From a virus, in IMG/VR virus record IMGVR_UViG_3300022187_000086, positions 1 through 38,045 of that record: a stretch of DNA of 38,045 nucleotides; one strand, 5' to 3'. Positions 1 to 38,045 of the stretch are shown piece after piece. The translations under genes and the position numbers were made by a program. The notes under the pieces are model-generated. The model made no database searches. It worked only from the letters and a program-made list of their open reading frames with translations, and had not been told where the DNA came from. How positions within the stretch are numbered: position 1 is the first letter of the stretch; each line of letters opens with the position of its first letter.

Positions 1-1569
1 AGCAAGCAACTCCATAAGTGTCTTTCTTGTGACAGCGCCTCCGTTTACCTTGTACTCTCCTTTTGGTGCCTCAGTGTTGAGCTGATCGAGGACATCCTGC
101 TGCTCTTGCTTACCCTCAACTGGACGTGGCTTACCTTCCACCACGTCCTGCACCTTAGCACTTGCGAGAGTAAATGGCGTTTGAACCACACCGGGACCAG
201 CCTCCATCAAACCCTCTACAACGCTTGGCTCTTGTCCAGACAGCACCTGAGCGCTCATCTCACCTCCAAATCCAGTAGCCGCCTCACCAGTAGCCGTAAC
301 TCCAGTTGTCGCAAACGCAGATCTACCTGCTTGCTTCATGGCCTTGGCACCTCTTGCAAGAGCGGCACCACCAAAAGCATCGACGGCCCACACTGTTCCC
401 CCACGAACAGCAGACCGCTTACGAAGTTGACGCATTTTATTTTCGTCCATCAAGATTGGAGCTACGTTTTCATAAGTAAACTCTGCTCCATCCAACTCCT
501 CACGAATAAAATCTACGAATGACATGGCCACCTCAACCGTTGCTCCTGCAGCGCCAAAGGCAAATGGCAAGCTAGTAGCCGCGCCTACAGCAGCCCCTAC
601 TGGGGCGGTTACGGGAGCCAGCGGCCCACCTCCAAGACCAACTGCTGCACCGCCTGCGGTGCCACCAGTAAGTATGGCGAGAGCATTAGTGGCTGAAGTC
701 TTGTTCATCATGCCAGAGGAAGAGCTAAGAAGAACTTCTCCCATGGCCTGAGGGTGCTTGTATGTAGCTGAAAGCCAGCCCCATGCACCACCACCATTCT
801 TGTCCATAGTTGCGTAGAAGGATTCTGTCTCGTCAGACTTACCTATATCCCTCATTCTATAGTCATACTCATTGACGTCCTCAACGAGTTGCTTAATAGA
901 TTCTTCGTTTATGGCCATATCTCCAACAGCCATAGCGTATGGTATGGGAACAAGTTCTCCAGTAGCCTGACCCTGCCCCCAAGCTCTGGCCATGTCGTCA
1001 AAGACATCGCCAATCCTTCCCATCCTGTTTACAAGATCGCCAAATTCACCGTCAAGGTACTGAGTCTCAGTTCCTTCAACGGTTACGTCATCAAAGACCC
1101 TCCCTTCAGACTGCGTTACTGTAGGAGAATCCGAATATTTACTTGACCTTAACTGACCCTTCGTCCCCTCGTAATACACACCATTCATGGTGAATCCGTA
1201 GGTGACTGGCTTATCTACCTGTGAGCCAACTGAATCCGAATCTCCACTCGCGACTGCTTGTGTCGGAACTGTATCTGAGGTAGAAACCGTAGAAACCTCT
1301 TCCGAAACTGGCGCCGAGACTGGTTGTGGAGGCAGTTCGGCTTTTTCTTTTTTTTTTACGTCGAAGAACTGAGCGTAGAAATCGTCAGCGCTCTTCGTGT
1401 ACAAGCCCTTAGAGACTACTGCGTCATACAGATTCTTCTGTGATTCAGGTGTAGAGAACTGAATGGCAAAATCTTCGTAGGATTTGGTGTACAATCCCTG
1501 CTCATTCAAACCTTTGTATAGGTTTTGGTGAGCCTGATTAAACGTGGGTTTTTTTGTTGGATCGGTCAT
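1..1569 (-). CDS. Large structural protein, candidate DNA-ejection protein (partial, C-terminus outside window)
   Basis: An open frame of 523 codons starts at ATG 1569 and reaches the left edge without a stop, so the product is incomplete. The N-terminus carries two copies of a ~30-residue unit: NLYKGLNEQGLYTKSYEDF, then NLYDAVVSKGLYTKSADDF (about residues 17-66). An acidic Ser/Thr/Pro/Val linker follows. Residues ~280-360 form a long Gly/Ala-rich hydrophobic stretch (ILTGGTAGGAAVGLGGG and onward), as expected of a membrane-inserting segment. It is the last visible gene of the run after the muzzle, where podoviruses place internal virion proteins ejected to carry DNA across the envelope. That role is inferred from position and the glycine-rich segment; I recognise no enzymatic domain. 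Start: the ATG lies 6 nt after the preceding stop at 1576. Confidence 0.85.
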   Translation of the reverse strand, partial: MTDPTKKPTFNQAHQNLYKGLNEQGLYTKSYEDFAIQFSTPESQKNLYDAVVSKGLYTKSADDFYAQFFDVKKKEKAELPPQPVSAPVSEEVSTVSTSDTVPTQAVASGDSDSVGSQVDKPVTYGFTMNGVYYEGTKGQLRSSKYSDSPTVTQSEGRVFDDVTVEGTETQYLDGEFGDLVNRMGRIGDVFDDMARAWGQGQATGELVPIPYAMAVGDMAINEESIKQLVEDVNEYDYRMRDIGKSDETESFYATMDKNGGGAWGWLSATYKHPQAMGEVLLSSSSGMMNKTSATNALAILTGGTAGGAAVGLGGGPLAPVTAPVGAAVGAATSLPFAFGAAGATVEVAMSFVDFIREELDGAEFTYENVAPILMDENKMRQLRKRSAVRGGTVWAVDAFGGAALARGAKAMKQAGRSAFATTGVTATGEAATGFGGEMSAQVLSGQEPSVVEGLMEAGPGVVQTPFTLASAKVQDVVEGKPRPVEGKQEQQDVLDQLNTEAPKGEYKVNGGAVTRKTLMELLA

Positions 1570-1575
1570 TACCTA

Positions 1576-3255
1576 TTATAAATCGTCAAACAATCCTCCG
1601 CTCTGAGCCGCTTGTTGAGTCTGATTGGCCGCATCATTCTCGGCGTTTTCGCGCTCTGCCTGTGGGCCAAATACAATTCCAGACTGCAATCCCTCAAGAG
1701 TAATGTTAGGGTCTCTGTACGTCCTTCTAATGGATTGCAAAATACTCTGTACTGCCTCTCTGTCCCTAAACTCATCAAGAACAATGGTCTTGACTTTATC
1801 ATACTGTGAGCCAGTTTGTTTCACCGAGAGATCCGTAAGCACAATCTTGCCGTTTGGAAGGAATCCAATCTCTTTTGGTTGAATCTCAAACTGAACTGGT
1901 TCCAATGCCATATCCCCAAGAGCATATGCAAGTTGATCGATTTGACGCTTGAGTGACTGAGCTTCGGAAGACTCCTTATCTCTGATAGCGTCGTACTCAT
2001 CATTAAGATCCGCAAGTTTGCGGTTCTCCTCTCCTGCACGTGGGTTATCAATGATGATTGTCTCTTTCTTCTTGTCAAGAGCAGACAACACGTACGAACT
2101 ACCCTTAACTCCGCCGTACATTTCAAAGTCCTCTATAGGCACAAGAACTCCGTCCTCATCGGTCTCCATGAGCTCTCCAGTCCTAAGGTACTCAACGCTG
2201 TCAAGCACGAATGAACGCTTGCTGTCAAAGTCTGATCTGTAAATTTCAGCATCTCTGTCAGAGGACGTGGGTTTAGCCTCCTCCTTTTCATCTGGGTACC
2301 GTGATGCCTCTGCCATCTGCTTGACGAGCTCGTTGTTGATGTCCGAGATGTATTGAGAGTTCATTTGGTATGCCTGACTGTTGATTTCGCCCTGAATGTA
2401 AGATGTCACCAACGACTCATTGTCTCTCATCGCGTCTGTAAACAAGTTTGCCACAGCCCATGCTCTTGCAGAAGCGGAGTCTTCGTTGTCAACACCTCCC
2501 TCAACGATACCTCGCGAAACTCTGTACGCTTCGTCGCGGTCCCAAATTTTTTTGTTATAGGTACGAAGAGAGTCTCTAATTACCCCCTCGCCAATCTGAA
2601 TCGCACTCCTACCATATCGAGCCTGTGTTGGAACGGTGAAGGTGGCTGGGTTGGCCCAAGTGTCCCAGCTAGTGATATCTGACCAATCACCAGTTGGTTC
2701 TCCAGTTTCTGGGTCAATAGACTTATACATGACGGTTCCGTCAGCCCCCATTTGAGTCACAATGTTTGTCCCCTCAAAGGCCTGTTGAGCCTGAATCATA
2801 GACTGAGGAGATGCAGCAGACTGCATATAAACTGGAAGCTCCTCGTTAAACTTGGCTGCTGAAGAAGCATCAGTAGCAACTTTATTGTACGTCTCTCTGC
2901 TGCTTTGAACCTCATCGCTGTTGTGTGCAGCGTAAGTGTTGAACCAGTTTGCAATATCCTGTACAGCTCTGCGTGCAGCGACGGGATCGTCAATAGCAAA
3001 GTTGTTTATTTCTTCAAGCTTCTGGTTGTAGTATGTCTTGAAGTGATCGCGCAAAGGCGGGATAAGCTTAGACACATCATACCCCTCTGTTTCAGCAAGC
3101 AACTTGTCAGCCGCCTTCTGACGAGCGTTCATCTGATCGACAACTGCCTTCTTCTGTGCGGCCTTAGCCGCCTCCTGCGCTTTAAGGTTGTTAAGAAGAC
3201 CAGACATATCTGTCTTCCCCACAGACTTAAGCGGTGCTGTATACGCTACTGGCAT
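1576..3255 (-). CDS. Virion protein of unknown fold, candidate ejection/cargo protein (559 aa)
   Basis: A 559-residue, mostly helical, hydrophilic protein. Residues ~15-60 are Ala/Lys/Gln-rich and probably coiled coil. The last ~25 residues are Gln/Ala/Asn-rich and end in GGLFDDL. I see no signal peptide, membrane segment or catalytic motif. The start codon overlaps the stop of the preceding gene (TAATG at 3257-3253), so the two are probably translationally coupled. It sits between two proteins with membrane-active segments (328 aa upstream, partial gene downstream), which suggests the middle member of a three-protein ejection set like T7 gp14/15/16. This is inference from order and size only; no homology is claimed. 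Confidence 0.85.
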   Translation of the reverse strand: MPVAYTAPLKSVGKTDMSGLLNNLKAQEAAKAAQKKAVVDQMNARQKAADKLLAETEGYDVSKLIPPLRDHFKTYYNQKLEEINNFAIDDPVAARRAVQDIANWFNTYAAHNSDEVQSSRETYNKVATDASSAAKFNEELPVYMQSAASPQSMIQAQQAFEGTNIVTQMGADGTVMYKSIDPETGEPTGDWSDITSWDTWANPATFTVPTQARYGRSAIQIGEGVIRDSLRTYNKKIWDRDEAYRVSRGIVEGGVDNEDSASARAWAVANLFTDAMRDNESLVTSYIQGEINSQAYQMNSQYISDINNELVKQMAEASRYPDEKEEAKPTSSDRDAEIYRSDFDSKRSFVLDSVEYLRTGELMETDEDGVLVPIEDFEMYGGVKGSSYVLSALDKKKETIIIDNPRAGEENRKLADLNDEYDAIRDKESSEAQSLKRQIDQLAYALGDMALEPVQFEIQPKEIGFLPNGKIVLTDLSVKQTGSQYDKVKTIVLDEFRDREAVQSILQSIRRTYRDPNITLEGLQSGIVFGPQAERENAENDAANQTQQAAQSGGLFDDL

Positions 3256-4241
3256 TACTCTAGTTCAATTTCCACTTGAGGTACTTGGAACTGTGGCTCA
3301 TCGAAGTGACTCATCTTTTCCAAAGCCGCAAGAAGTTCTTTAGGTGGGTTTTGCATCTTAGCAACGGCGTCCTTGAGTATCTTGAATGCCGCCATTGTGC
3401 TCTCCGTCTGCTCGGGGTTAAGAACTGCTTCGTCACCCGTAAGCTCTGCCTCCTTCTCTCCAGTTTCTTCGTCAACCAAAGCCTTCTTGTTGGTGTCGTG
3501 GTTAAACTCACCTCCAGTCACATAGATCTGATCGTTGAGCATACCGCCATTTTTCTTTATCATCTTAAGGCCGAGCTGCTGAGCAGTGTACGGGTTGTCC
3601 CCACTTGGCGCCCCATATCCAGAAAGGCTTAACCCAGTATCAACAGCCGATCCAAATGCCCCAATACCCTCTTGAATAGCTTCTGTTCCAGCAGCATAGC
3701 CCAAGCTGGCTGCTGTCTGACCCTCTCTACGAAGCTGCTCTTGAAGAGCCCTATCAACACCAATGTTCAGGTCTGAAACCTTCTGCTCTCTAGCGATGTT
3801 AGCCTGACTGTACCCTTCAGCCAAATCAGCAAGGCGCTTATCGGCTTCTGTAGCCTGCTTTGCTGCAGAAAACTCTGACTGAGCAAGCTGTTGGCTAAGG
3901 GAAGGTGCTACATTAGCGATAGTTTGACCAGCCCTTGTGGGGTCCATAACGCCAGAGGCAATAGACTGCTGAGCAAGAGCTAGGTTCTGCTCTCTGAGAT
4001 TTTTGATAGACTCAGCCGCCTGAATCTTTTGGGCCTCAGCGAGGTCTCTTGATTCTTGGGTGATGCCAAGCTGGGGACCAACCTGATAGTCAAGCTCATC
4101 GAGGCGCTTCATTGCGTCCTCGGCAATCTTTTCTCCAGCGAGCCTTTGCTTCTTGGCTCTGCTTCCTTTTACTGCGGCCTTGCCACCCTCAACAGCGAGT
4201 GTTGTGCCCGCCGCGATTAGTGCTGCTGTTATTAATGGCAT
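3255..4241 (-). CDS. Small internal-virion/ejection protein candidate (328 aa)
   Basis: The N-terminus MPLITAALIAAGTTLAVEGG is a short hydrophobic helix followed at once by a basic patch (KGSRAKKQR). Residues ~35-190 are Ala/Gln/Glu-rich helix with coiled-coil character. Around 228-240 comes an LGLKMIKKNGGMLNDQ segment, then an acidic tail. A small protein with an N-terminal membrane helix and a helical body, placed after the tail nozzle, resembles podovirus internal virion proteins of the T7 gp14 or P22 gp7 kind. The function is inferred. The ATG at 4241 lies four bases after a TATATTTG promoter element (4253-4246), so this gene probably starts its own transcript for the ejection genes 4241 to 1. 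Confidence 0.85.
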   Translation of the reverse strand: MPLITAALIAAGTTLAVEGGKAAVKGSRAKKQRLAGEKIAEDAMKRLDELDYQVGPQLGITQESRDLAEAQKIQAAESIKNLREQNLALAQQSIASGVMDPTRAGQTIANVAPSLSQQLAQSEFSAAKQATEADKRLADLAEGYSQANIAREQKVSDLNIGVDRALQEQLRREGQTAASLGYAAGTEAIQEGIGAFGSAVDTGLSLSGYGAPSGDNPYTAQQLGLKMIKKNGGMLNDQIYVTGGEFNHDTNKKALVDEETGEKEAELTGDEAVLNPEQTESTMAAFKILKDAVAKMQNPPKELLAALEKMSHFDEPQFQVPQVEIELE

Positions 4242-4245
4242 AATG

Positions 4246-4253
4246 CAAATATA
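4246..4253 (-). promoter_or_regulatory. Bacteroidota-type -7 element TATATTTG, 4 nt before ATG (ejection-gene operon)
   Basis: The leftward strand reads TATATTTG-CATT-ATG, with the ATG at 4241. TAnnTTTG is the known Bacteroidota -7 box, and transcription usually starts a few bases after its final G. The mRNA would then begin at or next to the start codon. No TTG-type -33 box is visible at the usual spacing. A hairpin at 4263-4280 lies just upstream. Confidence 0.7.
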
Positions 4254-4260
4254 GTTATTA

Positions 4261-5199
4261 TCACTTAGAGTGGTCTAAGTCAGTTGGTTCATAATTAACG
4301 TTGAGTGAGTACAGCTCGAAGTTTTCGCTTCCAAGGTTTATAACAGATTCCGCGTACTGACCCCTCAAAAAGTCTCCATTAATTTCTGGATCTGTAATTG
4401 CAAATACAGATACAATCCCTTCATTTGCAGTAACCTGAGCGCCAAGGGTGTTTAACGCGGGCAAAGTAGACTTAAATACAAGCCCTTGTTTTGTCAAGAC
4501 GCTTTCTTCCCCACCAGCAACCTCAGAGGCCTTGGGGATGTTTATTCCCGAATTAATAGTATAGTAGTCTGCTGTAGTTGACAAATTTAAAATTTGTCCA
4601 TCAGGACTGATGATGACTGGATTGTTTCCGTTTCCGAACAGAAAAGCAAGTTTTGTGTTACCCTGAACAGAAGGTGCCGCTCCATACATTCCGTCAAAAG
4701 CATATAGATCGTCAAATGCTCCTCCAATAGTCAAAAACTCTGTGTCTTTATGAATTTGACCCAAAAACTTCATGTTTACATTAGCCTTAATTCTTGTGTC
4801 TCTTGGCATGTGGCCGTACAAAATACCCCCCTTATTAGATAAAGTTCCAACGGTAATACTTCTGGGTGGCTGGTTGGGCTGTAGTGTTTCGCTAGTAGAA
4901 AAGGTATGAAGTGAGCCAGTTAGGTTTTCACTCCCTTCTACGCTAAACGTCTTGTATAGTTTGTTCTGCGACGGGTTGTCGTTAAAAGATACCGCAATGA
5001 CGGATGGATATACCGAGCCATAAAAACTGTTATTTGAGCTGTTGGTGTGGTGCTCCCAAGCTACGATATCGTCAGTAGCCTCGATCCTATTGCGCGAAGA
5101 AAAAAACTGCTTGTCAATAGAAGCATAGTTAGAGGACTCGTAATCGTACTTAGACGTCCAAATATTTTTCTTGTCGTTAAATCCTATTGTTTTTTTCAT
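4261..5199 (-). CDS. Muzzle C-terminal-module-like protein (312 aa)
   Basis: The N-terminal ~100 residues read KKNIWTSKYDYESSNYAS, then AWEHHTNSSNNSFYGSVY and NDNPSQNKLYKTFSVEGS. From memory, this order (W-T/S-x-Y-x-Y-E, a W/H-rich strand, NsFYG, N-D-x-P-S, K-x-x-K-T-x-x-x-E-G-S) is the pattern at the C-terminal end of muzzle/stabilisation proteins of crAss-like and related Bacteroidota phages, where it is part of one long chain. Here it is a separate gene starting 8 nt after the stop of the 2547-aa muzzle candidate. It probably assembles into the tail nozzle. The similarity is by eye and needs a profile search. A 7-bp hairpin covers its stop region. Confidence 0.85.
   Translation of the reverse strand: MKKTIGFNDKKNIWTSKYDYESSNYASIDKQFFSSRNRIEATDDIVAWEHHTNSSNNSFYGSVYPSVIAVSFNDNPSQNKLYKTFSVEGSENLTGSLHTFSTSETLQPNQPPRSITVGTLSNKGGILYGHMPRDTRIKANVNMKFLGQIHKDTEFLTIGGAFDDLYAFDGMYGAAPSVQGNTKLAFLFGNGNNPVIISPDGQILNLSTTADYYTINSGINIPKASEVAGGEESVLTKQGLVFKSTLPALNTLGAQVTANEGIVSVFAITDPEINGDFLRGQYAESVINLGSENFELYSLNVNYEPTDLDHSK
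4263..4280 (-). terminator. Hairpin at the 3' end of the 312-aa gene, upstream of the next promoter
   Basis: The leftward transcript can form ACTTAGA-CCAC-TCTAAGT, a 7-bp stem with a 4-nt loop overlapping the stop codon. No U-run follows, so it is a weak terminator at best. It may instead be a 3'-end stabiliser or insulator. It lies 10 nt upstream of the TATATTTG box, the same order as at 14488 and 36543. Confidence 0.4.
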
Positions 5200-5207
5200 G
5201 GATGTTT

Positions 5208-8200
5208 TTAATTCACAAGTCCAAGTTCAAAAAGTTGCGTATCTGGGTTAAATGTAATCACTTTGTTAGCAGGAATGTATGAACTTAGAGCGTTAGTAAG
5301 CGCAGTAATAAACTGAGGCGTTGAAGTACCTTCACTAAACTCGTAATTAAAAGTTCCAACATTTGACTCTGAGAAATTGGCAAAAGGTCTGTCTCCAACA
5401 TATGCTGTAGTTGAATCTGCCACATCATCTATAGTAACTGTTGGAATAAATTCTTGTCCAAAGGCCGACAAGAATTTGAGCAAGTCATTCGTAGTAACTG
5501 ACCCGTCGCCAGTGAGGTCAGAGGTTTGGTTTTTTATTAGATCATCTGAGCTAGGAACTATTCCGCTTGAAATGTTAAAGGAATAATTAACTTCACCCGA
5601 AGGATTATTTGCTGTGCTAGCAAACGACCTCCTCACAGCAAAATCGTAGTTTGCAAGAGTTGAAGCAATAGCTGTATTAATTGATGAGTTGGCAGCACTA
5701 AGGGCTAGGTTTACTATTTGCTCTGGATCAGTCGGAGAAGGATCTTCGCCACCGCCGTTAGCAGCAATAATAGCAGCCGAAAGGCTAGCATAGGTCTCTG
5801 GGCTTAAGATGTCTTGTGCAGTACCTTGGAAGATAATAGGATTGCCATCAATAGTGTTAAAAGTCTGTCCATTAACCGTAAAGTCATTAGGATCTTGGAA
5901 AAACGCAAATACCTCAGTGGTGTTAATGATTTTATCAAGAGCTTTTCTCAGCGCGTCATATGAAGACACCATGTTTCCTGAAGCAGTCTCTATATTTTGA
6001 CCAACGATGACTCCTTCAGCAGTTAGTCCTGTTCCTTCGTCGCCAGTATATCCAACGCCATAAGATTGTGGGGTCGATGTATTTATATCAAACCCTGTAC
6101 CACTAGAAGATATAATGCTTGACAAATCTTCAGATCCAAAGAGTGCTTGAAACTCCCTGAGTCTAGTGAGCGCCTCTGTGATATTACCAAGAATATTTTG
6201 AGCAATACTATAAGATGGGGACGTTGAAATTGGAAACCCAAAAAGAGTGTCGAATTGCGATCCAATCTGTGTTAGACTTAGATTATTAGTCTGGCTTCCA
6301 GAATAAAAGCCTGCAGATGTAACTGACGTTAAAGCAGGAGTGATAAGATTCTGAAGGTTTTCAATTAGCGCCCCAAGGTTTCCTCCCGTATCCGTGCTGT
6401 CAGTAATCAAGTTTCTAAATGATTGAATCCTAGATTCAATAACTGAAGAGTTGTTATCTTGGTCCAGAATGTCATCAATAGATATTGCATCAATTGAGGT
6501 TGATAGCGTTCCAAACCCACCAAGGTCAATTTCATCTTTTATGTCATTAAGAACGCCTCTAATCTGAGCCCTAAGAGTATCAGTGATTTCTCCAGTGCCC
6601 GTATCAGTAGTTTGAATGCCGCTCAAAAAATCAAGTACAGCATTGACGTTGCCAAAAAGATTCAAGAATGTGCTGCCAAGATCATCTTGTTCAAGAGTTT
6701 GCCCCCCGAGGGAGTCGACAATTATGTCGGCTGATGCTGGAGTAGATCCAGCAAAAATTAGATTGTAGAATGACTCTGGTATTGTTTGGCTTGTCTCCAA
6801 ATATGTGGGCGTGATACCCCCACCAAGTTGAGACTGCACATTGTAAGTAGTTTGAACTGAGTTGTACAGAGAGTACGCAAGAGAGTCTCTTGTCGCTGTA
6901 AGAGCAAGCTCCGTAGCGGTTAAGGCGTCTATGTTACCTTGGTATGGGTTTCTGTAGTTTAAAAGACCATTTTCAATAAGGTTCAAGACATCGTTGTAAA
7001 GCAAGTTGTTTCCTCCGATAATTTGCTCTTCAAGAGCAGAAAACGAAAGGTTTGTATCAAGCTGCACAGCATCATACAGGTTTTTAAGAGGACTATCCTC
7101 TAGGCCTCCTTCAGAGCCAACTCCATAGTCAGAGCCAAATGGGTTTTTACCTTGTGCGTCAATGTCTTCTGGCGGCGTATTAGGGTCTGGCCCTCGTCCC
7201 TCGTAGATAGCGTCAACAAAGGCGGCAATTTGAGCAAGTAGCTCAAGCTTGGTGGCATTAGACTCTTCAAGCTCCCCCTTGATGTTTTGGTTCTCTTCAA
7301 GGACATCGTCGATAGCATTGGCATTAATGCTATTAATCAATCGAGTTAAGTCAGCACGATATCCGTTAAATCCAACAAAGTTGTCTACAAACGCAGCGTC
7401 GTCAAAGAGGGCGCTACCCTCGGGGTAAACGTTATCGTCAAATGCGTCTTGTAAAGAATCAGTCGTGGGGATGCCGTATCCAATGTTAAAGGTAATCGTA
7501 GACTGATCTCTAAGAACGTAAGTTCCTTGAGTCTCATCATACCTACCAAAAGCTGGCTCTGTTTGATTTGTATTGTACTCTCTTAGCTTGTCAACAAAGG
7601 CTTCAACAACACTGAGGTACTGCTCAAGGTTTACTTCCTGACCGGGAAACAAACCCAATTCTGAGAACACATCGGCATTAAGATTTGCTGGGAGAGTAAT
7701 GAGGTCTCCTTCAAAAACATCGGCTTTAGCCGTGCCAGTATACGAAGTAATAAATGCATTACCCTCAGCAACACCCTCCTGAGCTTGCCGCAAAACCAAC
7801 AGGTGAAGCGACTCAGCTGCCTGAATCTGAGATACAGTAACATTTTCAATGGAATCGATGGTTTCTGTTGTCTCATCAATTTGATCATTAAGATCAGCTA
7901 TAACATCATCTATGCCACCTTCGTCTGGGTTGTTGACAACATCTCCAATCTGACCATACAGCAACAATATCTGTTGTTGCAACTCGCTAATTGTTTGGTT
8001 GGCCTCAGAAAGAGAGGCAGCCAAATCACCAACATCGTCAAGAAGGTCGTTAACATCCTGAACAGTAACAGCCGGCGGAGAAGGTATAGATGGGTCTGGA
8101 GTTGCCGTGCCTGTAGTCTGAGTAAAGGTGCCAGCAGAAGTATACGCAATCCTTATTGCGTTGTTCACACTGATGACAAACTCATCAAGCACAGGGTCGT

Positions 8201-11200
8201 ACCCGCCTACAACGCGAACAGTATTTGTCCCATCAACAGCATCAAGAGCAGACTTAAATAGCTCCCTAAAGTAAGACTTCAATCCATACTCCGAGATAAC
8301 AGAAACACCGTTAGAAGGGTTGAACTTGTAAACCTCAAACTTGTCCTTATTGGCAAAATAAATACTCTCGCCAACCCTAGTAACTGACTCGGGGTTATCG
8401 CTGCATCCAAAGTCACCAGCGTAAAAGCGCTGAGTTCCAAGAGTCTTTTCTGAAGCTACAACTATATCAGTTCCAACGGCATCAGAAAGGAGGGTGCGAG
8501 ACACTGGAATTTCGCTAATTTTATCCTCCTGAATAACAAACACACTATCTCCACGATCCAGAAGCTTTTGAATGCTTCCGTGAGAGTTGGGAAGATCCTT
8601 GAAGTTAGATGTTGTAGCATCAAACGTACAGTACCTCAACCTAGGTAGTGAGTAGTTGTTTACGTCACTAAACGTAATAGAAGAATCTCTTCGAATTTCG
8701 CGTTGGAATCGATTTACAATCTTTGGCTTTCCCCAGTTTTGCTGGTTGGCGCCAACGATGGTATCAGTAAAAGTTTGGGTTTCCAAGAAATAATCTAAGA
8801 AACGAGGGTTAGTCCCCCCTCCATTTTGTATGAGGTTTATGTACCTCGATGATTGTTGATCAAATCGGGGCATGTTTACAGGCAATCTTCTAAAGTAAAC
8901 GTCACCCTCAGTCAATACAATATTTGGGTTTTCCCACTGCGTATTGCCAAGAGCGTCCCTGATTACCCTATATTTTTTCCCGATCTCATAGTACACCCTG
9001 TCTTCTGCATCTTGATTTTTTCTAGGAGAATATATTTCAAAGACGCAACGATTGTTCCATTTGTGTGAAGAGGTGGATGGGTTTTGAGTGTTGTCAACTA
9101 TACTATCCCTAACATTGTTGTACGTAAAACCTACTGCTGATGGATTGTTTCTTAAGATTAAGAACTGACCCACACACGCCTGAGGTGTTTCTACATCGGG
9201 GTTAATCAATGGGTTTTGAGCGTCATCAGCAAGAGTTACTGTGCCAACAATGTCAAACTCATATGATTCTGGGAAAACGCGGGCTGAAAGTTCATCCTGT
9301 CCCGGCTGCACCGGCCCAAAGTAAGACAGAATCCTAAGCTTGTCCCCCTCTTTATACGTGTAGAAATCTTTATTTCCATCATAATTTACAGCGCCAAAGG
9401 CATTTGAGTAAGAAACCTTACTGTCGTTCTGAAGGTAGTTCAGGGAAACATATATGTTGCCGTTACCGTCGGGGTCGTCAGAATCGTACTGCACAAATGC
9501 TCCGCCAGCGGTGTACTGAATAAAGTCGGCTACGGTGCTGTTGCCCCCATACACCAACTGGTAGTGCCAAGCCCAAGAAGGCGGAGAAAAGTTACTTAGG
9601 TTGACTTGGACTTGAATGGGCCCCTTTTCTGGCAACACGTTGTAACCGGGAATATAAATGCTTCCAGCTGGGATTACATCACTAGATCTACCTCGTTCAT
9701 CATAGAATACAACGCCAAAGTCGTGATTTGCCTTAGTCTTAAACGACTTATATGTCTGCTCTCCCCCAGCCGCAACAGGAGGAATCTGAACTGTCTCAAA
9801 GTCAAATACTTCTACGTGAGGGTGCAACTCTTCAAAGAAAGCGTCGTCATCAGCCAAGCCGCTGCCAGATGGGGAATCAGTAAAGTCGGAAAGTGAAATA
9901 TTCGACGTATTACTGATAAGCGGCATATTGTTGTATGCCGCCCTGTATAATTCGAGACCCGCACCATAACCACCAAGATCAGACCACGGTGAGCAACCCA
10001 TAACAATGGTTTGGAATGCCACACTAGACATAGATTGACCCGAAGCGGTGTCGCTTTTTTTACCGCCAGCACCAGCCTCTCCGTCAAGCAAGCTAAAGGC
10101 GTAATCAAAGTACAAGTCGTCTCTGTTAAAAATGTTTACATTGTGATTTAACAAAGAGTCTTGAGCATAGTTGTGAAAAGTGTTTATAAGTCTGCCGCCT
10201 TCAAACTGCAAGTACTGCAAATCGGGATTAATAAACTCATCGAGAACGTCTCCAACTCCTCCGCCAGCAAAAGCACCCTGAATTACACCGTTAAAATCAT
10301 CGGTAAACGTAACCGTAGAACCCTCTGGAACAAGAAATCCCATCCATCGCCTTATGTTTTGAGCGATTATTGGTCCTTTCGTTTGAGCAATATATGCAGC
10401 ATTTCCAAGAAGATTTGCGTCTGCAAACTGATATGAATTTAAAAGCCATGTTGCTTCGTCGTACTCCCACTCCTCTTGGGCTATGGCATACAGCTCTTCA
10501 GCATTGTTGTTAAACAACGACTGAAACTGAGACAGTGTCATGTTGCGGACCTGAAACTGAATGTGGTCTTGCGACATACACACCCAGCCCTGAAATGCAA
10601 TGTTTCCGCCCGCCGTTGGATCTGGGATATAACTTTCAATACCTTCTCCCTCATAATCCAGAAGTACGTCTGGAACACATGTAAGTGTTTGAAAATCACC
10701 AAGATCAATGAGGTCCAAAGAAAAGAAAAGGTCATCGGGCCTTCCCGTATCTTGCACCGAGGGGTCTGGGTTTGGATTCTCAATAGCGTAGAAAGCACTA
10801 ATGTCTCTCAGTCGGAACTCAGGGTTAGCCTTGTTTACAATAAAATATCCCATAGGGACGTTAAACTGAGCATTTTCGCTTGTAAAAAGACTATCCTGCT
10901 TACCTACAGCCACAATCAAGTCTGCTCTAGAGTCTGGAGAACCGTAAAGGTTGATCTTATCAAGATTGTTTAGCCCCAAGTCTATTACATAAGACGTAGT
11001 AGAAACAGAATTAATAATTGAGATAGGTGGCGTTGGGTCCTCAGCCACAGGATCAACACCGTCCACACGAGTGGCTGGACCCTTTAGCATATTCTTTATG
11101 GCGCTGGTAAGCTGCGCCTTTGACAAATCAGAGAGAGTAACAAATGACCCGCTAAAGGTCATGGGCTTACCCTGAATAATAAAGGGGTTGCCAGCATTTG

Positions 11201-12851
11201 TTCCATACGTTGCTTTTTGCCCCGCACTGTCGAAAGCCCCCTGATTGTCTCCAGCAAATAGGGTTCTCCATCTTGGAAATCCGGCCCCAGCCTCACCATC
11301 AAGAACACCATCGCCGTACGGGTTGAAGCATACCCCAGACTTTCTAGATCGAGTTATTCCGCTCCCATTGTCCTGAAGGGTAAACGTTGAGTTTTTACCA
11401 AAGTACTGAGAACCGTCGTTTAAAAAATCTGGCGAGACTTGCTGATCGGTAGCCTGAGCATGAACATCCTCGTCAAAATAGTTGGTTTCGTCTCTGAGAT
11501 AATTATATCTTGTGCTTCCGTGATAACCAGTTCTTGATTCGTAAAAATGAAAGTGGTTATCTGGAGACAAAGAAATGTTGAAGATGATTTGTGTGTTTGC
11601 AGGGACGCCATCATCTGGAAGTTGTGAAGTTCCAAGTCTATAAGAGGCAACTCTGTTGTTGCACGTGCCAATCTTGCCGAGTGGATTGTTAGTGTTTCTA
11701 ACCTGAGGCTCTAGCGTAAGGTTGAACGTGATAAAGTCTTGAGGCCTTTCAAGCGACTCATAGTTTATGACCGCATCAATGTTGGGTACATCAAATCCCT
11801 CAACGTAGTTTCCAAAAAACAACCTGTTGTTAGTAACCTCTTGGGCTTTGGCTTTTTTGGGTACTGAATCAAACTGCCTTCTAGATTCAGCCTCTGGCAA
11901 AATGGTAAGAACCTTATCGTTGTAAAAGTCAAACTGCAACGCAGACCCATCGTACTCAACTTCATCTACAACAAACCAAGAACCAGTATTGCCCTCCCTT
12001 ACAAGAAGCTTAACCCTGTCGACCTCGCTGGACATTGAGTTTGGTGGGATCTGTACTGCCAAATAGTTTTCAGAGAAAAACGAAGCATTCGGTGCGGCGC
12101 CCTGATTTATATAAGCCCGAGGGACATAAAGTTTGGAATACGTGCTCAGGGCACTTACATCTCCAGACTTGTAAATGTTTTGGTATGCAAACTGAAAACC
12201 CCTTTTGCCCTTAAAGTTGCTTACAGTAAGCGACGGATCGTTTTGAAACGAAGCAACAGGGGGGTCAATAGGTGTTCTTGGGCACGTAGAGATAAAGTCA
12301 AGAAACCCAATGTTGTTAGAGTCAGAAAGAGACTGACCCTCTGAGGCTCTCAACACATCAAGCTTTCGTGGCTCGTTAATGTTATCCGTAAAGAAAATAA
12401 CGGGCTTTACAGTAGCCGAACCAGATGAGTCAGACGGAATATATACTACAGAAGACTCAACGAAAGAATTAGAGTCAAACTTAAAGTACTTAGATGTAAG
12501 CAGTGCTTTTACTGCGTTGTCCTTCTTAGTGTATCTGTATATTCCCTGTTCAGAAGCATTGCTGCTAAAAACAAAGTAGTAAATGTCTTGGTTTCTTTCG
12601 TCCACACAGCTACCTATAACTCTGCCATTAGCTTCAAACTTAACTGACTCTTCGTTAGGAACGGCAGTATTGCCCTTGACAGGCTTAAGCACGCCGAAGT
12701 TTCCGCTTGGGGCGTCAATACCGCTATTAGAGCTGAAGTCATCGTAGTTGTCGTCAATGGTTACATTGACAGCATCAATCATCTCGTCTTTTCCTCTAAC
12801 TCTGGCGTCTTTGCTTGAGTTGAGCTTTCTTGGAAATACCTTATCAATCAT
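5208..12851 (-). CDS. Giant tail nozzle/muzzle (P22 gp10-like) protein with ~1000-residue C-terminal extension (2547 aa)
   Basis: The N-terminus (FPRKLNSSKDARVRGKDEMI, then VLKPVKGNT near residue 55) and the beta-rich body to ~1560 have the look of podovirus tail-nozzle/stabilisation (muzzle) proteins. This includes WAWHYQLVYGG in mid-chain and FGCSDNPESVTRVGESIYFA leading to GGYDPVLDEFVISV near residue 1548. After that point the chain leaves the family pattern. Residues ~1597-1693 hold two coiled-coil segments (LSEANQTISELQQQILLLYG; LNDQIDETTETIDSIEN). A ~750-residue Asn/Ser/Thr/Leu-rich helical region follows. At 2445-2464 there is an EF-hand/dockerin-like motif, DLTGDGSVTTNDLLKFLSAF. Muzzle proteins of related phages are usually much shorter. 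The gene overlaps the upstream ring-protein stop by TAATG. The nozzle role is fairly well supported; the extension's function is unknown. Confidence 0.9.
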   Translation of the reverse strand: MIDKVFPRKLNSSKDARVRGKDEMIDAVNVTIDDNYDDFSSNSGIDAPSGNFGVLKPVKGNTAVPNEESVKFEANGRVIGSCVDERNQDIYYFVFSSNASEQGIYRYTKKDNAVKALLTSKYFKFDSNSFVESSVVYIPSDSSGSATVKPVIFFTDNINEPRKLDVLRASEGQSLSDSNNIGFLDFISTCPRTPIDPPVASFQNDPSLTVSNFKGKRGFQFAYQNIYKSGDVSALSTYSKLYVPRAYINQGAAPNASFFSENYLAVQIPPNSMSSEVDRVKLLVREGNTGSWFVVDEVEYDGSALQFDFYNDKVLTILPEAESRRQFDSVPKKAKAQEVTNNRLFFGNYVEGFDVPNIDAVINYESLERPQDFITFNLTLEPQVRNTNNPLGKIGTCNNRVASYRLGTSQLPDDGVPANTQIIFNISLSPDNHFHFYESRTGYHGSTRYNYLRDETNYFDEDVHAQATDQQVSPDFLNDGSQYFGKNSTFTLQDNGSGITRSRKSGVCFNPYGDGVLDGEAGAGFPRWRTLFAGDNQGAFDSAGQKATYGTNAGNPFIIQGKPMTFSGSFVTLSDLSKAQLTSAIKNMLKGPATRVDGVDPVAEDPTPPISIINSVSTTSYVIDLGLNNLDKINLYGSPDSRADLIVAVGKQDSLFTSENAQFNVPMGYFIVNKANPEFRLRDISAFYAIENPNPDPSVQDTGRPDDLFFSLDLIDLGDFQTLTCVPDVLLDYEGEGIESYIPDPTAGGNIAFQGWVCMSQDHIQFQVRNMTLSQFQSLFNNNAEELYAIAQEEWEYDEATWLLNSYQFADANLLGNAAYIAQTKGPIIAQNIRRWMGFLVPEGSTVTFTDDFNGVIQGAFAGGGVGDVLDEFINPDLQYLQFEGGRLINTFHNYAQDSLLNHNVNIFNRDDLYFDYAFSLLDGEAGAGGKKSDTASGQSMSSVAFQTIVMGCSPWSDLGGYGAGLELYRAAYNNMPLISNTSNISLSDFTDSPSGSGLADDDAFFEELHPHVEVFDFETVQIPPVAAGGEQTYKSFKTKANHDFGVVFYDERGRSSDVIPAGSIYIPGYNVLPEKGPIQVQVNLSNFSPPSWAWHYQLVYGGNSTVADFIQYTAGGAFVQYDSDDPDGNGNIYVSLNYLQNDSKVSYSNAFGAVNYDGNKDFYTYKEGDKLRILSYFGPVQPGQDELSARVFPESYEFDIVGTVTLADDAQNPLINPDVETPQACVGQFLILRNNPSAVGFTYNNVRDSIVDNTQNPSTSSHKWNNRCVFEIYSPRKNQDAEDRVYYEIGKKYRVIRDALGNTQWENPNIVLTEGDVYFRRLPVNMPRFDQQSSRYINLIQNGGGTNPRFLDYFLETQTFTDTIVGANQQNWGKPKIVNRFQREIRRDSSITFSDVNNYSLPRLRYCTFDATTSNFKDLPNSHGSIQKLLDRGDSVFVIQEDKISEIPVSRTLLSDAVGTDIVVASEKTLGTQRFYAGDFGCSDNPESVTRVGESIYFANKDKFEVYKFNPSNGVSVISEYGLKSYFRELFKSALDAVDGTNTVRVVGGYDPVLDEFVISVNNAIRIAYTSAGTFTQTTGTATPDPSIPSPPAVTVQDVNDLLDDVGDLAASLSEANQTISELQQQILLLYGQIGDVVNNPDEGGIDDVIADLNDQIDETTETIDSIENVTVSQIQAAESLHLLVLRQAQEGVAEGNAFITSYTGTAKADVFEGDLITLPANLNADVFSELGLFPGQEVNLEQYLSVVEAFVDKLREYNTNQTEPAFGRYDETQGTYVLRDQSTITFNIGYGIPTTDSLQDAFDDNVYPEGSALFDDAAFVDNFVGFNGYRADLTRLINSINANAIDDVLEENQNIKGELEESNATKLELLAQIAAFVDAIYEGRGPDPNTPPEDIDAQGKNPFGSDYGVGSEGGLEDSPLKNLYDAVQLDTNLSFSALEEQIIGGNNLLYNDVLNLIENGLLNYRNPYQGNIDALTATELALTATRDSLAYSLYNSVQTTYNVQSQLGGGITPTYLETSQTIPESFYNLIFAGSTPASADIIVDSLGGQTLEQDDLGSTFLNLFGNVNAVLDFLSGIQTTDTGTGEITDTLRAQIRGVLNDIKDEIDLGGFGTLSTSIDAISIDDILDQDNNSSVIESRIQSFRNLITDSTDTGGNLGALIENLQNLITPALTSVTSAGFYSGSQTNNLSLTQIGSQFDTLFGFPISTSPSYSIAQNILGNITEALTRLREFQALFGSEDLSSIISSSGTGFDINTSTPQSYGVGYTGDEGTGLTAEGVIVGQNIETASGNMVSSYDALRKALDKIINTTEVFAFFQDPNDFTVNGQTFNTIDGNPIIFQGTAQDILSPETYASLSAAIIAANGGGEDPSPTDPEQIVNLALSAANSSINTAIASTLANYDFAVRRSFASTANNPSGEVNYSFNISSGIVPSSDDLIKNQTSDLTGDGSVTTNDLLKFLSAFGQEFIPTVTIDDVADSTTAYVGDRPFANFSESNVGTFNYEFSEGTSTPQFITALTNALSSYIPANKVITFNPDTQLFELGLVN

Positions 12852-13708
12852 TAGTACTTAGGTGCCTGCTTGAAGTTCTTTCTAATCGTTCTCAATGCCT
12901 CATCTCTAGTGAAGTTTCCGAGGCGAGCTTTAGCCTTGCGACGCTCGTTGTAATACTCAGAGCGAGCTCTCATTTTTTCGTTTGCAGGTACCGTTGACTT
13001 TCTTTCACATAGCTTGTAGTACATATAAGCACGAAGAGCTTCTTCGGCATATACGTGAATTAGTGGGTTGGAGCTTCTTGCCTCATCAGCTATGTACTCG
13101 ATCACCACCTCTGTTATGTCGCTCGACGTGTCAAGCTCTATGCGGTTTTGATCCAAGTTGATGCGGTACTCCCCCATTCCGTGACCACCGCCAATTCCAT
13201 ACAAACCTCCGAGCGTGTTCTCGTAGATGTAGTTTCTAAACACGTATGACTCAAATGGATCGTCACTACTCAGCACATCAGCTCCAGTAGTAGAGGTCTT
13301 GTCGTCCTCTCTGTTTTCTACTTCGTTCTGAGTCAAGTACATGGGACCATCCTTGTCGTCAACAGGAGTAGTAGTGCCAGACACTTTACGAGAGTAGTTG
13401 ATGTTCTTGTTTTGATTCAAGACATAAACTGTTCCGTCAGCCCCAACGATTCCAATCTTAACAAGGTCTACGTAATCAGACGGGAGGTTGATTGTGTTGT
13501 TGGAATTAATAGTTCTTTTTAGCGACTTAATTCGTGCAGTCACATCAAATCCAAACTCGCGTATACCGCGAAGAGCTACATTGCGAAGCATAGCATCATT
13601 GACATTTGAGATGTGATCATCCACATCCATAGTGAGCACAAAATCATCCATCACCTGCCGCAAGGTGACGTAGTTCATCCCGTTATCCGATACGTCTGTA
13701 AATGCCAT
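12851..13708 (-). CDS. Ring/head-to-tail adaptor protein (T7 gp11 / P22 gp4-like position), 285 aa
   Basis: The N-terminal half is helical (TLRQVMDDFVLTMDVDD, NDAMLRNVALRGIREFGFDV), then INLPSDYVDLVKIGIVGADG and NQNKNINYSR. The helix-bundle start plus the LPSDYvdlvkigi strand is the recurring look of podovirus tail-tubular A/gateway-type adaptor proteins. The C-terminal part is rich in Arg/Lys (YNERRKAKARLGNFTRDEAL). It lies directly between another adaptor-like gene (13712-14464) and the muzzle, matching the ring-ring-muzzle order of short-tailed Bacteroidota phages. It probably forms one of the rings below the portal. Assignment is by motif appearance and order. Confidence 0.9.
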   Translation of the reverse strand: MAFTDVSDNGMNYVTLRQVMDDFVLTMDVDDHISNVNDAMLRNVALRGIREFGFDVTARIKSLKRTINSNNTINLPSDYVDLVKIGIVGADGTVYVLNQNKNINYSRKVSGTTTPVDDKDGPMYLTQNEVENREDDKTSTTGADVLSSDDPFESYVFRNYIYENTLGGLYGIGGGHGMGEYRINLDQNRIELDTSSDITEVVIEYIADEARSSNPLIHVYAEEALRAYMYYKLCERKSTVPANEKMRARSEYYNERRKAKARLGNFTRDEALRTIRKNFKQAPKY

Positions 13709-13711
13709 GTT

Positions 13712-14464
13712 TTATACTTGTGGTGCTGCCCCGTACTGTGTCAAGAAGGTGTCTCTTAGAGAGATACCTATCATCTTGCAAATCTCGCTAACCACCTCTC
13801 CGTAGAACTCATAAGGAAGATCGAAGGCCCTGCAGTTTGATGCGTTAGGGACAGTAATCCCACCAGAGATGGCTGATGCAGCGTAAAACGGTTGTCTTCT
13901 TTGGTCAATAGCCCCCTGATCGATGTTACGGACTCTTACCTCGTACCTAGAAGCAGGATTTCTGTAATAGTTAACATGAACATCTCCTGTAGAAGAATCA
14001 GGAAAAATCTCAATTCTATCTGAAATAAGAGCTATGGGAAAATCATCAGTGGGTGCGGAAAGATTGCTGTTCATAATCCTAGACATTTTCTCCGTGTTGT
14101 AAACCAAGTCAACGCTTATGTCGGCATCGGTAAAAATGGAGATAATTCTATTGCAGTTTTGAGGCTTTAAGTAAACCTTAGAATTGCCGTGAAGCGAGGT
14201 TTCGCTGATGATACTAAGTTTATCTGTTGCAACATAGTCGGACAAGTAATTCTTGGCCCTGAGGTAAACAGAGTCTTCTCCGCCTAAATCAACCCCGCTT
14301 CTTCTGAGTGCTTTTGCCTGAGTTGCGTAATCGTAGATCTTGGTGAAGATGTTAGACTGAACTGCAGGAAGCAGAGAGTTAAACATCTCAGGAGTAACAA
14401 ACCCCTTCTGATCTTTATTCGCAATATCGCGCACTGTATTATATACTTGTATTACGCTTATCAT
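13712..14464 (-). CDS. Ring/adaptor protein (250 aa)
   Basis: A helical N-terminus (MISVIQVYNTVRDIANKDQK, PEMFNSLLPAVQSNIFTKIY) is followed by a beta-rich domain with VYLKPQNCNRIISIFTDAD and a NYYRNP motif near residue 170. In Bacteroidota short-tailed phages, proteins of this kind lie before the muzzle and form a ring between portal and nozzle. The exact role is inferred from order. Start: an upstream TTG at 14479 would add five residues, but it lies inside the TATATTTG promoter element. ATG 14464 is exactly four bases after that element, as at six other genes, so it is preferred. The stop is 3 nt before the next ATG. Confidence 0.9.
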   Translation of the reverse strand: MISVIQVYNTVRDIANKDQKGFVTPEMFNSLLPAVQSNIFTKIYDYATQAKALRRSGVDLGGEDSVYLRAKNYLSDYVATDKLSIISETSLHGNSKVYLKPQNCNRIISIFTDADISVDLVYNTEKMSRIMNSNLSAPTDDFPIALISDRIEIFPDSSTGDVHVNYYRNPASRYEVRVRNIDQGAIDQRRQPFYAASAISGGITVPNASNCRAFDLPYEFYGEVVSEICKMIGISLRDTFLTQYGAAPQV

Positions 14465-14468
14465 ATGG

Positions 14469-14476
14469 CAAATATA
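14469..14476 (-). promoter_or_regulatory. -7 element TATATTTG, 4 nt before ATG (ring/muzzle operon)
   Basis: The leftward strand reads TATATTTG-CCAT-ATG. It directly follows the terminator at 14488-14505, so an operon boundary is well marked here. It would drive the two ring genes, the muzzle gene and perhaps the 312-aa gene. No -33 TTG is visible; the T-rich terminator tail fills that position. Confidence 0.75.
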
Positions 14477-14487
14477 CAAAAAGAAAA

Positions 14488-14505
14488 GAGGCCCCGAAGG
14501 GCCTC
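14488..14505 (-). terminator. Intrinsic terminator, GAGGCCC(UUCG)GGGCCUC plus U-rich tail
   Basis: A perfect 7-bp GC-rich stem is closed by a C(UUCG)G tetraloop on the leftward transcript and followed by TTTTCTTTTT. It lies three bases beyond the stop of the 277-aa gene and immediately before the promoter at 14469-14476. Confidence 0.9.
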
Positions 14506-14508
14506 TAT

Positions 14509-15342
14509 TTAAAGAGATGAAAGCTCCTCTTCTAGCTTAGATAGAACAGAAGATCCTTTTTCCGTTAGAAGAAATCTCACAAGTGTATCGGTGGCATCCA
14601 TTCCCACTGGGTTTGAAACAATAAGAGCATTGGTGTCAAACCAATAAGCACCACTGTTTTTGATCGAAATGATTTGATAGTTTTCGGCCTGAACCGCAAT
14701 GGCTCTTGTTCTTACAGAGGGGTTGTCAAATGACTCAATAAACGCTGAGGGGTTTTCTTTTGCCCTCAAAAGAAGCTCGTATCGAACCTCACTGAAATCT
14801 CTTGATACGTTAAGACCGTAGTAAATAGCAACAGGAAGCAGTTCGTTAATGCTCTTGTTTTTTACCATTTGAACGGCATCAGAAACCAAAAATTCTTTTT
14901 CAGCCCCCTCTGAAGAAGACCTCTTAGAATCCACCTTTTCAAAAACATAACCTCCGTTTTTTGAGTTTTGAGGGTGATTGTCAAGGTAGTTGATCAAGTT
15001 GGGCTTAGTCTTCGGGACAACAAGAAGCTTGTCGTAAAAAATAACTGGCTCGGCTTTTGGATTTTCTGATTGCTCATCCACATATATTGAAGGCTCAGCA
15101 GGGCAATACCGAATAGATCGCACATTGCCTGACTCCTCATCAAATACAGTTACTGATTTTGTTGGAAGCATGTATGCAACCCCTCCACCTTTTTTGATTC
15201 TGTATACTGAATCTTTTGGGGCTTCAAATTTTGGTTGCTTAAACTGAATAGTTGTTTTTTTTGATTCCATGGATTGTTCAGGAACCTTGTTGTCTTGGGA
15301 CTTTTTAGGGCGTCCCGGCGCCCGGCGTGTTTGTTGTGCCAT
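14509..15342 (-). CDS. AT-hook-bearing virion-associated protein of unknown function (277 aa)
   Basis: The N-terminus MAQQTRRAPGRPKKSQ contains a classical AT-hook core (R-x-P-G-R-P-K-K), a minor-groove binding motif, then a ~25-residue disordered charged linker. The folded part begins with DSVYRIKKGGGVAYMLPTKS and includes EPVIFYDKLLVVPKTKPNLI, followed by a helical C-terminus. It lies between the LamG-like capsid protein and the ring proteins and ends the transcript at the 14488 terminator. Proteins at this place often contact the head-tail junction or packaged DNA; here that is a guess from the AT-hook and location. No catalytic motif is seen. The start lies 11 nt after the previous stop. 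Confidence 0.85.
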   Translation of the reverse strand: MAQQTRRAPGRPKKSQDNKVPEQSMESKKTTIQFKQPKFEAPKDSVYRIKKGGGVAYMLPTKSVTVFDEESGNVRSIRYCPAEPSIYVDEQSENPKAEPVIFYDKLLVVPKTKPNLINYLDNHPQNSKNGGYVFEKVDSKRSSSEGAEKEFLVSDAVQMVKNKSINELLPVAIYYGLNVSRDFSEVRYELLLRAKENPSAFIESFDNPSVRTRAIAVQAENYQIISIKNSGAYWFDTNALIVSNPVGMDATDTLVRFLLTEKGSSVLSKLEEELSSL

Positions 15343-15353
15343 AATAAATGTAA

Positions 15354-16586
15354 TTAAAGGTTGTATAGGTCGTATAGGTCTTTTGCGAGCTTCTTTGAAG
15401 CAACGCTTCCGATGTCTCTAGAGATAACTCCAAAACGTCCAAGGCTACCCTTAAACGAATTGATTTTGTCCGCACCAGCAGAGGCAATCTGAACAATATT
15501 TAAAACTCCAGCAGTTTCTTCGTTTTCGGCTACAACAGACAAGACGCTCTTATTGACATCTGAAACCTTGGCTTTAATAGATGCAATGAGCTCACCAGTG
15601 TAGTTGTAGGCGGATATGTTGTTTGACTTGTCTCTTCTAATAACAATTACTGTTGGTAGCTCTTCGTCGTAATCAACAGAAACTGGTGTTGAAGCTGGGA
15701 GTCCAACACGCCCCTCGTGACGCACGCCAAAAATGTTTTTAGAAACGGGCTGTCTCCCCACATATTCTGCAGTAGCATTAAACCCCACCGTCTCTCCGCT
15801 AGCGCTTCCATACATGCTGCCAGTGCTGCCATCACTGCCAGAAATTCCAGAAGTAAAAACAACATAGATTGTATAGTCATCCTTTATCGTAAGAGCGGAC
15901 GATAGAACAGCGTAGCTGTCAATGTTAAACGCGACGGTATTTACGTTAAAGCCATTCGTTGAGCCTCCAGTGTATTCTGAAATGGTTCCAACAGAAGATG
16001 CAACGTCAACATCATACGTTGCTCCACCAGTTCCAGCATTAGCCCAAGAAGCTAAAACTCCAAGTGAATAAGTAGCATCTCTACAATCGAGATCAACGAT
16101 TGGTTTGTTAGCTGTTGCGCCGAAGTCAATGTCATTGACAACATTGGCTGCTGATGGGGTAAACCCGTTGTCTGTAACAATGCTTGTATTGCCAGTAACT
16201 CTGTTTATTGGATTCTCTTTAACAAAAGCTTTTATCTCGTTTTGAGCTTCGGCATAAGAGGAAGATGCCGTTGCATCAAACATAATATATGGATTACCTT
16301 TTTCTAGCCCGCTAAAAGTTGAAATCCTTTCTATTAGGCTTACCTCCTTCCCCTCGTCACAAGCCACTGTTACAAAAGACTTTTGAAAGGACTCACCAGT
16401 AGTGAGATTGCTTTCTTCGTATATAGATACGTTGTTGAAGTAGATGTTTACCTCCCCCAAAGAAGCAGTCATATGCGATATGCTGCTTACTGGCACAGAG
16501 ATAACCTCTATGTCTGTTCCATCATCTGAGACACTGGCTCCAGAAGCCGTGATGTCCTTCAATTTAAATATGATGAATTTATTCAT
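15354..16586 (-). CDS. Capsid-associated protein with C-terminal LamG/concanavalin-like domain (410 aa)
   Basis: Residues 1-~90 are beta-rich (MNKFIIFKLKDITASGASVS; FVTVACDEGKEVSLIERIST). From ~170 a LamG/ConA-like jelly roll is suggested by the LDCRDATYSLGVLASW opening, SALTIKDDYTIYVVFTSGI, PTVIVIRRDKSNNISAYNYTGE and the closing SLGRFGVISRDIG...KKLAKDLYDLYNL. Such domains bind glycans. Two genes after the MCP, it is a good candidate for a head decoration or head fibre with lectin-like activity. The domain call is by pattern, not search. It has its own promoter: TACCTTTG ends four bases before ATG 16586. Confidence 0.88.
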   Translation of the reverse strand: MNKFIIFKLKDITASGASVSDDGTDIEVISVPVSSISHMTASLGEVNIYFNNVSIYEESNLTTGESFQKSFVTVACDEGKEVSLIERISTFSGLEKGNPYIMFDATASSSYAEAQNEIKAFVKENPINRVTGNTSIVTDNGFTPSAANVVNDIDFGATANKPIVDLDCRDATYSLGVLASWANAGTGGATYDVDVASSVGTISEYTGGSTNGFNVNTVAFNIDSYAVLSSALTIKDDYTIYVVFTSGISGSDGSTGSMYGSASGETVGFNATAEYVGRQPVSKNIFGVRHEGRVGLPASTPVSVDYDEELPTVIVIRRDKSNNISAYNYTGELIASIKAKVSDVNKSVLSVVAENEETAGVLNIVQIASAGADKINSFKGSLGRFGVISRDIGSVASKKLAKDLYDLYNL

Positions 16587-16590
16587 AGTT

Positions 16591-16598
16591 CAAAGGTA
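16591..16598 (-). promoter_or_regulatory. -7 element TACCTTTG, 4 nt before ATG
   Basis: The leftward strand reads TACCTTTG-AACT-ATG (ATG 16586). It has the same geometry as the TATATTTG sites but different internal bases, so the constraint looks like TAnnTTTG-N4-ATG rather than one copied sequence. A hairpin at 16607-16629 lies just upstream. Confidence 0.65.
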
Positions 16599-16606
16599 GT
16601 AAAGGA

Positions 16607-16629
16607 GAGGGGAGCCATTCTCCCCCCTC
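16607..16629 (-). terminator. GC-rich hairpin between the 110-aa and 410-aa genes
   Basis: The leftward transcript can pair GAGGGG and AG with CT and CCCCTC around a 5-nt loop, with a two-G bulge. The following sequence (TCCTTTACTACC) is only weakly U-rich. It separates two genes and precedes a promoter element, so it is probably a partial terminator. Confidence 0.45.
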
Positions 16630-16645
16630 AGTTACCCATCAGTTA

Positions 16646-16978
16646 TCACGAGATAGCTACGCCACCTCCCGCTGAAATCAAAACCCACTTAGAGCTGTTC
16701 CAAACAAGAGATACGCAGTCGTCATTCGCCTCCAAATCAATGTCGCTAAATGAAGCGTCCAAGGGACTTGTAACGGCAATGTTTGCGTCGTTGCCAGCGG
16801 AGATGTTAAGCAAAGAAATAAGCTGACCCGGAATGGTTCCGTCAGGAAGCGTAAAGGCCACATCTGTAGAGCCGGGATTAAGCTTTACAAAGCTAGTATC
16901 CACAGGAATAGTTCCAGATGTAGACGTTTTAGCGTCCGCTTCAAGAATCAGGGGAAACACGTGTTTTGTAGTTGCCAT
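16646..16978 (-). CDS. Small beta-rich decoration-like protein (110 aa)
   Basis: The sequence runs KHVFPLILEADAKTSTSG, VAFTLPDGTIPGQLISLLNI, then DCVSLVWNSSKWVLISAGGG. The TLPDG...GQ...W-x-S-x-K-W pattern is common in short beta-helical or beta-sandwich phage proteins that trimerise on capsids or fibres. It is the first gene after the MCP and is separated from it by a strong hairpin. A capsid decoration role is likely but unproven. TTTG lies four bases before ATG 16978 (ATCTTTTG-AATT-ATG), a degenerate form of the promoter seen elsewhere; the TA pair is out of register. Confidence 0.85.
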   Translation of the reverse strand: MATTKHVFPLILEADAKTSTSGTIPVDTSFVKLNPGSTDVAFTLPDGTIPGQLISLLNISAGNDANIAVTSPLDASFSDIDLEANDDCVSLVWNSSKWVLISAGGGVAIS

Positions 16979-17000
16979 AATTCAAAAGATTATGAAGATC

Positions 17001-17028
17001 AGAGCGAGAGCCCGAAGGCCCTCACTCT
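17001..17028 (-). terminator. 12-bp hairpin with UUCG loop after the MCP gene
   Basis: The leftward transcript forms AGAGUGAGGGCC-UUCG-GGCUCUCGCUCU, 12 continuous pairs including two G-U pairs, closed by C(UUCG)G. The next bases (GATCTTCATAATCTTTTG) are only moderately U-rich. It may terminate partially or protect the 3' end of the abundant MCP message. Confidence 0.75.
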
Positions 17029-17045
17029 TTACTTCAGGTTAAAAA

Positions 17046-18458
17046 TTAGGCTCCCTTAATGATTACGTGCTGGTTTGCAGCGCGAGTAATCAAAGCGCAC
17101 TCAGAACGGTAGTGGAAGGTTGCCTTGTCAGCGCCATCAGTTCTGTAGCCAAGAACTCCACCACCAGTTACCCAGTGCTCAAGCTCACGGCTGTAACCGT
17201 TAGCAGACTTGTAGTTCAACTCAAGAGCTGGTGCTCTGTTTCCAGAAACAGGGTCAGCAACTTGGCTCATTGGAACCATAGCCCCGTGGTATGCAGTACC
17301 TGCACCCAACAAGGTAGGATCATTCAAGAGCTTCCAGTCGTGCTTGTGGAAGGTGTAGCCACCGCGAGTAAAGCTCTTAAAGCCCAACTGAACAGCCATG
17401 TCAGCGTCGTTGTTAAACGCACCGAACTGACCAGCCAAGCCAGCAGTCAACTGCGTAGCAACACCGGCAGCAAGCATATCGTCGATGTCCAAAGACTGCT
17501 GTCTGTTGACGTACATAGCGTACTCAGCAGGAGCACCCTGTTTGTCCATCAACTTGATGACTGCATCAAACTCAGCGAGAGAGTTCAAGCCGTCAGCAGT
17601 AGCTCCGGAAACAACAATACCTCTGTTGTTAACTGCAGAGAAGTAACCCTCCGTACCAGTGATACCTTCATTAGCGGCTCCTTGGAAAGCAGACGCAGTC
17701 TTTTCTCCGAACAAGAGAGTCATTTCTCTCAAGTCTTCGAAACGCTTACGAGCTTCCATCTCGCCCTTGATGAACCAACGGTAGTCACCGTTACCAACAT
17801 TTACGTAGCCGATGTTGGTTGCTTGTGAACCGTTGACTTCGTACTTGTTCTTAACGATAGCGAAGGTTTGAGTGTGACGCTGTACGTCTGGCTCATAGAA
17901 GCTGCCGGGCTCTGCACTACCCTGAGCGTACATGTTACCCACGATGGCGAGGTTATCAGAAGCAGTAAAAGTGCGAGCTGGTGCGTCGCCGTCCAACGTC
18001 TCCATGATGAACTGCCCTGCAGAAGCCGTAGTAGCGCCACCTCCGATCTTACCGAGAGAGTTGGTGTCAGTTACGAGGAAGACATCACCTGAGATAACGT
18101 CCATAACGAGGTCGTTAGGAGCAACAACCTTGTCGGCGCCCGCAGCACCCATATCAACCGTAATGGTTGCGGTGGATCCGTTTGAAACAGTTGAAATATC
18201 AGAGCCAGAAATGAGCTTGTGGCGGCGGCCTTCTTCGAAGTAGTATACCTCGTCAGAAGTACCGACATTGTTTGTTGCGCCCGTCAACTTCAAGAAGCCA
18301 GTGATACCCTGATCACCGAATCTTTCAATCAAAAGGTCGCGGGCATCTGGCTTGGCGTAATCGTCAAGCAAGGTGCCAATAGAGACATACTTGTCTGGGC
18401 TTGTCAAAAATTTGGGAGACCTTTCGTTAAGGCCAGACCCCTGTGCTGCTGTAGACAT
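17046..18458 (-). CDS. Major capsid protein (470 aa)
   Basis: The identification rests on place (directly after the scaffold-like gene, 5 nt gap), length typical of an HK97-fold MCP, balanced soluble composition and no membrane segment. Recognisable segments are the N-arm FLTSPDKYVSIGTLLDDYAK, a beta-rich middle rich in Gly/Ala/Asp, the spine-helix-like GDYRWFIKGEMEARKRFEDL with MTLLFGEKTASAFQGAANEG (~225-270), and a C-terminal TFHYRSECALITRAANQHVI. The overall look resembles MCPs of crAss-like and other Bacteroidota podoviruses, but family membership is not provable by eye. It has no promoter of its own and is probably transcribed from 20851 through the scaffold. A stable hairpin follows the gene. 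Confidence 0.9.
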   Translation of the reverse strand: MSTAAQGSGLNERSPKFLTSPDKYVSIGTLLDDYAKPDARDLLIERFGDQGITGFLKLTGATNNVGTSDEVYYFEEGRRHKLISGSDISTVSNGSTATITVDMGAAGADKVVAPNDLVMDVISGDVFLVTDTNSLGKIGGGATTASAGQFIMETLDGDAPARTFTASDNLAIVGNMYAQGSAEPGSFYEPDVQRHTQTFAIVKNKYEVNGSQATNIGYVNVGNGDYRWFIKGEMEARKRFEDLREMTLLFGEKTASAFQGAANEGITGTEGYFSAVNNRGIVVSGATADGLNSLAEFDAVIKLMDKQGAPAEYAMYVNRQQSLDIDDMLAAGVATQLTAGLAGQFGAFNNDADMAVQLGFKSFTRGGYTFHKHDWKLLNDPTLLGAGTAYHGAMVPMSQVADPVSGNRAPALELNYKSANGYSRELEHWVTGGGVLGYRTDGADKATFHYRSECALITRAANQHVIIKGA

Positions 18459-18463
18459 ATCTT

Positions 18464-19591
18464 TTAGATTTTAAATGTCATACCTCTGTTGCCTCCCATA
18501 ATTTGTTTTAGCTGGTCGACAACAGGGTCAGATGTGTTGTTAAGATTATTTTGTTGTGGGGTGCTAGCTTGCACATTGGCCGCCTTCTCAACCAAGCCTC
18601 GCTGACCATCGCTCAAGCCCTGTCTGTAGATAGACTGAGCAATGTGATCGATGTTGTCAATCAAAGCACGGTGTGAAGAGAGCGTGTCAATATCCCAGCT
18701 ACCATCATCCCGAATGTAAGGATCGAAGTACTCGTCGAGACGAGCATTCTTAGCCTTGAGTTGTGACTTGTAGTTATCTTCCAACCCGAACGTAAAGGTC
18801 TTATCGGGGCCGAGATCGAACTCCAGTCCAGTCAAAGAATCTACCTCGCGGCTCATGTTGGCGATCCACTCTTCGTCAACGATAGACTGTGGCTCTTGAT
18901 TTTGTTGTTGAGGTTCTGGGGCGCGGTAGGTCTCTCTCAGATCCGTAATGCGCTTGCGAGACTCAGCAGCATCAATCTTAAGCTGCAGTTGTGAAAGTTG
19001 AATCTCTTCGTCCGTGTGAACGTCGGGATTCAGTTTGTATTTGCTCTGCATAAGAAGGTCAATCTCCTGTCCGCTAAGATCCTTGTACTCCGTAGCCATG
19101 CTCACGCGAACCGCCATAACGTCATCCATCTCGGTTGGGTTAAGCGATTGGTATGTGAACCAGTCTTGTGGAGAACGTCCAGTCTCTTGAACGAACTTGG
19201 CGATAGCTTCGACTCTCTCGTCGAGCGGTGATGCAGGCTCCGTTACAGGTGACAAGTCTTCAAGGGAAGTGATTTGACGTCCGAGCTTCTCGCTCAGAAA
19301 GTTCATCACAGCCCCCTCAATTTCTTGAGTGCTGTATTCTGTAGCCTGCGTTTCTTGCACCTGATTTTCAGGTGCGGGTTCAAACGTTTCTTGTGTTGGT
19401 TGTGCAGGAGCAGCCTCAGGGTCAACATACTGACTCTCTTGAAGAGGAGCCTCTTGAGTTTCTACTGGTTCTGACTCTTGCACAGGCGCTTCTTGAACAG
19501 GGGCTTCAGACTTATTCATACTAGCCTGAAGAGCCTCTGCTGATTCAAAAATTTCGAACGTGCCGCCTTCTGTTGGATTATTATCCTCCAT
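18464..19591 (-). CDS. Scaffolding-like protein (375 aa)
   Basis: The first ~95 residues are a low-complexity Glu/Gln/Pro/Ala tract with repeats of QEAPVQES/QEAPLQES type. The rest is acidic and helical (EIQLSQLQLKIDAAESRKRI at ~198-217, coiled coil), ending in VDQLKQIMGGNRGMTFKI. An acidic, Gln/Pro-rich, coiled-coil protein encoded 5 nt before the MCP is the usual profile of a phage scaffold. I see no Ser-His-Asp/Glu protease signature here or nearby, so no separate prohead protease is evident. The assignment relies on composition and adjacency. Confidence 0.8.
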   Translation of the reverse strand: MEDNNPTEGGTFEIFESAEALQASMNKSEAPVQEAPVQESEPVETQEAPLQESQYVDPEAAPAQPTQETFEPAPENQVQETQATEYSTQEIEGAVMNFLSEKLGRQITSLEDLSPVTEPASPLDERVEAIAKFVQETGRSPQDWFTYQSLNPTEMDDVMAVRVSMATEYKDLSGQEIDLLMQSKYKLNPDVHTDEEIQLSQLQLKIDAAESRKRITDLRETYRAPEPQQQNQEPQSIVDEEWIANMSREVDSLTGLEFDLGPDKTFTFGLEDNYKSQLKAKNARLDEYFDPYIRDDGSWDIDTLSSHRALIDNIDHIAQSIYRQGLSDGQRGLVEKAANVQASTPQQNNLNNTSDPVVDQLKQIMGGNRGMTFKI

Positions 19592-19617
19592 TTAATTTAA
19601 ATTATTGATTTGTATTC

Positions 19618-19980
19618 TTATCCTATATAAGCAATGACGGAGCCTGAGCTCAAGTCAATTTCAGTCCACCTTCCGTAAACCGTAATGCCTTTTGGAAACG
19701 TAACGGAGCTTGTGATTTGCTTACCACCACTTCCTTCTGCTGCAGTTTCTGAGCCAGCAGCAAGATCTCCAGCTGCATCTGCAGAGTTGAAATGCTTTGT
19801 AGGTACTTCTGCCAAAAGGCCTGTACTTGAGTCAAATGTAGTGTCAGATAGCATAGTGATCGCAACAAAAACCATACCTGTCGGAGGCTTGATTGCATCA
19901 CTAGACGAGGTTGTGTATACGGCACCAAGCTGACCGAAGGCAACCTGATTTGCTGTAGCTGTATTTGAAATGTTTGCCAT
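19618..19980 (-). CDS. Small beta-rich head protein (120 aa)
   Basis: The sequence starts ANISNTATANQVAFGQLG, continues VFVAITMLSDTTFDSSTGLL, and ends FPKGITVYGRWTEIDLSSGSVIAYIG. The terminal FPKG-(I/M)-T-(I/V)-YGRWT...G-x-I-x-Y-(I/F)-G motif recurs, from memory, in small virion proteins of marine phages, where such proteins are thought to be capsid-associated. It lies in a row of three small beta proteins preceding the scaffold and MCP, the usual place of decoration or head-fibre components. The exact role is unknown. Confidence 0.85.
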   Translation of the reverse strand: MANISNTATANQVAFGQLGAVYTTSSSDAIKPPTGMVFVAITMLSDTTFDSSTGLLAEVPTKHFNSADAAGDLAAGSETAAEGSGGKQITSSVTFPKGITVYGRWTEIDLSSGSVIAYIG

Positions 19981-19987
19981 GATCTAA

Positions 19988-20395
19988 TTATGAAAGGGTT
20001 ACTGCTGAGCTATCCAAACCAAACACTGCATACTCAATCATCTGATCGACATCAGTGCCGTAAGCTTTGAGTGTCTGATCATTTTGAACTGGAAGCAAAG
20101 CAAATTCCCCACCACCAAGCTTCATGATTTTAGGGTTGTCCGATGCGGTAACAGCATAAACGTAAACATATTTTTCTTTCTCTTGTGTGAGATTTCTAAT
20201 ATATACGTATGCGTTTTCCAACTTGTCGCTAGCCTTGTATACTGTCGCAGCGGTTGCGCCTATAGCCGTACCAAGAACTTTAACGCGCTGGACACTTCCC
20301 GAGTCAGCACGAACAACCATGTTCACCCCAATGTTTACTGGGGTTGGCATGACAGTGGTGGTAGAGAGACTAAGTGTAGCTCTTACCGTAGCCAT
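19988..20395 (-). CDS. Small beta-rich structural protein, paralogue group member (135 aa)
   Basis: The N-terminus is Thr/Ser-rich beta (ATVRATLSLSTTTVMPTPVN). It is followed by VYKASDKLENAYVYIRNLTQ, LGGGEFALLPVQNDQTLKAY and a final EYAVFGLDSS. The order hydrophobic strand, Y-(I/L)-R-N, then G-(D/E)-F/W-x-(L/I)-x-P, then E-Y-x-x-(F/Y) is shared with the 142-aa gene upstream and, more loosely, with the 141-aa gene at 36093-36518. Its ATG overlaps the upstream stop (TAATG). Likely a minor capsid/decoration or collar component. Confidence 0.85.
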   Translation of the reverse strand: MATVRATLSLSTTTVMPTPVNIGVNMVVRADSGSVQRVKVLGTAIGATAATVYKASDKLENAYVYIRNLTQEKEKYVYVYAVTASDNPKIMKLGGGEFALLPVQNDQTLKAYGTDVDQMIEYAVFGLDSSAVTLS

Positions 20396-20823
20396 TACGT
20401 GTGGTAGATTGCCATGTACTCCAAAGTCATTGCAGTAGCAACGCTTGGGGTAATGGTGATATCAGTATCTGCGGCTGCGCTATAAGGGATAAACATCCAG
20501 TCTCCTGCATACAATCTGCCGAGCTCCTGAGCATTAGCATCTCCAATGCCGTCACCCAACTTAATGGTGAAGTACTCCGAAGTGGTAGTGCTTGGGTTTC
20601 TCAAGTAGATCTTGTGACCGGGGTCACTGGGAGATCCGAAAGTTGTTTCGTCAAAGAGAACCACCTCAGAAGCTGCGGTATAGATTCGTCTATTGACACC
20701 AGTGGTCTGGTCCAAGCCAGTCACACTGTTACCCTTAGTAAGCGTGGATGTTGAGGCAAGAGACAAGGAGTCCCCCGTCAAGTCCCCGCTGGAAAGCGTA
20801 ATGGATGCTGTTGTAGTAGGCAT
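20395..20823 (-). CDS. Small beta-rich structural protein, first gene of the head operon (142 aa)
   Basis: The sequence contains PTTTASITLSSGDLTGDSLS, VNRRIYTAASEVVLFDETTF, HKIYLRNPSTTTSEYFTIKL, GRLYAGDWMFIPYSAAADTD and a final TLEYMAIYHT. It shares the Y-L-R-N, G-D-W/F and E-Y-x-x-(Y/F) landmarks with the 135-aa neighbour, so the two are probably paralogues. Its start is preceded by an A/C-rich, Shine-Dalgarno-free 27-nt leader and a TATATTTG promoter element. It therefore heads the transcript that also carries scaffold and MCP. Role inferred as a capsid-associated protein. Confidence 0.85.
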   Translation of the reverse strand: MPTTTASITLSSGDLTGDSLSLASTSTLTKGNSVTGLDQTTGVNRRIYTAASEVVLFDETTFGSPSDPGHKIYLRNPSTTTSEYFTIKLGDGIGDANAQELGRLYAGDWMFIPYSAAADTDITITPSVATAMTLEYMAIYHT

Positions 20824-20850
20824 TATTTATTTTGTTGTGTTTGGTTTTTG

Positions 20851-20858
20851 CAAATATA
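20851..20858 (-). promoter_or_regulatory. -7 element TATATTTG with 27-nt leader (head operon: decoration, scaffold, MCP)
   Basis: The leftward strand reads TATATTTG, then GCA-A/C-rich sequence with no G-rich Shine-Dalgarno, then ATG 20823. Unlike the N4-ATG sites, this leaves a short leader. This fits known Bacteroidota practice, where A-rich unstructured leaders replace Shine-Dalgarno sites at strongly expressed genes. Confidence 0.7.
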
Positions 20859-21251
20859 TCACTTTTTTGCTTTCTTCTTGCCACGAGCAATGCGTCTGGC
20901 TTCAGCCTTTCCAAATGCGGACTTAACTCTTGCCGCCGCCCAAGCATGCTGAGATACTTTCGGTCTATTTCCAGAACTCATATATGCGGCAAGTCCCCTG
21001 TCATACACTTCTTTTTCCGCAGCAGACAGACCCGACCTAAAGCCCCCCCCTTTTTCATACTTTTTGCTTGGCCCCAAGATAGACTTGACATTCTTGCTTC
21101 TTTGAGGAACGGGCTTAGCTCCTTTTTTGGGTTTGCCATAGTCCTTTTTATCTGGCTCCGCAAACTGAGGAATTGGCTTTGAGGTTGACGCAGATAGTCC
21201 CTTTAGAAAAATGCGAACCTTATTTGATGGGTTATTTTTACTTGCCTTCAT
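20859..21251 (-). CDS. Very basic small protein with a W-A-x-A-R-V domain (130 aa)
   Basis: Lys/Arg-rich throughout and ending in RRIARGKKKAKK. Residues ~70-115 read GLSAAEKEVYDRGLAAYMSS, GNRPKVSQHAWAAARVKSAF, then GKAEARRIA. From memory, the pattern VYxRGLAAYxSSGxRPxxSxHxWAxARVxS belongs to a small domain of unknown function found in many phages and some giant viruses. It may bind nucleic acid, judging by charge only. Last gene of the 22123-20859 run of basic proteins; its ATG overlaps the upstream stop (ATGA). Confidence 0.85.
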   Translation of the reverse strand: MKASKNNPSNKVRIFLKGLSASTSKPIPQFAEPDKKDYGKPKKGAKPVPQRSKNVKSILGPSKKYEKGGGFRSGLSAAEKEVYDRGLAAYMSSGNRPKVSQHAWAAARVKSAFGKAEARRIARGKKKAKK

Positions 21252-21655
21252 AGTTTGTCTCTTTGTGCCATGAGCTTTTTTAGTCTTGCAGCCACAGCAG
21301 GCGGGAACCCATTTTTCTCTCGCTTGTCCTTGGTGCCACGGTACTTTTTGTAGATGTTAGAGATCTCAGTCATCAACCTCTTTCTTTCAGAAACATTGCT
21401 GGACCCAGAGGTGTACTTTTTATTAAACTTCATCTTACCTCCCTTAGACATATCTGCCGGAGAGGAGTCAATAGATCTTCTAATATAATTGCCTTCTGAG
21501 TCCATTGTAAGCTTGGACTTTAGTCCTGATTGGTTTCCACCCTTGGCATCATACATTTTGTCAACTGCCTGCCTGCTTTTACTTTTAGCATAAAACGCAG
21601 GGCCAGTTGAATAATCAACGTTTGACTGTCTCTTTATTTTTTTTACTTTAGGCAT
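21248..21655 (-). CDS. Very basic small protein of unknown function (135 aa)
   Basis: A Lys-rich N-terminus (PKVKKIKRQSN) precedes GPAFYAKSKSRQAVDKMYDA, a SKGGKMKFNKKYTSGSS segment and a helical C-terminus (RKRLMTEISNIYKKYRG, AARLKKLMAQRDKL). The SKGGK box also appears as NKGGK in the 61-aa neighbour and as KYEKGGG in the 130-aa gene, a short motif shared across this operon. No enzyme motif is visible. It overlaps the upstream gene by 8 nt. Possible packaged DNA-condensing protein, by charge and position; not demonstrated. Confidence 0.8.
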   Translation of the reverse strand: MPKVKKIKRQSNVDYSTGPAFYAKSKSRQAVDKMYDAKGGNQSGLKSKLTMDSEGNYIRRSIDSSPADMSKGGKMKFNKKYTSGSSNVSERKRLMTEISNIYKKYRGTKDKREKNGFPPAVAARLKKLMAQRDKL

Positions 21656-21833
21656 GACTTACGATTTTGAACTTAGCTTTAGCGACGACCTTATCATGAG
21701 GCTTGTAGTCTCCCTTCATCAGAAAGTACCTGCCCCCTTCTTGCATCCAGTGGTATCCTTTAGGCGGATCAATCTCCATAGACTTCTGAGAAATCTTAAG
21801 CTTACCGCCCTTGTTGTACTTCACAGTATTCAT
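21648..21833 (-). CDS. Small basic protein, DPPKGYHWM family (61 aa)
   Basis: The sequence is MNTVKYNKGGKLKISQKS, DPPKGYHWMQEGGRYFLMKG, DYKPHDKVVAKAKFKIVSHA. The PPKGYHWM-x-x-x-G-R-Y-x-L-M and KAKFKIVS elements look like a conserved small phage family, but I know of no function. Start choice: a GTG at 21839 would add two residues. ATG 21833 forms a TGATG overlap with the upstream stop, the coupling used throughout this operon, so it is preferred. Confidence 0.8.
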   Translation of the reverse strand: MNTVKYNKGGKLKISQKSMEIDPPKGYHWMQEGGRYFLMKGDYKPHDKVVAKAKFKIVSHA

Positions 21834-22123
21834 CACCACTTCACCTTGTTGGCCCAGTAAGCTGCGCTCATCTTACCCTTGGCAATGTTCTTTGCATGAC
21901 GAGCCTTGAATGAAGCTCGCTTCTTTTTCATTTTATCGCCCTCACCAGCTTTTGGCTTCCCAGCAGTCTTAGCCCCCTGCTCACCAAATCTTATGGTCTT
22001 AATCTTATCGCCGACTTTAGCCACAACAATGTGAGACTTTTTGGGGTGGCTGGGTGTTCTTTTAGGTTTGTTAAACCCAGACACACCAGCTCTTTCCAAT
22101 CGAGGATCTTTTTTAGACTTCAT
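21833..22123 (-). CDS. Small basic conserved phage protein (96 aa)
   Basis: The sequence contains HPKKSHIVVAKVGDKIKTIR, FGEQGAKTAGKPKAGEGDKM, KKKRASFKARHAKNIAKGKM and SAAYWANKVKW at the end. The combination IRFGxQG...RxSFKARHxKNIxKGKMSAAYWAxxxxW recurs in many unrelated phage genomes (recall, not search). It is a compact, positively charged domain of unknown function. First gene of the basic cluster, with its own TATATTTG box exactly four bases before the ATG. Confidence 0.87.
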   Translation of the reverse strand: MKSKKDPRLERAGVSGFNKPKRTPSHPKKSHIVVAKVGDKIKTIRFGEQGAKTAGKPKAGEGDKMKKKRASFKARHAKNIAKGKMSAAYWANKVKW

Positions 22124-22127
22124 AATG

Positions 22128-22135
22128 CAAATATA
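22128..22135 (-). promoter_or_regulatory. -7 element TATATTTG, 4 nt before ATG (basic-protein operon)
   Basis: The leftward strand reads TATATTTG-CATT-ATG (ATG 22123). The intervening four bases are identical to those at 4246. It is placed in the 13-nt gap after the 84-aa gene. No -33 box is seen. Confidence 0.7.
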
Positions 22136-22136
22136 A

Positions 22137-22391
22137 TTACTCTGGTTTTACCCCGTACTCTCCAGCCTGAAGGTGATAAGTTGTTTGTCCAGAGCCAGTC
22201 AGGTATGTGAAACACATAGTCTCACCTTCTGGGATTTCTAGCGTTTCGTAGGTGGCCACGTATGTCCCGTCCTCTTGTAAGCACTCCTCTAAAGTCTGCT
22301 CATTAAAAGACCATCCCATATTGGGGCAGTTAGCATCTGTCCACGATTGGAGCAAGTCGTCTTCCGATTGTATCGTTACTGAGTACTTCAT
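22137..22391 (-). CDS. Small acidic protein of unknown function (84 aa)
   Basis: Sequence features: MKYSVTIQSEDDLLQSWTDA, ANCPNMGWSFNEQTLEECLQ, then TYETLEIPEGETMCFTYLTG. Acidic, three Cys residues, probably beta-rich. I do not recognise it. Its ATG overlaps the stop of the RCC1-like gene (TAATG), so it is the last member of the TerL-portal-fibre transcript. That proximity suggests a small fibre-associated protein or chaperone; this is only a positional guess. Confidence 0.75.
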   Translation of the reverse strand: MKYSVTIQSEDDLLQSWTDANCPNMGWSFNEQTLEECLQEDGTYVATYETLEIPEGETMCFTYLTGSGQTTYHLQAGEYGVKPE

Positions 22392-23665
22392 TAGCTTACA
22401 CTTAAGAGAAGAACCGTATTGGATGTGCCAGCTGTTCTAACAGACAGCGAGTTCACCGTTGACCCAGAAGGGAAGTTGTAAAGAGTGTTTGCGTTAACGC
22501 CGCTCAAGCTTGAGGTAGGTGAGTTCCAGCTGCCGCTACTTGGAGACCCCCATAGGCTTATCACTCCGTTTTTCTTAAAGCACCGAGCCGAAGCTTGTTG
22601 TGACCCATATCCGTGATTTATAGTGTCGTCGAAAACGTCCCAGTCAGTATCTGTTCCATACTGACTTAACGTGTAATATGAACTCGACGCCCCTTGAAAT
22701 CCAAACGTGTTTCCACAAGTGTATAGTCCAACAGATCCAGCGGTTCCCTTTCTGAAAGCAGAGTCGTAGTTCCCAGAGATGACCTGCTGCCAATCTGTAT
22801 CCGTGCCTATCTGAACGACGTATGTCTGGCTACTTCCATTAGAGATAGAAGCTTCTTCGTTGGCGGGAAACATTGAGTCTGCTCTACCAAACATGAACAA
22901 TTCGCCACTAGAGTTTATTACCATACAACCATCGCTAGCTCCAGCAATCTTAAACGAACCAGCACTGTAGTTTAGATTCTCACTCCAGTCTGTAGAAGCG
23001 GCGCTTTTAACTCTAGTAAAAGATAGGGTATTGCCAGATGTGGTTCCCTGTCCTGTCCCTCCGTAGTTATTCCTTCCTGTTGCGTACAGATAGGTATCCG
23101 TTGAACCACCCTTCAAGGCATAAGAAGTATATCTGGTGCCAGCAATGTCCTTCCAGTCTGTGTCGCTCCCCACCTGAGTCCAGCTAGTTTGAGTCGTTTG
23201 GTTTCCTAATCCGAGCTGTCCGTAAAAGTTATACCCCACACACCAGAGGGTTCCGTCTGTCTTAAGGGCCATTGCCCAACTAGAAAAGGTTCCGTTACCG
23301 CAAGCGATAACCTTAGCCACGTTTGTCAAAACGATTTCGAAGTCAGTGTGAACCGTATTGCCCCACGATTGGCTTGAACCAGCAGACTTGTGATATAGAT
23401 TGTTACTAGAGTCGATCCCAAAAATGTGAGAGTCGTTTTGAATTATTTTGGTGAATTCAATCGTTGACATCTCATAGGCGTAAGTTGGGATATCGCTGAA
23501 GAACGTGCTCCAGTCAAATGGAAAGCTAGCAAGCGAAAGTCCTCCGTAAGTGATTGTCCCAGTTGACGGATAGGTCAGCACGTGAGCCTCGCCACCACCG
23601 CCTCCAGTACCGAGACCAGAGATGTTGTCAATGTTTGCTGTATCAACTCCGATAATCTTACTCAT
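22391..23665 (-). CDS. RCC1-type seven-bladed-propeller-like protein (424 aa)
   Basis: Repeated blades of about 50 residues are visible. Examples are WAMALKTDGTLWCVGYNFYG with QLGLGNQT; SYALKGGSTDTYLYATGRNN; CMVINSSGELFMFGRADSMF; and FRKGTAGSVGLYTCGNTFGF. Each ends in a W-x-x-V/I strand such as TDWKDIAG or TDWQQVIS. This is the RCC1 pattern (x-x-A-L-x-x-D-G-x-L-(W/Y)-x-x-G-x-N-x-x-G-Q-L-G). It directly follows the tail-fibre gene with ATGA overlap, so it is probably a virion surface or receptor-binding component. The N-terminal ~45 residues contain a Gly-rich linker (GLGTGGGGGEAH) typical of fibre tips joined to a shaft. Enzymatic GEF activity is not implied. Confidence 0.9.
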   Translation of the reverse strand: MSKIIGVDTANIDNISGLGTGGGGGEAHVLTYPSTGTITYGGLSLASFPFDWSTFFSDIPTYAYEMSTIEFTKIIQNDSHIFGIDSSNNLYHKSAGSSQSWGNTVHTDFEIVLTNVAKVIACGNGTFSSWAMALKTDGTLWCVGYNFYGQLGLGNQTTQTSWTQVGSDTDWKDIAGTRYTSYALKGGSTDTYLYATGRNNYGGTGQGTTSGNTLSFTRVKSAASTDWSENLNYSAGSFKIAGASDGCMVINSSGELFMFGRADSMFPANEEASISNGSSQTYVVQIGTDTDWQQVISGNYDSAFRKGTAGSVGLYTCGNTFGFQGASSSYYTLSQYGTDTDWDVFDDTINHGYGSQQASARCFKKNGVISLWGSPSSGSWNSPTSSLSGVNANTLYNFPSGSTVNSLSVRTAGTSNTVLLLSVS

Positions 23666-26247
23666 ATCTCAAGCCAAGTGTTGTCAGGATTAAAATAAAT
23701 CTGCGCATTGGTGGCATTGATTACGTATCCAACGACACGAACTATATCTCCAGTAGCTGAAGGAGCGGTTGTTGTGACCTCGCCCCCTGTCGTGGACAGA
23801 TATAGAACGTCGCCTTTAGAAGCCCCACTAAAGCCAGTGTTAGACCCAAGCTTTACAGCACCCTCAAGGACTACCTCGTTGGCGCTTCCCGCATCAGTGG
23901 CTACAACCAAAAGTCCAGCGCCTGTACTCGCAGCGTCAGCATCGGCAAGGGTCCACGAAGAAGCCCCAAGTATGTAAAGAGCGCCAGCAGTAATTGCTCC
24001 CGAAGTAAAGAACCCTCTACCCAGTCTAGCCCCTTCTGAGAAGTATCCGTTTGCTGGAGAGACTGGGAATCTGGCGTTTACATATATCTGCTCAGCTCTT
24101 ACTTCACCAGACACCGTAAGTGTCGTTCCATCAAAAGTTAGGTTTGCTTCACCATCCAACTCTGTGGTTGTCGCACCAATAGTAGTGAGTCTATTTTCTG
24201 CCTGATTGTTAAGAGCTGTGATTGTTCCGCCACCTCCTCCTGACGCACTGAGAGTGTCACCCGTCATAGTAAGGTTAGTTCCAATCGTAGCGTAAGTAAG
24301 CTTGCCCTCAGAGTCGTCCCAGAAGACAAGCTTGTCAGCCCCTGCATCTTGAGAACCCAGAATTTGCCCTGCGTTCATTCGCAGGACGTCGGTCGCGTTG
24401 GCGTTAATTGAAACGTCCGTACTGTTGTCAGTCCCAACGGGATCGAAATCAACGCCTGATGCTGGAAGGGCAACCCAACCAACAACACCGCTTCCGTTAG
24501 TCTGAAGAACGTAGTTGGCTGTTCCGTCAGCGGCTGGCAACGTGTATGGGTTTACACCGTCGTCAACTTTAATTTGGCCGCTAACATGCAGAGCTGTATC
24601 AGGTGAAGTTTCTCCAATACCAACATTACCACTCGCACGGAGTGTCATAGAAGGCGTGATACCAGTAGCGCCTGTAAAGAACTGCAAAGCGCCTTTGTTA
24701 TCAGCACCATCGCGTCGAGTATAAATCCTTGCTACGTAGTTGGCGCCAGAAACGGTATTGTCGTTAAGGTTGAAAACAATCCCACCGCCAAAGCCGTCAG
24801 TCATGTTACCAGACGACGTAGTAGTAAGAAGCATTGCAGACGCAATACCTGTAGTGCCATTGAAACTCCCACCAGTGATGGCAGTAGCGCGATCAAAACC
24901 AAGTACTGGGAAGTTGGCACTGGCGGCCTGAAGCTGCCCCTGAATATCCACAATACCAGTACCGTCAGGTGCAAGCGTGATGTCTCCGCTAGAGACAGAC
25001 ACAATGCTCTGACCGTTTACGTCAAGGTCACCTCCAAGCTGAGGAGTGGTGTCGTCAACTAGGTCTCCAGAAGGAATCGTAGGCGTGTTCGCAATATCAG
25101 TGTTGTAGTCAACTTGATTTAAAAGTAGCGTCTGACCACTAATCCTAATGTAGTCGTAAATGCCAGCAAGCGTGACGTCAGTACTGTTGTCTGTACCAAC
25201 GGGATCGAAGTCTACGCCTGAAGTAGGAATCGTAGGTGTGTTGGATACATCCGTAGTGTAATCTACTTGACCCAACGTGATTTCCTGACCAGCAAGCGTG
25301 AGGTAGTTGTAAGCGCCAGCGAGTGTAACGTCTGTACTGTTGTCGGTGCCAACGGGATCAAAGTCAACGCCTGACACTGGGATAGAAGGTGTACCGCTTA
25401 GGTCAGAGTATGCTCCGCTAGTAGCTACATCAGCCAGAGTGGTAGGTGTAGCAACACCACTTGCATTACCAATCCATGCCTGACCGTCGGGGATGTTGGG
25501 GACGTCGTTAGCCCTTCCAGCACCCATGATGATGCCAGAGATCTTGTTGCCACTTACGTTTACCTTGATGATAACGCCGAGGTTCTGAATGGCGTTTGTA
25601 CCAGTAGGCTTGGTTGTTGTCCAGCCCCCAGAAGCTCCAAGGTATACCGTCTGGCCCTCCGTGTAGATAGAGGCGTTAGGAACGTCTACGTTGTTGATGA
25701 ACCCCAGCGCAATACCCTTACCCTCGCCTTCGTCAGCAAGATCTTCGTCAAGTACGAAGTGGGCTGGGTAGTTAGTAGCCGCATCCGCCGCAATAACCTC
25801 AGCAAGGTTGCCTACGCTGCCAGTGACATGAACAGGCGTTCCCTTATACAGTGGTCCTCCAGATACGTTCTTTACGTTTTCTGCGATGGTCTGAGGGTAA
25901 GCAAAGGAAACGGTTCCAGCACCGTCAGTCATAAGAACTTGCCTGTCAGTTCCGTCGGCAGCTGGGAGTGTGTAAGCACTCCACTTCGTGTCGTAATCTG
26001 TAGCGCTGTTCTTTTGGATAAACTGATTCTCAGAACCACCAGCAATCAGCCCCTCCCCGTCTGCACCAGCTGGGCCCGTCTCGCCTTGTATGCCCTGAGG
26101 TCCAGTCTCACCTGTGTCACCCTTAGGCCCTTTTTCAGTAACTGATACAGACGTTGCAGCGGCGCTAACAACGTCTACCGATGTAGCTGCGGATACTTCT
26201 ACATCAATATTTGGGGCTGAACCTACCGTTATTGAAATATCGCTCAT
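23662..26247 (-). CDS. Collagen-like tail fibre (861 aa)
   Basis: Domain order: a short beta N-terminus (MSDISITVGSAPNIDVEVSA) repeated in SVDVVSAAATSVSV; nine Gly-X-Y triplets at 40-66 (GPKGDTGETGPQGIQG and on); a beta domain with SGGPLYKGTPVHVTGSVGN and GQTVYLGASGGWTTTKPTGT (~115-240); at least three repeats starting GVDFDPVGTDNSTDV (~300-400 and again ~610); a middle shaft; and a C-terminal domain (GYFSEGARLGRGFFTSGAIT to FNPDNTWLEI) echoing the GDVLYLSTTGGEVTTTAPSA strand. Collagen triplets and modular repeats are standard for trimeric phage fibres contacting the host. The start overlaps the upstream stop (TAATG). Confidence 0.92.
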   Translation of the reverse strand: MSDISITVGSAPNIDVEVSAATSVDVVSAAATSVSVTEKGPKGDTGETGPQGIQGETGPAGADGEGLIAGGSENQFIQKNSATDYDTKWSAYTLPAADGTDRQVLMTDGAGTVSFAYPQTIAENVKNVSGGPLYKGTPVHVTGSVGNLAEVIAADAATNYPAHFVLDEDLADEGEGKGIALGFINNVDVPNASIYTEGQTVYLGASGGWTTTKPTGTNAIQNLGVIIKVNVSGNKISGIIMGAGRANDVPNIPDGQAWIGNASGVATPTTLADVATSGAYSDLSGTPSIPVSGVDFDPVGTDNSTDVTLAGAYNYLTLAGQEITLGQVDYTTDVSNTPTIPTSGVDFDPVGTDNSTDVTLAGIYDYIRISGQTLLLNQVDYNTDIANTPTIPSGDLVDDTTPQLGGDLDVNGQSIVSVSSGDITLAPDGTGIVDIQGQLQAASANFPVLGFDRATAITGGSFNGTTGIASAMLLTTTSSGNMTDGFGGGIVFNLNDNTVSGANYVARIYTRRDGADNKGALQFFTGATGITPSMTLRASGNVGIGETSPDTALHVSGQIKVDDGVNPYTLPAADGTANYVLQTNGSGVVGWVALPASGVDFDPVGTDNSTDVSINANATDVLRMNAGQILGSQDAGADKLVFWDDSEGKLTYATIGTNLTMTGDTLSASGGGGGTITALNNQAENRLTTIGATTTELDGEANLTFDGTTLTVSGEVRAEQIYVNARFPVSPANGYFSEGARLGRGFFTSGAITAGALYILGASSWTLADADAASTGAGLLVVATDAGSANEVVLEGAVKLGSNTGFSGASKGDVLYLSTTGGEVTTTAPSATGDIVRVVGYVINATNAQIYFNPDNTWLEI
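25060..25390. repeat. Tandem coding repeats within the tail fibre
   Basis: Two consecutive ~130-bp units encode GVDFDPVGTDNSTDVTLAG, x-Y-x-Y-(L/I), GQ-x-x-x-L-x-QVDY-x-TD and NTPTIP. A third, shorter copy of the first block (GVDFDPVGTDNSTDV) is encoded near 24405-24460. Repeat expansion of this sort changes shaft length and recombines easily. Confidence 0.8.
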
Positions 26248-26723
26248 TATCTAGCACTACTTTCAATGGCCTCAGAAATATCTTCGTTTACAGTAAAGTT
26301 GCCGTACAATACGGTTTTGTGAGTATCAAGGCCGCCTGTTGTATTTGGCTTAATATACTGAATGTCATAAACGTATTTGCCAGACGGCACCCCCCTCATA
26401 ACTTTTGCTGAAGCCTCAATAGTTGCATTGCCGCTGTCATCAACAACAACTGGTTCAAAATTACTTTCTGCACCAGCCCTATCAACAGCCTTATCTCCGA
26501 TGTCTTGAGTTCCAAGAACAAGGCCGCCCTTTCCGCTTGCTGTTCGAACACGATTGTCAACCTGCTGTCTAACCTGAACGATAAATCTGTAGTTGTCAGT
26601 TGCCAGAGGAAGAGCCGTTCCAGCAGAATCCTTAAGAGTTATAGTGAGAGAAAAAGTATCACCTCTTTTGCAGGTGATGTCCATCTTTGACGACTCGTCA
26701 AGATTTACTTTACTGGTTGCCAT
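26247..26723 (-). CDS. Fibre-associated beta-sandwich protein, BppU N-terminal-like (158 aa)
   Basis: The fold signature reads MDITCKRGDTFSLTITLKDS, NYRFIVQVRQQVDNRVRTAS, then GVPSGKYVYDIQYIKPNTTG and a final LYGNFTVNEDIS. A C/F-x-R-G-D-T-F start, a strand with F-x-V-Q-V-R and a G-x-Y-x-Y-D-I-Q strand are characteristic of small Ig-like/BppU_N-type phage proteins that attach fibres or receptor-binding proteins to the tail. It is encoded between portal and fibre with TAATG overlaps on both sides, consistent with a fibre adaptor. Domain name by visual pattern only. Confidence 0.85.
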   Translation of the reverse strand: MATSKVNLDESSKMDITCKRGDTFSLTITLKDSAGTALPLATDNYRFIVQVRQQVDNRVRTASGKGGLVLGTQDIGDKAVDRAGAESNFEPVVVDDSGNATIEASAKVMRGVPSGKYVYDIQYIKPNTTGGLDTHKTVLYGNFTVNEDISEAIESSAR

Positions 26724-29161
26724 TATTGAAACATGTTCATGATTGATTGACCCAATTCTTCTTTAAGCTCACCCCTCTGGCCTTTGCGCTGAGAGATAAG
26801 TTGAGACTGCTTTGTTGCTTGCTTGTCAACGCGCTCGTCCTTTCTGTCTTCTTTAAGAACTTCCAACTTCTCTTTAAACTCTTGCTCTTCAGTTCTAAAT
26901 CCGAGAGTAGCTTGAGCTCTGATAAGTTCGATTTGCTTTCTCATTTCGTGTTCAACTTGCATCTTCTGCATCTCAAGCTGGTGCTCCATCTGCATCTTCT
27001 GTGCATCGAGCTGAGCTTGCATCTGCATCTCCTGCTGCTTGGCCTGCGACGCAGCCATAGCTGACTGCTGAGCCACTTGAGCCTGCATCTGAGAATTTTG
27101 TTGAGCCTGCTCCTGCAACTTCTTCATGCGCTTGTTGCGTCTAACAATAAGCAGTCTTTCTGCTTGATTGATATCCTTCATGTTGCGAACAGCAATGGCG
27201 TCTTCAAGATCAATCTCTTTTTGAGATATAGCCATCTGAACGTTCTGTTCGAGGTACATACGATCCTTGTCCTCCATGTCTTTCACCACCTGTACTCCAA
27301 AGTTGTACATGGGCAGGTCGCCAAAGCTGCTAAGAACTTTCATGTTGGATTCACCAATAGCGTTCATATAAGCGCTATAGATGGGGGTGCCTTGTGGCAA
27401 AATCTGCAAACACTTGACGATATCCTCACAAACCTTTTTGTAAAGAACCATCGCAGCATTAGTGATATCGTAGATAGCATTATTGCCAGCCGCAATAGCA
27501 TTCTGCTGAACGCCAACAAGCGTATCACCCTTGGGTGTCGATGCGTCCATCATCTCGTTAATGCCTGTGACATCACGGATCATTCGCAAATAATGGTTGT
27601 ACAGACTAACCAATTCGTTGATGTTTCGAATGTGGTTGTCAATGGTACGAACAGGCGGATTTTGGAATCCACCTTCTGGGTTCTTACTCCTGTAATAGAA
27701 TACACCAGTTTGCTCGTAAATATCATGCAGCTCCAGCGGTTGTAGCTCACCACCCTTACCGAGCTGTACGTTCTCCAACCCCTCGATGTCGATGATCAAA
27801 CCGTCAGGCTTAGCCTTAGCCAAGGCCTGCTGAAGCTTGAGGTGTGTTATCTGCAGCATGTCTGCAAACCCTACACAACCATCGATAAGCGACTTGGGAA
27901 TCATACGTCTGATATTCGTCGAGATCGCCGAATAAGACATACGAGCTTTAGAAATATCGTGAATGTTTTTAGGGACGTTGCTCTTCATCCCATAATCAAA
28001 GAGCTTGTCGCAACCCAAGATATAGCTACCACCATAAACGGTTTGGATTTCCAGTTTGTGTGGTTTGCGAGAAAACACAGAGTTTTTCTTCTCTTTGTAC
28101 GAGAACCCCTCGTAGAAAAATCCTTTGTTGCCGTACTTGTTTTCCTTCTCCTCAAAGTAGATGGAGTCAGTGGAGATGAATTCAAAGTCAAGGATATCAA
28201 CCATAAAGTCATCGTAACCATATGCGGTTCGGTTGGTAACCTTGTCGTATTGAGTGTCGTAAACCTTACTCTTGTCGTATCCCGACTTTTCAGCTACAGT
28301 TTTTGCAATCCTCTGGTATTCCTCGTCGGAGAATTTGTCTCCAGCCAAACGCTTAAGTTCGGAAATGCTCACACGCTTGATATGACCCGCATACTGCAAG
28401 TCGTTCATGCCGGGATCTTCCGTGTAGCTATGGATAAAGTTAATGGGATCCACGTACTCTTCGCGAATCCCATAGCTTGGATCGTTGCTTCTCTTGACGA
28501 CGCCCATCCCCAAAGAGACGAGGTCATTAACGACTCTTCTAAAGATGCCGTCGTTAAAGTTGCTCCAAGAGAGTGTGAGGTTTGTTCCTATCTGAGCAGC
28601 AATCTCTGCGTCAGTCTTGACGTTAGTCTCCAAAAAGATTTCAGCCTCCTCCATAGTCTCCGGCAAAGCCTCTGGGTCTTCACCGAGAACCAACCCGCCA
28701 GTCATCTCCTTAAGCTTTAAAAGCTCCTCTCGGAGCATAACCTGATTTTTTATTCTATTCTTCTCCTGTTGTTTCTCTGAAGAAGAGAGTGGATCAATCG
28801 CCTCAAGGTTCGGATATGGATCTCTTGACAGAATCTTATTGGCGACGATCTTTGCAAACTTAGGGAGGATTGGAACTGGTGTGTAATCAAGGTTTACCAA
28901 ACTGCCATCAGCATTGTTTGGATCGAGGTTAGTAAGGATCTGCTTGTAGATCGTCGTGTCTTGCGTACCGTTGGCGTACTCCCTGTTACGCTCGAACGTT
29001 TTGTTTCTCTGACGAATCAATGAGTTTTGATTCGAGAGACTTCCCCATTGGCTCTCGATGGCCTTAGCGTAACTAGTGCCGTAACCTTCAGAAGACTTTT
29101 CTTGTTGAGAAGCTAGTGGATCTGGAAAGTTACTAGACTTCTTGTTACCGTATGATTGCAT
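26723..29161 (-). CDS. Portal protein (812 aa)
   Basis: Large portal of the podovirus kind, encoded right after TerL. Visible landmarks: QWGSLSNQNSLIRQRNKTFE near the start; FAKIVANKILSRDPYPNLEA (~100-119); the wing/stem region with YVDPINFIHSYTEDPGMNDL; MRDVTGINEMMDASTPKGDT, the DxTGIxE(x)M portal motif; and residues ~670-812, a Gln/Met/Lys/Glu-rich coiled coil (QMQAQLDAQKMQMEHQLEMQ) that probably forms the barrel reaching into the capsid. The ~800-residue length matches crAss-like portals as I recall them. Its ATG overlaps the stop of a 4-codon minicistron (29161-29175) just downstream of a TATATTTG promoter. Confidence 0.93.
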   Translation of the reverse strand: MQSYGNKKSSNFPDPLASQQEKSSEGYGTSYAKAIESQWGSLSNQNSLIRQRNKTFERNREYANGTQDTTIYKQILTNLDPNNADGSLVNLDYTPVPILPKFAKIVANKILSRDPYPNLEAIDPLSSSEKQQEKNRIKNQVMLREELLKLKEMTGGLVLGEDPEALPETMEEAEIFLETNVKTDAEIAAQIGTNLTLSWSNFNDGIFRRVVNDLVSLGMGVVKRSNDPSYGIREEYVDPINFIHSYTEDPGMNDLQYAGHIKRVSISELKRLAGDKFSDEEYQRIAKTVAEKSGYDKSKVYDTQYDKVTNRTAYGYDDFMVDILDFEFISTDSIYFEEKENKYGNKGFFYEGFSYKEKKNSVFSRKPHKLEIQTVYGGSYILGCDKLFDYGMKSNVPKNIHDISKARMSYSAISTNIRRMIPKSLIDGCVGFADMLQITHLKLQQALAKAKPDGLIIDIEGLENVQLGKGGELQPLELHDIYEQTGVFYYRSKNPEGGFQNPPVRTIDNHIRNINELVSLYNHYLRMIRDVTGINEMMDASTPKGDTLVGVQQNAIAAGNNAIYDITNAAMVLYKKVCEDIVKCLQILPQGTPIYSAYMNAIGESNMKVLSSFGDLPMYNFGVQVVKDMEDKDRMYLEQNVQMAISQKEIDLEDAIAVRNMKDINQAERLLIVRRNKRMKKLQEQAQQNSQMQAQVAQQSAMAASQAKQQEMQMQAQLDAQKMQMEHQLEMQKMQVEHEMRKQIELIRAQATLGFRTEEQEFKEKLEVLKEDRKDERVDKQATKQSQLISQRKGQRGELKEELGQSIMNMFQ

Positions 29162-29175
29162 TACTGTAGGCGCAT
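29161..29175 (-). CDS. Four-codon leader minicistron (MRLQ) coupled to the portal start
   Basis: The leftward strand has TATATTTG-CACAAA-ATG CGC CTA CAG TAATG, where the final ATG is the portal start. The mini-frame encodes MRLQ and stops in the same TAATG overlap used by the genes downstream. Because the promoter puts the mRNA 5' end next to the first ATG, ribosomes could enter on this leaderless codon and reinitiate at the portal. Too short for statistics; the arrangement is seen directly, the function is inferred. Confidence 0.35.
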   Translation of the reverse strand: MRLQ

Positions 29176-29181
29176 TTTGTG

Positions 29182-29189
29182 CAAATATA
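29182..29189 (-). promoter_or_regulatory. -7 element TATATTTG upstream of the portal
   Basis: A TATATTTG box in the 33-nt gap between TerL and portal. Its TTTG ends 6 nt before the minicistron ATG and 20 nt before the portal ATG. A small AGCC(CAUC)GGCU hairpin plus AU-rich tail at 29197-29208, on the TerL 3' end, lies just upstream. Confidence 0.65.
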
Positions 29190-29194
29190 ATAAA

Positions 29195-31318
29195 TTAGCC
29201 GATGGGCTTATATCGCCTAAAGAACTTAGACTCAGCAAAGCTAGACTCTTTATTTTTCTGTTTAACCTTTTGGGCTGCAAGCAAGCACAAACCAGAGCTA
29301 ATAGAAAGGTCATACTTTGTTCGATTGTCTATCTTAAATCCTATCCAATCCTCTAGGGTTCTGTTGAAATACATCTTGCCGTACTCACCACTGTCTCTGT
29401 CAATACCTACATGGTCGTGTATGTATGCCTCTATAGCATGAGCATGAGCTTGAATAACATCCTGAGAGTTTGACGGGATACCCTTTGTCTTTACGTTTAC
29501 CTTAGCGTTTGGTGCAGAAAGGTGTGCTGGCCTATTCATTAGATACCCATCATAACCTCTTGATTCAAAGTATCTTGCAATGCCGTACTTGTTGTTCTCA
29601 ATCAGTATTGGATACCCATAAAATACAGCAGCCATAAGAACGTCTTCGTAGAATATCTTAGCTAAAGGCGGACGGGACGCATACTCCAAAACAAACATGT
29701 TCGATGGGTGCTCCATGTGAAACTTGTTGTACAGGTGTAGCGCTCCCTTAGACCCCCGTCCATCGACGGTGGCATCAAGGTCATAAGAGTCAACCCCGCC
29801 TACCCCCAGCTCTGCATTCGGTGCTACGCGCTTATTGCGCTCGTATTTCTTTTGGTTGCGTAGTTCAGTTGGTGGCATCCACGCCACGCGAAACCTACCC
29901 TTTGGGTCGGGCTTAAAAACAACCTCTGTGTCCTTCTCCCCGTCCTTCCATATGAAGTTTCCAACTACGATAGGGTTGGGGAACAGCTCATCATTGTATT
30001 GTATCTGTTCGTAGATCTTTCCGATATTAAAAAGACTACCCTCAATACTATCCCTAAAGGCTTCGTCCTCGGTAAATGGGAACTGCCTTATAACCTCGTT
30101 TAGTTCTGACGGGTCTTGCTTGAGGCTTTCTCTTTCGTTTTTAAGGTACGTCTTAGCCCCTTGAAAAATGCTATCACCATCAAGACCATCGAGAACCTTA
30201 GGAGGATCTTCAACGACTGGATGTCCGTGGGCGTCAAAAAATCCCTCAAGAGAATCATAAGCAGGAATAAAGAGTCTATATAGACCGCTTCTAGTTCTAC
30301 CATTCGCGTTCCTCTCCGTAGGATTCGAGTCCCTCCAAAGGTCCTTGTACTCCTTTCCCCCTTTGTCCATTGGATTTACGGTGCTTCCCACCATTGCCTT
30401 TCCGACGACCTTTCGCCCGACGATCAAACAAGTCCGCTGAATCCTCCATGCGTCCCTGATGTCTGTAGGTTTTTCCCATTTTCCGGCCTCATCTAAATAC
30501 AGTATGTGGAGTTTCTCTCCATCATACGCATTGTTAGTTGTGTTTTTCCAATTAATTACCGTATTAAGAGCCTCGCCCTTCGTCGAAGTCTTATTCTTCT
30601 TCGTGATTCTCTTACTCGGCTCGCGAAAAGCCAGCTCCATGCGTGGGTTTGTGGTACCATCTTGAATGGGTTTGAAGAAGAAGGGGTAGTGACGAAACAT
30701 TTGCACCACCTTCTTCATAAAGATATTTTCTTGTGCGTCCTTACCAGTCTTAGACTGGATTCCTAGGAGCTTGTCTTTGACTTGTGTGGCTTCGTCAAGA
30801 AGCACAGACGAGCAGATATTCGTGTATCCGCTACGTCTGCACTTCGTATAGAGCTGCCCAATACATCTTGGGTCCGCCTCACACGCCGCTAAATGTAAGA
30901 AAATATCTCTTTGGAACTTTAAGTAGCTCGGATAGCCTATATCCATCCGAGTCCACTGAAGCATCATATAGTGACGCCCCGTAATATATGTAGGCTCACC
31001 GTTGTTATAAAACCAAAAGCCCTCACGCCGACGGCGAAACTCCTCTTCGATATACGGAGAAAACTTTTGTCGAAACTCCCTTGGCATCTCCCCCCACTCA
31101 TCCATAGACTTAATCCGATACAGTTCTGTGGGCATATCAATGCGCGTCCACACCTGCAGGTTGTCTGGTTGTCCATATCCTGCAATTTCTTTTTTGGGAG
31201 GCTGAGCGGGAAGAACAATGACCAGCCCACCAAGTTCGATAACTTCACCTTTTGTACCGTTGGGGCAAATAGAGATAGCAAGATCATCATATTCTTCTAT
31301 GTTGACGAGGGAGTTCAT
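29195..31318 (-). CDS. terL: Terminase large subunit (707 aa)
   Basis: The packaging motor and nuclease. ATPase part: degenerate Walker A TKCRRSGYT (158-166) after an adenine-binding-type region; Walker B LHILYLDE (270-277) with catalytic Glu277; coupling motif GSTVNP (311-316). Nuclease part (RNase H fold): GGVDSYDLD (507-515, first metal-binding Asp510), ILIENNKYG (571-579, Glu574), and a C-terminal KYDLSISSGLCLL (Asp670). The ~700-residue length and the long N-terminal extension (1-~100) fit TerL of crAss-like and related Bacteroidota phages. The start overlaps the stop of the upstream 59-aa gene (TAATG). No canonical TerS is recognised. Confidence 0.96.
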   Translation of the reverse strand: MNSLVNIEEYDDLAISICPNGTKGEVIELGGLVIVLPAQPPKKEIAGYGQPDNLQVWTRIDMPTELYRIKSMDEWGEMPREFRQKFSPYIEEEFRRRREGFWFYNNGEPTYITGRHYMMLQWTRMDIGYPSYLKFQRDIFLHLAACEADPRCIGQLYTKCRRSGYTNICSSVLLDEATQVKDKLLGIQSKTGKDAQENIFMKKVVQMFRHYPFFFKPIQDGTTNPRMELAFREPSKRITKKNKTSTKGEALNTVINWKNTTNNAYDGEKLHILYLDEAGKWEKPTDIRDAWRIQRTCLIVGRKVVGKAMVGSTVNPMDKGGKEYKDLWRDSNPTERNANGRTRSGLYRLFIPAYDSLEGFFDAHGHPVVEDPPKVLDGLDGDSIFQGAKTYLKNERESLKQDPSELNEVIRQFPFTEDEAFRDSIEGSLFNIGKIYEQIQYNDELFPNPIVVGNFIWKDGEKDTEVVFKPDPKGRFRVAWMPPTELRNQKKYERNKRVAPNAELGVGGVDSYDLDATVDGRGSKGALHLYNKFHMEHPSNMFVLEYASRPPLAKIFYEDVLMAAVFYGYPILIENNKYGIARYFESRGYDGYLMNRPAHLSAPNAKVNVKTKGIPSNSQDVIQAHAHAIEAYIHDHVGIDRDSGEYGKMYFNRTLEDWIGFKIDNRTKYDLSISSGLCLLAAQKVKQKNKESSFAESKFFRRYKPIG

Positions 31319-31497
31319 TACATCACCTGTCCGTACCGATTGCTGCGAAAGCTCGGGACACCGCTCTTTGGGTTGGCTATATCCATGTACTTACCACATT
31401 CACACTTGATGTCATGGTAAGCTCCGTTGTCACCAATCTTAATTGAGACCCCAGCAGCCTCTCTGGTCTCACCGCATTCACACTTATACTTAGCCAT
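31318..31497 (-). CDS. Small zinc-ribbon-like protein upstream of TerL (59 aa)
   Basis: The ATG at 31497 encodes MAKYKCECGETREAAG, then DIKCECGKYMDIANPKSGVP and SFRSNRYGQVM. Two K-C-E-C-G knuckles (Cys6/Cys8 and Cys32/Cys34) make a likely four-Cys zinc site. The stop forms TAATG with the TerL start, so the pair is translationally coupled. It could be a DNA-binding partner of the packaging motor; that is inference from proximity. Short length is the only weakness, offset by tight packing (2 nt after the preceding stop). Confidence 0.8.
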   Translation of the reverse strand: MAKYKCECGETREAAGVSIKIGDNGAYHDIKCECGKYMDIANPKSGVPSFRSNRYGQVM

Positions 31498-31499
31498 AA

Positions 31500-31631
31500 T
31501 TATCGACCTTGAGAAGCGTACGGCTTCTTGTAGTTCTTTGAATTCTTGTTCTTAGACTGCTTAGTCTTGGCGTGTACGCCCTTGCGCTTGACGTTGTTGC
31601 TGACGTACGTAGATGTTTGTTGCTTAGCCAT
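31500..31631 (-). CDS. Small basic conserved-looking protein (43 aa)
   Basis: MAKQQTSTYVSNNVKRKG, then VHAKTKQSKNKNSKNYKKPY and ASQGR. The VKRKGVHAKTKxSKNKxSKNYKKxYxxQGR core recurs, from memory, as a tiny protein in Bacteroidota phages; function unknown, probably nucleic-acid binding by charge. Start: an in-frame upstream ATG at 31682 lies inside tRNA-Arg, so ATG 31631 is used. It begins 15 nt after the tRNA 3' end and stops 2 nt before the zinc-ribbon ATG. Confidence 0.8.
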   Translation of the reverse strand: MAKQQTSTYVSNNVKRKGVHAKTKQSKNKNSKNYKKPYASQGR

Positions 31632-31646
31632 ATTAATTAAATTTAG

Positions 31647-31720
31647 TACACCTGCAGGGACTCGAACCCCGAACCTTTTCATTAGAAGTGAAATGCTCTA
31701 TCCTGTTGAGCTACAGGTGC
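31647..31720 (-). tRNA. tRNA-Arg (anticodon UCU)
   Basis: A full cloverleaf: acceptor GCACCTG/CAGGTGT (first pair G-U), positions 8-9 TA, D arm GCTC-AACAGGATA-GAGC, anticodon arm TTTCA-CTTCTAA-TGAAA (five perfect pairs, anticodon TCT), T arm CGGGG-TTCGAGT-CCCTG, discriminator A. CCA is not encoded. It reads AGA, a codon used often in the phage genes. It lies between the 75-aa and 43-aa genes and is probably processed from the TerL transcript that begins at 31959. Confidence 0.96.
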
Positions 31721-31726
31721 ATACAG

Positions 31727-31954
31727 TTACCTGCTTCGTCTTAGCCTAGGCCTATTGTTTGCCCTGTTTTTAGACTCTGGTTGAGGAGAGGTTTTGTCTG
31801 ATGTTCCAACATGCGCCTCATCAAGGCCGTCTCCATTTCCGTACGTACCCTTACGTCTGTTGATCTTATTGAGCAGAGCACGATACCTTTTAGCCTTGCC
31901 GCCCTTGCCGTACTTTTCGTACTCTTTTTTATAGTCGCGCTTTGTGACTTTCAT
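31727..31954 (-). CDS. Small basic protein with a GTYGNGDGLDEAHV motif (75 aa)
   Basis: KVTKRDYKKEYEKYGKGGKA, KRYRALLNKINRRKGTYGNG, then DGLDEAHVGTSDKTSPQPES and KNRANNRPRLRRSR. The GDG-x-D-x-x-H-V...S-K-N-R-x-x-N arrangement resembles a widespread small phage protein near terminases whose core looks like a reduced HNH domain (D-G-x-x-x-x-H, N, N-R). Residues for a full nuclease site are not all present, so activity is uncertain. TATATTTG lies exactly four bases before the ATG. It heads the packaging transcript (75 aa, tRNA-Arg, 43 aa, 59 aa, TerL). Confidence 0.87.
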   Translation of the reverse strand: MKVTKRDYKKEYEKYGKGGKAKRYRALLNKINRRKGTYGNGDGLDEAHVGTSDKTSPQPESKNRANNRPRLRRSR

Positions 31955-31958
31955 GACG

Positions 31959-31966
31959 CAAATATA
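31959..31966 (-). promoter_or_regulatory. -7 element TATATTTG, 4 nt before ATG (packaging operon)
   Basis: The leftward strand reads TATATTTG-CGTC-ATG (ATG 31954). It lies between the tRNA-like element (ends 31974) and the 75-aa gene. No -33 box at 19-21 nt; that position is occupied by the tRNA-like acceptor stem. Confidence 0.7.
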
Positions 31967-31973
31967 ATTAAAG

Positions 31974-32050
31974 TCCGCAAGGTGGGACTTGAACCCACAT
32001 GTAACCAGTTACCCTTTCTACAAGGTATAAGCTTGAGGGGATACTCGCGG
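31974..32050 (-). ncRNA. tRNA-like element with intact T arm and acceptor stem but no normal D/anticodon arms
   Basis: Seen directly: acceptor CCGCGAG/CTTGCGG (seven pairs, one G-U), T arm GTGGG-TTCAAGT-CCCAC (perfect, canonical loop), discriminator A, total 77 nt, all as in a tRNA. The 45 nt between acceptor and T arm do not fold normally. There is no D stem with a GG loop. The best anticodon-like stems are TACCT/GGGTA with an 8-nt loop (TGTAGAAA) or ACCTT/AGGGT with 6 nt. GTAA-CTGG-TTAC can form a further small hairpin. It is either a decayed tRNA, a highly unusual one, or a tRNA mimic. Its 5' base directly abuts the HNH stop codon. Confidence 0.55.
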
Positions 32051-32407
32051 TTATTTGTTTCTTCTTTCGTGAGTTTTGATTCTGTGGCAGTTAGCACATC
32101 TAACTCTGCACTTGCGGATTTCTTTCTTGATGGCGTCTATACCATATGCGTTGTTCACCATATCTGCTATGTTGCCGGACTTAGCCCCTCTGACATGATC
32201 AAATTCAAGTATTATTGGATTTGACTCCCCGCAATCAAAGCAACCAAGAATACCCTTAACCCTAGAAACAAAAGACCTGTTCCACGCACGCTGAGACTTA
32301 TTATGCTCTAGAGCTTTCTTTTTGTAATACTCTTTGTTTTCGGCATAGTGTTTTTTCTGATATGCCTTGTTGTAAGCGCGACGTGAATCAGGGTCTTTGT
32401 ATGGCAT
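32051..32407 (-). CDS. HNH endonuclease (118 aa)
   Basis: A basic helical N-terminus (PDSRRAYNKAYQKKHYAENK) is followed by the HNH/zinc core: CFDCG (Cys56, Cys59), ILEFDHVRG (catalytic His71 after Asp70), KCRVRCANCHRIKTHER (Cys104, Cys107, His108). The order CxxC...DH...CxxCH is that of small phage HNH nucleases with a structural zinc. These may be free-standing homing enzymes or help packaging by nicking. The ATG overlaps an upstream stop (TGATG). The stop touches the tRNA-like element, a pairing worth noting because homing nucleases often sit at tRNA genes. Confidence 0.92.
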   Translation of the reverse strand: MPYKDPDSRRAYNKAYQKKHYAENKEYYKKKALEHNKSQRAWNRSFVSRVKGILGCFDCGESNPIILEFDHVRGAKSGNIADMVNNAYGIDAIKKEIRKCRVRCANCHRIKTHERRNK

Positions 32408-32523
32408 CAGTCCTCAGGGTCTTGATTCCACATGTCGTCCCAGAACTTATAGTCTCTTTTGCGACTTGCTTCTTCGTACCTGTACACTACGTCTTGCCAA
32501 TTATTTACTGAATCGCTCAGCAA
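32407..32523 (-). CDS. Small acidic protein, TTG start (38 aa)
   Basis: Reading from TTG 32523 gives MLSDSVNNWQDVVYRYEEAS, then RKRDYKFWDDMWNQDPED. Its TGA overlaps the HNH ATG (TGATG), and a GGGAGG sequence lies a few bases before the TTG. It overlaps the last 23 nt of the upstream gene. Trp-rich and acidic, unrecognised. The arguments for it are that it fills the only gap here and couples neatly to the HNH gene; against are the non-ATG start and small size. Confidence 0.5.
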   Translation of the reverse strand: MLSDSVNNWQDVVYRYEEASRKRDYKFWDDMWNQDPED

Positions 32524-32791
32524 AACCTCCCGTGTAATCTTTTGCTTCTCCGATTTCCCCATTGTTTTCTAGGTCTTTAATCATTTGTTCTAACCGCTGG
32601 CGTTCAACGATTAGTTCTTTACAATCAGTAGCTGTCTGCTTTATCGATTGTAGTTCTGCTTTCCGGGCGCTACCGTTAATCTCTGGATCAACAGGCTTTT
32701 TGATTTCGTCGATCATATTGTCTATAGCAACCTCCATTGACGTCATAAGTCGCTGAGCGGCTTCAATCGTTGTGAACTTCTTCCTCGACAT
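32501..32791 (-). CDS. Helical coiled-coil protein of unknown function (96 aa)
   Basis: MSRKKFTTIEAAQRLMTS, MEVAIDNMIDEIKKP, then a long helix (ELIVERQRLEQMIKDLENNG) and YTGGFAERFSK. An N-terminal basic helix plus a coiled coil, close to the packaging genes, makes a small terminase subunit one possibility, but no helix-turn-helix is evident, so no symbol is given. The start overlaps the 3' end of the co-chaperonin gene by 29 nt. Confidence 0.75.
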   Translation of the reverse strand: MSRKKFTTIEAAQRLMTSMEVAIDNMIDEIKKPVDPEINGSARKAELQSIKQTATDCKELIVERQRLEQMIKDLENNGEIGEAKDYTGGFAERFSK

Positions 32792-33362
32792 ACAAAAAAT
32801 CTGAAGGGTCTACCCGATAGTACTCCTTTCCATTAACATCAATCCGGTAGTCCATGTTTTCTTTAAATCCAACTACGTCACCAGAAAAGACGCCAAGCTC
32901 ATTTATCCATTCAGCATCAAAAGAAATCTTACCCTTAGTCGGAAGTTTTTCTTTTAAGTTTACTAAGCTGATGGAGTCTGACGTTAAGTCGTCTTTTTCC
33001 TCAACGTACTCTAAAAGAGACCATCCCCCTAGGGGAAAAATATCTCCAGTATCTTTTGACTTGTAAGCGATTGCCTGACTGTTGAGGGGATTGCCCTCAT
33101 CGTACTGAACGAGATAACTGTCTTCCATGCCAGTAATTGACTGGCCTCCATTCAGAACAACAAGGTGGTGGAAGTAAAGAGTATCCCCAACCTTGACATC
33201 CAGTTTATACTTATAGGGTACAGACAGAACCTCACCGGAGGTTACTCGATGCTCAAACTCATTGAACCTATTGTCAATGTAGATCTCAACACCGTTTTCA
33301 AGAACCTTAGTATCGTTAATCCTTTTAGGGATCTTGACGATAAACTTCTCTAAAGTTTTCAT
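32763..33362 (-). CDS. Co-chaperonin with two GroES/Cpn10-like folds (199 aa)
   Basis: Domain 1 (~5-121): FIVKIPKRINDTKVLENGVE, HRVTSGEVLSVP (43-49), DVKVGDTLYFHHLVV (55-69), then LGGWSLLEYVEE. These match the Cpn10 pattern G-x-V-x-x-V-P ... V-K-x-G-D-x-(V/L)-x-F. Domain 2 (~113-195): PTKGKISFDAEWINELGV, GDVVGFKENMDYRIDVNGKE, YYRVDPSDFLYVEEE, matching GDxVxFxxxxxxxIxxxGxEYxxxxxxDxLxVxE. Standard GroES has one such fold in ~95 aa. A phage version may adapt host GroEL to fold capsid protein, as T4 gp31 does. Start: an in-frame TTG at 33386 would overlap the upstream gene; ATG 33362 lies one base after that gene's stop and is preferred. Confidence 0.82.
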   Translation of the reverse strand: MKTLEKFIVKIPKRINDTKVLENGVEIYIDNRFNEFEHRVTSGEVLSVPYKYKLDVKVGDTLYFHHLVVLNGGQSITGMEDSYLVQYDEGNPLNSQAIAYKSKDTGDIFPLGGWSLLEYVEEKDDLTSDSISLVNLKEKLPTKGKISFDAEWINELGVFSGDVVGFKENMDYRIDVNGKEYYRVDPSDFLYVEEEVHND

Positions 33363-33363
33363 G

Positions 33364-33600
33364 TTAGAAGTTGCAATCAAATTCAATTAGACACGGCATA
33401 TCATCTACAGCTTTCCATAGAACTTGATCCAAGTCTCTCTGCAAATATACTAGATATCTAGTCTTACCATATAGATGAAGATATTTTTCATCCATAATAA
33501 TTGCACATATCTCTCCGCTTCCAGCCTTCATGCCTACATAATAGGCCATGGCGTTTTTCGGGTCTCGCCCGATAATAATTTTTCTAATAAGTCCTTCCAT
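33364..33600 (-). CDS. Small protein of unknown function (78 aa)
   Basis: EGLIRKIIIGRDPKNAMAYY, VGMKAGSGEICAIIMDEKYL, then a helical end. Soluble alpha/beta composition; not recognised. It lies 1 nt after the 104-aa gene's stop and 1 nt before the co-chaperonin ATG. Its coding sequence holds a TATATTTG element next to a 14-bp palindrome (33442-33462) that could regulate the downstream co-chaperonin gene. Confidence 0.75.
   Translation of the reverse strand: MEGLIRKIIIGRDPKNAMAYYVGMKAGSGEICAIIMDEKYLHLYGKTRYLVYLQRDLDQVLWKAVDDMPCLIEFDCNF
33442..33462 (-). promoter_or_regulatory. Internal TATATTTG box overlapping a 14-bp perfect palindrome
   Basis: The leftward strand reads ACTAGATATCTAGT overlapping by one base with TATATTTG. 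The palindrome is perfect (33449-33462) and lies where an operator would block the -7 box (33442-33449). It is inside the 78-aa gene and ~80 bp upstream of the co-chaperonin ATG. It could be chance. Confidence 0.35.
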
Positions 33601-33601
33601 T

Positions 33602-33916
33602 TTAATTAAGTGATATGCCCAGCCCTCTGATCAAATCGTCAAGATCTGGACCATCGTCATCAGGCGGGCAGTATGAGTCTGTCATAAAGTCCTTAACAAT
33701 CTCTAGCTCATCTTCACTTTGTATATTATAGTGAAAGAAAGCCTTCATATTGCTGGTTTCTTCATCAAAAGGTTCCAACAAACCTACGACAAAAGAAGAA
33801 ATAACTTTATCTTCTAGTCCATATTTCTCTATTAGCTCACCAAGAGCAAAGGCCAACTCTTGCATTTCGAACCAGAATCCCTCTTCTTCCATATCACTGT
33901 AACGATCCTTATCCAT
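33602..33916 (-). CDS. Acidic protein of unknown function (104 aa)
   Basis: Strongly acidic: DKDRYSDMEEEGFWFEMQEL, GLEDKVISSFVVGLLEPFDE, then YCPPDDDGPDLDDLIRGLGI. Helical, not recognised. Its ATG (33916) is separated by a single base from the ATG of the rightward winged-helix gene (33918), so each gene's promoter must lie inside the other's coding sequence or transcription enters from upstream. Acidic small phage proteins near a regulator are sometimes anti-repressor or inhibitor proteins; nothing here proves that. Confidence 0.75.
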   Translation of the reverse strand: MDKDRYSDMEEEGFWFEMQELAFALGELIEKYGLEDKVISSFVVGLLEPFDEETSNMKAFFHYNIQSEDELEIVKDFMTDSYCPPDDDGPDLDDLIRGLGISLN

Positions 33917-33917
33917 A

Positions 33918-34370
33918 ATGCCTAAAAGTTTAGTTTCAAAAAAGAAGCTCTTCAGGGACTTCTCACGCCTTAATCAAAGGTACGTAAAAAACAACCACCT
34001 TAAGTACTTGAGAACTAGGACCATGGAGTTCTGCCAAAAGCACGACATCTTTGAGAAAGAACTGCATTTTATGCTTTGGGCTTACGACCTTGAGTTCTGG
34101 ACGTTAAAGTATGCGGCAGAAGACTATGGGTATAGTCAGAAAAAACTTGGCGATAGGCTTGTATACGAGATGGTTAATCAAGGATACATATACAAGCACT
34201 TTGATAAAATGACACCATCTCAAACAAGAGAGGATCACATATTCAGAGAAGAGACCAAGTACAATTACAGGGTGCGCTATGCGCTTACCCAAAAAGCAAG
34301 GCTGCTCGTCCAGAGATATTACCGCTATCTAGAAGGCGAAGATACTTCTCTGGATGCACAGCAATCTTAA
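33918..34370 (+). CDS. Winged-helix (MarR-like) regulator candidate (150 aa), the only rightward gene
   Basis: N-terminus basic (PKSLVSKKKLFRDFSRLNQR). Residues ~40-60 form a helix (DIFEKELHFMLWAYDLEFWT), 61-90 a helix-turn-helix (LKYAAEDYGYSQKKLGDRLV, then EMVNQGYI), 91-122 a wing ending in YRVRYALTQKARLLVQRYYR, a dimerisation-type helix. The Y-x-L-T-x-K-(A/G)-R-x-L-V close of the wing is typical of MarR-like proteins. As the sole opposite-strand gene it may control the flanking leftward genes. Its 3' end overlaps the convergent sulfotransferase gene by 86 nt. The coding frame is convincing; the DNA target is unknown. Confidence 0.8.
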   Translation: MPKSLVSKKKLFRDFSRLNQRYVKNNHLKYLRTRTMEFCQKHDIFEKELHFMLWAYDLEFWTLKYAAEDYGYSQKKLGDRLVYEMVNQGYIYKHFDKMTPSQTREDHIFREETKYNYRVRYALTQKARLLVQRYYRYLEGEDTSLDAQQS

Positions 34371-34869
34371 ACCGATTCATGTACTCAAACTCCTTCCTGT
34401 TAAATCGGTGCTTGGGTAGTCCAATGTGATCTAGGATATCTTCTATTCTATCCTCTATCTCGTCATAATCTACCTCTAAGATGTTGTTAAACAACAACTT
34501 AACACCCTCTAGTTGAATTAAAGCTTCAGCAACAATCTCACCGTACATATATGGGAAGGCGTTGCCAATTCCGCTAGGGAACTCTTTTTTAAGCGAGTCT
34601 ACAACTTCAAGTGGGTTTCTGTTTATGATGACTACCGGAGAAGACTTATCCCATACTTGCTTACACCATATTGGGAAGCTTGAGTCTACACAGCCCACGT
34701 GTTTTTGTCCATACGAGGCCCTATAAGTGAGCTTGTCTCCCTGCATGAGTCTCAGTCCTGTCTCATGCTCACAGGAGTCAGTTACCTTATCTAGATAGTG
34801 AGCGAGCCAAGCGCCGCGCGTACGCGGCAACCCCGTCACATAATATGACGGTTGAAAGTATTCTGCCAT
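34285..34869 (-). CDS. Sulfotransferase-like protein (194 aa)
   Basis: The PAPS-dependent sulfotransferase motifs are visible: the 5'-phosphosulfate loop TGLPRTRGAWLA (12-23) and the 3'-phosphate-binding VIINRNPLEVVDSLKK (80-95, Arg84 and Ser92), with a C-terminal segment EVDYDEIEDRIEDILDHIGL (132-151), also typical (W/L-D-Y-E-D-L-x-x-x-x-E). It is short for the family (usually 250-300 aa), so the acceptor-binding part is reduced. It may sulfate a glycan or small molecule, on the virion or host surface. Host metabolite repair is less likely. A nucleotide kinase is an alternative, but the second motif argues for sulfotransferase. Confidence 0.75.
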   Translation of the reverse strand: MAEYFQPSYYVTGLPRTRGAWLAHYLDKVTDSCEHETGLRLMQGDKLTYRASYGQKHVGCVDSSFPIWCKQVWDKSSPVVIINRNPLEVVDSLKKEFPSGIGNAFPYMYGEIVAEALIQLEGVKLLFNNILEVDYDEIEDRIEDILDHIGLPKHRFNRKEFEYMNRFKIAVHPEKYLRLLDSGNISGRAALLFG

Positions 34870-34896
34870 AATATTTAAGGGCGCTCAACCCAAAGC

Positions 34897-35403
34897 TTAA
34901 GCGTCGGAATCACTTAGTGATAAAGTTTCTGATATTACAGCAGATCCAATATATCCATTAACTTCTACGGTTGCTCTAATAGTAAACGAGTTTAATCCCG
35001 AGCCACTGTGTGCAAAAGCCACCCCAGAAGCCGATCCAGCATCTATGTCGTCCATAGGAGACACATCGTCCATAAGGAGGTAAAAAAGATTAATACCCCC
35101 CGGGTTCTGCACCGAATCCATGGTTAAAGAGCTAGATAAAAGCTCTATCTGTCCAGATCCGGTTGTCACATTTTCAACGGTAATACTTGTGACGACATAA
35201 TCAGATGCGGTTCCGGTATATTTGACCGCATTTGTATTTATACGAACATCAAAAAAAGAACTTGAGGCTAGAGCGGTAGCATCAATACCGCTTGCTGGTG
35301 TGTCTCCGTCTTGAATAAAAAGCGCCAAGCCCAATGAGCTAACTGATTGGGGGCCGTCAAAAGAGCCACCTGATGTTGTAATGGAGTTGCCTAGTCCTAA
35401 CAT
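34897..35403 (-). CDS. Beta-rich structural protein (168 aa)
   Basis: From ATG 35403: MLGLGNSITTSGGSFDGP, SVSSLGLALFIQDGDTPASG, then FFDVRINTNAVKYTGTASDY and FTIRATVEVNGYIGSAVISE. Beta-sandwich composition, Ser/Thr/Gly-rich, no signal peptide; resembles small virion proteins of this phage but not any family I can name. An ATG at 35448 would extend it by 15 residues, but those are an out-of-frame reading of the 43-aa gene. ATG 35403 forms TGATG with that gene's stop. Confidence 0.82.
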   Translation of the reverse strand: MLGLGNSITTSGGSFDGPQSVSSLGLALFIQDGDTPASGIDATALASSSFFDVRINTNAVKYTGTASDYVVTSITVENVTTGSGQIELLSSSLTMDSVQNPGGINLFYLLMDDVSPMDDIDAGSASGVAFAHSGSGLNSFTIRATVEVNGYIGSAVISETLSLSDSDA

Positions 35404-35534
35404 CACCCACTGCAGCTTTCGCAATCCTCTGGGTTGTCGAGGTTGCATGTTATCTCTCCAGACTCAATTTTTTCTTCTTGTTTTTTCAGTTTAGACTGAT
35501 CCAAGAAGCTGATGTCTTCAAATTCTTCTTCCAT
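35403..35534 (-). CDS. Small acidic Cys-containing protein (43 aa)
   Basis: From ATG 35534: MEEEFEDISFLDQSKLKKQE, EKIESGEITCNLDNPEDCES, CSG. Acidic coiled-coil-like start and a C-x7-C-x2-C tail that could bind metal. Two bases after the M15 peptidase stop and coupled by TGATG to the next gene, which supports it despite its size. Function unknown. Confidence 0.78.
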   Translation of the reverse strand: MEEEFEDISFLDQSKLKKQEEKIESGEITCNLDNPEDCESCSG

Positions 35535-35536
35535 AA

Positions 35537-36016
35537 TTACAGTTGTTTTCCAAACATTACTTCGTACTCCACTTGTCCTTTATCATCGCGAACAGCTTTG
35601 AGGCACCGACCACGATTAACCCCACCGTAAACGAAAGAGACGTGAACCCAATCAGGATTGTCTTGATCACCAAACTCCCAAATGAGCTGATCAAACTCCA
35701 GATTTTCTCTAATGTAGTTGAAGATTTGAGAGTTTGTACAATTTCCGTATACGTCTGCGTCCAGATCAAGTGCTCTGCCTTCCACATGCTGACTGCGTCG
35801 CGAACCACCGATAGCACTGTTGAGATCAGCTGAGCGATAGCCTGACGACACGTATATAGGACACCCGAAAGCGTCGCGCAAAGGCTGGAAAACGTTGATT
35901 GCAACTTGCCTAAGATTTTCTGTAACCCATTCATCTGGTGTGTTGTCTATATTTAAACGCTTAGCCGTCGTGCTTTTCGTTACCTCGGCGAGAGATAGAT
36001 TTTTTGATAGCTTCAT
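35537..36016 (-). CDS. M15-family peptidoglycan peptidase (endolysin component), 159 aa
   Basis: Peptidase M15_3-type fold. The zinc-site motif SQHVEGRALDLD (75-86) supplies His77 and Asp84, Glu114 in QLIWEFGD is the likely catalytic base, and WVHVSF (123-128) gives His125. An upstream YVSSGYRSADLNSAIGGS (55-72) is the usual substrate-cleft segment. Such enzymes cut the peptide side chains of peptidoglycan (D-Ala-D-Ala or L-Ala-D-Glu type). It acts at lysis or from the virion. No signal peptide and no holin-like neighbour with clear membrane segments is seen in this window. Full-length for the family. Confidence 0.93.
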   Translation of the reverse strand: MKLSKNLSLAEVTKSTTAKRLNIDNTPDEWVTENLRQVAINVFQPLRDAFGCPIYVSSGYRSADLNSAIGGSRRSQHVEGRALDLDADVYGNCTNSQIFNYIRENLEFDQLIWEFGDQDNPDWVHVSFVYGGVNRGRCLKAVRDDKGQVEYEVMFGKQL

Positions 36017-36092
36017 TATTAAGTCTTCGTTTCTCGTTCTCTATACGAGGATCTTTTCTTTTCTTCTTTGCGTTGAAGTAGTACTTCCTCAC
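35961..36092 (-). CDS. Possible small basic protein, GTG start (43 aa)
   Basis: GTG 36092 immediately follows the TAA of the 141-aa gene and reads MRKYYFNAKKKRKDPRIENE, then KRRLNNEAIKKSISRRGNEK, HDG. It would fill the 76-nt gap before the M15 gene but overlaps that gene's first 56 nt in another frame. The K/R richness may merely reflect purine-rich DNA. Kept as a low-confidence candidate. Confidence 0.3.
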   Translation of the reverse strand: MRKYYFNAKKKRKDPRIENEKRRLNNEAIKKSISRRGNEKHDG

Positions 36093-36518
36093 TTACGCAG
36101 CAACAAAGATCTCAGTGACGATAGTAGACGAAGATGCTACAGCGCTTATCTCTGCAATATCAGCCAAGGTTATACTCTGTGAACCAGTTGCATTGGCGTC
36201 CATCTTGGAGTTATTCAAGATAAAAGAGTCTCCAGCTTCAAGCTTTACAGCATATTCTTCGGAAGAACCAAGGATACGCAGTGTAAGCGTATTTGAATCA
36301 CCCATATGAGAGATGCGCAAGTACTTTACTGAGCTAGCCACAAACGTGCCGCTAGCTACAGCAGAGCTAATCTTTACGAGGTCAGCCTCTGATGTCGTAA
36401 CAGAAACAATTCTGTTGTCTACCTGCGTCACAGACTCTATGTCATGAACGCGCGAACTGCTTCTATCTACACCCTCAAGTGTGAGCTGCTCGCTTATAGT
36501 TACTTTAAGTGTTGCCAT
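36093..36518 (-). CDS. Small beta-rich structural protein, paralogue-like (141 aa)
   Basis: ATLKVTISEQLTLEGVDRSS, HDIESVTQVDNRIVSVTTSE, then VKYLRISHMGDSNTLTLRIL, EEYAVKLEAGDSFILNNSKM and a final SSSTIVTEIFVAA. It shares strand order and the Y-L-R, G-D-x-F-x-(L/I) landmarks with the 135- and 142-aa head genes at 19988-20823, so it is probably a distant paralogue used elsewhere on the virion. Its promoter (TATCTTTG) is four bases before ATG 36518, after the terminator of the transglycosylase gene. Confidence 0.83.
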   Translation of the reverse strand: MATLKVTISEQLTLEGVDRSSSRVHDIESVTQVDNRIVSVTTSEADLVKISSAVASGTFVASSVKYLRISHMGDSNTLTLRILGSSEEYAVKLEAGDSFILNNSKMDANATGSQSITLADIAEISAVASSSTIVTEIFVAA

Positions 36519-36522
36519 GGGT

Positions 36523-36530
36523 CAAAGATA
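36523..36530 (-). promoter_or_regulatory. -7 element TATCTTTG, 4 nt before ATG
   Basis: The leftward strand reads TATCTTTG-ACCC-ATG (ATG 36518). It sits directly after the terminator at 36543-36559; the terminator U-run ends 7 bases upstream. No -33 box is visible. Confidence 0.65.
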
Positions 36531-36531
36531 A

Positions 36532-37431
36532 TCAATCAAAAAGTATCTTGTTGAGATACCCTCTAGTCTCCTCTGGTATGTAGTCAAACCACAACCTAGG
36601 ATCACCGTAGATATCCACCCCATCGGCTTTAGCTCTTTCCAAAGCAGTCTTAATTCTGCCCTCCCCAGCGTTGTATGAAGCATAAATACGTGCAAGCCTG
36701 TTGACTTCAGGTATCTTTTGTGGTGGTTCTTTAATCCAGCTAAGCTCAGACAAAGCATTGATCTTAGCATCGCGCATCTGACGGCTGTGCTCTGGGTTGA
36801 AGGGGTCTAGACCAGAAGAAATCAGTCCTCTATCCTCCAAGTCTTTCTGTGTAGCTGGCATAATCTGAAACAGTCCCCTTGCCCCTACTGGCGATACGGC
36901 CATAGGGTTGTTGGAGCTCTCAGCCATAATCTGCCTCTGAAGCCTATCAGCACGAGACATGTTGTATTTGCTTGTGTCAGACGGGGCAGCAGAAGCCTCC
37001 TCAGCAGCCAGCCTAGCCAAGCGAGCATCAAGAGCTGCATAACCAGTGCTCTCTTGCTCTTTCTTTTTCTTAGGGTCTCCAATCTTGGTGTCAAGTACAC
37101 CCCCATTAGCATAACCCAAAGCAGTCAACCCCGCGCCTAGCTTAGCACGCTCTGCTTTCTGCTCCAACCAGTTGAGATCCTCAGCCTCTGTCTTGTACTG
37201 AGTAATACCGTCAGCAAGCTTAGACGTATCCAACCCGTACTCATTTACAAGAACACCCAAGATGTCTTTGAGCTGATCTCTGTTCTGCATGATGTTGCCG
37301 CGATCTACGATAGACTGCATCTGATCCAACATCTGTGGCGGGATAGAACCAGCTTTATCGCTGTCAACAGAAGCAAGCAACACATCTCTGTAACTGCTCT
37401 GCTTCTTCTTAGGATCTCCTGTTACTCTCAT
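36532..37431 (-). CDS. Lytic transglycosylase (SLT domain) with N-terminal extension (299 aa)
   Basis: Residues ~160-299 form an SLT/lysozyme-like domain: QIMAESSNNPMAVSPVGARG with catalytic Glu171, GLFQIMPAT (186-194), and YASYNAGEGRI (250-260). All three are canonical family motifs. It cleaves the glycan strands of peptidoglycan. Residues 1-~150 are a helical, charged extension containing two GDPKKK boxes (5-10 and 118-123) around a coiled coil. This suggests a virion-associated protein that opens the wall during entry rather than a simple endolysin; either is possible. The ATG lies four bases after TATATTTG. Confidence 0.93.
   Translation of the reverse strand: MRVTGDPKKKQSSYRDVLLASVDSDKAGSIPPQMLDQMQSIVDRGNIMQNRDQLKDILGVLVNEYGLDTSKLADGITQYKTEAEDLNWLEQKAERAKLGAGLTALGYANGGVLDTKIGDPKKKKEQESTGYAALDARLARLAAEEASAAPSDTSKYNMSRADRLQRQIMAESSNNPMAVSPVGARGLFQIMPATQKDLEDRGLISSGLDPFNPEHSRQMRDAKINALSELSWIKEPPQKIPEVNRLARIYASYNAGEGRIKTALERAKADGVDIYGDPRLWFDYIPEETRGYLNKILFD
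36543..36559 (-). terminator. Terminator hairpin overlapping the end of the transglycosylase gene
   Basis: The leftward transcript forms GTATCT-CAACA-AGATAC followed by TTTTTGATTG. The stem lies inside the last codons (Y-L-N-K-I-L) and the U-run just before the stop. It precedes the next promoter, so gene-end, terminator and start are compacted into ~40 bp. Confidence 0.7.
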
Positions 37432-37435
37432 GTAG

Positions 37436-37443
37436 CAAATATA
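37436..37443 (-). promoter_or_regulatory. -7 element TATATTTG, 4 nt before ATG (transglycosylase)
   Basis: The leftward strand reads TATATTTG-CTAC-ATG (ATG 37431), immediately after the stop of the 43-aa gene (37444). A TTG lies 23 nt upstream, slightly farther than the usual 19-21. Confidence 0.7.
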
Positions 37444-37575
37444 CTACTTCTTTCTTTTGAAGAACTCAACTTGATTGAGCCTCCTAGAAGCAGCTAAGCG
37501 ACTCCCATAAGGGCCGCCTAAGTTCTCACCATCCTTGCTCTTGACGTAATAACCGTCTTTCTTCTTTACAATCAT
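37444..37575 (-). CDS. Small basic phage protein (43 aa)
   Basis: From ATG 37575: MIVKKKDGYYVKSKDGENLG, GPYGSRLAASRRLNQVEFFK, RKK. The K-x-x-G-x-(Y/W)-x-V-x-S-x-x-G-x-x-L-G-x-x-x-S-x-x-x-A-x-x-x-L-x-x-(I/V)-E pattern is a very common tiny phage protein of unknown function. A longer reading from 37644 adds a Cys/Val-rich non-family extension and a non-ATG start, so ATG 37575 is chosen. Confidence 0.82.
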   Translation of the reverse strand: MIVKKKDGYYVKSKDGENLGGPYGSRLAASRRLNQVEFFKRKK

Positions 37576-37684
37576 AGTAGACACAACTACCCTCGCGCCA
37601 TAAACAATAAAACTGATTCGTTCTGTGCATACACAAAAAAACACTGTGGATGCTCATTCCCTCTTGATCAGCTTCGATATGCCG

Positions 37685-37715
37685 TAAAGGTATAAACAAA
37701 TTTCTTAAAAGTCAA
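37685..37715 (-). promoter_or_regulatory. Host-like promoter TTG-N20-TACCTTTA
   Basis: The leftward strand has TTG (37715-37713), 20 nt, then TACCTTTA (37692-37685), one mismatch from the Bacteroidota TAnnTTTG with the correct -33/-7 spacing. Unlike the phage-internal boxes, it has a -33 element. It would give a ~100-nt leader before ATG 37575 and could be an early/host-polymerase entry point into the leftward genes. Confidence 0.45.
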
Positions 37716-37952
37716 CCCTGAAGTAAAGCTTTAAACAACTGACTCTAAATAGCTGATTAGACGGTTGTTAAATGGCTTTGCGTGAAGTTGATCGTGTATT
37801 CAATAAGAACAAATCACGCCAGAAAAGGGGATCAGAAATACAGATCGGGGGGATTATATATAGTATATAGCGCTGCGTGTACGCATCCGAAACGCATCTG
37901 CACAACCCCCTCCCTATGCCTATGTGAAGAATCCGGCATACTTTTCAGCTTT

Positions 37953-37972
37953 TGTCTATACCAGTATAGACA
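37953..37972. promoter_or_regulatory. Perfect 9-bp inverted repeat TGTCTATAC-CA-GTATAGACA
   Basis: Exact dyad with a 2-nt centre, typical of a dimeric repressor operator rather than a terminator (no U-run). It lies in the gene-free right end. A regulator could be the winged-helix protein at 33918 or one outside the window. Confidence 0.55.
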
Positions 37973-38045
37973 GCCCGATTCGACGACAGCCTCAGTCGCA
38001 ACCTCCCAACGAGACCGTATGCATTATGCAACGAGTCTTCTCAGG

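Follow-up and report, generated by a model that had tools for sequence, protein, structure and literature searches.

Background

What does it mean when seven genes in one stretch of viral DNA are each preceded by the octamer TAnnTTTG, at exactly four bases from the ATG start codon? The stretch in question is a 38-kb fragment of a marine phage from IMG/VR (record IMGVR_UViG_3300022187_000086; all 38,045 nucleotides are referred to here as the window). An earlier note on this DNA had interpreted the octamer as the -7 promoter element of Bacteroidota and the seven genes as part of a genome-wide programme of leaderless late mRNAs, possibly depending on a phage factor or a modified polymerase. We evaluate this proposal by counting the arrangement in the window and in about 80 related viral loci extended to near-complete contigs (the relatives), and by comparison with host genomes and other phages.

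Affiliation and gene content

Nearly all genes of the window lie on the minus strand, and they include genes for the terminase, the portal, virion structural proteins and an endolysin-like protein; judged by its gene content the window is a late block. The large terminase (TerL) is 50.4% identical to that of Caudoviricetes sp. MW202828 and 41.5% identical to those of the Flavobacterium elemo phages, and the portal protein has 25–31% identity to those of the elemo phages and MW202828 and of Cellulophaga and Tenacibaculum phages, with matches in Maribacter phages as well. These two proteins place the window with the 60–80-kb podoviruses of Flavobacteriia, in a group near Elemovirus, Pervagoviridae and Pachyviridae. 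A Bacteroidetes MAG has a contig with a TerL 69% identical to that of the window, and this homologous contig, together with the Flavobacteriia-infecting relatives, suggests that the host of the phage is probably a member of the Bacteroidota. Two further genes deserve mention. The protein encoded at 22391–23665 (minus strand) is similar to "regulator of chromosome condensation" (RCC1-like) families and adjoins a tail-fibre-like gene (23662–26247). A 2547-aa protein was considered as a crAss-type virion polymerase and rejected, as it has no DxDxD motif and is instead a structural protein (phrog_14478).

The seven sites and their spacing

The window contains seven copies of TAnnTTTG-N4-ATG, all of them on the minus (coding) strand and each opening an open reading frame (Table 1), exactly where the earlier note had placed these sites. 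An eighth, degenerate site that it had listed at 16978 (ATCTTTTG-N4-ATG) lacks the invariant TA and falls outside the consensus. The gap is four bases at all seven sites, which constitute seven of the nine motif-bearing starts in the window; the other two are leadered, with gaps of 20 and 27.

Table 1. Predicted leaderless promoter–start sites of the window, adjacent hairpins and leadered counterparts
Feature	Position	Strand	ATG	Remark
TATATTTG-CATT-ATG, predicted leaderless promoter and start of gene 3255–4241 (328 aa)	4239..4253	-	4241	family with leaderless homologues in relatives
TATATTTG-CCAT-ATG, start of virion structural gene 13712–14464 (250 aa)	14462..14476	-	14464	motif and orthologues
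Putative intrinsic terminator immediately 5' of promoter at 14476	14487..14506	-		hairpins also visible before orthologues in relatives
TACCTTTG-AACT-ATG, start of gene 15354–16586 (410 aa)	16584..16598	-	16586	motif and orthologues
Terminator-like hairpin immediately 5' of promoter at 16598	16610..16627	-		
TATATTTG-CATT-ATG, start of gene 21833–22123 (96 aa, phrog_7595)	22121..22135	-	22123	motif and orthologues
TATATTTG-CGTC-ATG, start of gene 31727–31954 (75 aa, phrog_6437)	31952..31966	-	31954	between tRNA-like element and tRNA-Arg
TATCTTTG-ACCC-ATG, start of gene 36093–36518 (141 aa)	36516..36530	-	36518	motif and orthologues
TATATTTG-CTAC-ATG, start of endolysin-like gene 36532–37431 (299 aa)	37429..37443	-	37431	one leaderless homologue in relatives
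Leadered counterpart, TATATTTG 20 nt before ATG of portal gene	29182..29189	-	29161	
Leadered counterpart, TATATTTG 27 nt before ATG	20851..20858	-	20823	

The simplest alternative is that an AT-rich motif happens to precede ATG codons by chance or because of base composition. In its favour, the octamer is a short motif, of which the window contains 25 copies. The comparison with shuffled sequence that the earlier note had called for gave an expectation of 0.50 such sites (standard deviation 0.69), and none of 100 shuffles reached the seven observed. In 81 related viral sequences, the distribution of gaps between TAnnTTTG and gene-opening ATGs is bimodal, with a sharp spike at 4/5, a broad leadered class at 14–30 nt, and almost nothing at gaps 6–13; no spike was seen on the opposite strand, with altered motifs or with the reversed motif. 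The invariance of the spacing thus holds within the window, where the gap is always 4, and fails in the relatives, where it is mainly 4 and also 5. For the window and relatives together, ATGs opening reading frames of at least 50 codons number 100 at gap 4, as opposed to 0–8 at gaps 0–3 and 6–13, although these pooled counts are not fully independent since some relatives are fragments of overlapping lineages. The ATGs of reading frames shorter than 50 codons have no such spike (13 at gap 4, no more than at other gaps), which indicates that the arrangement marks true starts; an equal rate before non-start ATGs, which the earlier note had named as grounds for abandoning its reading, is not what we find. 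GTG starts carrying the octamer likewise have it almost only at gap 4. Once near-identical upstream sequences are removed, 101 leaderless starts remain, distributed over 31 protein families; each of the seven window genes belongs to a family with leaderless homologues. With these controls we regard the chance explanation as refuted and its probability as negligible.

Promoter signature and predicted transcription start

The seven window sites match the -7 element of Bacteroidota sigma-ABfr promoters exactly, and the profile over 88 non-redundant sites from the window and relatives is TATATTTGC, so that the identification of the octamer holds. In 66 of 69 N4 starts a C or T stands immediately before the ATG. 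The corresponding figures are 52 of 121 (43%) for leadered starts (p=2e-14 relative to the N4 starts) and 78 of 239 (33%) for starts without the motif (p=1e-22), where A dominates. Bacterial transcription usually initiates at an A (+1) preceded by a pyrimidine (-1), and by this signature the mRNA is predicted to begin with the A of the AUG. The spacing points the same way: the distance from the -7 element to the transcription start is 4 or 5 nt in Flavobacterium johnsoniae (PMC6847099), a rule that we apply here to a phage whose host is inferred. The gap spike at 4/5 and the pyrimidine before the ATG together describe a promoter spacing that leaves no 5' UTR, and the suggestion that these mRNAs begin at or beside the AUG is supported to that extent.

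Farther upstream, the leaderless sites have a signal at A-18 T-17 T-16, which resembles the AT-rich pattern of F. johnsoniae promoters, and the region from -39 to -29 has no enrichment of TTG, i.e., no -33 TTTG/TTG element. This element is barely visible in F. johnsoniae promoters too (PMC6847099) and is consequently not a defining feature in that species. The window sites and sigma-ABfr promoters agree in the box, the AT-rich signal near -18, the lack of a clear -33 element and a start, predicted for the former, 4–5 nt downstream (PMC6847099). Among TAnnTTTG boxes, of which three variants exist in F. psychrophilum (PMC9723704), TATATTTG is preferred, accounting for 55 of the 88 leaderless sites, and the leadered late promoters carry this same box.

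Search for a phage-encoded transcription factor

The earlier note had taken the missing -33 TTG to suggest that a phage factor or a modified polymerase is at work. We find no support for this step, since both the absent -33 element and the upstream profile resemble F. johnsoniae promoters. The broader possibility is that late promoters, with TATATTTG but no -33 element, depend for recognition on a sigma factor, an activator or a modified polymerase supplied by the phage. It would account for the preference for this box over other TAnnTTTG and for its nearly one-stranded use: in the seven near-complete relatives (G001–G007), TATATTTG precedes gene starts 41 times on the main promoter strand vs 5 times on the other. 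A replication-region helix-turn-helix (HTH) protein of the relative G005 also weakly resembles phrog_836, "late transcriptional activator" (1.7e-7). Against it, the box is the perfect host -7 consensus and a clear -33 is missing from host promoters too, and Pfam searches of the window and relatives, which extend the search outside the window as the earlier note had proposed, produced no phage sigma factor or RNA polymerase: there was no match to Sigma70_r2, just one sub-threshold region-4 HTH for Sigma70_r4 (in G002), and no match to the T7-type RNA_pol profile, the last being weak evidence as this profile matched nothing in the controls either. On balance we consider a phage factor unlikely. 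As separate observations, the genes on the other strand of G001–G007 probably use a different promoter variant, judging by the same strand counts, and the HTH protein of G005 with the weak phrog_836 match (L098:3935–4357, minus strand), encoded in a block opposite the late genes, is a candidate regulator of the TATATTTG late promoters.

Conservation and genomic context

The box and the exact N4 gap are kept in orthologues down to 30–60% protein identity while the flanks diverge. Gap 4 is found for the gene at 31954 in 27 of 33 relatives (some with a GTG start), for the gene at 22123 in 11 of 19, and for the gene at 36518 in 13 of 29, with gap 5 in two more. The structural gene at 14464 has TATATTTG-N4-ATG in 8 of 11 relatives and a gap of 16–17 in the other three, and the gene at 16586 has gap 5 in one relative and gaps of 16–20 in four. 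Conversely, the gap is 16–30 for the portal gene in 69 of 80 relatives (5 in ten) and for the gene at 20823 in 23 of 29. Comparison of these upstream regions suggests that the leaderless or leadered state can switch between orthologues. In either state the box retains the character of a promoter, and this speaks against a role in ribosome binding.

Such a role would make TAnnTTTG a translational element upstream of the AUG in a leadered mRNA rather than a promoter. Ribosome signals typically keep a constant distance from the start codon, and initiation in Bacteroidota does use upstream bases other than the Shine-Dalgarno sequence (PMC6847099). However, orthologous genes carry the same box at 16–27 nt, the box directly follows terminators and matches the host -7 box, and C or T precedes the AUG, unlike the motif-less starts with their predominant A. 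A translational element is accordingly highly improbable.

The surroundings of the sites are compact. The median distance from the preceding stop codon is 19.5 nt for leaderless and 41 nt for leadered starts, a difference that arises in part from having no leader. At 4253, 22135, 36530 and 37443 no more than about ten bases separate the upstream stop from the start of the box; the boxes at 14476 and 16598 come after terminator-like hairpins, and that at 31966 after a tRNA-like element. Terminators lie directly before 8 of the 88 leaderless motifs in the window and relatives, compared to 0.6% of random places. The tRNA-like element itself (31972–32055, minus strand; acceptor CCGCGAG/CTTGCGG, T-arm GTGGG-TTCAAGT-CCCAC) is reported by neither ARAGORN nor Rfam, and its slot is occupied by an intact tRNA-Ile(tat) in several relatives.

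Occurrence in hosts and other phages

Leaderless mRNAs amount to 5.5% in F. psychrophilum (PMC9723704), 5' UTRs under 10 nt to 3.7% in B. thetaiotaomicron (PMC7366714), and leaders of 10 nt or less to 13% in F. johnsoniae (PMC6847099). Most host promoters are thus leadered, in contrast to seven leaderless among nine motif-bearing starts in the window. When gap-4 sites are counted in excess of the reversed motif, the median for 40 genomes of the class is about 8 per Mb, whereas the phage relatives stand at 72 per Mb; in the 38 kb of the window there are 7 sites vs 1 reversed match. One Bacteroidota genome (G056, loci L127–L140) reaches an excess of 97 per Mb, well above the class median, with 356 TAnnTTTG-N4-ATG vs 75 reversed, and is possibly unusually rich in leaderless genes; given this genome, the host lineage itself may be leaderless-rich.

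Among other phages, the half-genomes of crAss-like crAss001 and phi14:2 have no gap-4 site and one gap-5 site each, and no gap-4 site occurs in the portions of phi38:1 and phi46:3 that were examined. A Flavobacterium elemo phage has two such sites (TACCTTTGCTATATG and TATCTTTGCAATATG), as does Maribacter phage Panino. The trait is concentrated in this phage clade and, among the sequences examined, is strongest in the window. A literature search, with most subscription papers and bioRxiv outside its reach, returned nothing relevant on TATATTTG or leaderless late phage transcripts in Bacteroidota.

A single leaderless phage mRNA is that of lambda cI, which starts at the AUG and is initiated by host RNA polymerase. 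The same is predicted here, although lambda-type cases are isolated regulatory genes whereas this clade has several structural and lysis units per phage, with the arrangement conserved. Lambda is cited as the discovery case of leaderless initiation in a survey of TA-led leaderless genes of Actinobacteria and Deinococcus-Thermus, whose mRNAs lack a leader owing to a -10-type box about 10–12 bp before the start codon and which differ from the window phage in box and sigma factor (PMC3160421). The survey found such genes in just 1 of 37 Bacteroidetes/Chlorobi genomes, although its Pribnow-based method may miss them (PMC3160421).

Discussion

We are highly confident that the sites are ordinary sigma-ABfr -7 promoters with the start codon placed exactly on the transcription start. 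The sequences support the motif, its spacing, the initiator signature, the conservation and the compactness, and from these we infer transcription at the sites, its exact start base and its late timing. The label "late" agrees with the gene content, as the sites precede structural and lysis genes. A "genome-wide programme" is an overstatement: near-complete relatives have about 2–6 gap-4 sites per sequence plus several leadered late promoters, and most genes are in operons without a promoter of their own.

The proposed mechanism is as follows. Host RNA polymerase would contact TAnnTTTG (-12 to -5), skip four bases and initiate with ATP at the pyrimidine-A step, this A being the A of the AUG, so that each late transcription unit would open with a cistron that has no 5' leader. 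Because Bacteroidota ribosomes do not depend on the Shine-Dalgarno sequence, such an mRNA should be translatable from the AUG at its 5' end. What is gained is most likely compactness, in that promoter and translation start would fit within about 15 bp and a new late transcript could begin right behind an upstream stop codon, terminator or tRNA; the sites most likely function, accordingly, as minimal modules that combine promoter and start codon where intergenic gaps are short. Some genes may also receive read-through from upstream promoters, and leaderless and internal translation could coexist.

A more elaborate possibility is a dedicated late-phase switch to leaderless translation, in which leaderless late mRNAs would outcompete the leadered mRNAs of the host, initiation being shifted by an altered balance of initiation factors, by 70S initiation or by a phage factor. 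We consider such a switch very unlikely; leaderless translation as such, and any advantage late in infection, are predictions from the arrangement of the sites.

Leaderless mRNAs are considered rare in Bacteroidota, whose ribosomes choose start codons without the Shine-Dalgarno sequence. With its dozens of natural promoter–AUG fusions, some of which have leadered orthologues, this phage clade offers matched pairs for comparing leadered with leaderless initiation, and TAnnTTTG-N3-Y-ATG provides a sequence rule for start-codon correction and for finding transcription units in Bacteroidota phages. The same layout in many related phages points to a real and under-described way to pack promoters into tiny intergenic gaps.

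Follow-up and report, generated by a model that had tools for sequence, protein, structure and literature searches.

A crAss-like muzzle encoded as two chains, the larger with a variable C-terminal appendage

Two adjacent genes for one muzzle

The window, i.e., the whole 38,045-nucleotide stretch of viral DNA analyzed here, encodes the muzzle of a crAss-like phage in two adjacent genes, and the larger of the two products ends in an appendage of 985 residues. We consider it fairly probable that the joint between the propeller and platform domains of such two-chain muzzles is a recurrent graft site for outward-facing host-contact modules, and that this appendage is one of them. The window was classified as a two-chain muzzle variant because it has two genes and both halves are homologous to known muzzles; a two-chain muzzle with a variable appendage is a known protein in a variant form and does not constitute a new system.

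The genes lie in a minus-strand crAss-like structural block, in which those for the terminase, portal, capsid, and ring proteins are followed by the 2547-aa ORF (positions 5208–12851, minus strand) and the 312-aa ORF (4261–5199, minus strand), separated by a gap of 8 nt (5200–5207). The gene for the ring (tail tubular) protein (12851–13708, minus strand; phrog_13977, E = 1.7e-67) is directly upstream of the muzzle, a position kept in the relatives. Next downstream is a 328-aa gene (3255–4241, minus strand), which has homologues in seven of nine relatives and no family match in Pfam or PHROG; going solely by its position, it probably encodes a cargo-like virion protein. Elsewhere in the window, the portal (26723–29161) is 90–91% identical to those of three close relatives (L001–L003) and the ring protein 87%, whereas the major capsid protein (17046–18458) is only 58–61% identical and forms a basal branch in the capsid tree of the clade. 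The capsid gene was likely swapped by recombination. A collagen-like fibre protein (23662–26247), which is mosaic and poorly conserved among close relatives, and the RCC1-like repeat protein next to it (22391–23665) are probable variable fibres.

Residues 1–1562 of the 2547-aa protein (8166–12851, minus strand) form the muzzle core, comprising the N-terminal part, the propeller, and inserted domains up to GGYDPVLDEFVISV (residues 1549–1562). The ORF matched PHROG 14478, a family of 1474-aa virion proteins, with E = 2.1e-84. The N-terminal and pre-junction segments were matched in relatives by profile search, and core segments are common to the single-chain muzzles of crAss001, the elemo phages, and phi38:1, i.e., the N-terminal and propeller regions are homologous. 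The initial annotation had described a muzzle-like pattern up to about residue 1548, and PHROG 14478 extends the core to 1562.

The 312-aa protein matched the Pfam family crAss_MUZ_C (PF25729; E = 1.5e-7, 32.2 bits against a cut-off of 27 bits) and phrog_18548 (E = 1.5e-15). Iterated profile searching with its first ~90 residues led to single-chain muzzles, including residues 1202–1281 of phicrAss001 gp44, and iterated profile searches of the locus ORFs detected the MUZ_C domain in 129 of about 170 related loci. Sequence searches of the PDB with the 2547-aa and 312-aa proteins gave no true match, and gp44 was found there only by fold. The AlphaFold model of the 312-aa protein was usable (pLDDT 73); in a Foldseek search of all PDB chains, the phicrAss001 muzzle chains 7qok_A and 7qol_P took the two top ranks (E = 5e-4, probability 1.0), and VIA-align placed it best on muzzle residues 1198–1371 (Z = 7.1, 149 residues, 3.8 Å). 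This Z score would be middling by itself, but it carries weight because sequence and fold indicate the same segment of gp44. The 312-aa gene is therefore the missing C-terminal domain of the muzzle by both sequence and fold, as had been proposed for the gene lying exactly 8 nt past the stop; membership of an unrelated family, which would have undone that proposal, was not found.

The separate gene of ~312 aa recurs in L001–L003, whose muzzles are 2528–2585 aa long, and in L093, with 56–69% identity to that of the window. Because these four independent contigs show it, chance or an assembly error was ruled out as the source of the two-gene arrangement. It is also very improbable that a single chain is still produced by programmed frameshifting, stop readthrough, an intron, or an intein. 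In crAss-like phages, such introns and inteins, like recoded stops, can be abundant (PMC7886860), but the spacing between the muzzle genes ranges from -4 to +18 nt in close relatives and covers all three frames, and the small gene has a conserved start Met of its own. Furthermore, an Rfam scan detected only a tRNA and no intron RNA between the muzzle halves, which are 8 nt apart, and Pfam gave no intein family match. All four mechanisms were rejected on these grounds.

Single-chain relatives and the history of the break

Single-chain muzzles are found in the gut Crassvirales, Pervagoviridae, Elemovirus, and the sister clade of the window's group, with lengths of 1493 aa in Elemovirus, 1324 aa in phi38:1, and 1371 aa in phicrAss001, as well as in many contigs. 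In these proteins, the end of the propeller and MUZ_C are separated by 5–22 residues or by an in-line insert of 132–172 residues. Among the records listed, the matches to the gp44 C-terminus in gut crassviruses lay, in all but one case, in one annotated feature. The phicrAss001 muzzle gp44 (PDB 7QOK/7QOL; PMC10172136) resembles that of the window in its homologous C-terminal domain (1198–1371), the end of its propeller, and its place after the ring gene, but it is one chain of 1371 aa in which the joint has a linker of 11 residues and no appendage. Because single-chain forms exist (crAss001, phi38:1, the elemo phages, and 11 sister contigs), the chain is truly broken in the window, and the prospect that all relatives might share the two-gene arrangement can be dismissed.

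In the trees of conserved muzzle segments, the window belongs to a 10-member clade in which every muzzle is split into two genes at the same joint (SH-aLRT 99–100), and the 11 single-chain contigs adjoin this clade. A midpoint-rooted tree of the capsid protein, an independent gene, recovered the same 10 members (support 97) beside or within single-chain rows. When all joint-split muzzles were constrained to one clade, the topology was rejected (AU p = 0.0045), and so was a single common origin of the breaks located there. It follows that, given a single-chain ancestor, the break arose two or more times.

A single-chain ancestor is favoured by the gut outgroup, which falls short of proof because the outgroup branch is long. 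In the opposite scenario, which we regard as unlikely, the split is ancestral, the single-chain muzzles are later fusions, and the break has no adaptive meaning. Split forms are indeed common among the environmental relatives, in a set of loci that was gathered by similarity to the window, so that the frequencies of the arrangements do not represent abundance. In addition, one large clade has single-chain forms scattered among split forms that carry a common tail domain, and some refusions are possible. However, the muzzle is a single chain in the gut crassviruses, phi14:2, the elemo phages, and the sister clade, and the midpoint-rooted capsid tree nests the window's clade among single-chain rows. 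The placement of the root depends on a long outgroup branch.

Other lineages break the muzzle chain at other positions. In a third arrangement, the break is earlier, and the last propeller segment and MUZ_C are together in a gene of ~420–690 aa. This arrangement was seen in 18 non-redundant rows that form one clade in the muzzle tree (L101, L102, L104, L107, L111, L120, L124, L133, L135, L137, and their kin). Many split loci have one or more other genes between the halves, e.g., a 183-aa "putative glycosidase" in the Manatee Spring phage MW202828 (L006:11448–11999), and the halves are 0.5–2.7 kb apart in L043, L048, L059, L115, L123, and others. The largest single-chain muzzles of the set have 3333–3450 aa (L109:1433–11434, L112:1223–11413, and L142:1127–11479), ~390–410 of which follow MUZ_C. 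Two apparent splits were rejected as single-chain frames that are interrupted: Maribacter phage Panino (L009; PP540027, record 36518–40431) has an apparent frameshift in the muzzle frame, and L152 (1657–5541) has an in-frame stop. Either errors in the sequence or genuine lesions may account for these interruptions.

The appendage and its counterparts at the joint

The appendage of the window comprises residues 1563–2547 (5211–8165, minus strand), i.e., 985 residues, where roughly 1000 had been estimated. The composition shifts at the boundary between residues 1562 and 1563: Cys occurs 11 times and Trp 12 times in the core, whereas both are missing from the appendage, which has a single His and a single Met. 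It is acidic (D + E 13.8%, K + R 3.2%, a fourfold excess of acidic residues) and, as had been noticed, rich in Asn, Ser, and Thr (26.6% vs. 21.9% in the core). No family in Pfam or PHROG scored above cut-off past residue 1562, and self hhalign found no internal repeats. An AF2 model of residues 1380–2547 had a low mean pLDDT of 43.6, and the appendage is probably mainly helical according to this low-confidence prediction. The initial annotation had suggested the insertion of a new domain together with fission. The fission is borne out, but the added part is a C-terminal appendage of the larger half rather than an insert within a continuing chain.

The appendage is absent from single-chain muzzles, and its homologues occur only in L001–L003 and L013; a search of viral contigs for the appendage elsewhere found only L001–L003. 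All four share the split with the window and have homologous appendages of 821–1035 aa, which are 35–56% identical to that of the window in L001–L003 and more distant in L013. Compared with L001, dN was 0.40 in the appendage and 0.19 in the core, with appendage dS near saturation; judged from these substitutions, the appendage is a real coding region that evolves fast under purifying selection. Within the window's clade, the number of residues past the joint is 34 in L019, 102 in L004, 259 in L094, 436 in L015, 574 in L014, 821 in L013, 981–1035 in L001–L003, and 987 in the window when counted from the profile edge. Since members of the clade are split with tails of just 34 or 102 aa, fission is separable from extension. 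The tails can be aligned with each other only in L013, L001–L003, and the window, whereas portal identity to the window is 66–91% across all nine relatives; the tail of the large chain therefore turns over far faster than the machine to which it belongs.

Near its end, the appendage has a dockerin/EF-hand-like loop, DLTGDGSVTTNDLLKFLSAFG (residues 2445–2465; 5457–5519, minus strand), which is below the Pfam cut-offs, with no match to dockerin type I or EF-hand in the window. Similar motifs are near the tail ends in L001–L004, L015, and L093 and in the MUZ_C insert of L014; the clade motif DxDxDGxVxxxDLLxFLxxFG occurs up to three times in L015 and twice inside the MUZ_C gene of L014. Only these L014 and L015 versions come near the EF-hand/dockerin models, still below cut-off.

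All non-redundant rows truly split at the joint carry 34–1151 residues after it. The appendages of L005 and L148 have cadherin/Big_9 domains, and TSP1 repeats number four in L151 and up to ten in its kin L144 (TSP1/spondin-like, L144:5994–9446; E = 7e-120). The TSP1 domain is best known from animals. The other large split clade consists of 30 rows with a common tail domain that is absent from the window's clade. In Cellulophaga phage phi18:3 (Pachyviridae), the muzzle is split at the same joint into gp114 and gp115, 3 nt apart, and the annotation, based on MS/MS, lists the two of them as virion proteins; this phage differs from the window in its 502-aa tail, which has cadherin/Big_9 and the shared tail domain, and the trees indicate that its break is independent. 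In the papers searched, a split muzzle is nowhere described, not even for the Cellulophaga phages. The different and often sticky-looking domains at the joint suggest that it is a swap site for host-contact parts.

Position of the break and possible role of the appendage

The crassvirus structure paper reports that the muzzle has ring-joining and propeller domains in common with T7 and ascribes the variation in muzzle length to crass-domain and IG2 insertions, not to the propeller–platform joint (Bayfield et al., PMC10172136). Our comparison of the window with T7 takes over that likeness. In gp12, the nozzle of T7, a fibre dock exposed on the outside connects the propeller to a C-terminal platform that contacts the adaptor ring, and three platform strands are supplied by the N-terminus (PMC6702177). 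The order of propeller and platform is the same as in the window, and a dock module stands at the corresponding joint, but gp12 is a single chain with a small jelly-roll dock. By analogy with T7, MUZ_C is the probable platform or ring-joining domain; if so, the chain is interrupted after the last propeller strand and before the platform, at the outward-facing position of the fibre dock.

On this basis, the muzzle, a putative hexameric tail-tip gate, would consist of a large chain with the propeller, the Ig and crass domains, and the appendage, and a small chain whose platform docks the muzzle onto the tail barrel. With the break at the dock position, the small chain would be held by the N-terminal strands of the large chain, which may build part of the platform as in T7. 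Covalent continuity would then be dispensable, and the two chains most likely re-associate non-covalently. A module on the freed propeller C-terminus would face outward, so that the phage could carry about six copies of a long module outside the tail, where it would probably contact the host surface or another fibre. At the top of the muzzle, the appendages of the window might form a roughly sixfold set of arms that are acidic and probably helical, and other lineages would place different modules at the joint. Because the appendage has neither a family match nor a confident model, we infer its binding role by analogy with these lineages.

Alternatively, the appendage could be an internal plug or an ejected segment in the tail lumen, which seems a rather poor prospect. 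Its acidic and probably helical nature, the storage of cargo inside the tail as reported for crassviruses (PMC10172136), and very weak, chance-level matches (E = 0.05–0.06) to profiles of LXG and of the phiKZ internal head protein fit a lumenal location. However, the equivalent segment of T7 is on the outer surface (PMC6702177), and the TSP1 or cadherin-like domains at the joint in other lineages suit an exposed position. We thus prefer an outer host-contact arm.

The muzzle is treated as one conserved crassvirus protein. Our results show that its chain can break at a fixed joint, in two or more lineages, and that the break is used for large variable modules; the split also gives a name to phrog_18548, a gene family that is common in environmental phages and carries the label "unknown function". 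Tentatively, repeated muzzle fission may be a general device in environmental crAss-like phages that provides an exchangeable receptor-contact arm while leaving the gate undisturbed. If this is true, host contact would evolve through a two-part muzzle whose arm (helical, TSP1, cadherin, or EF-hand) can be exchanged, and the joint would be a new place to seek host-range determinants in these phages.
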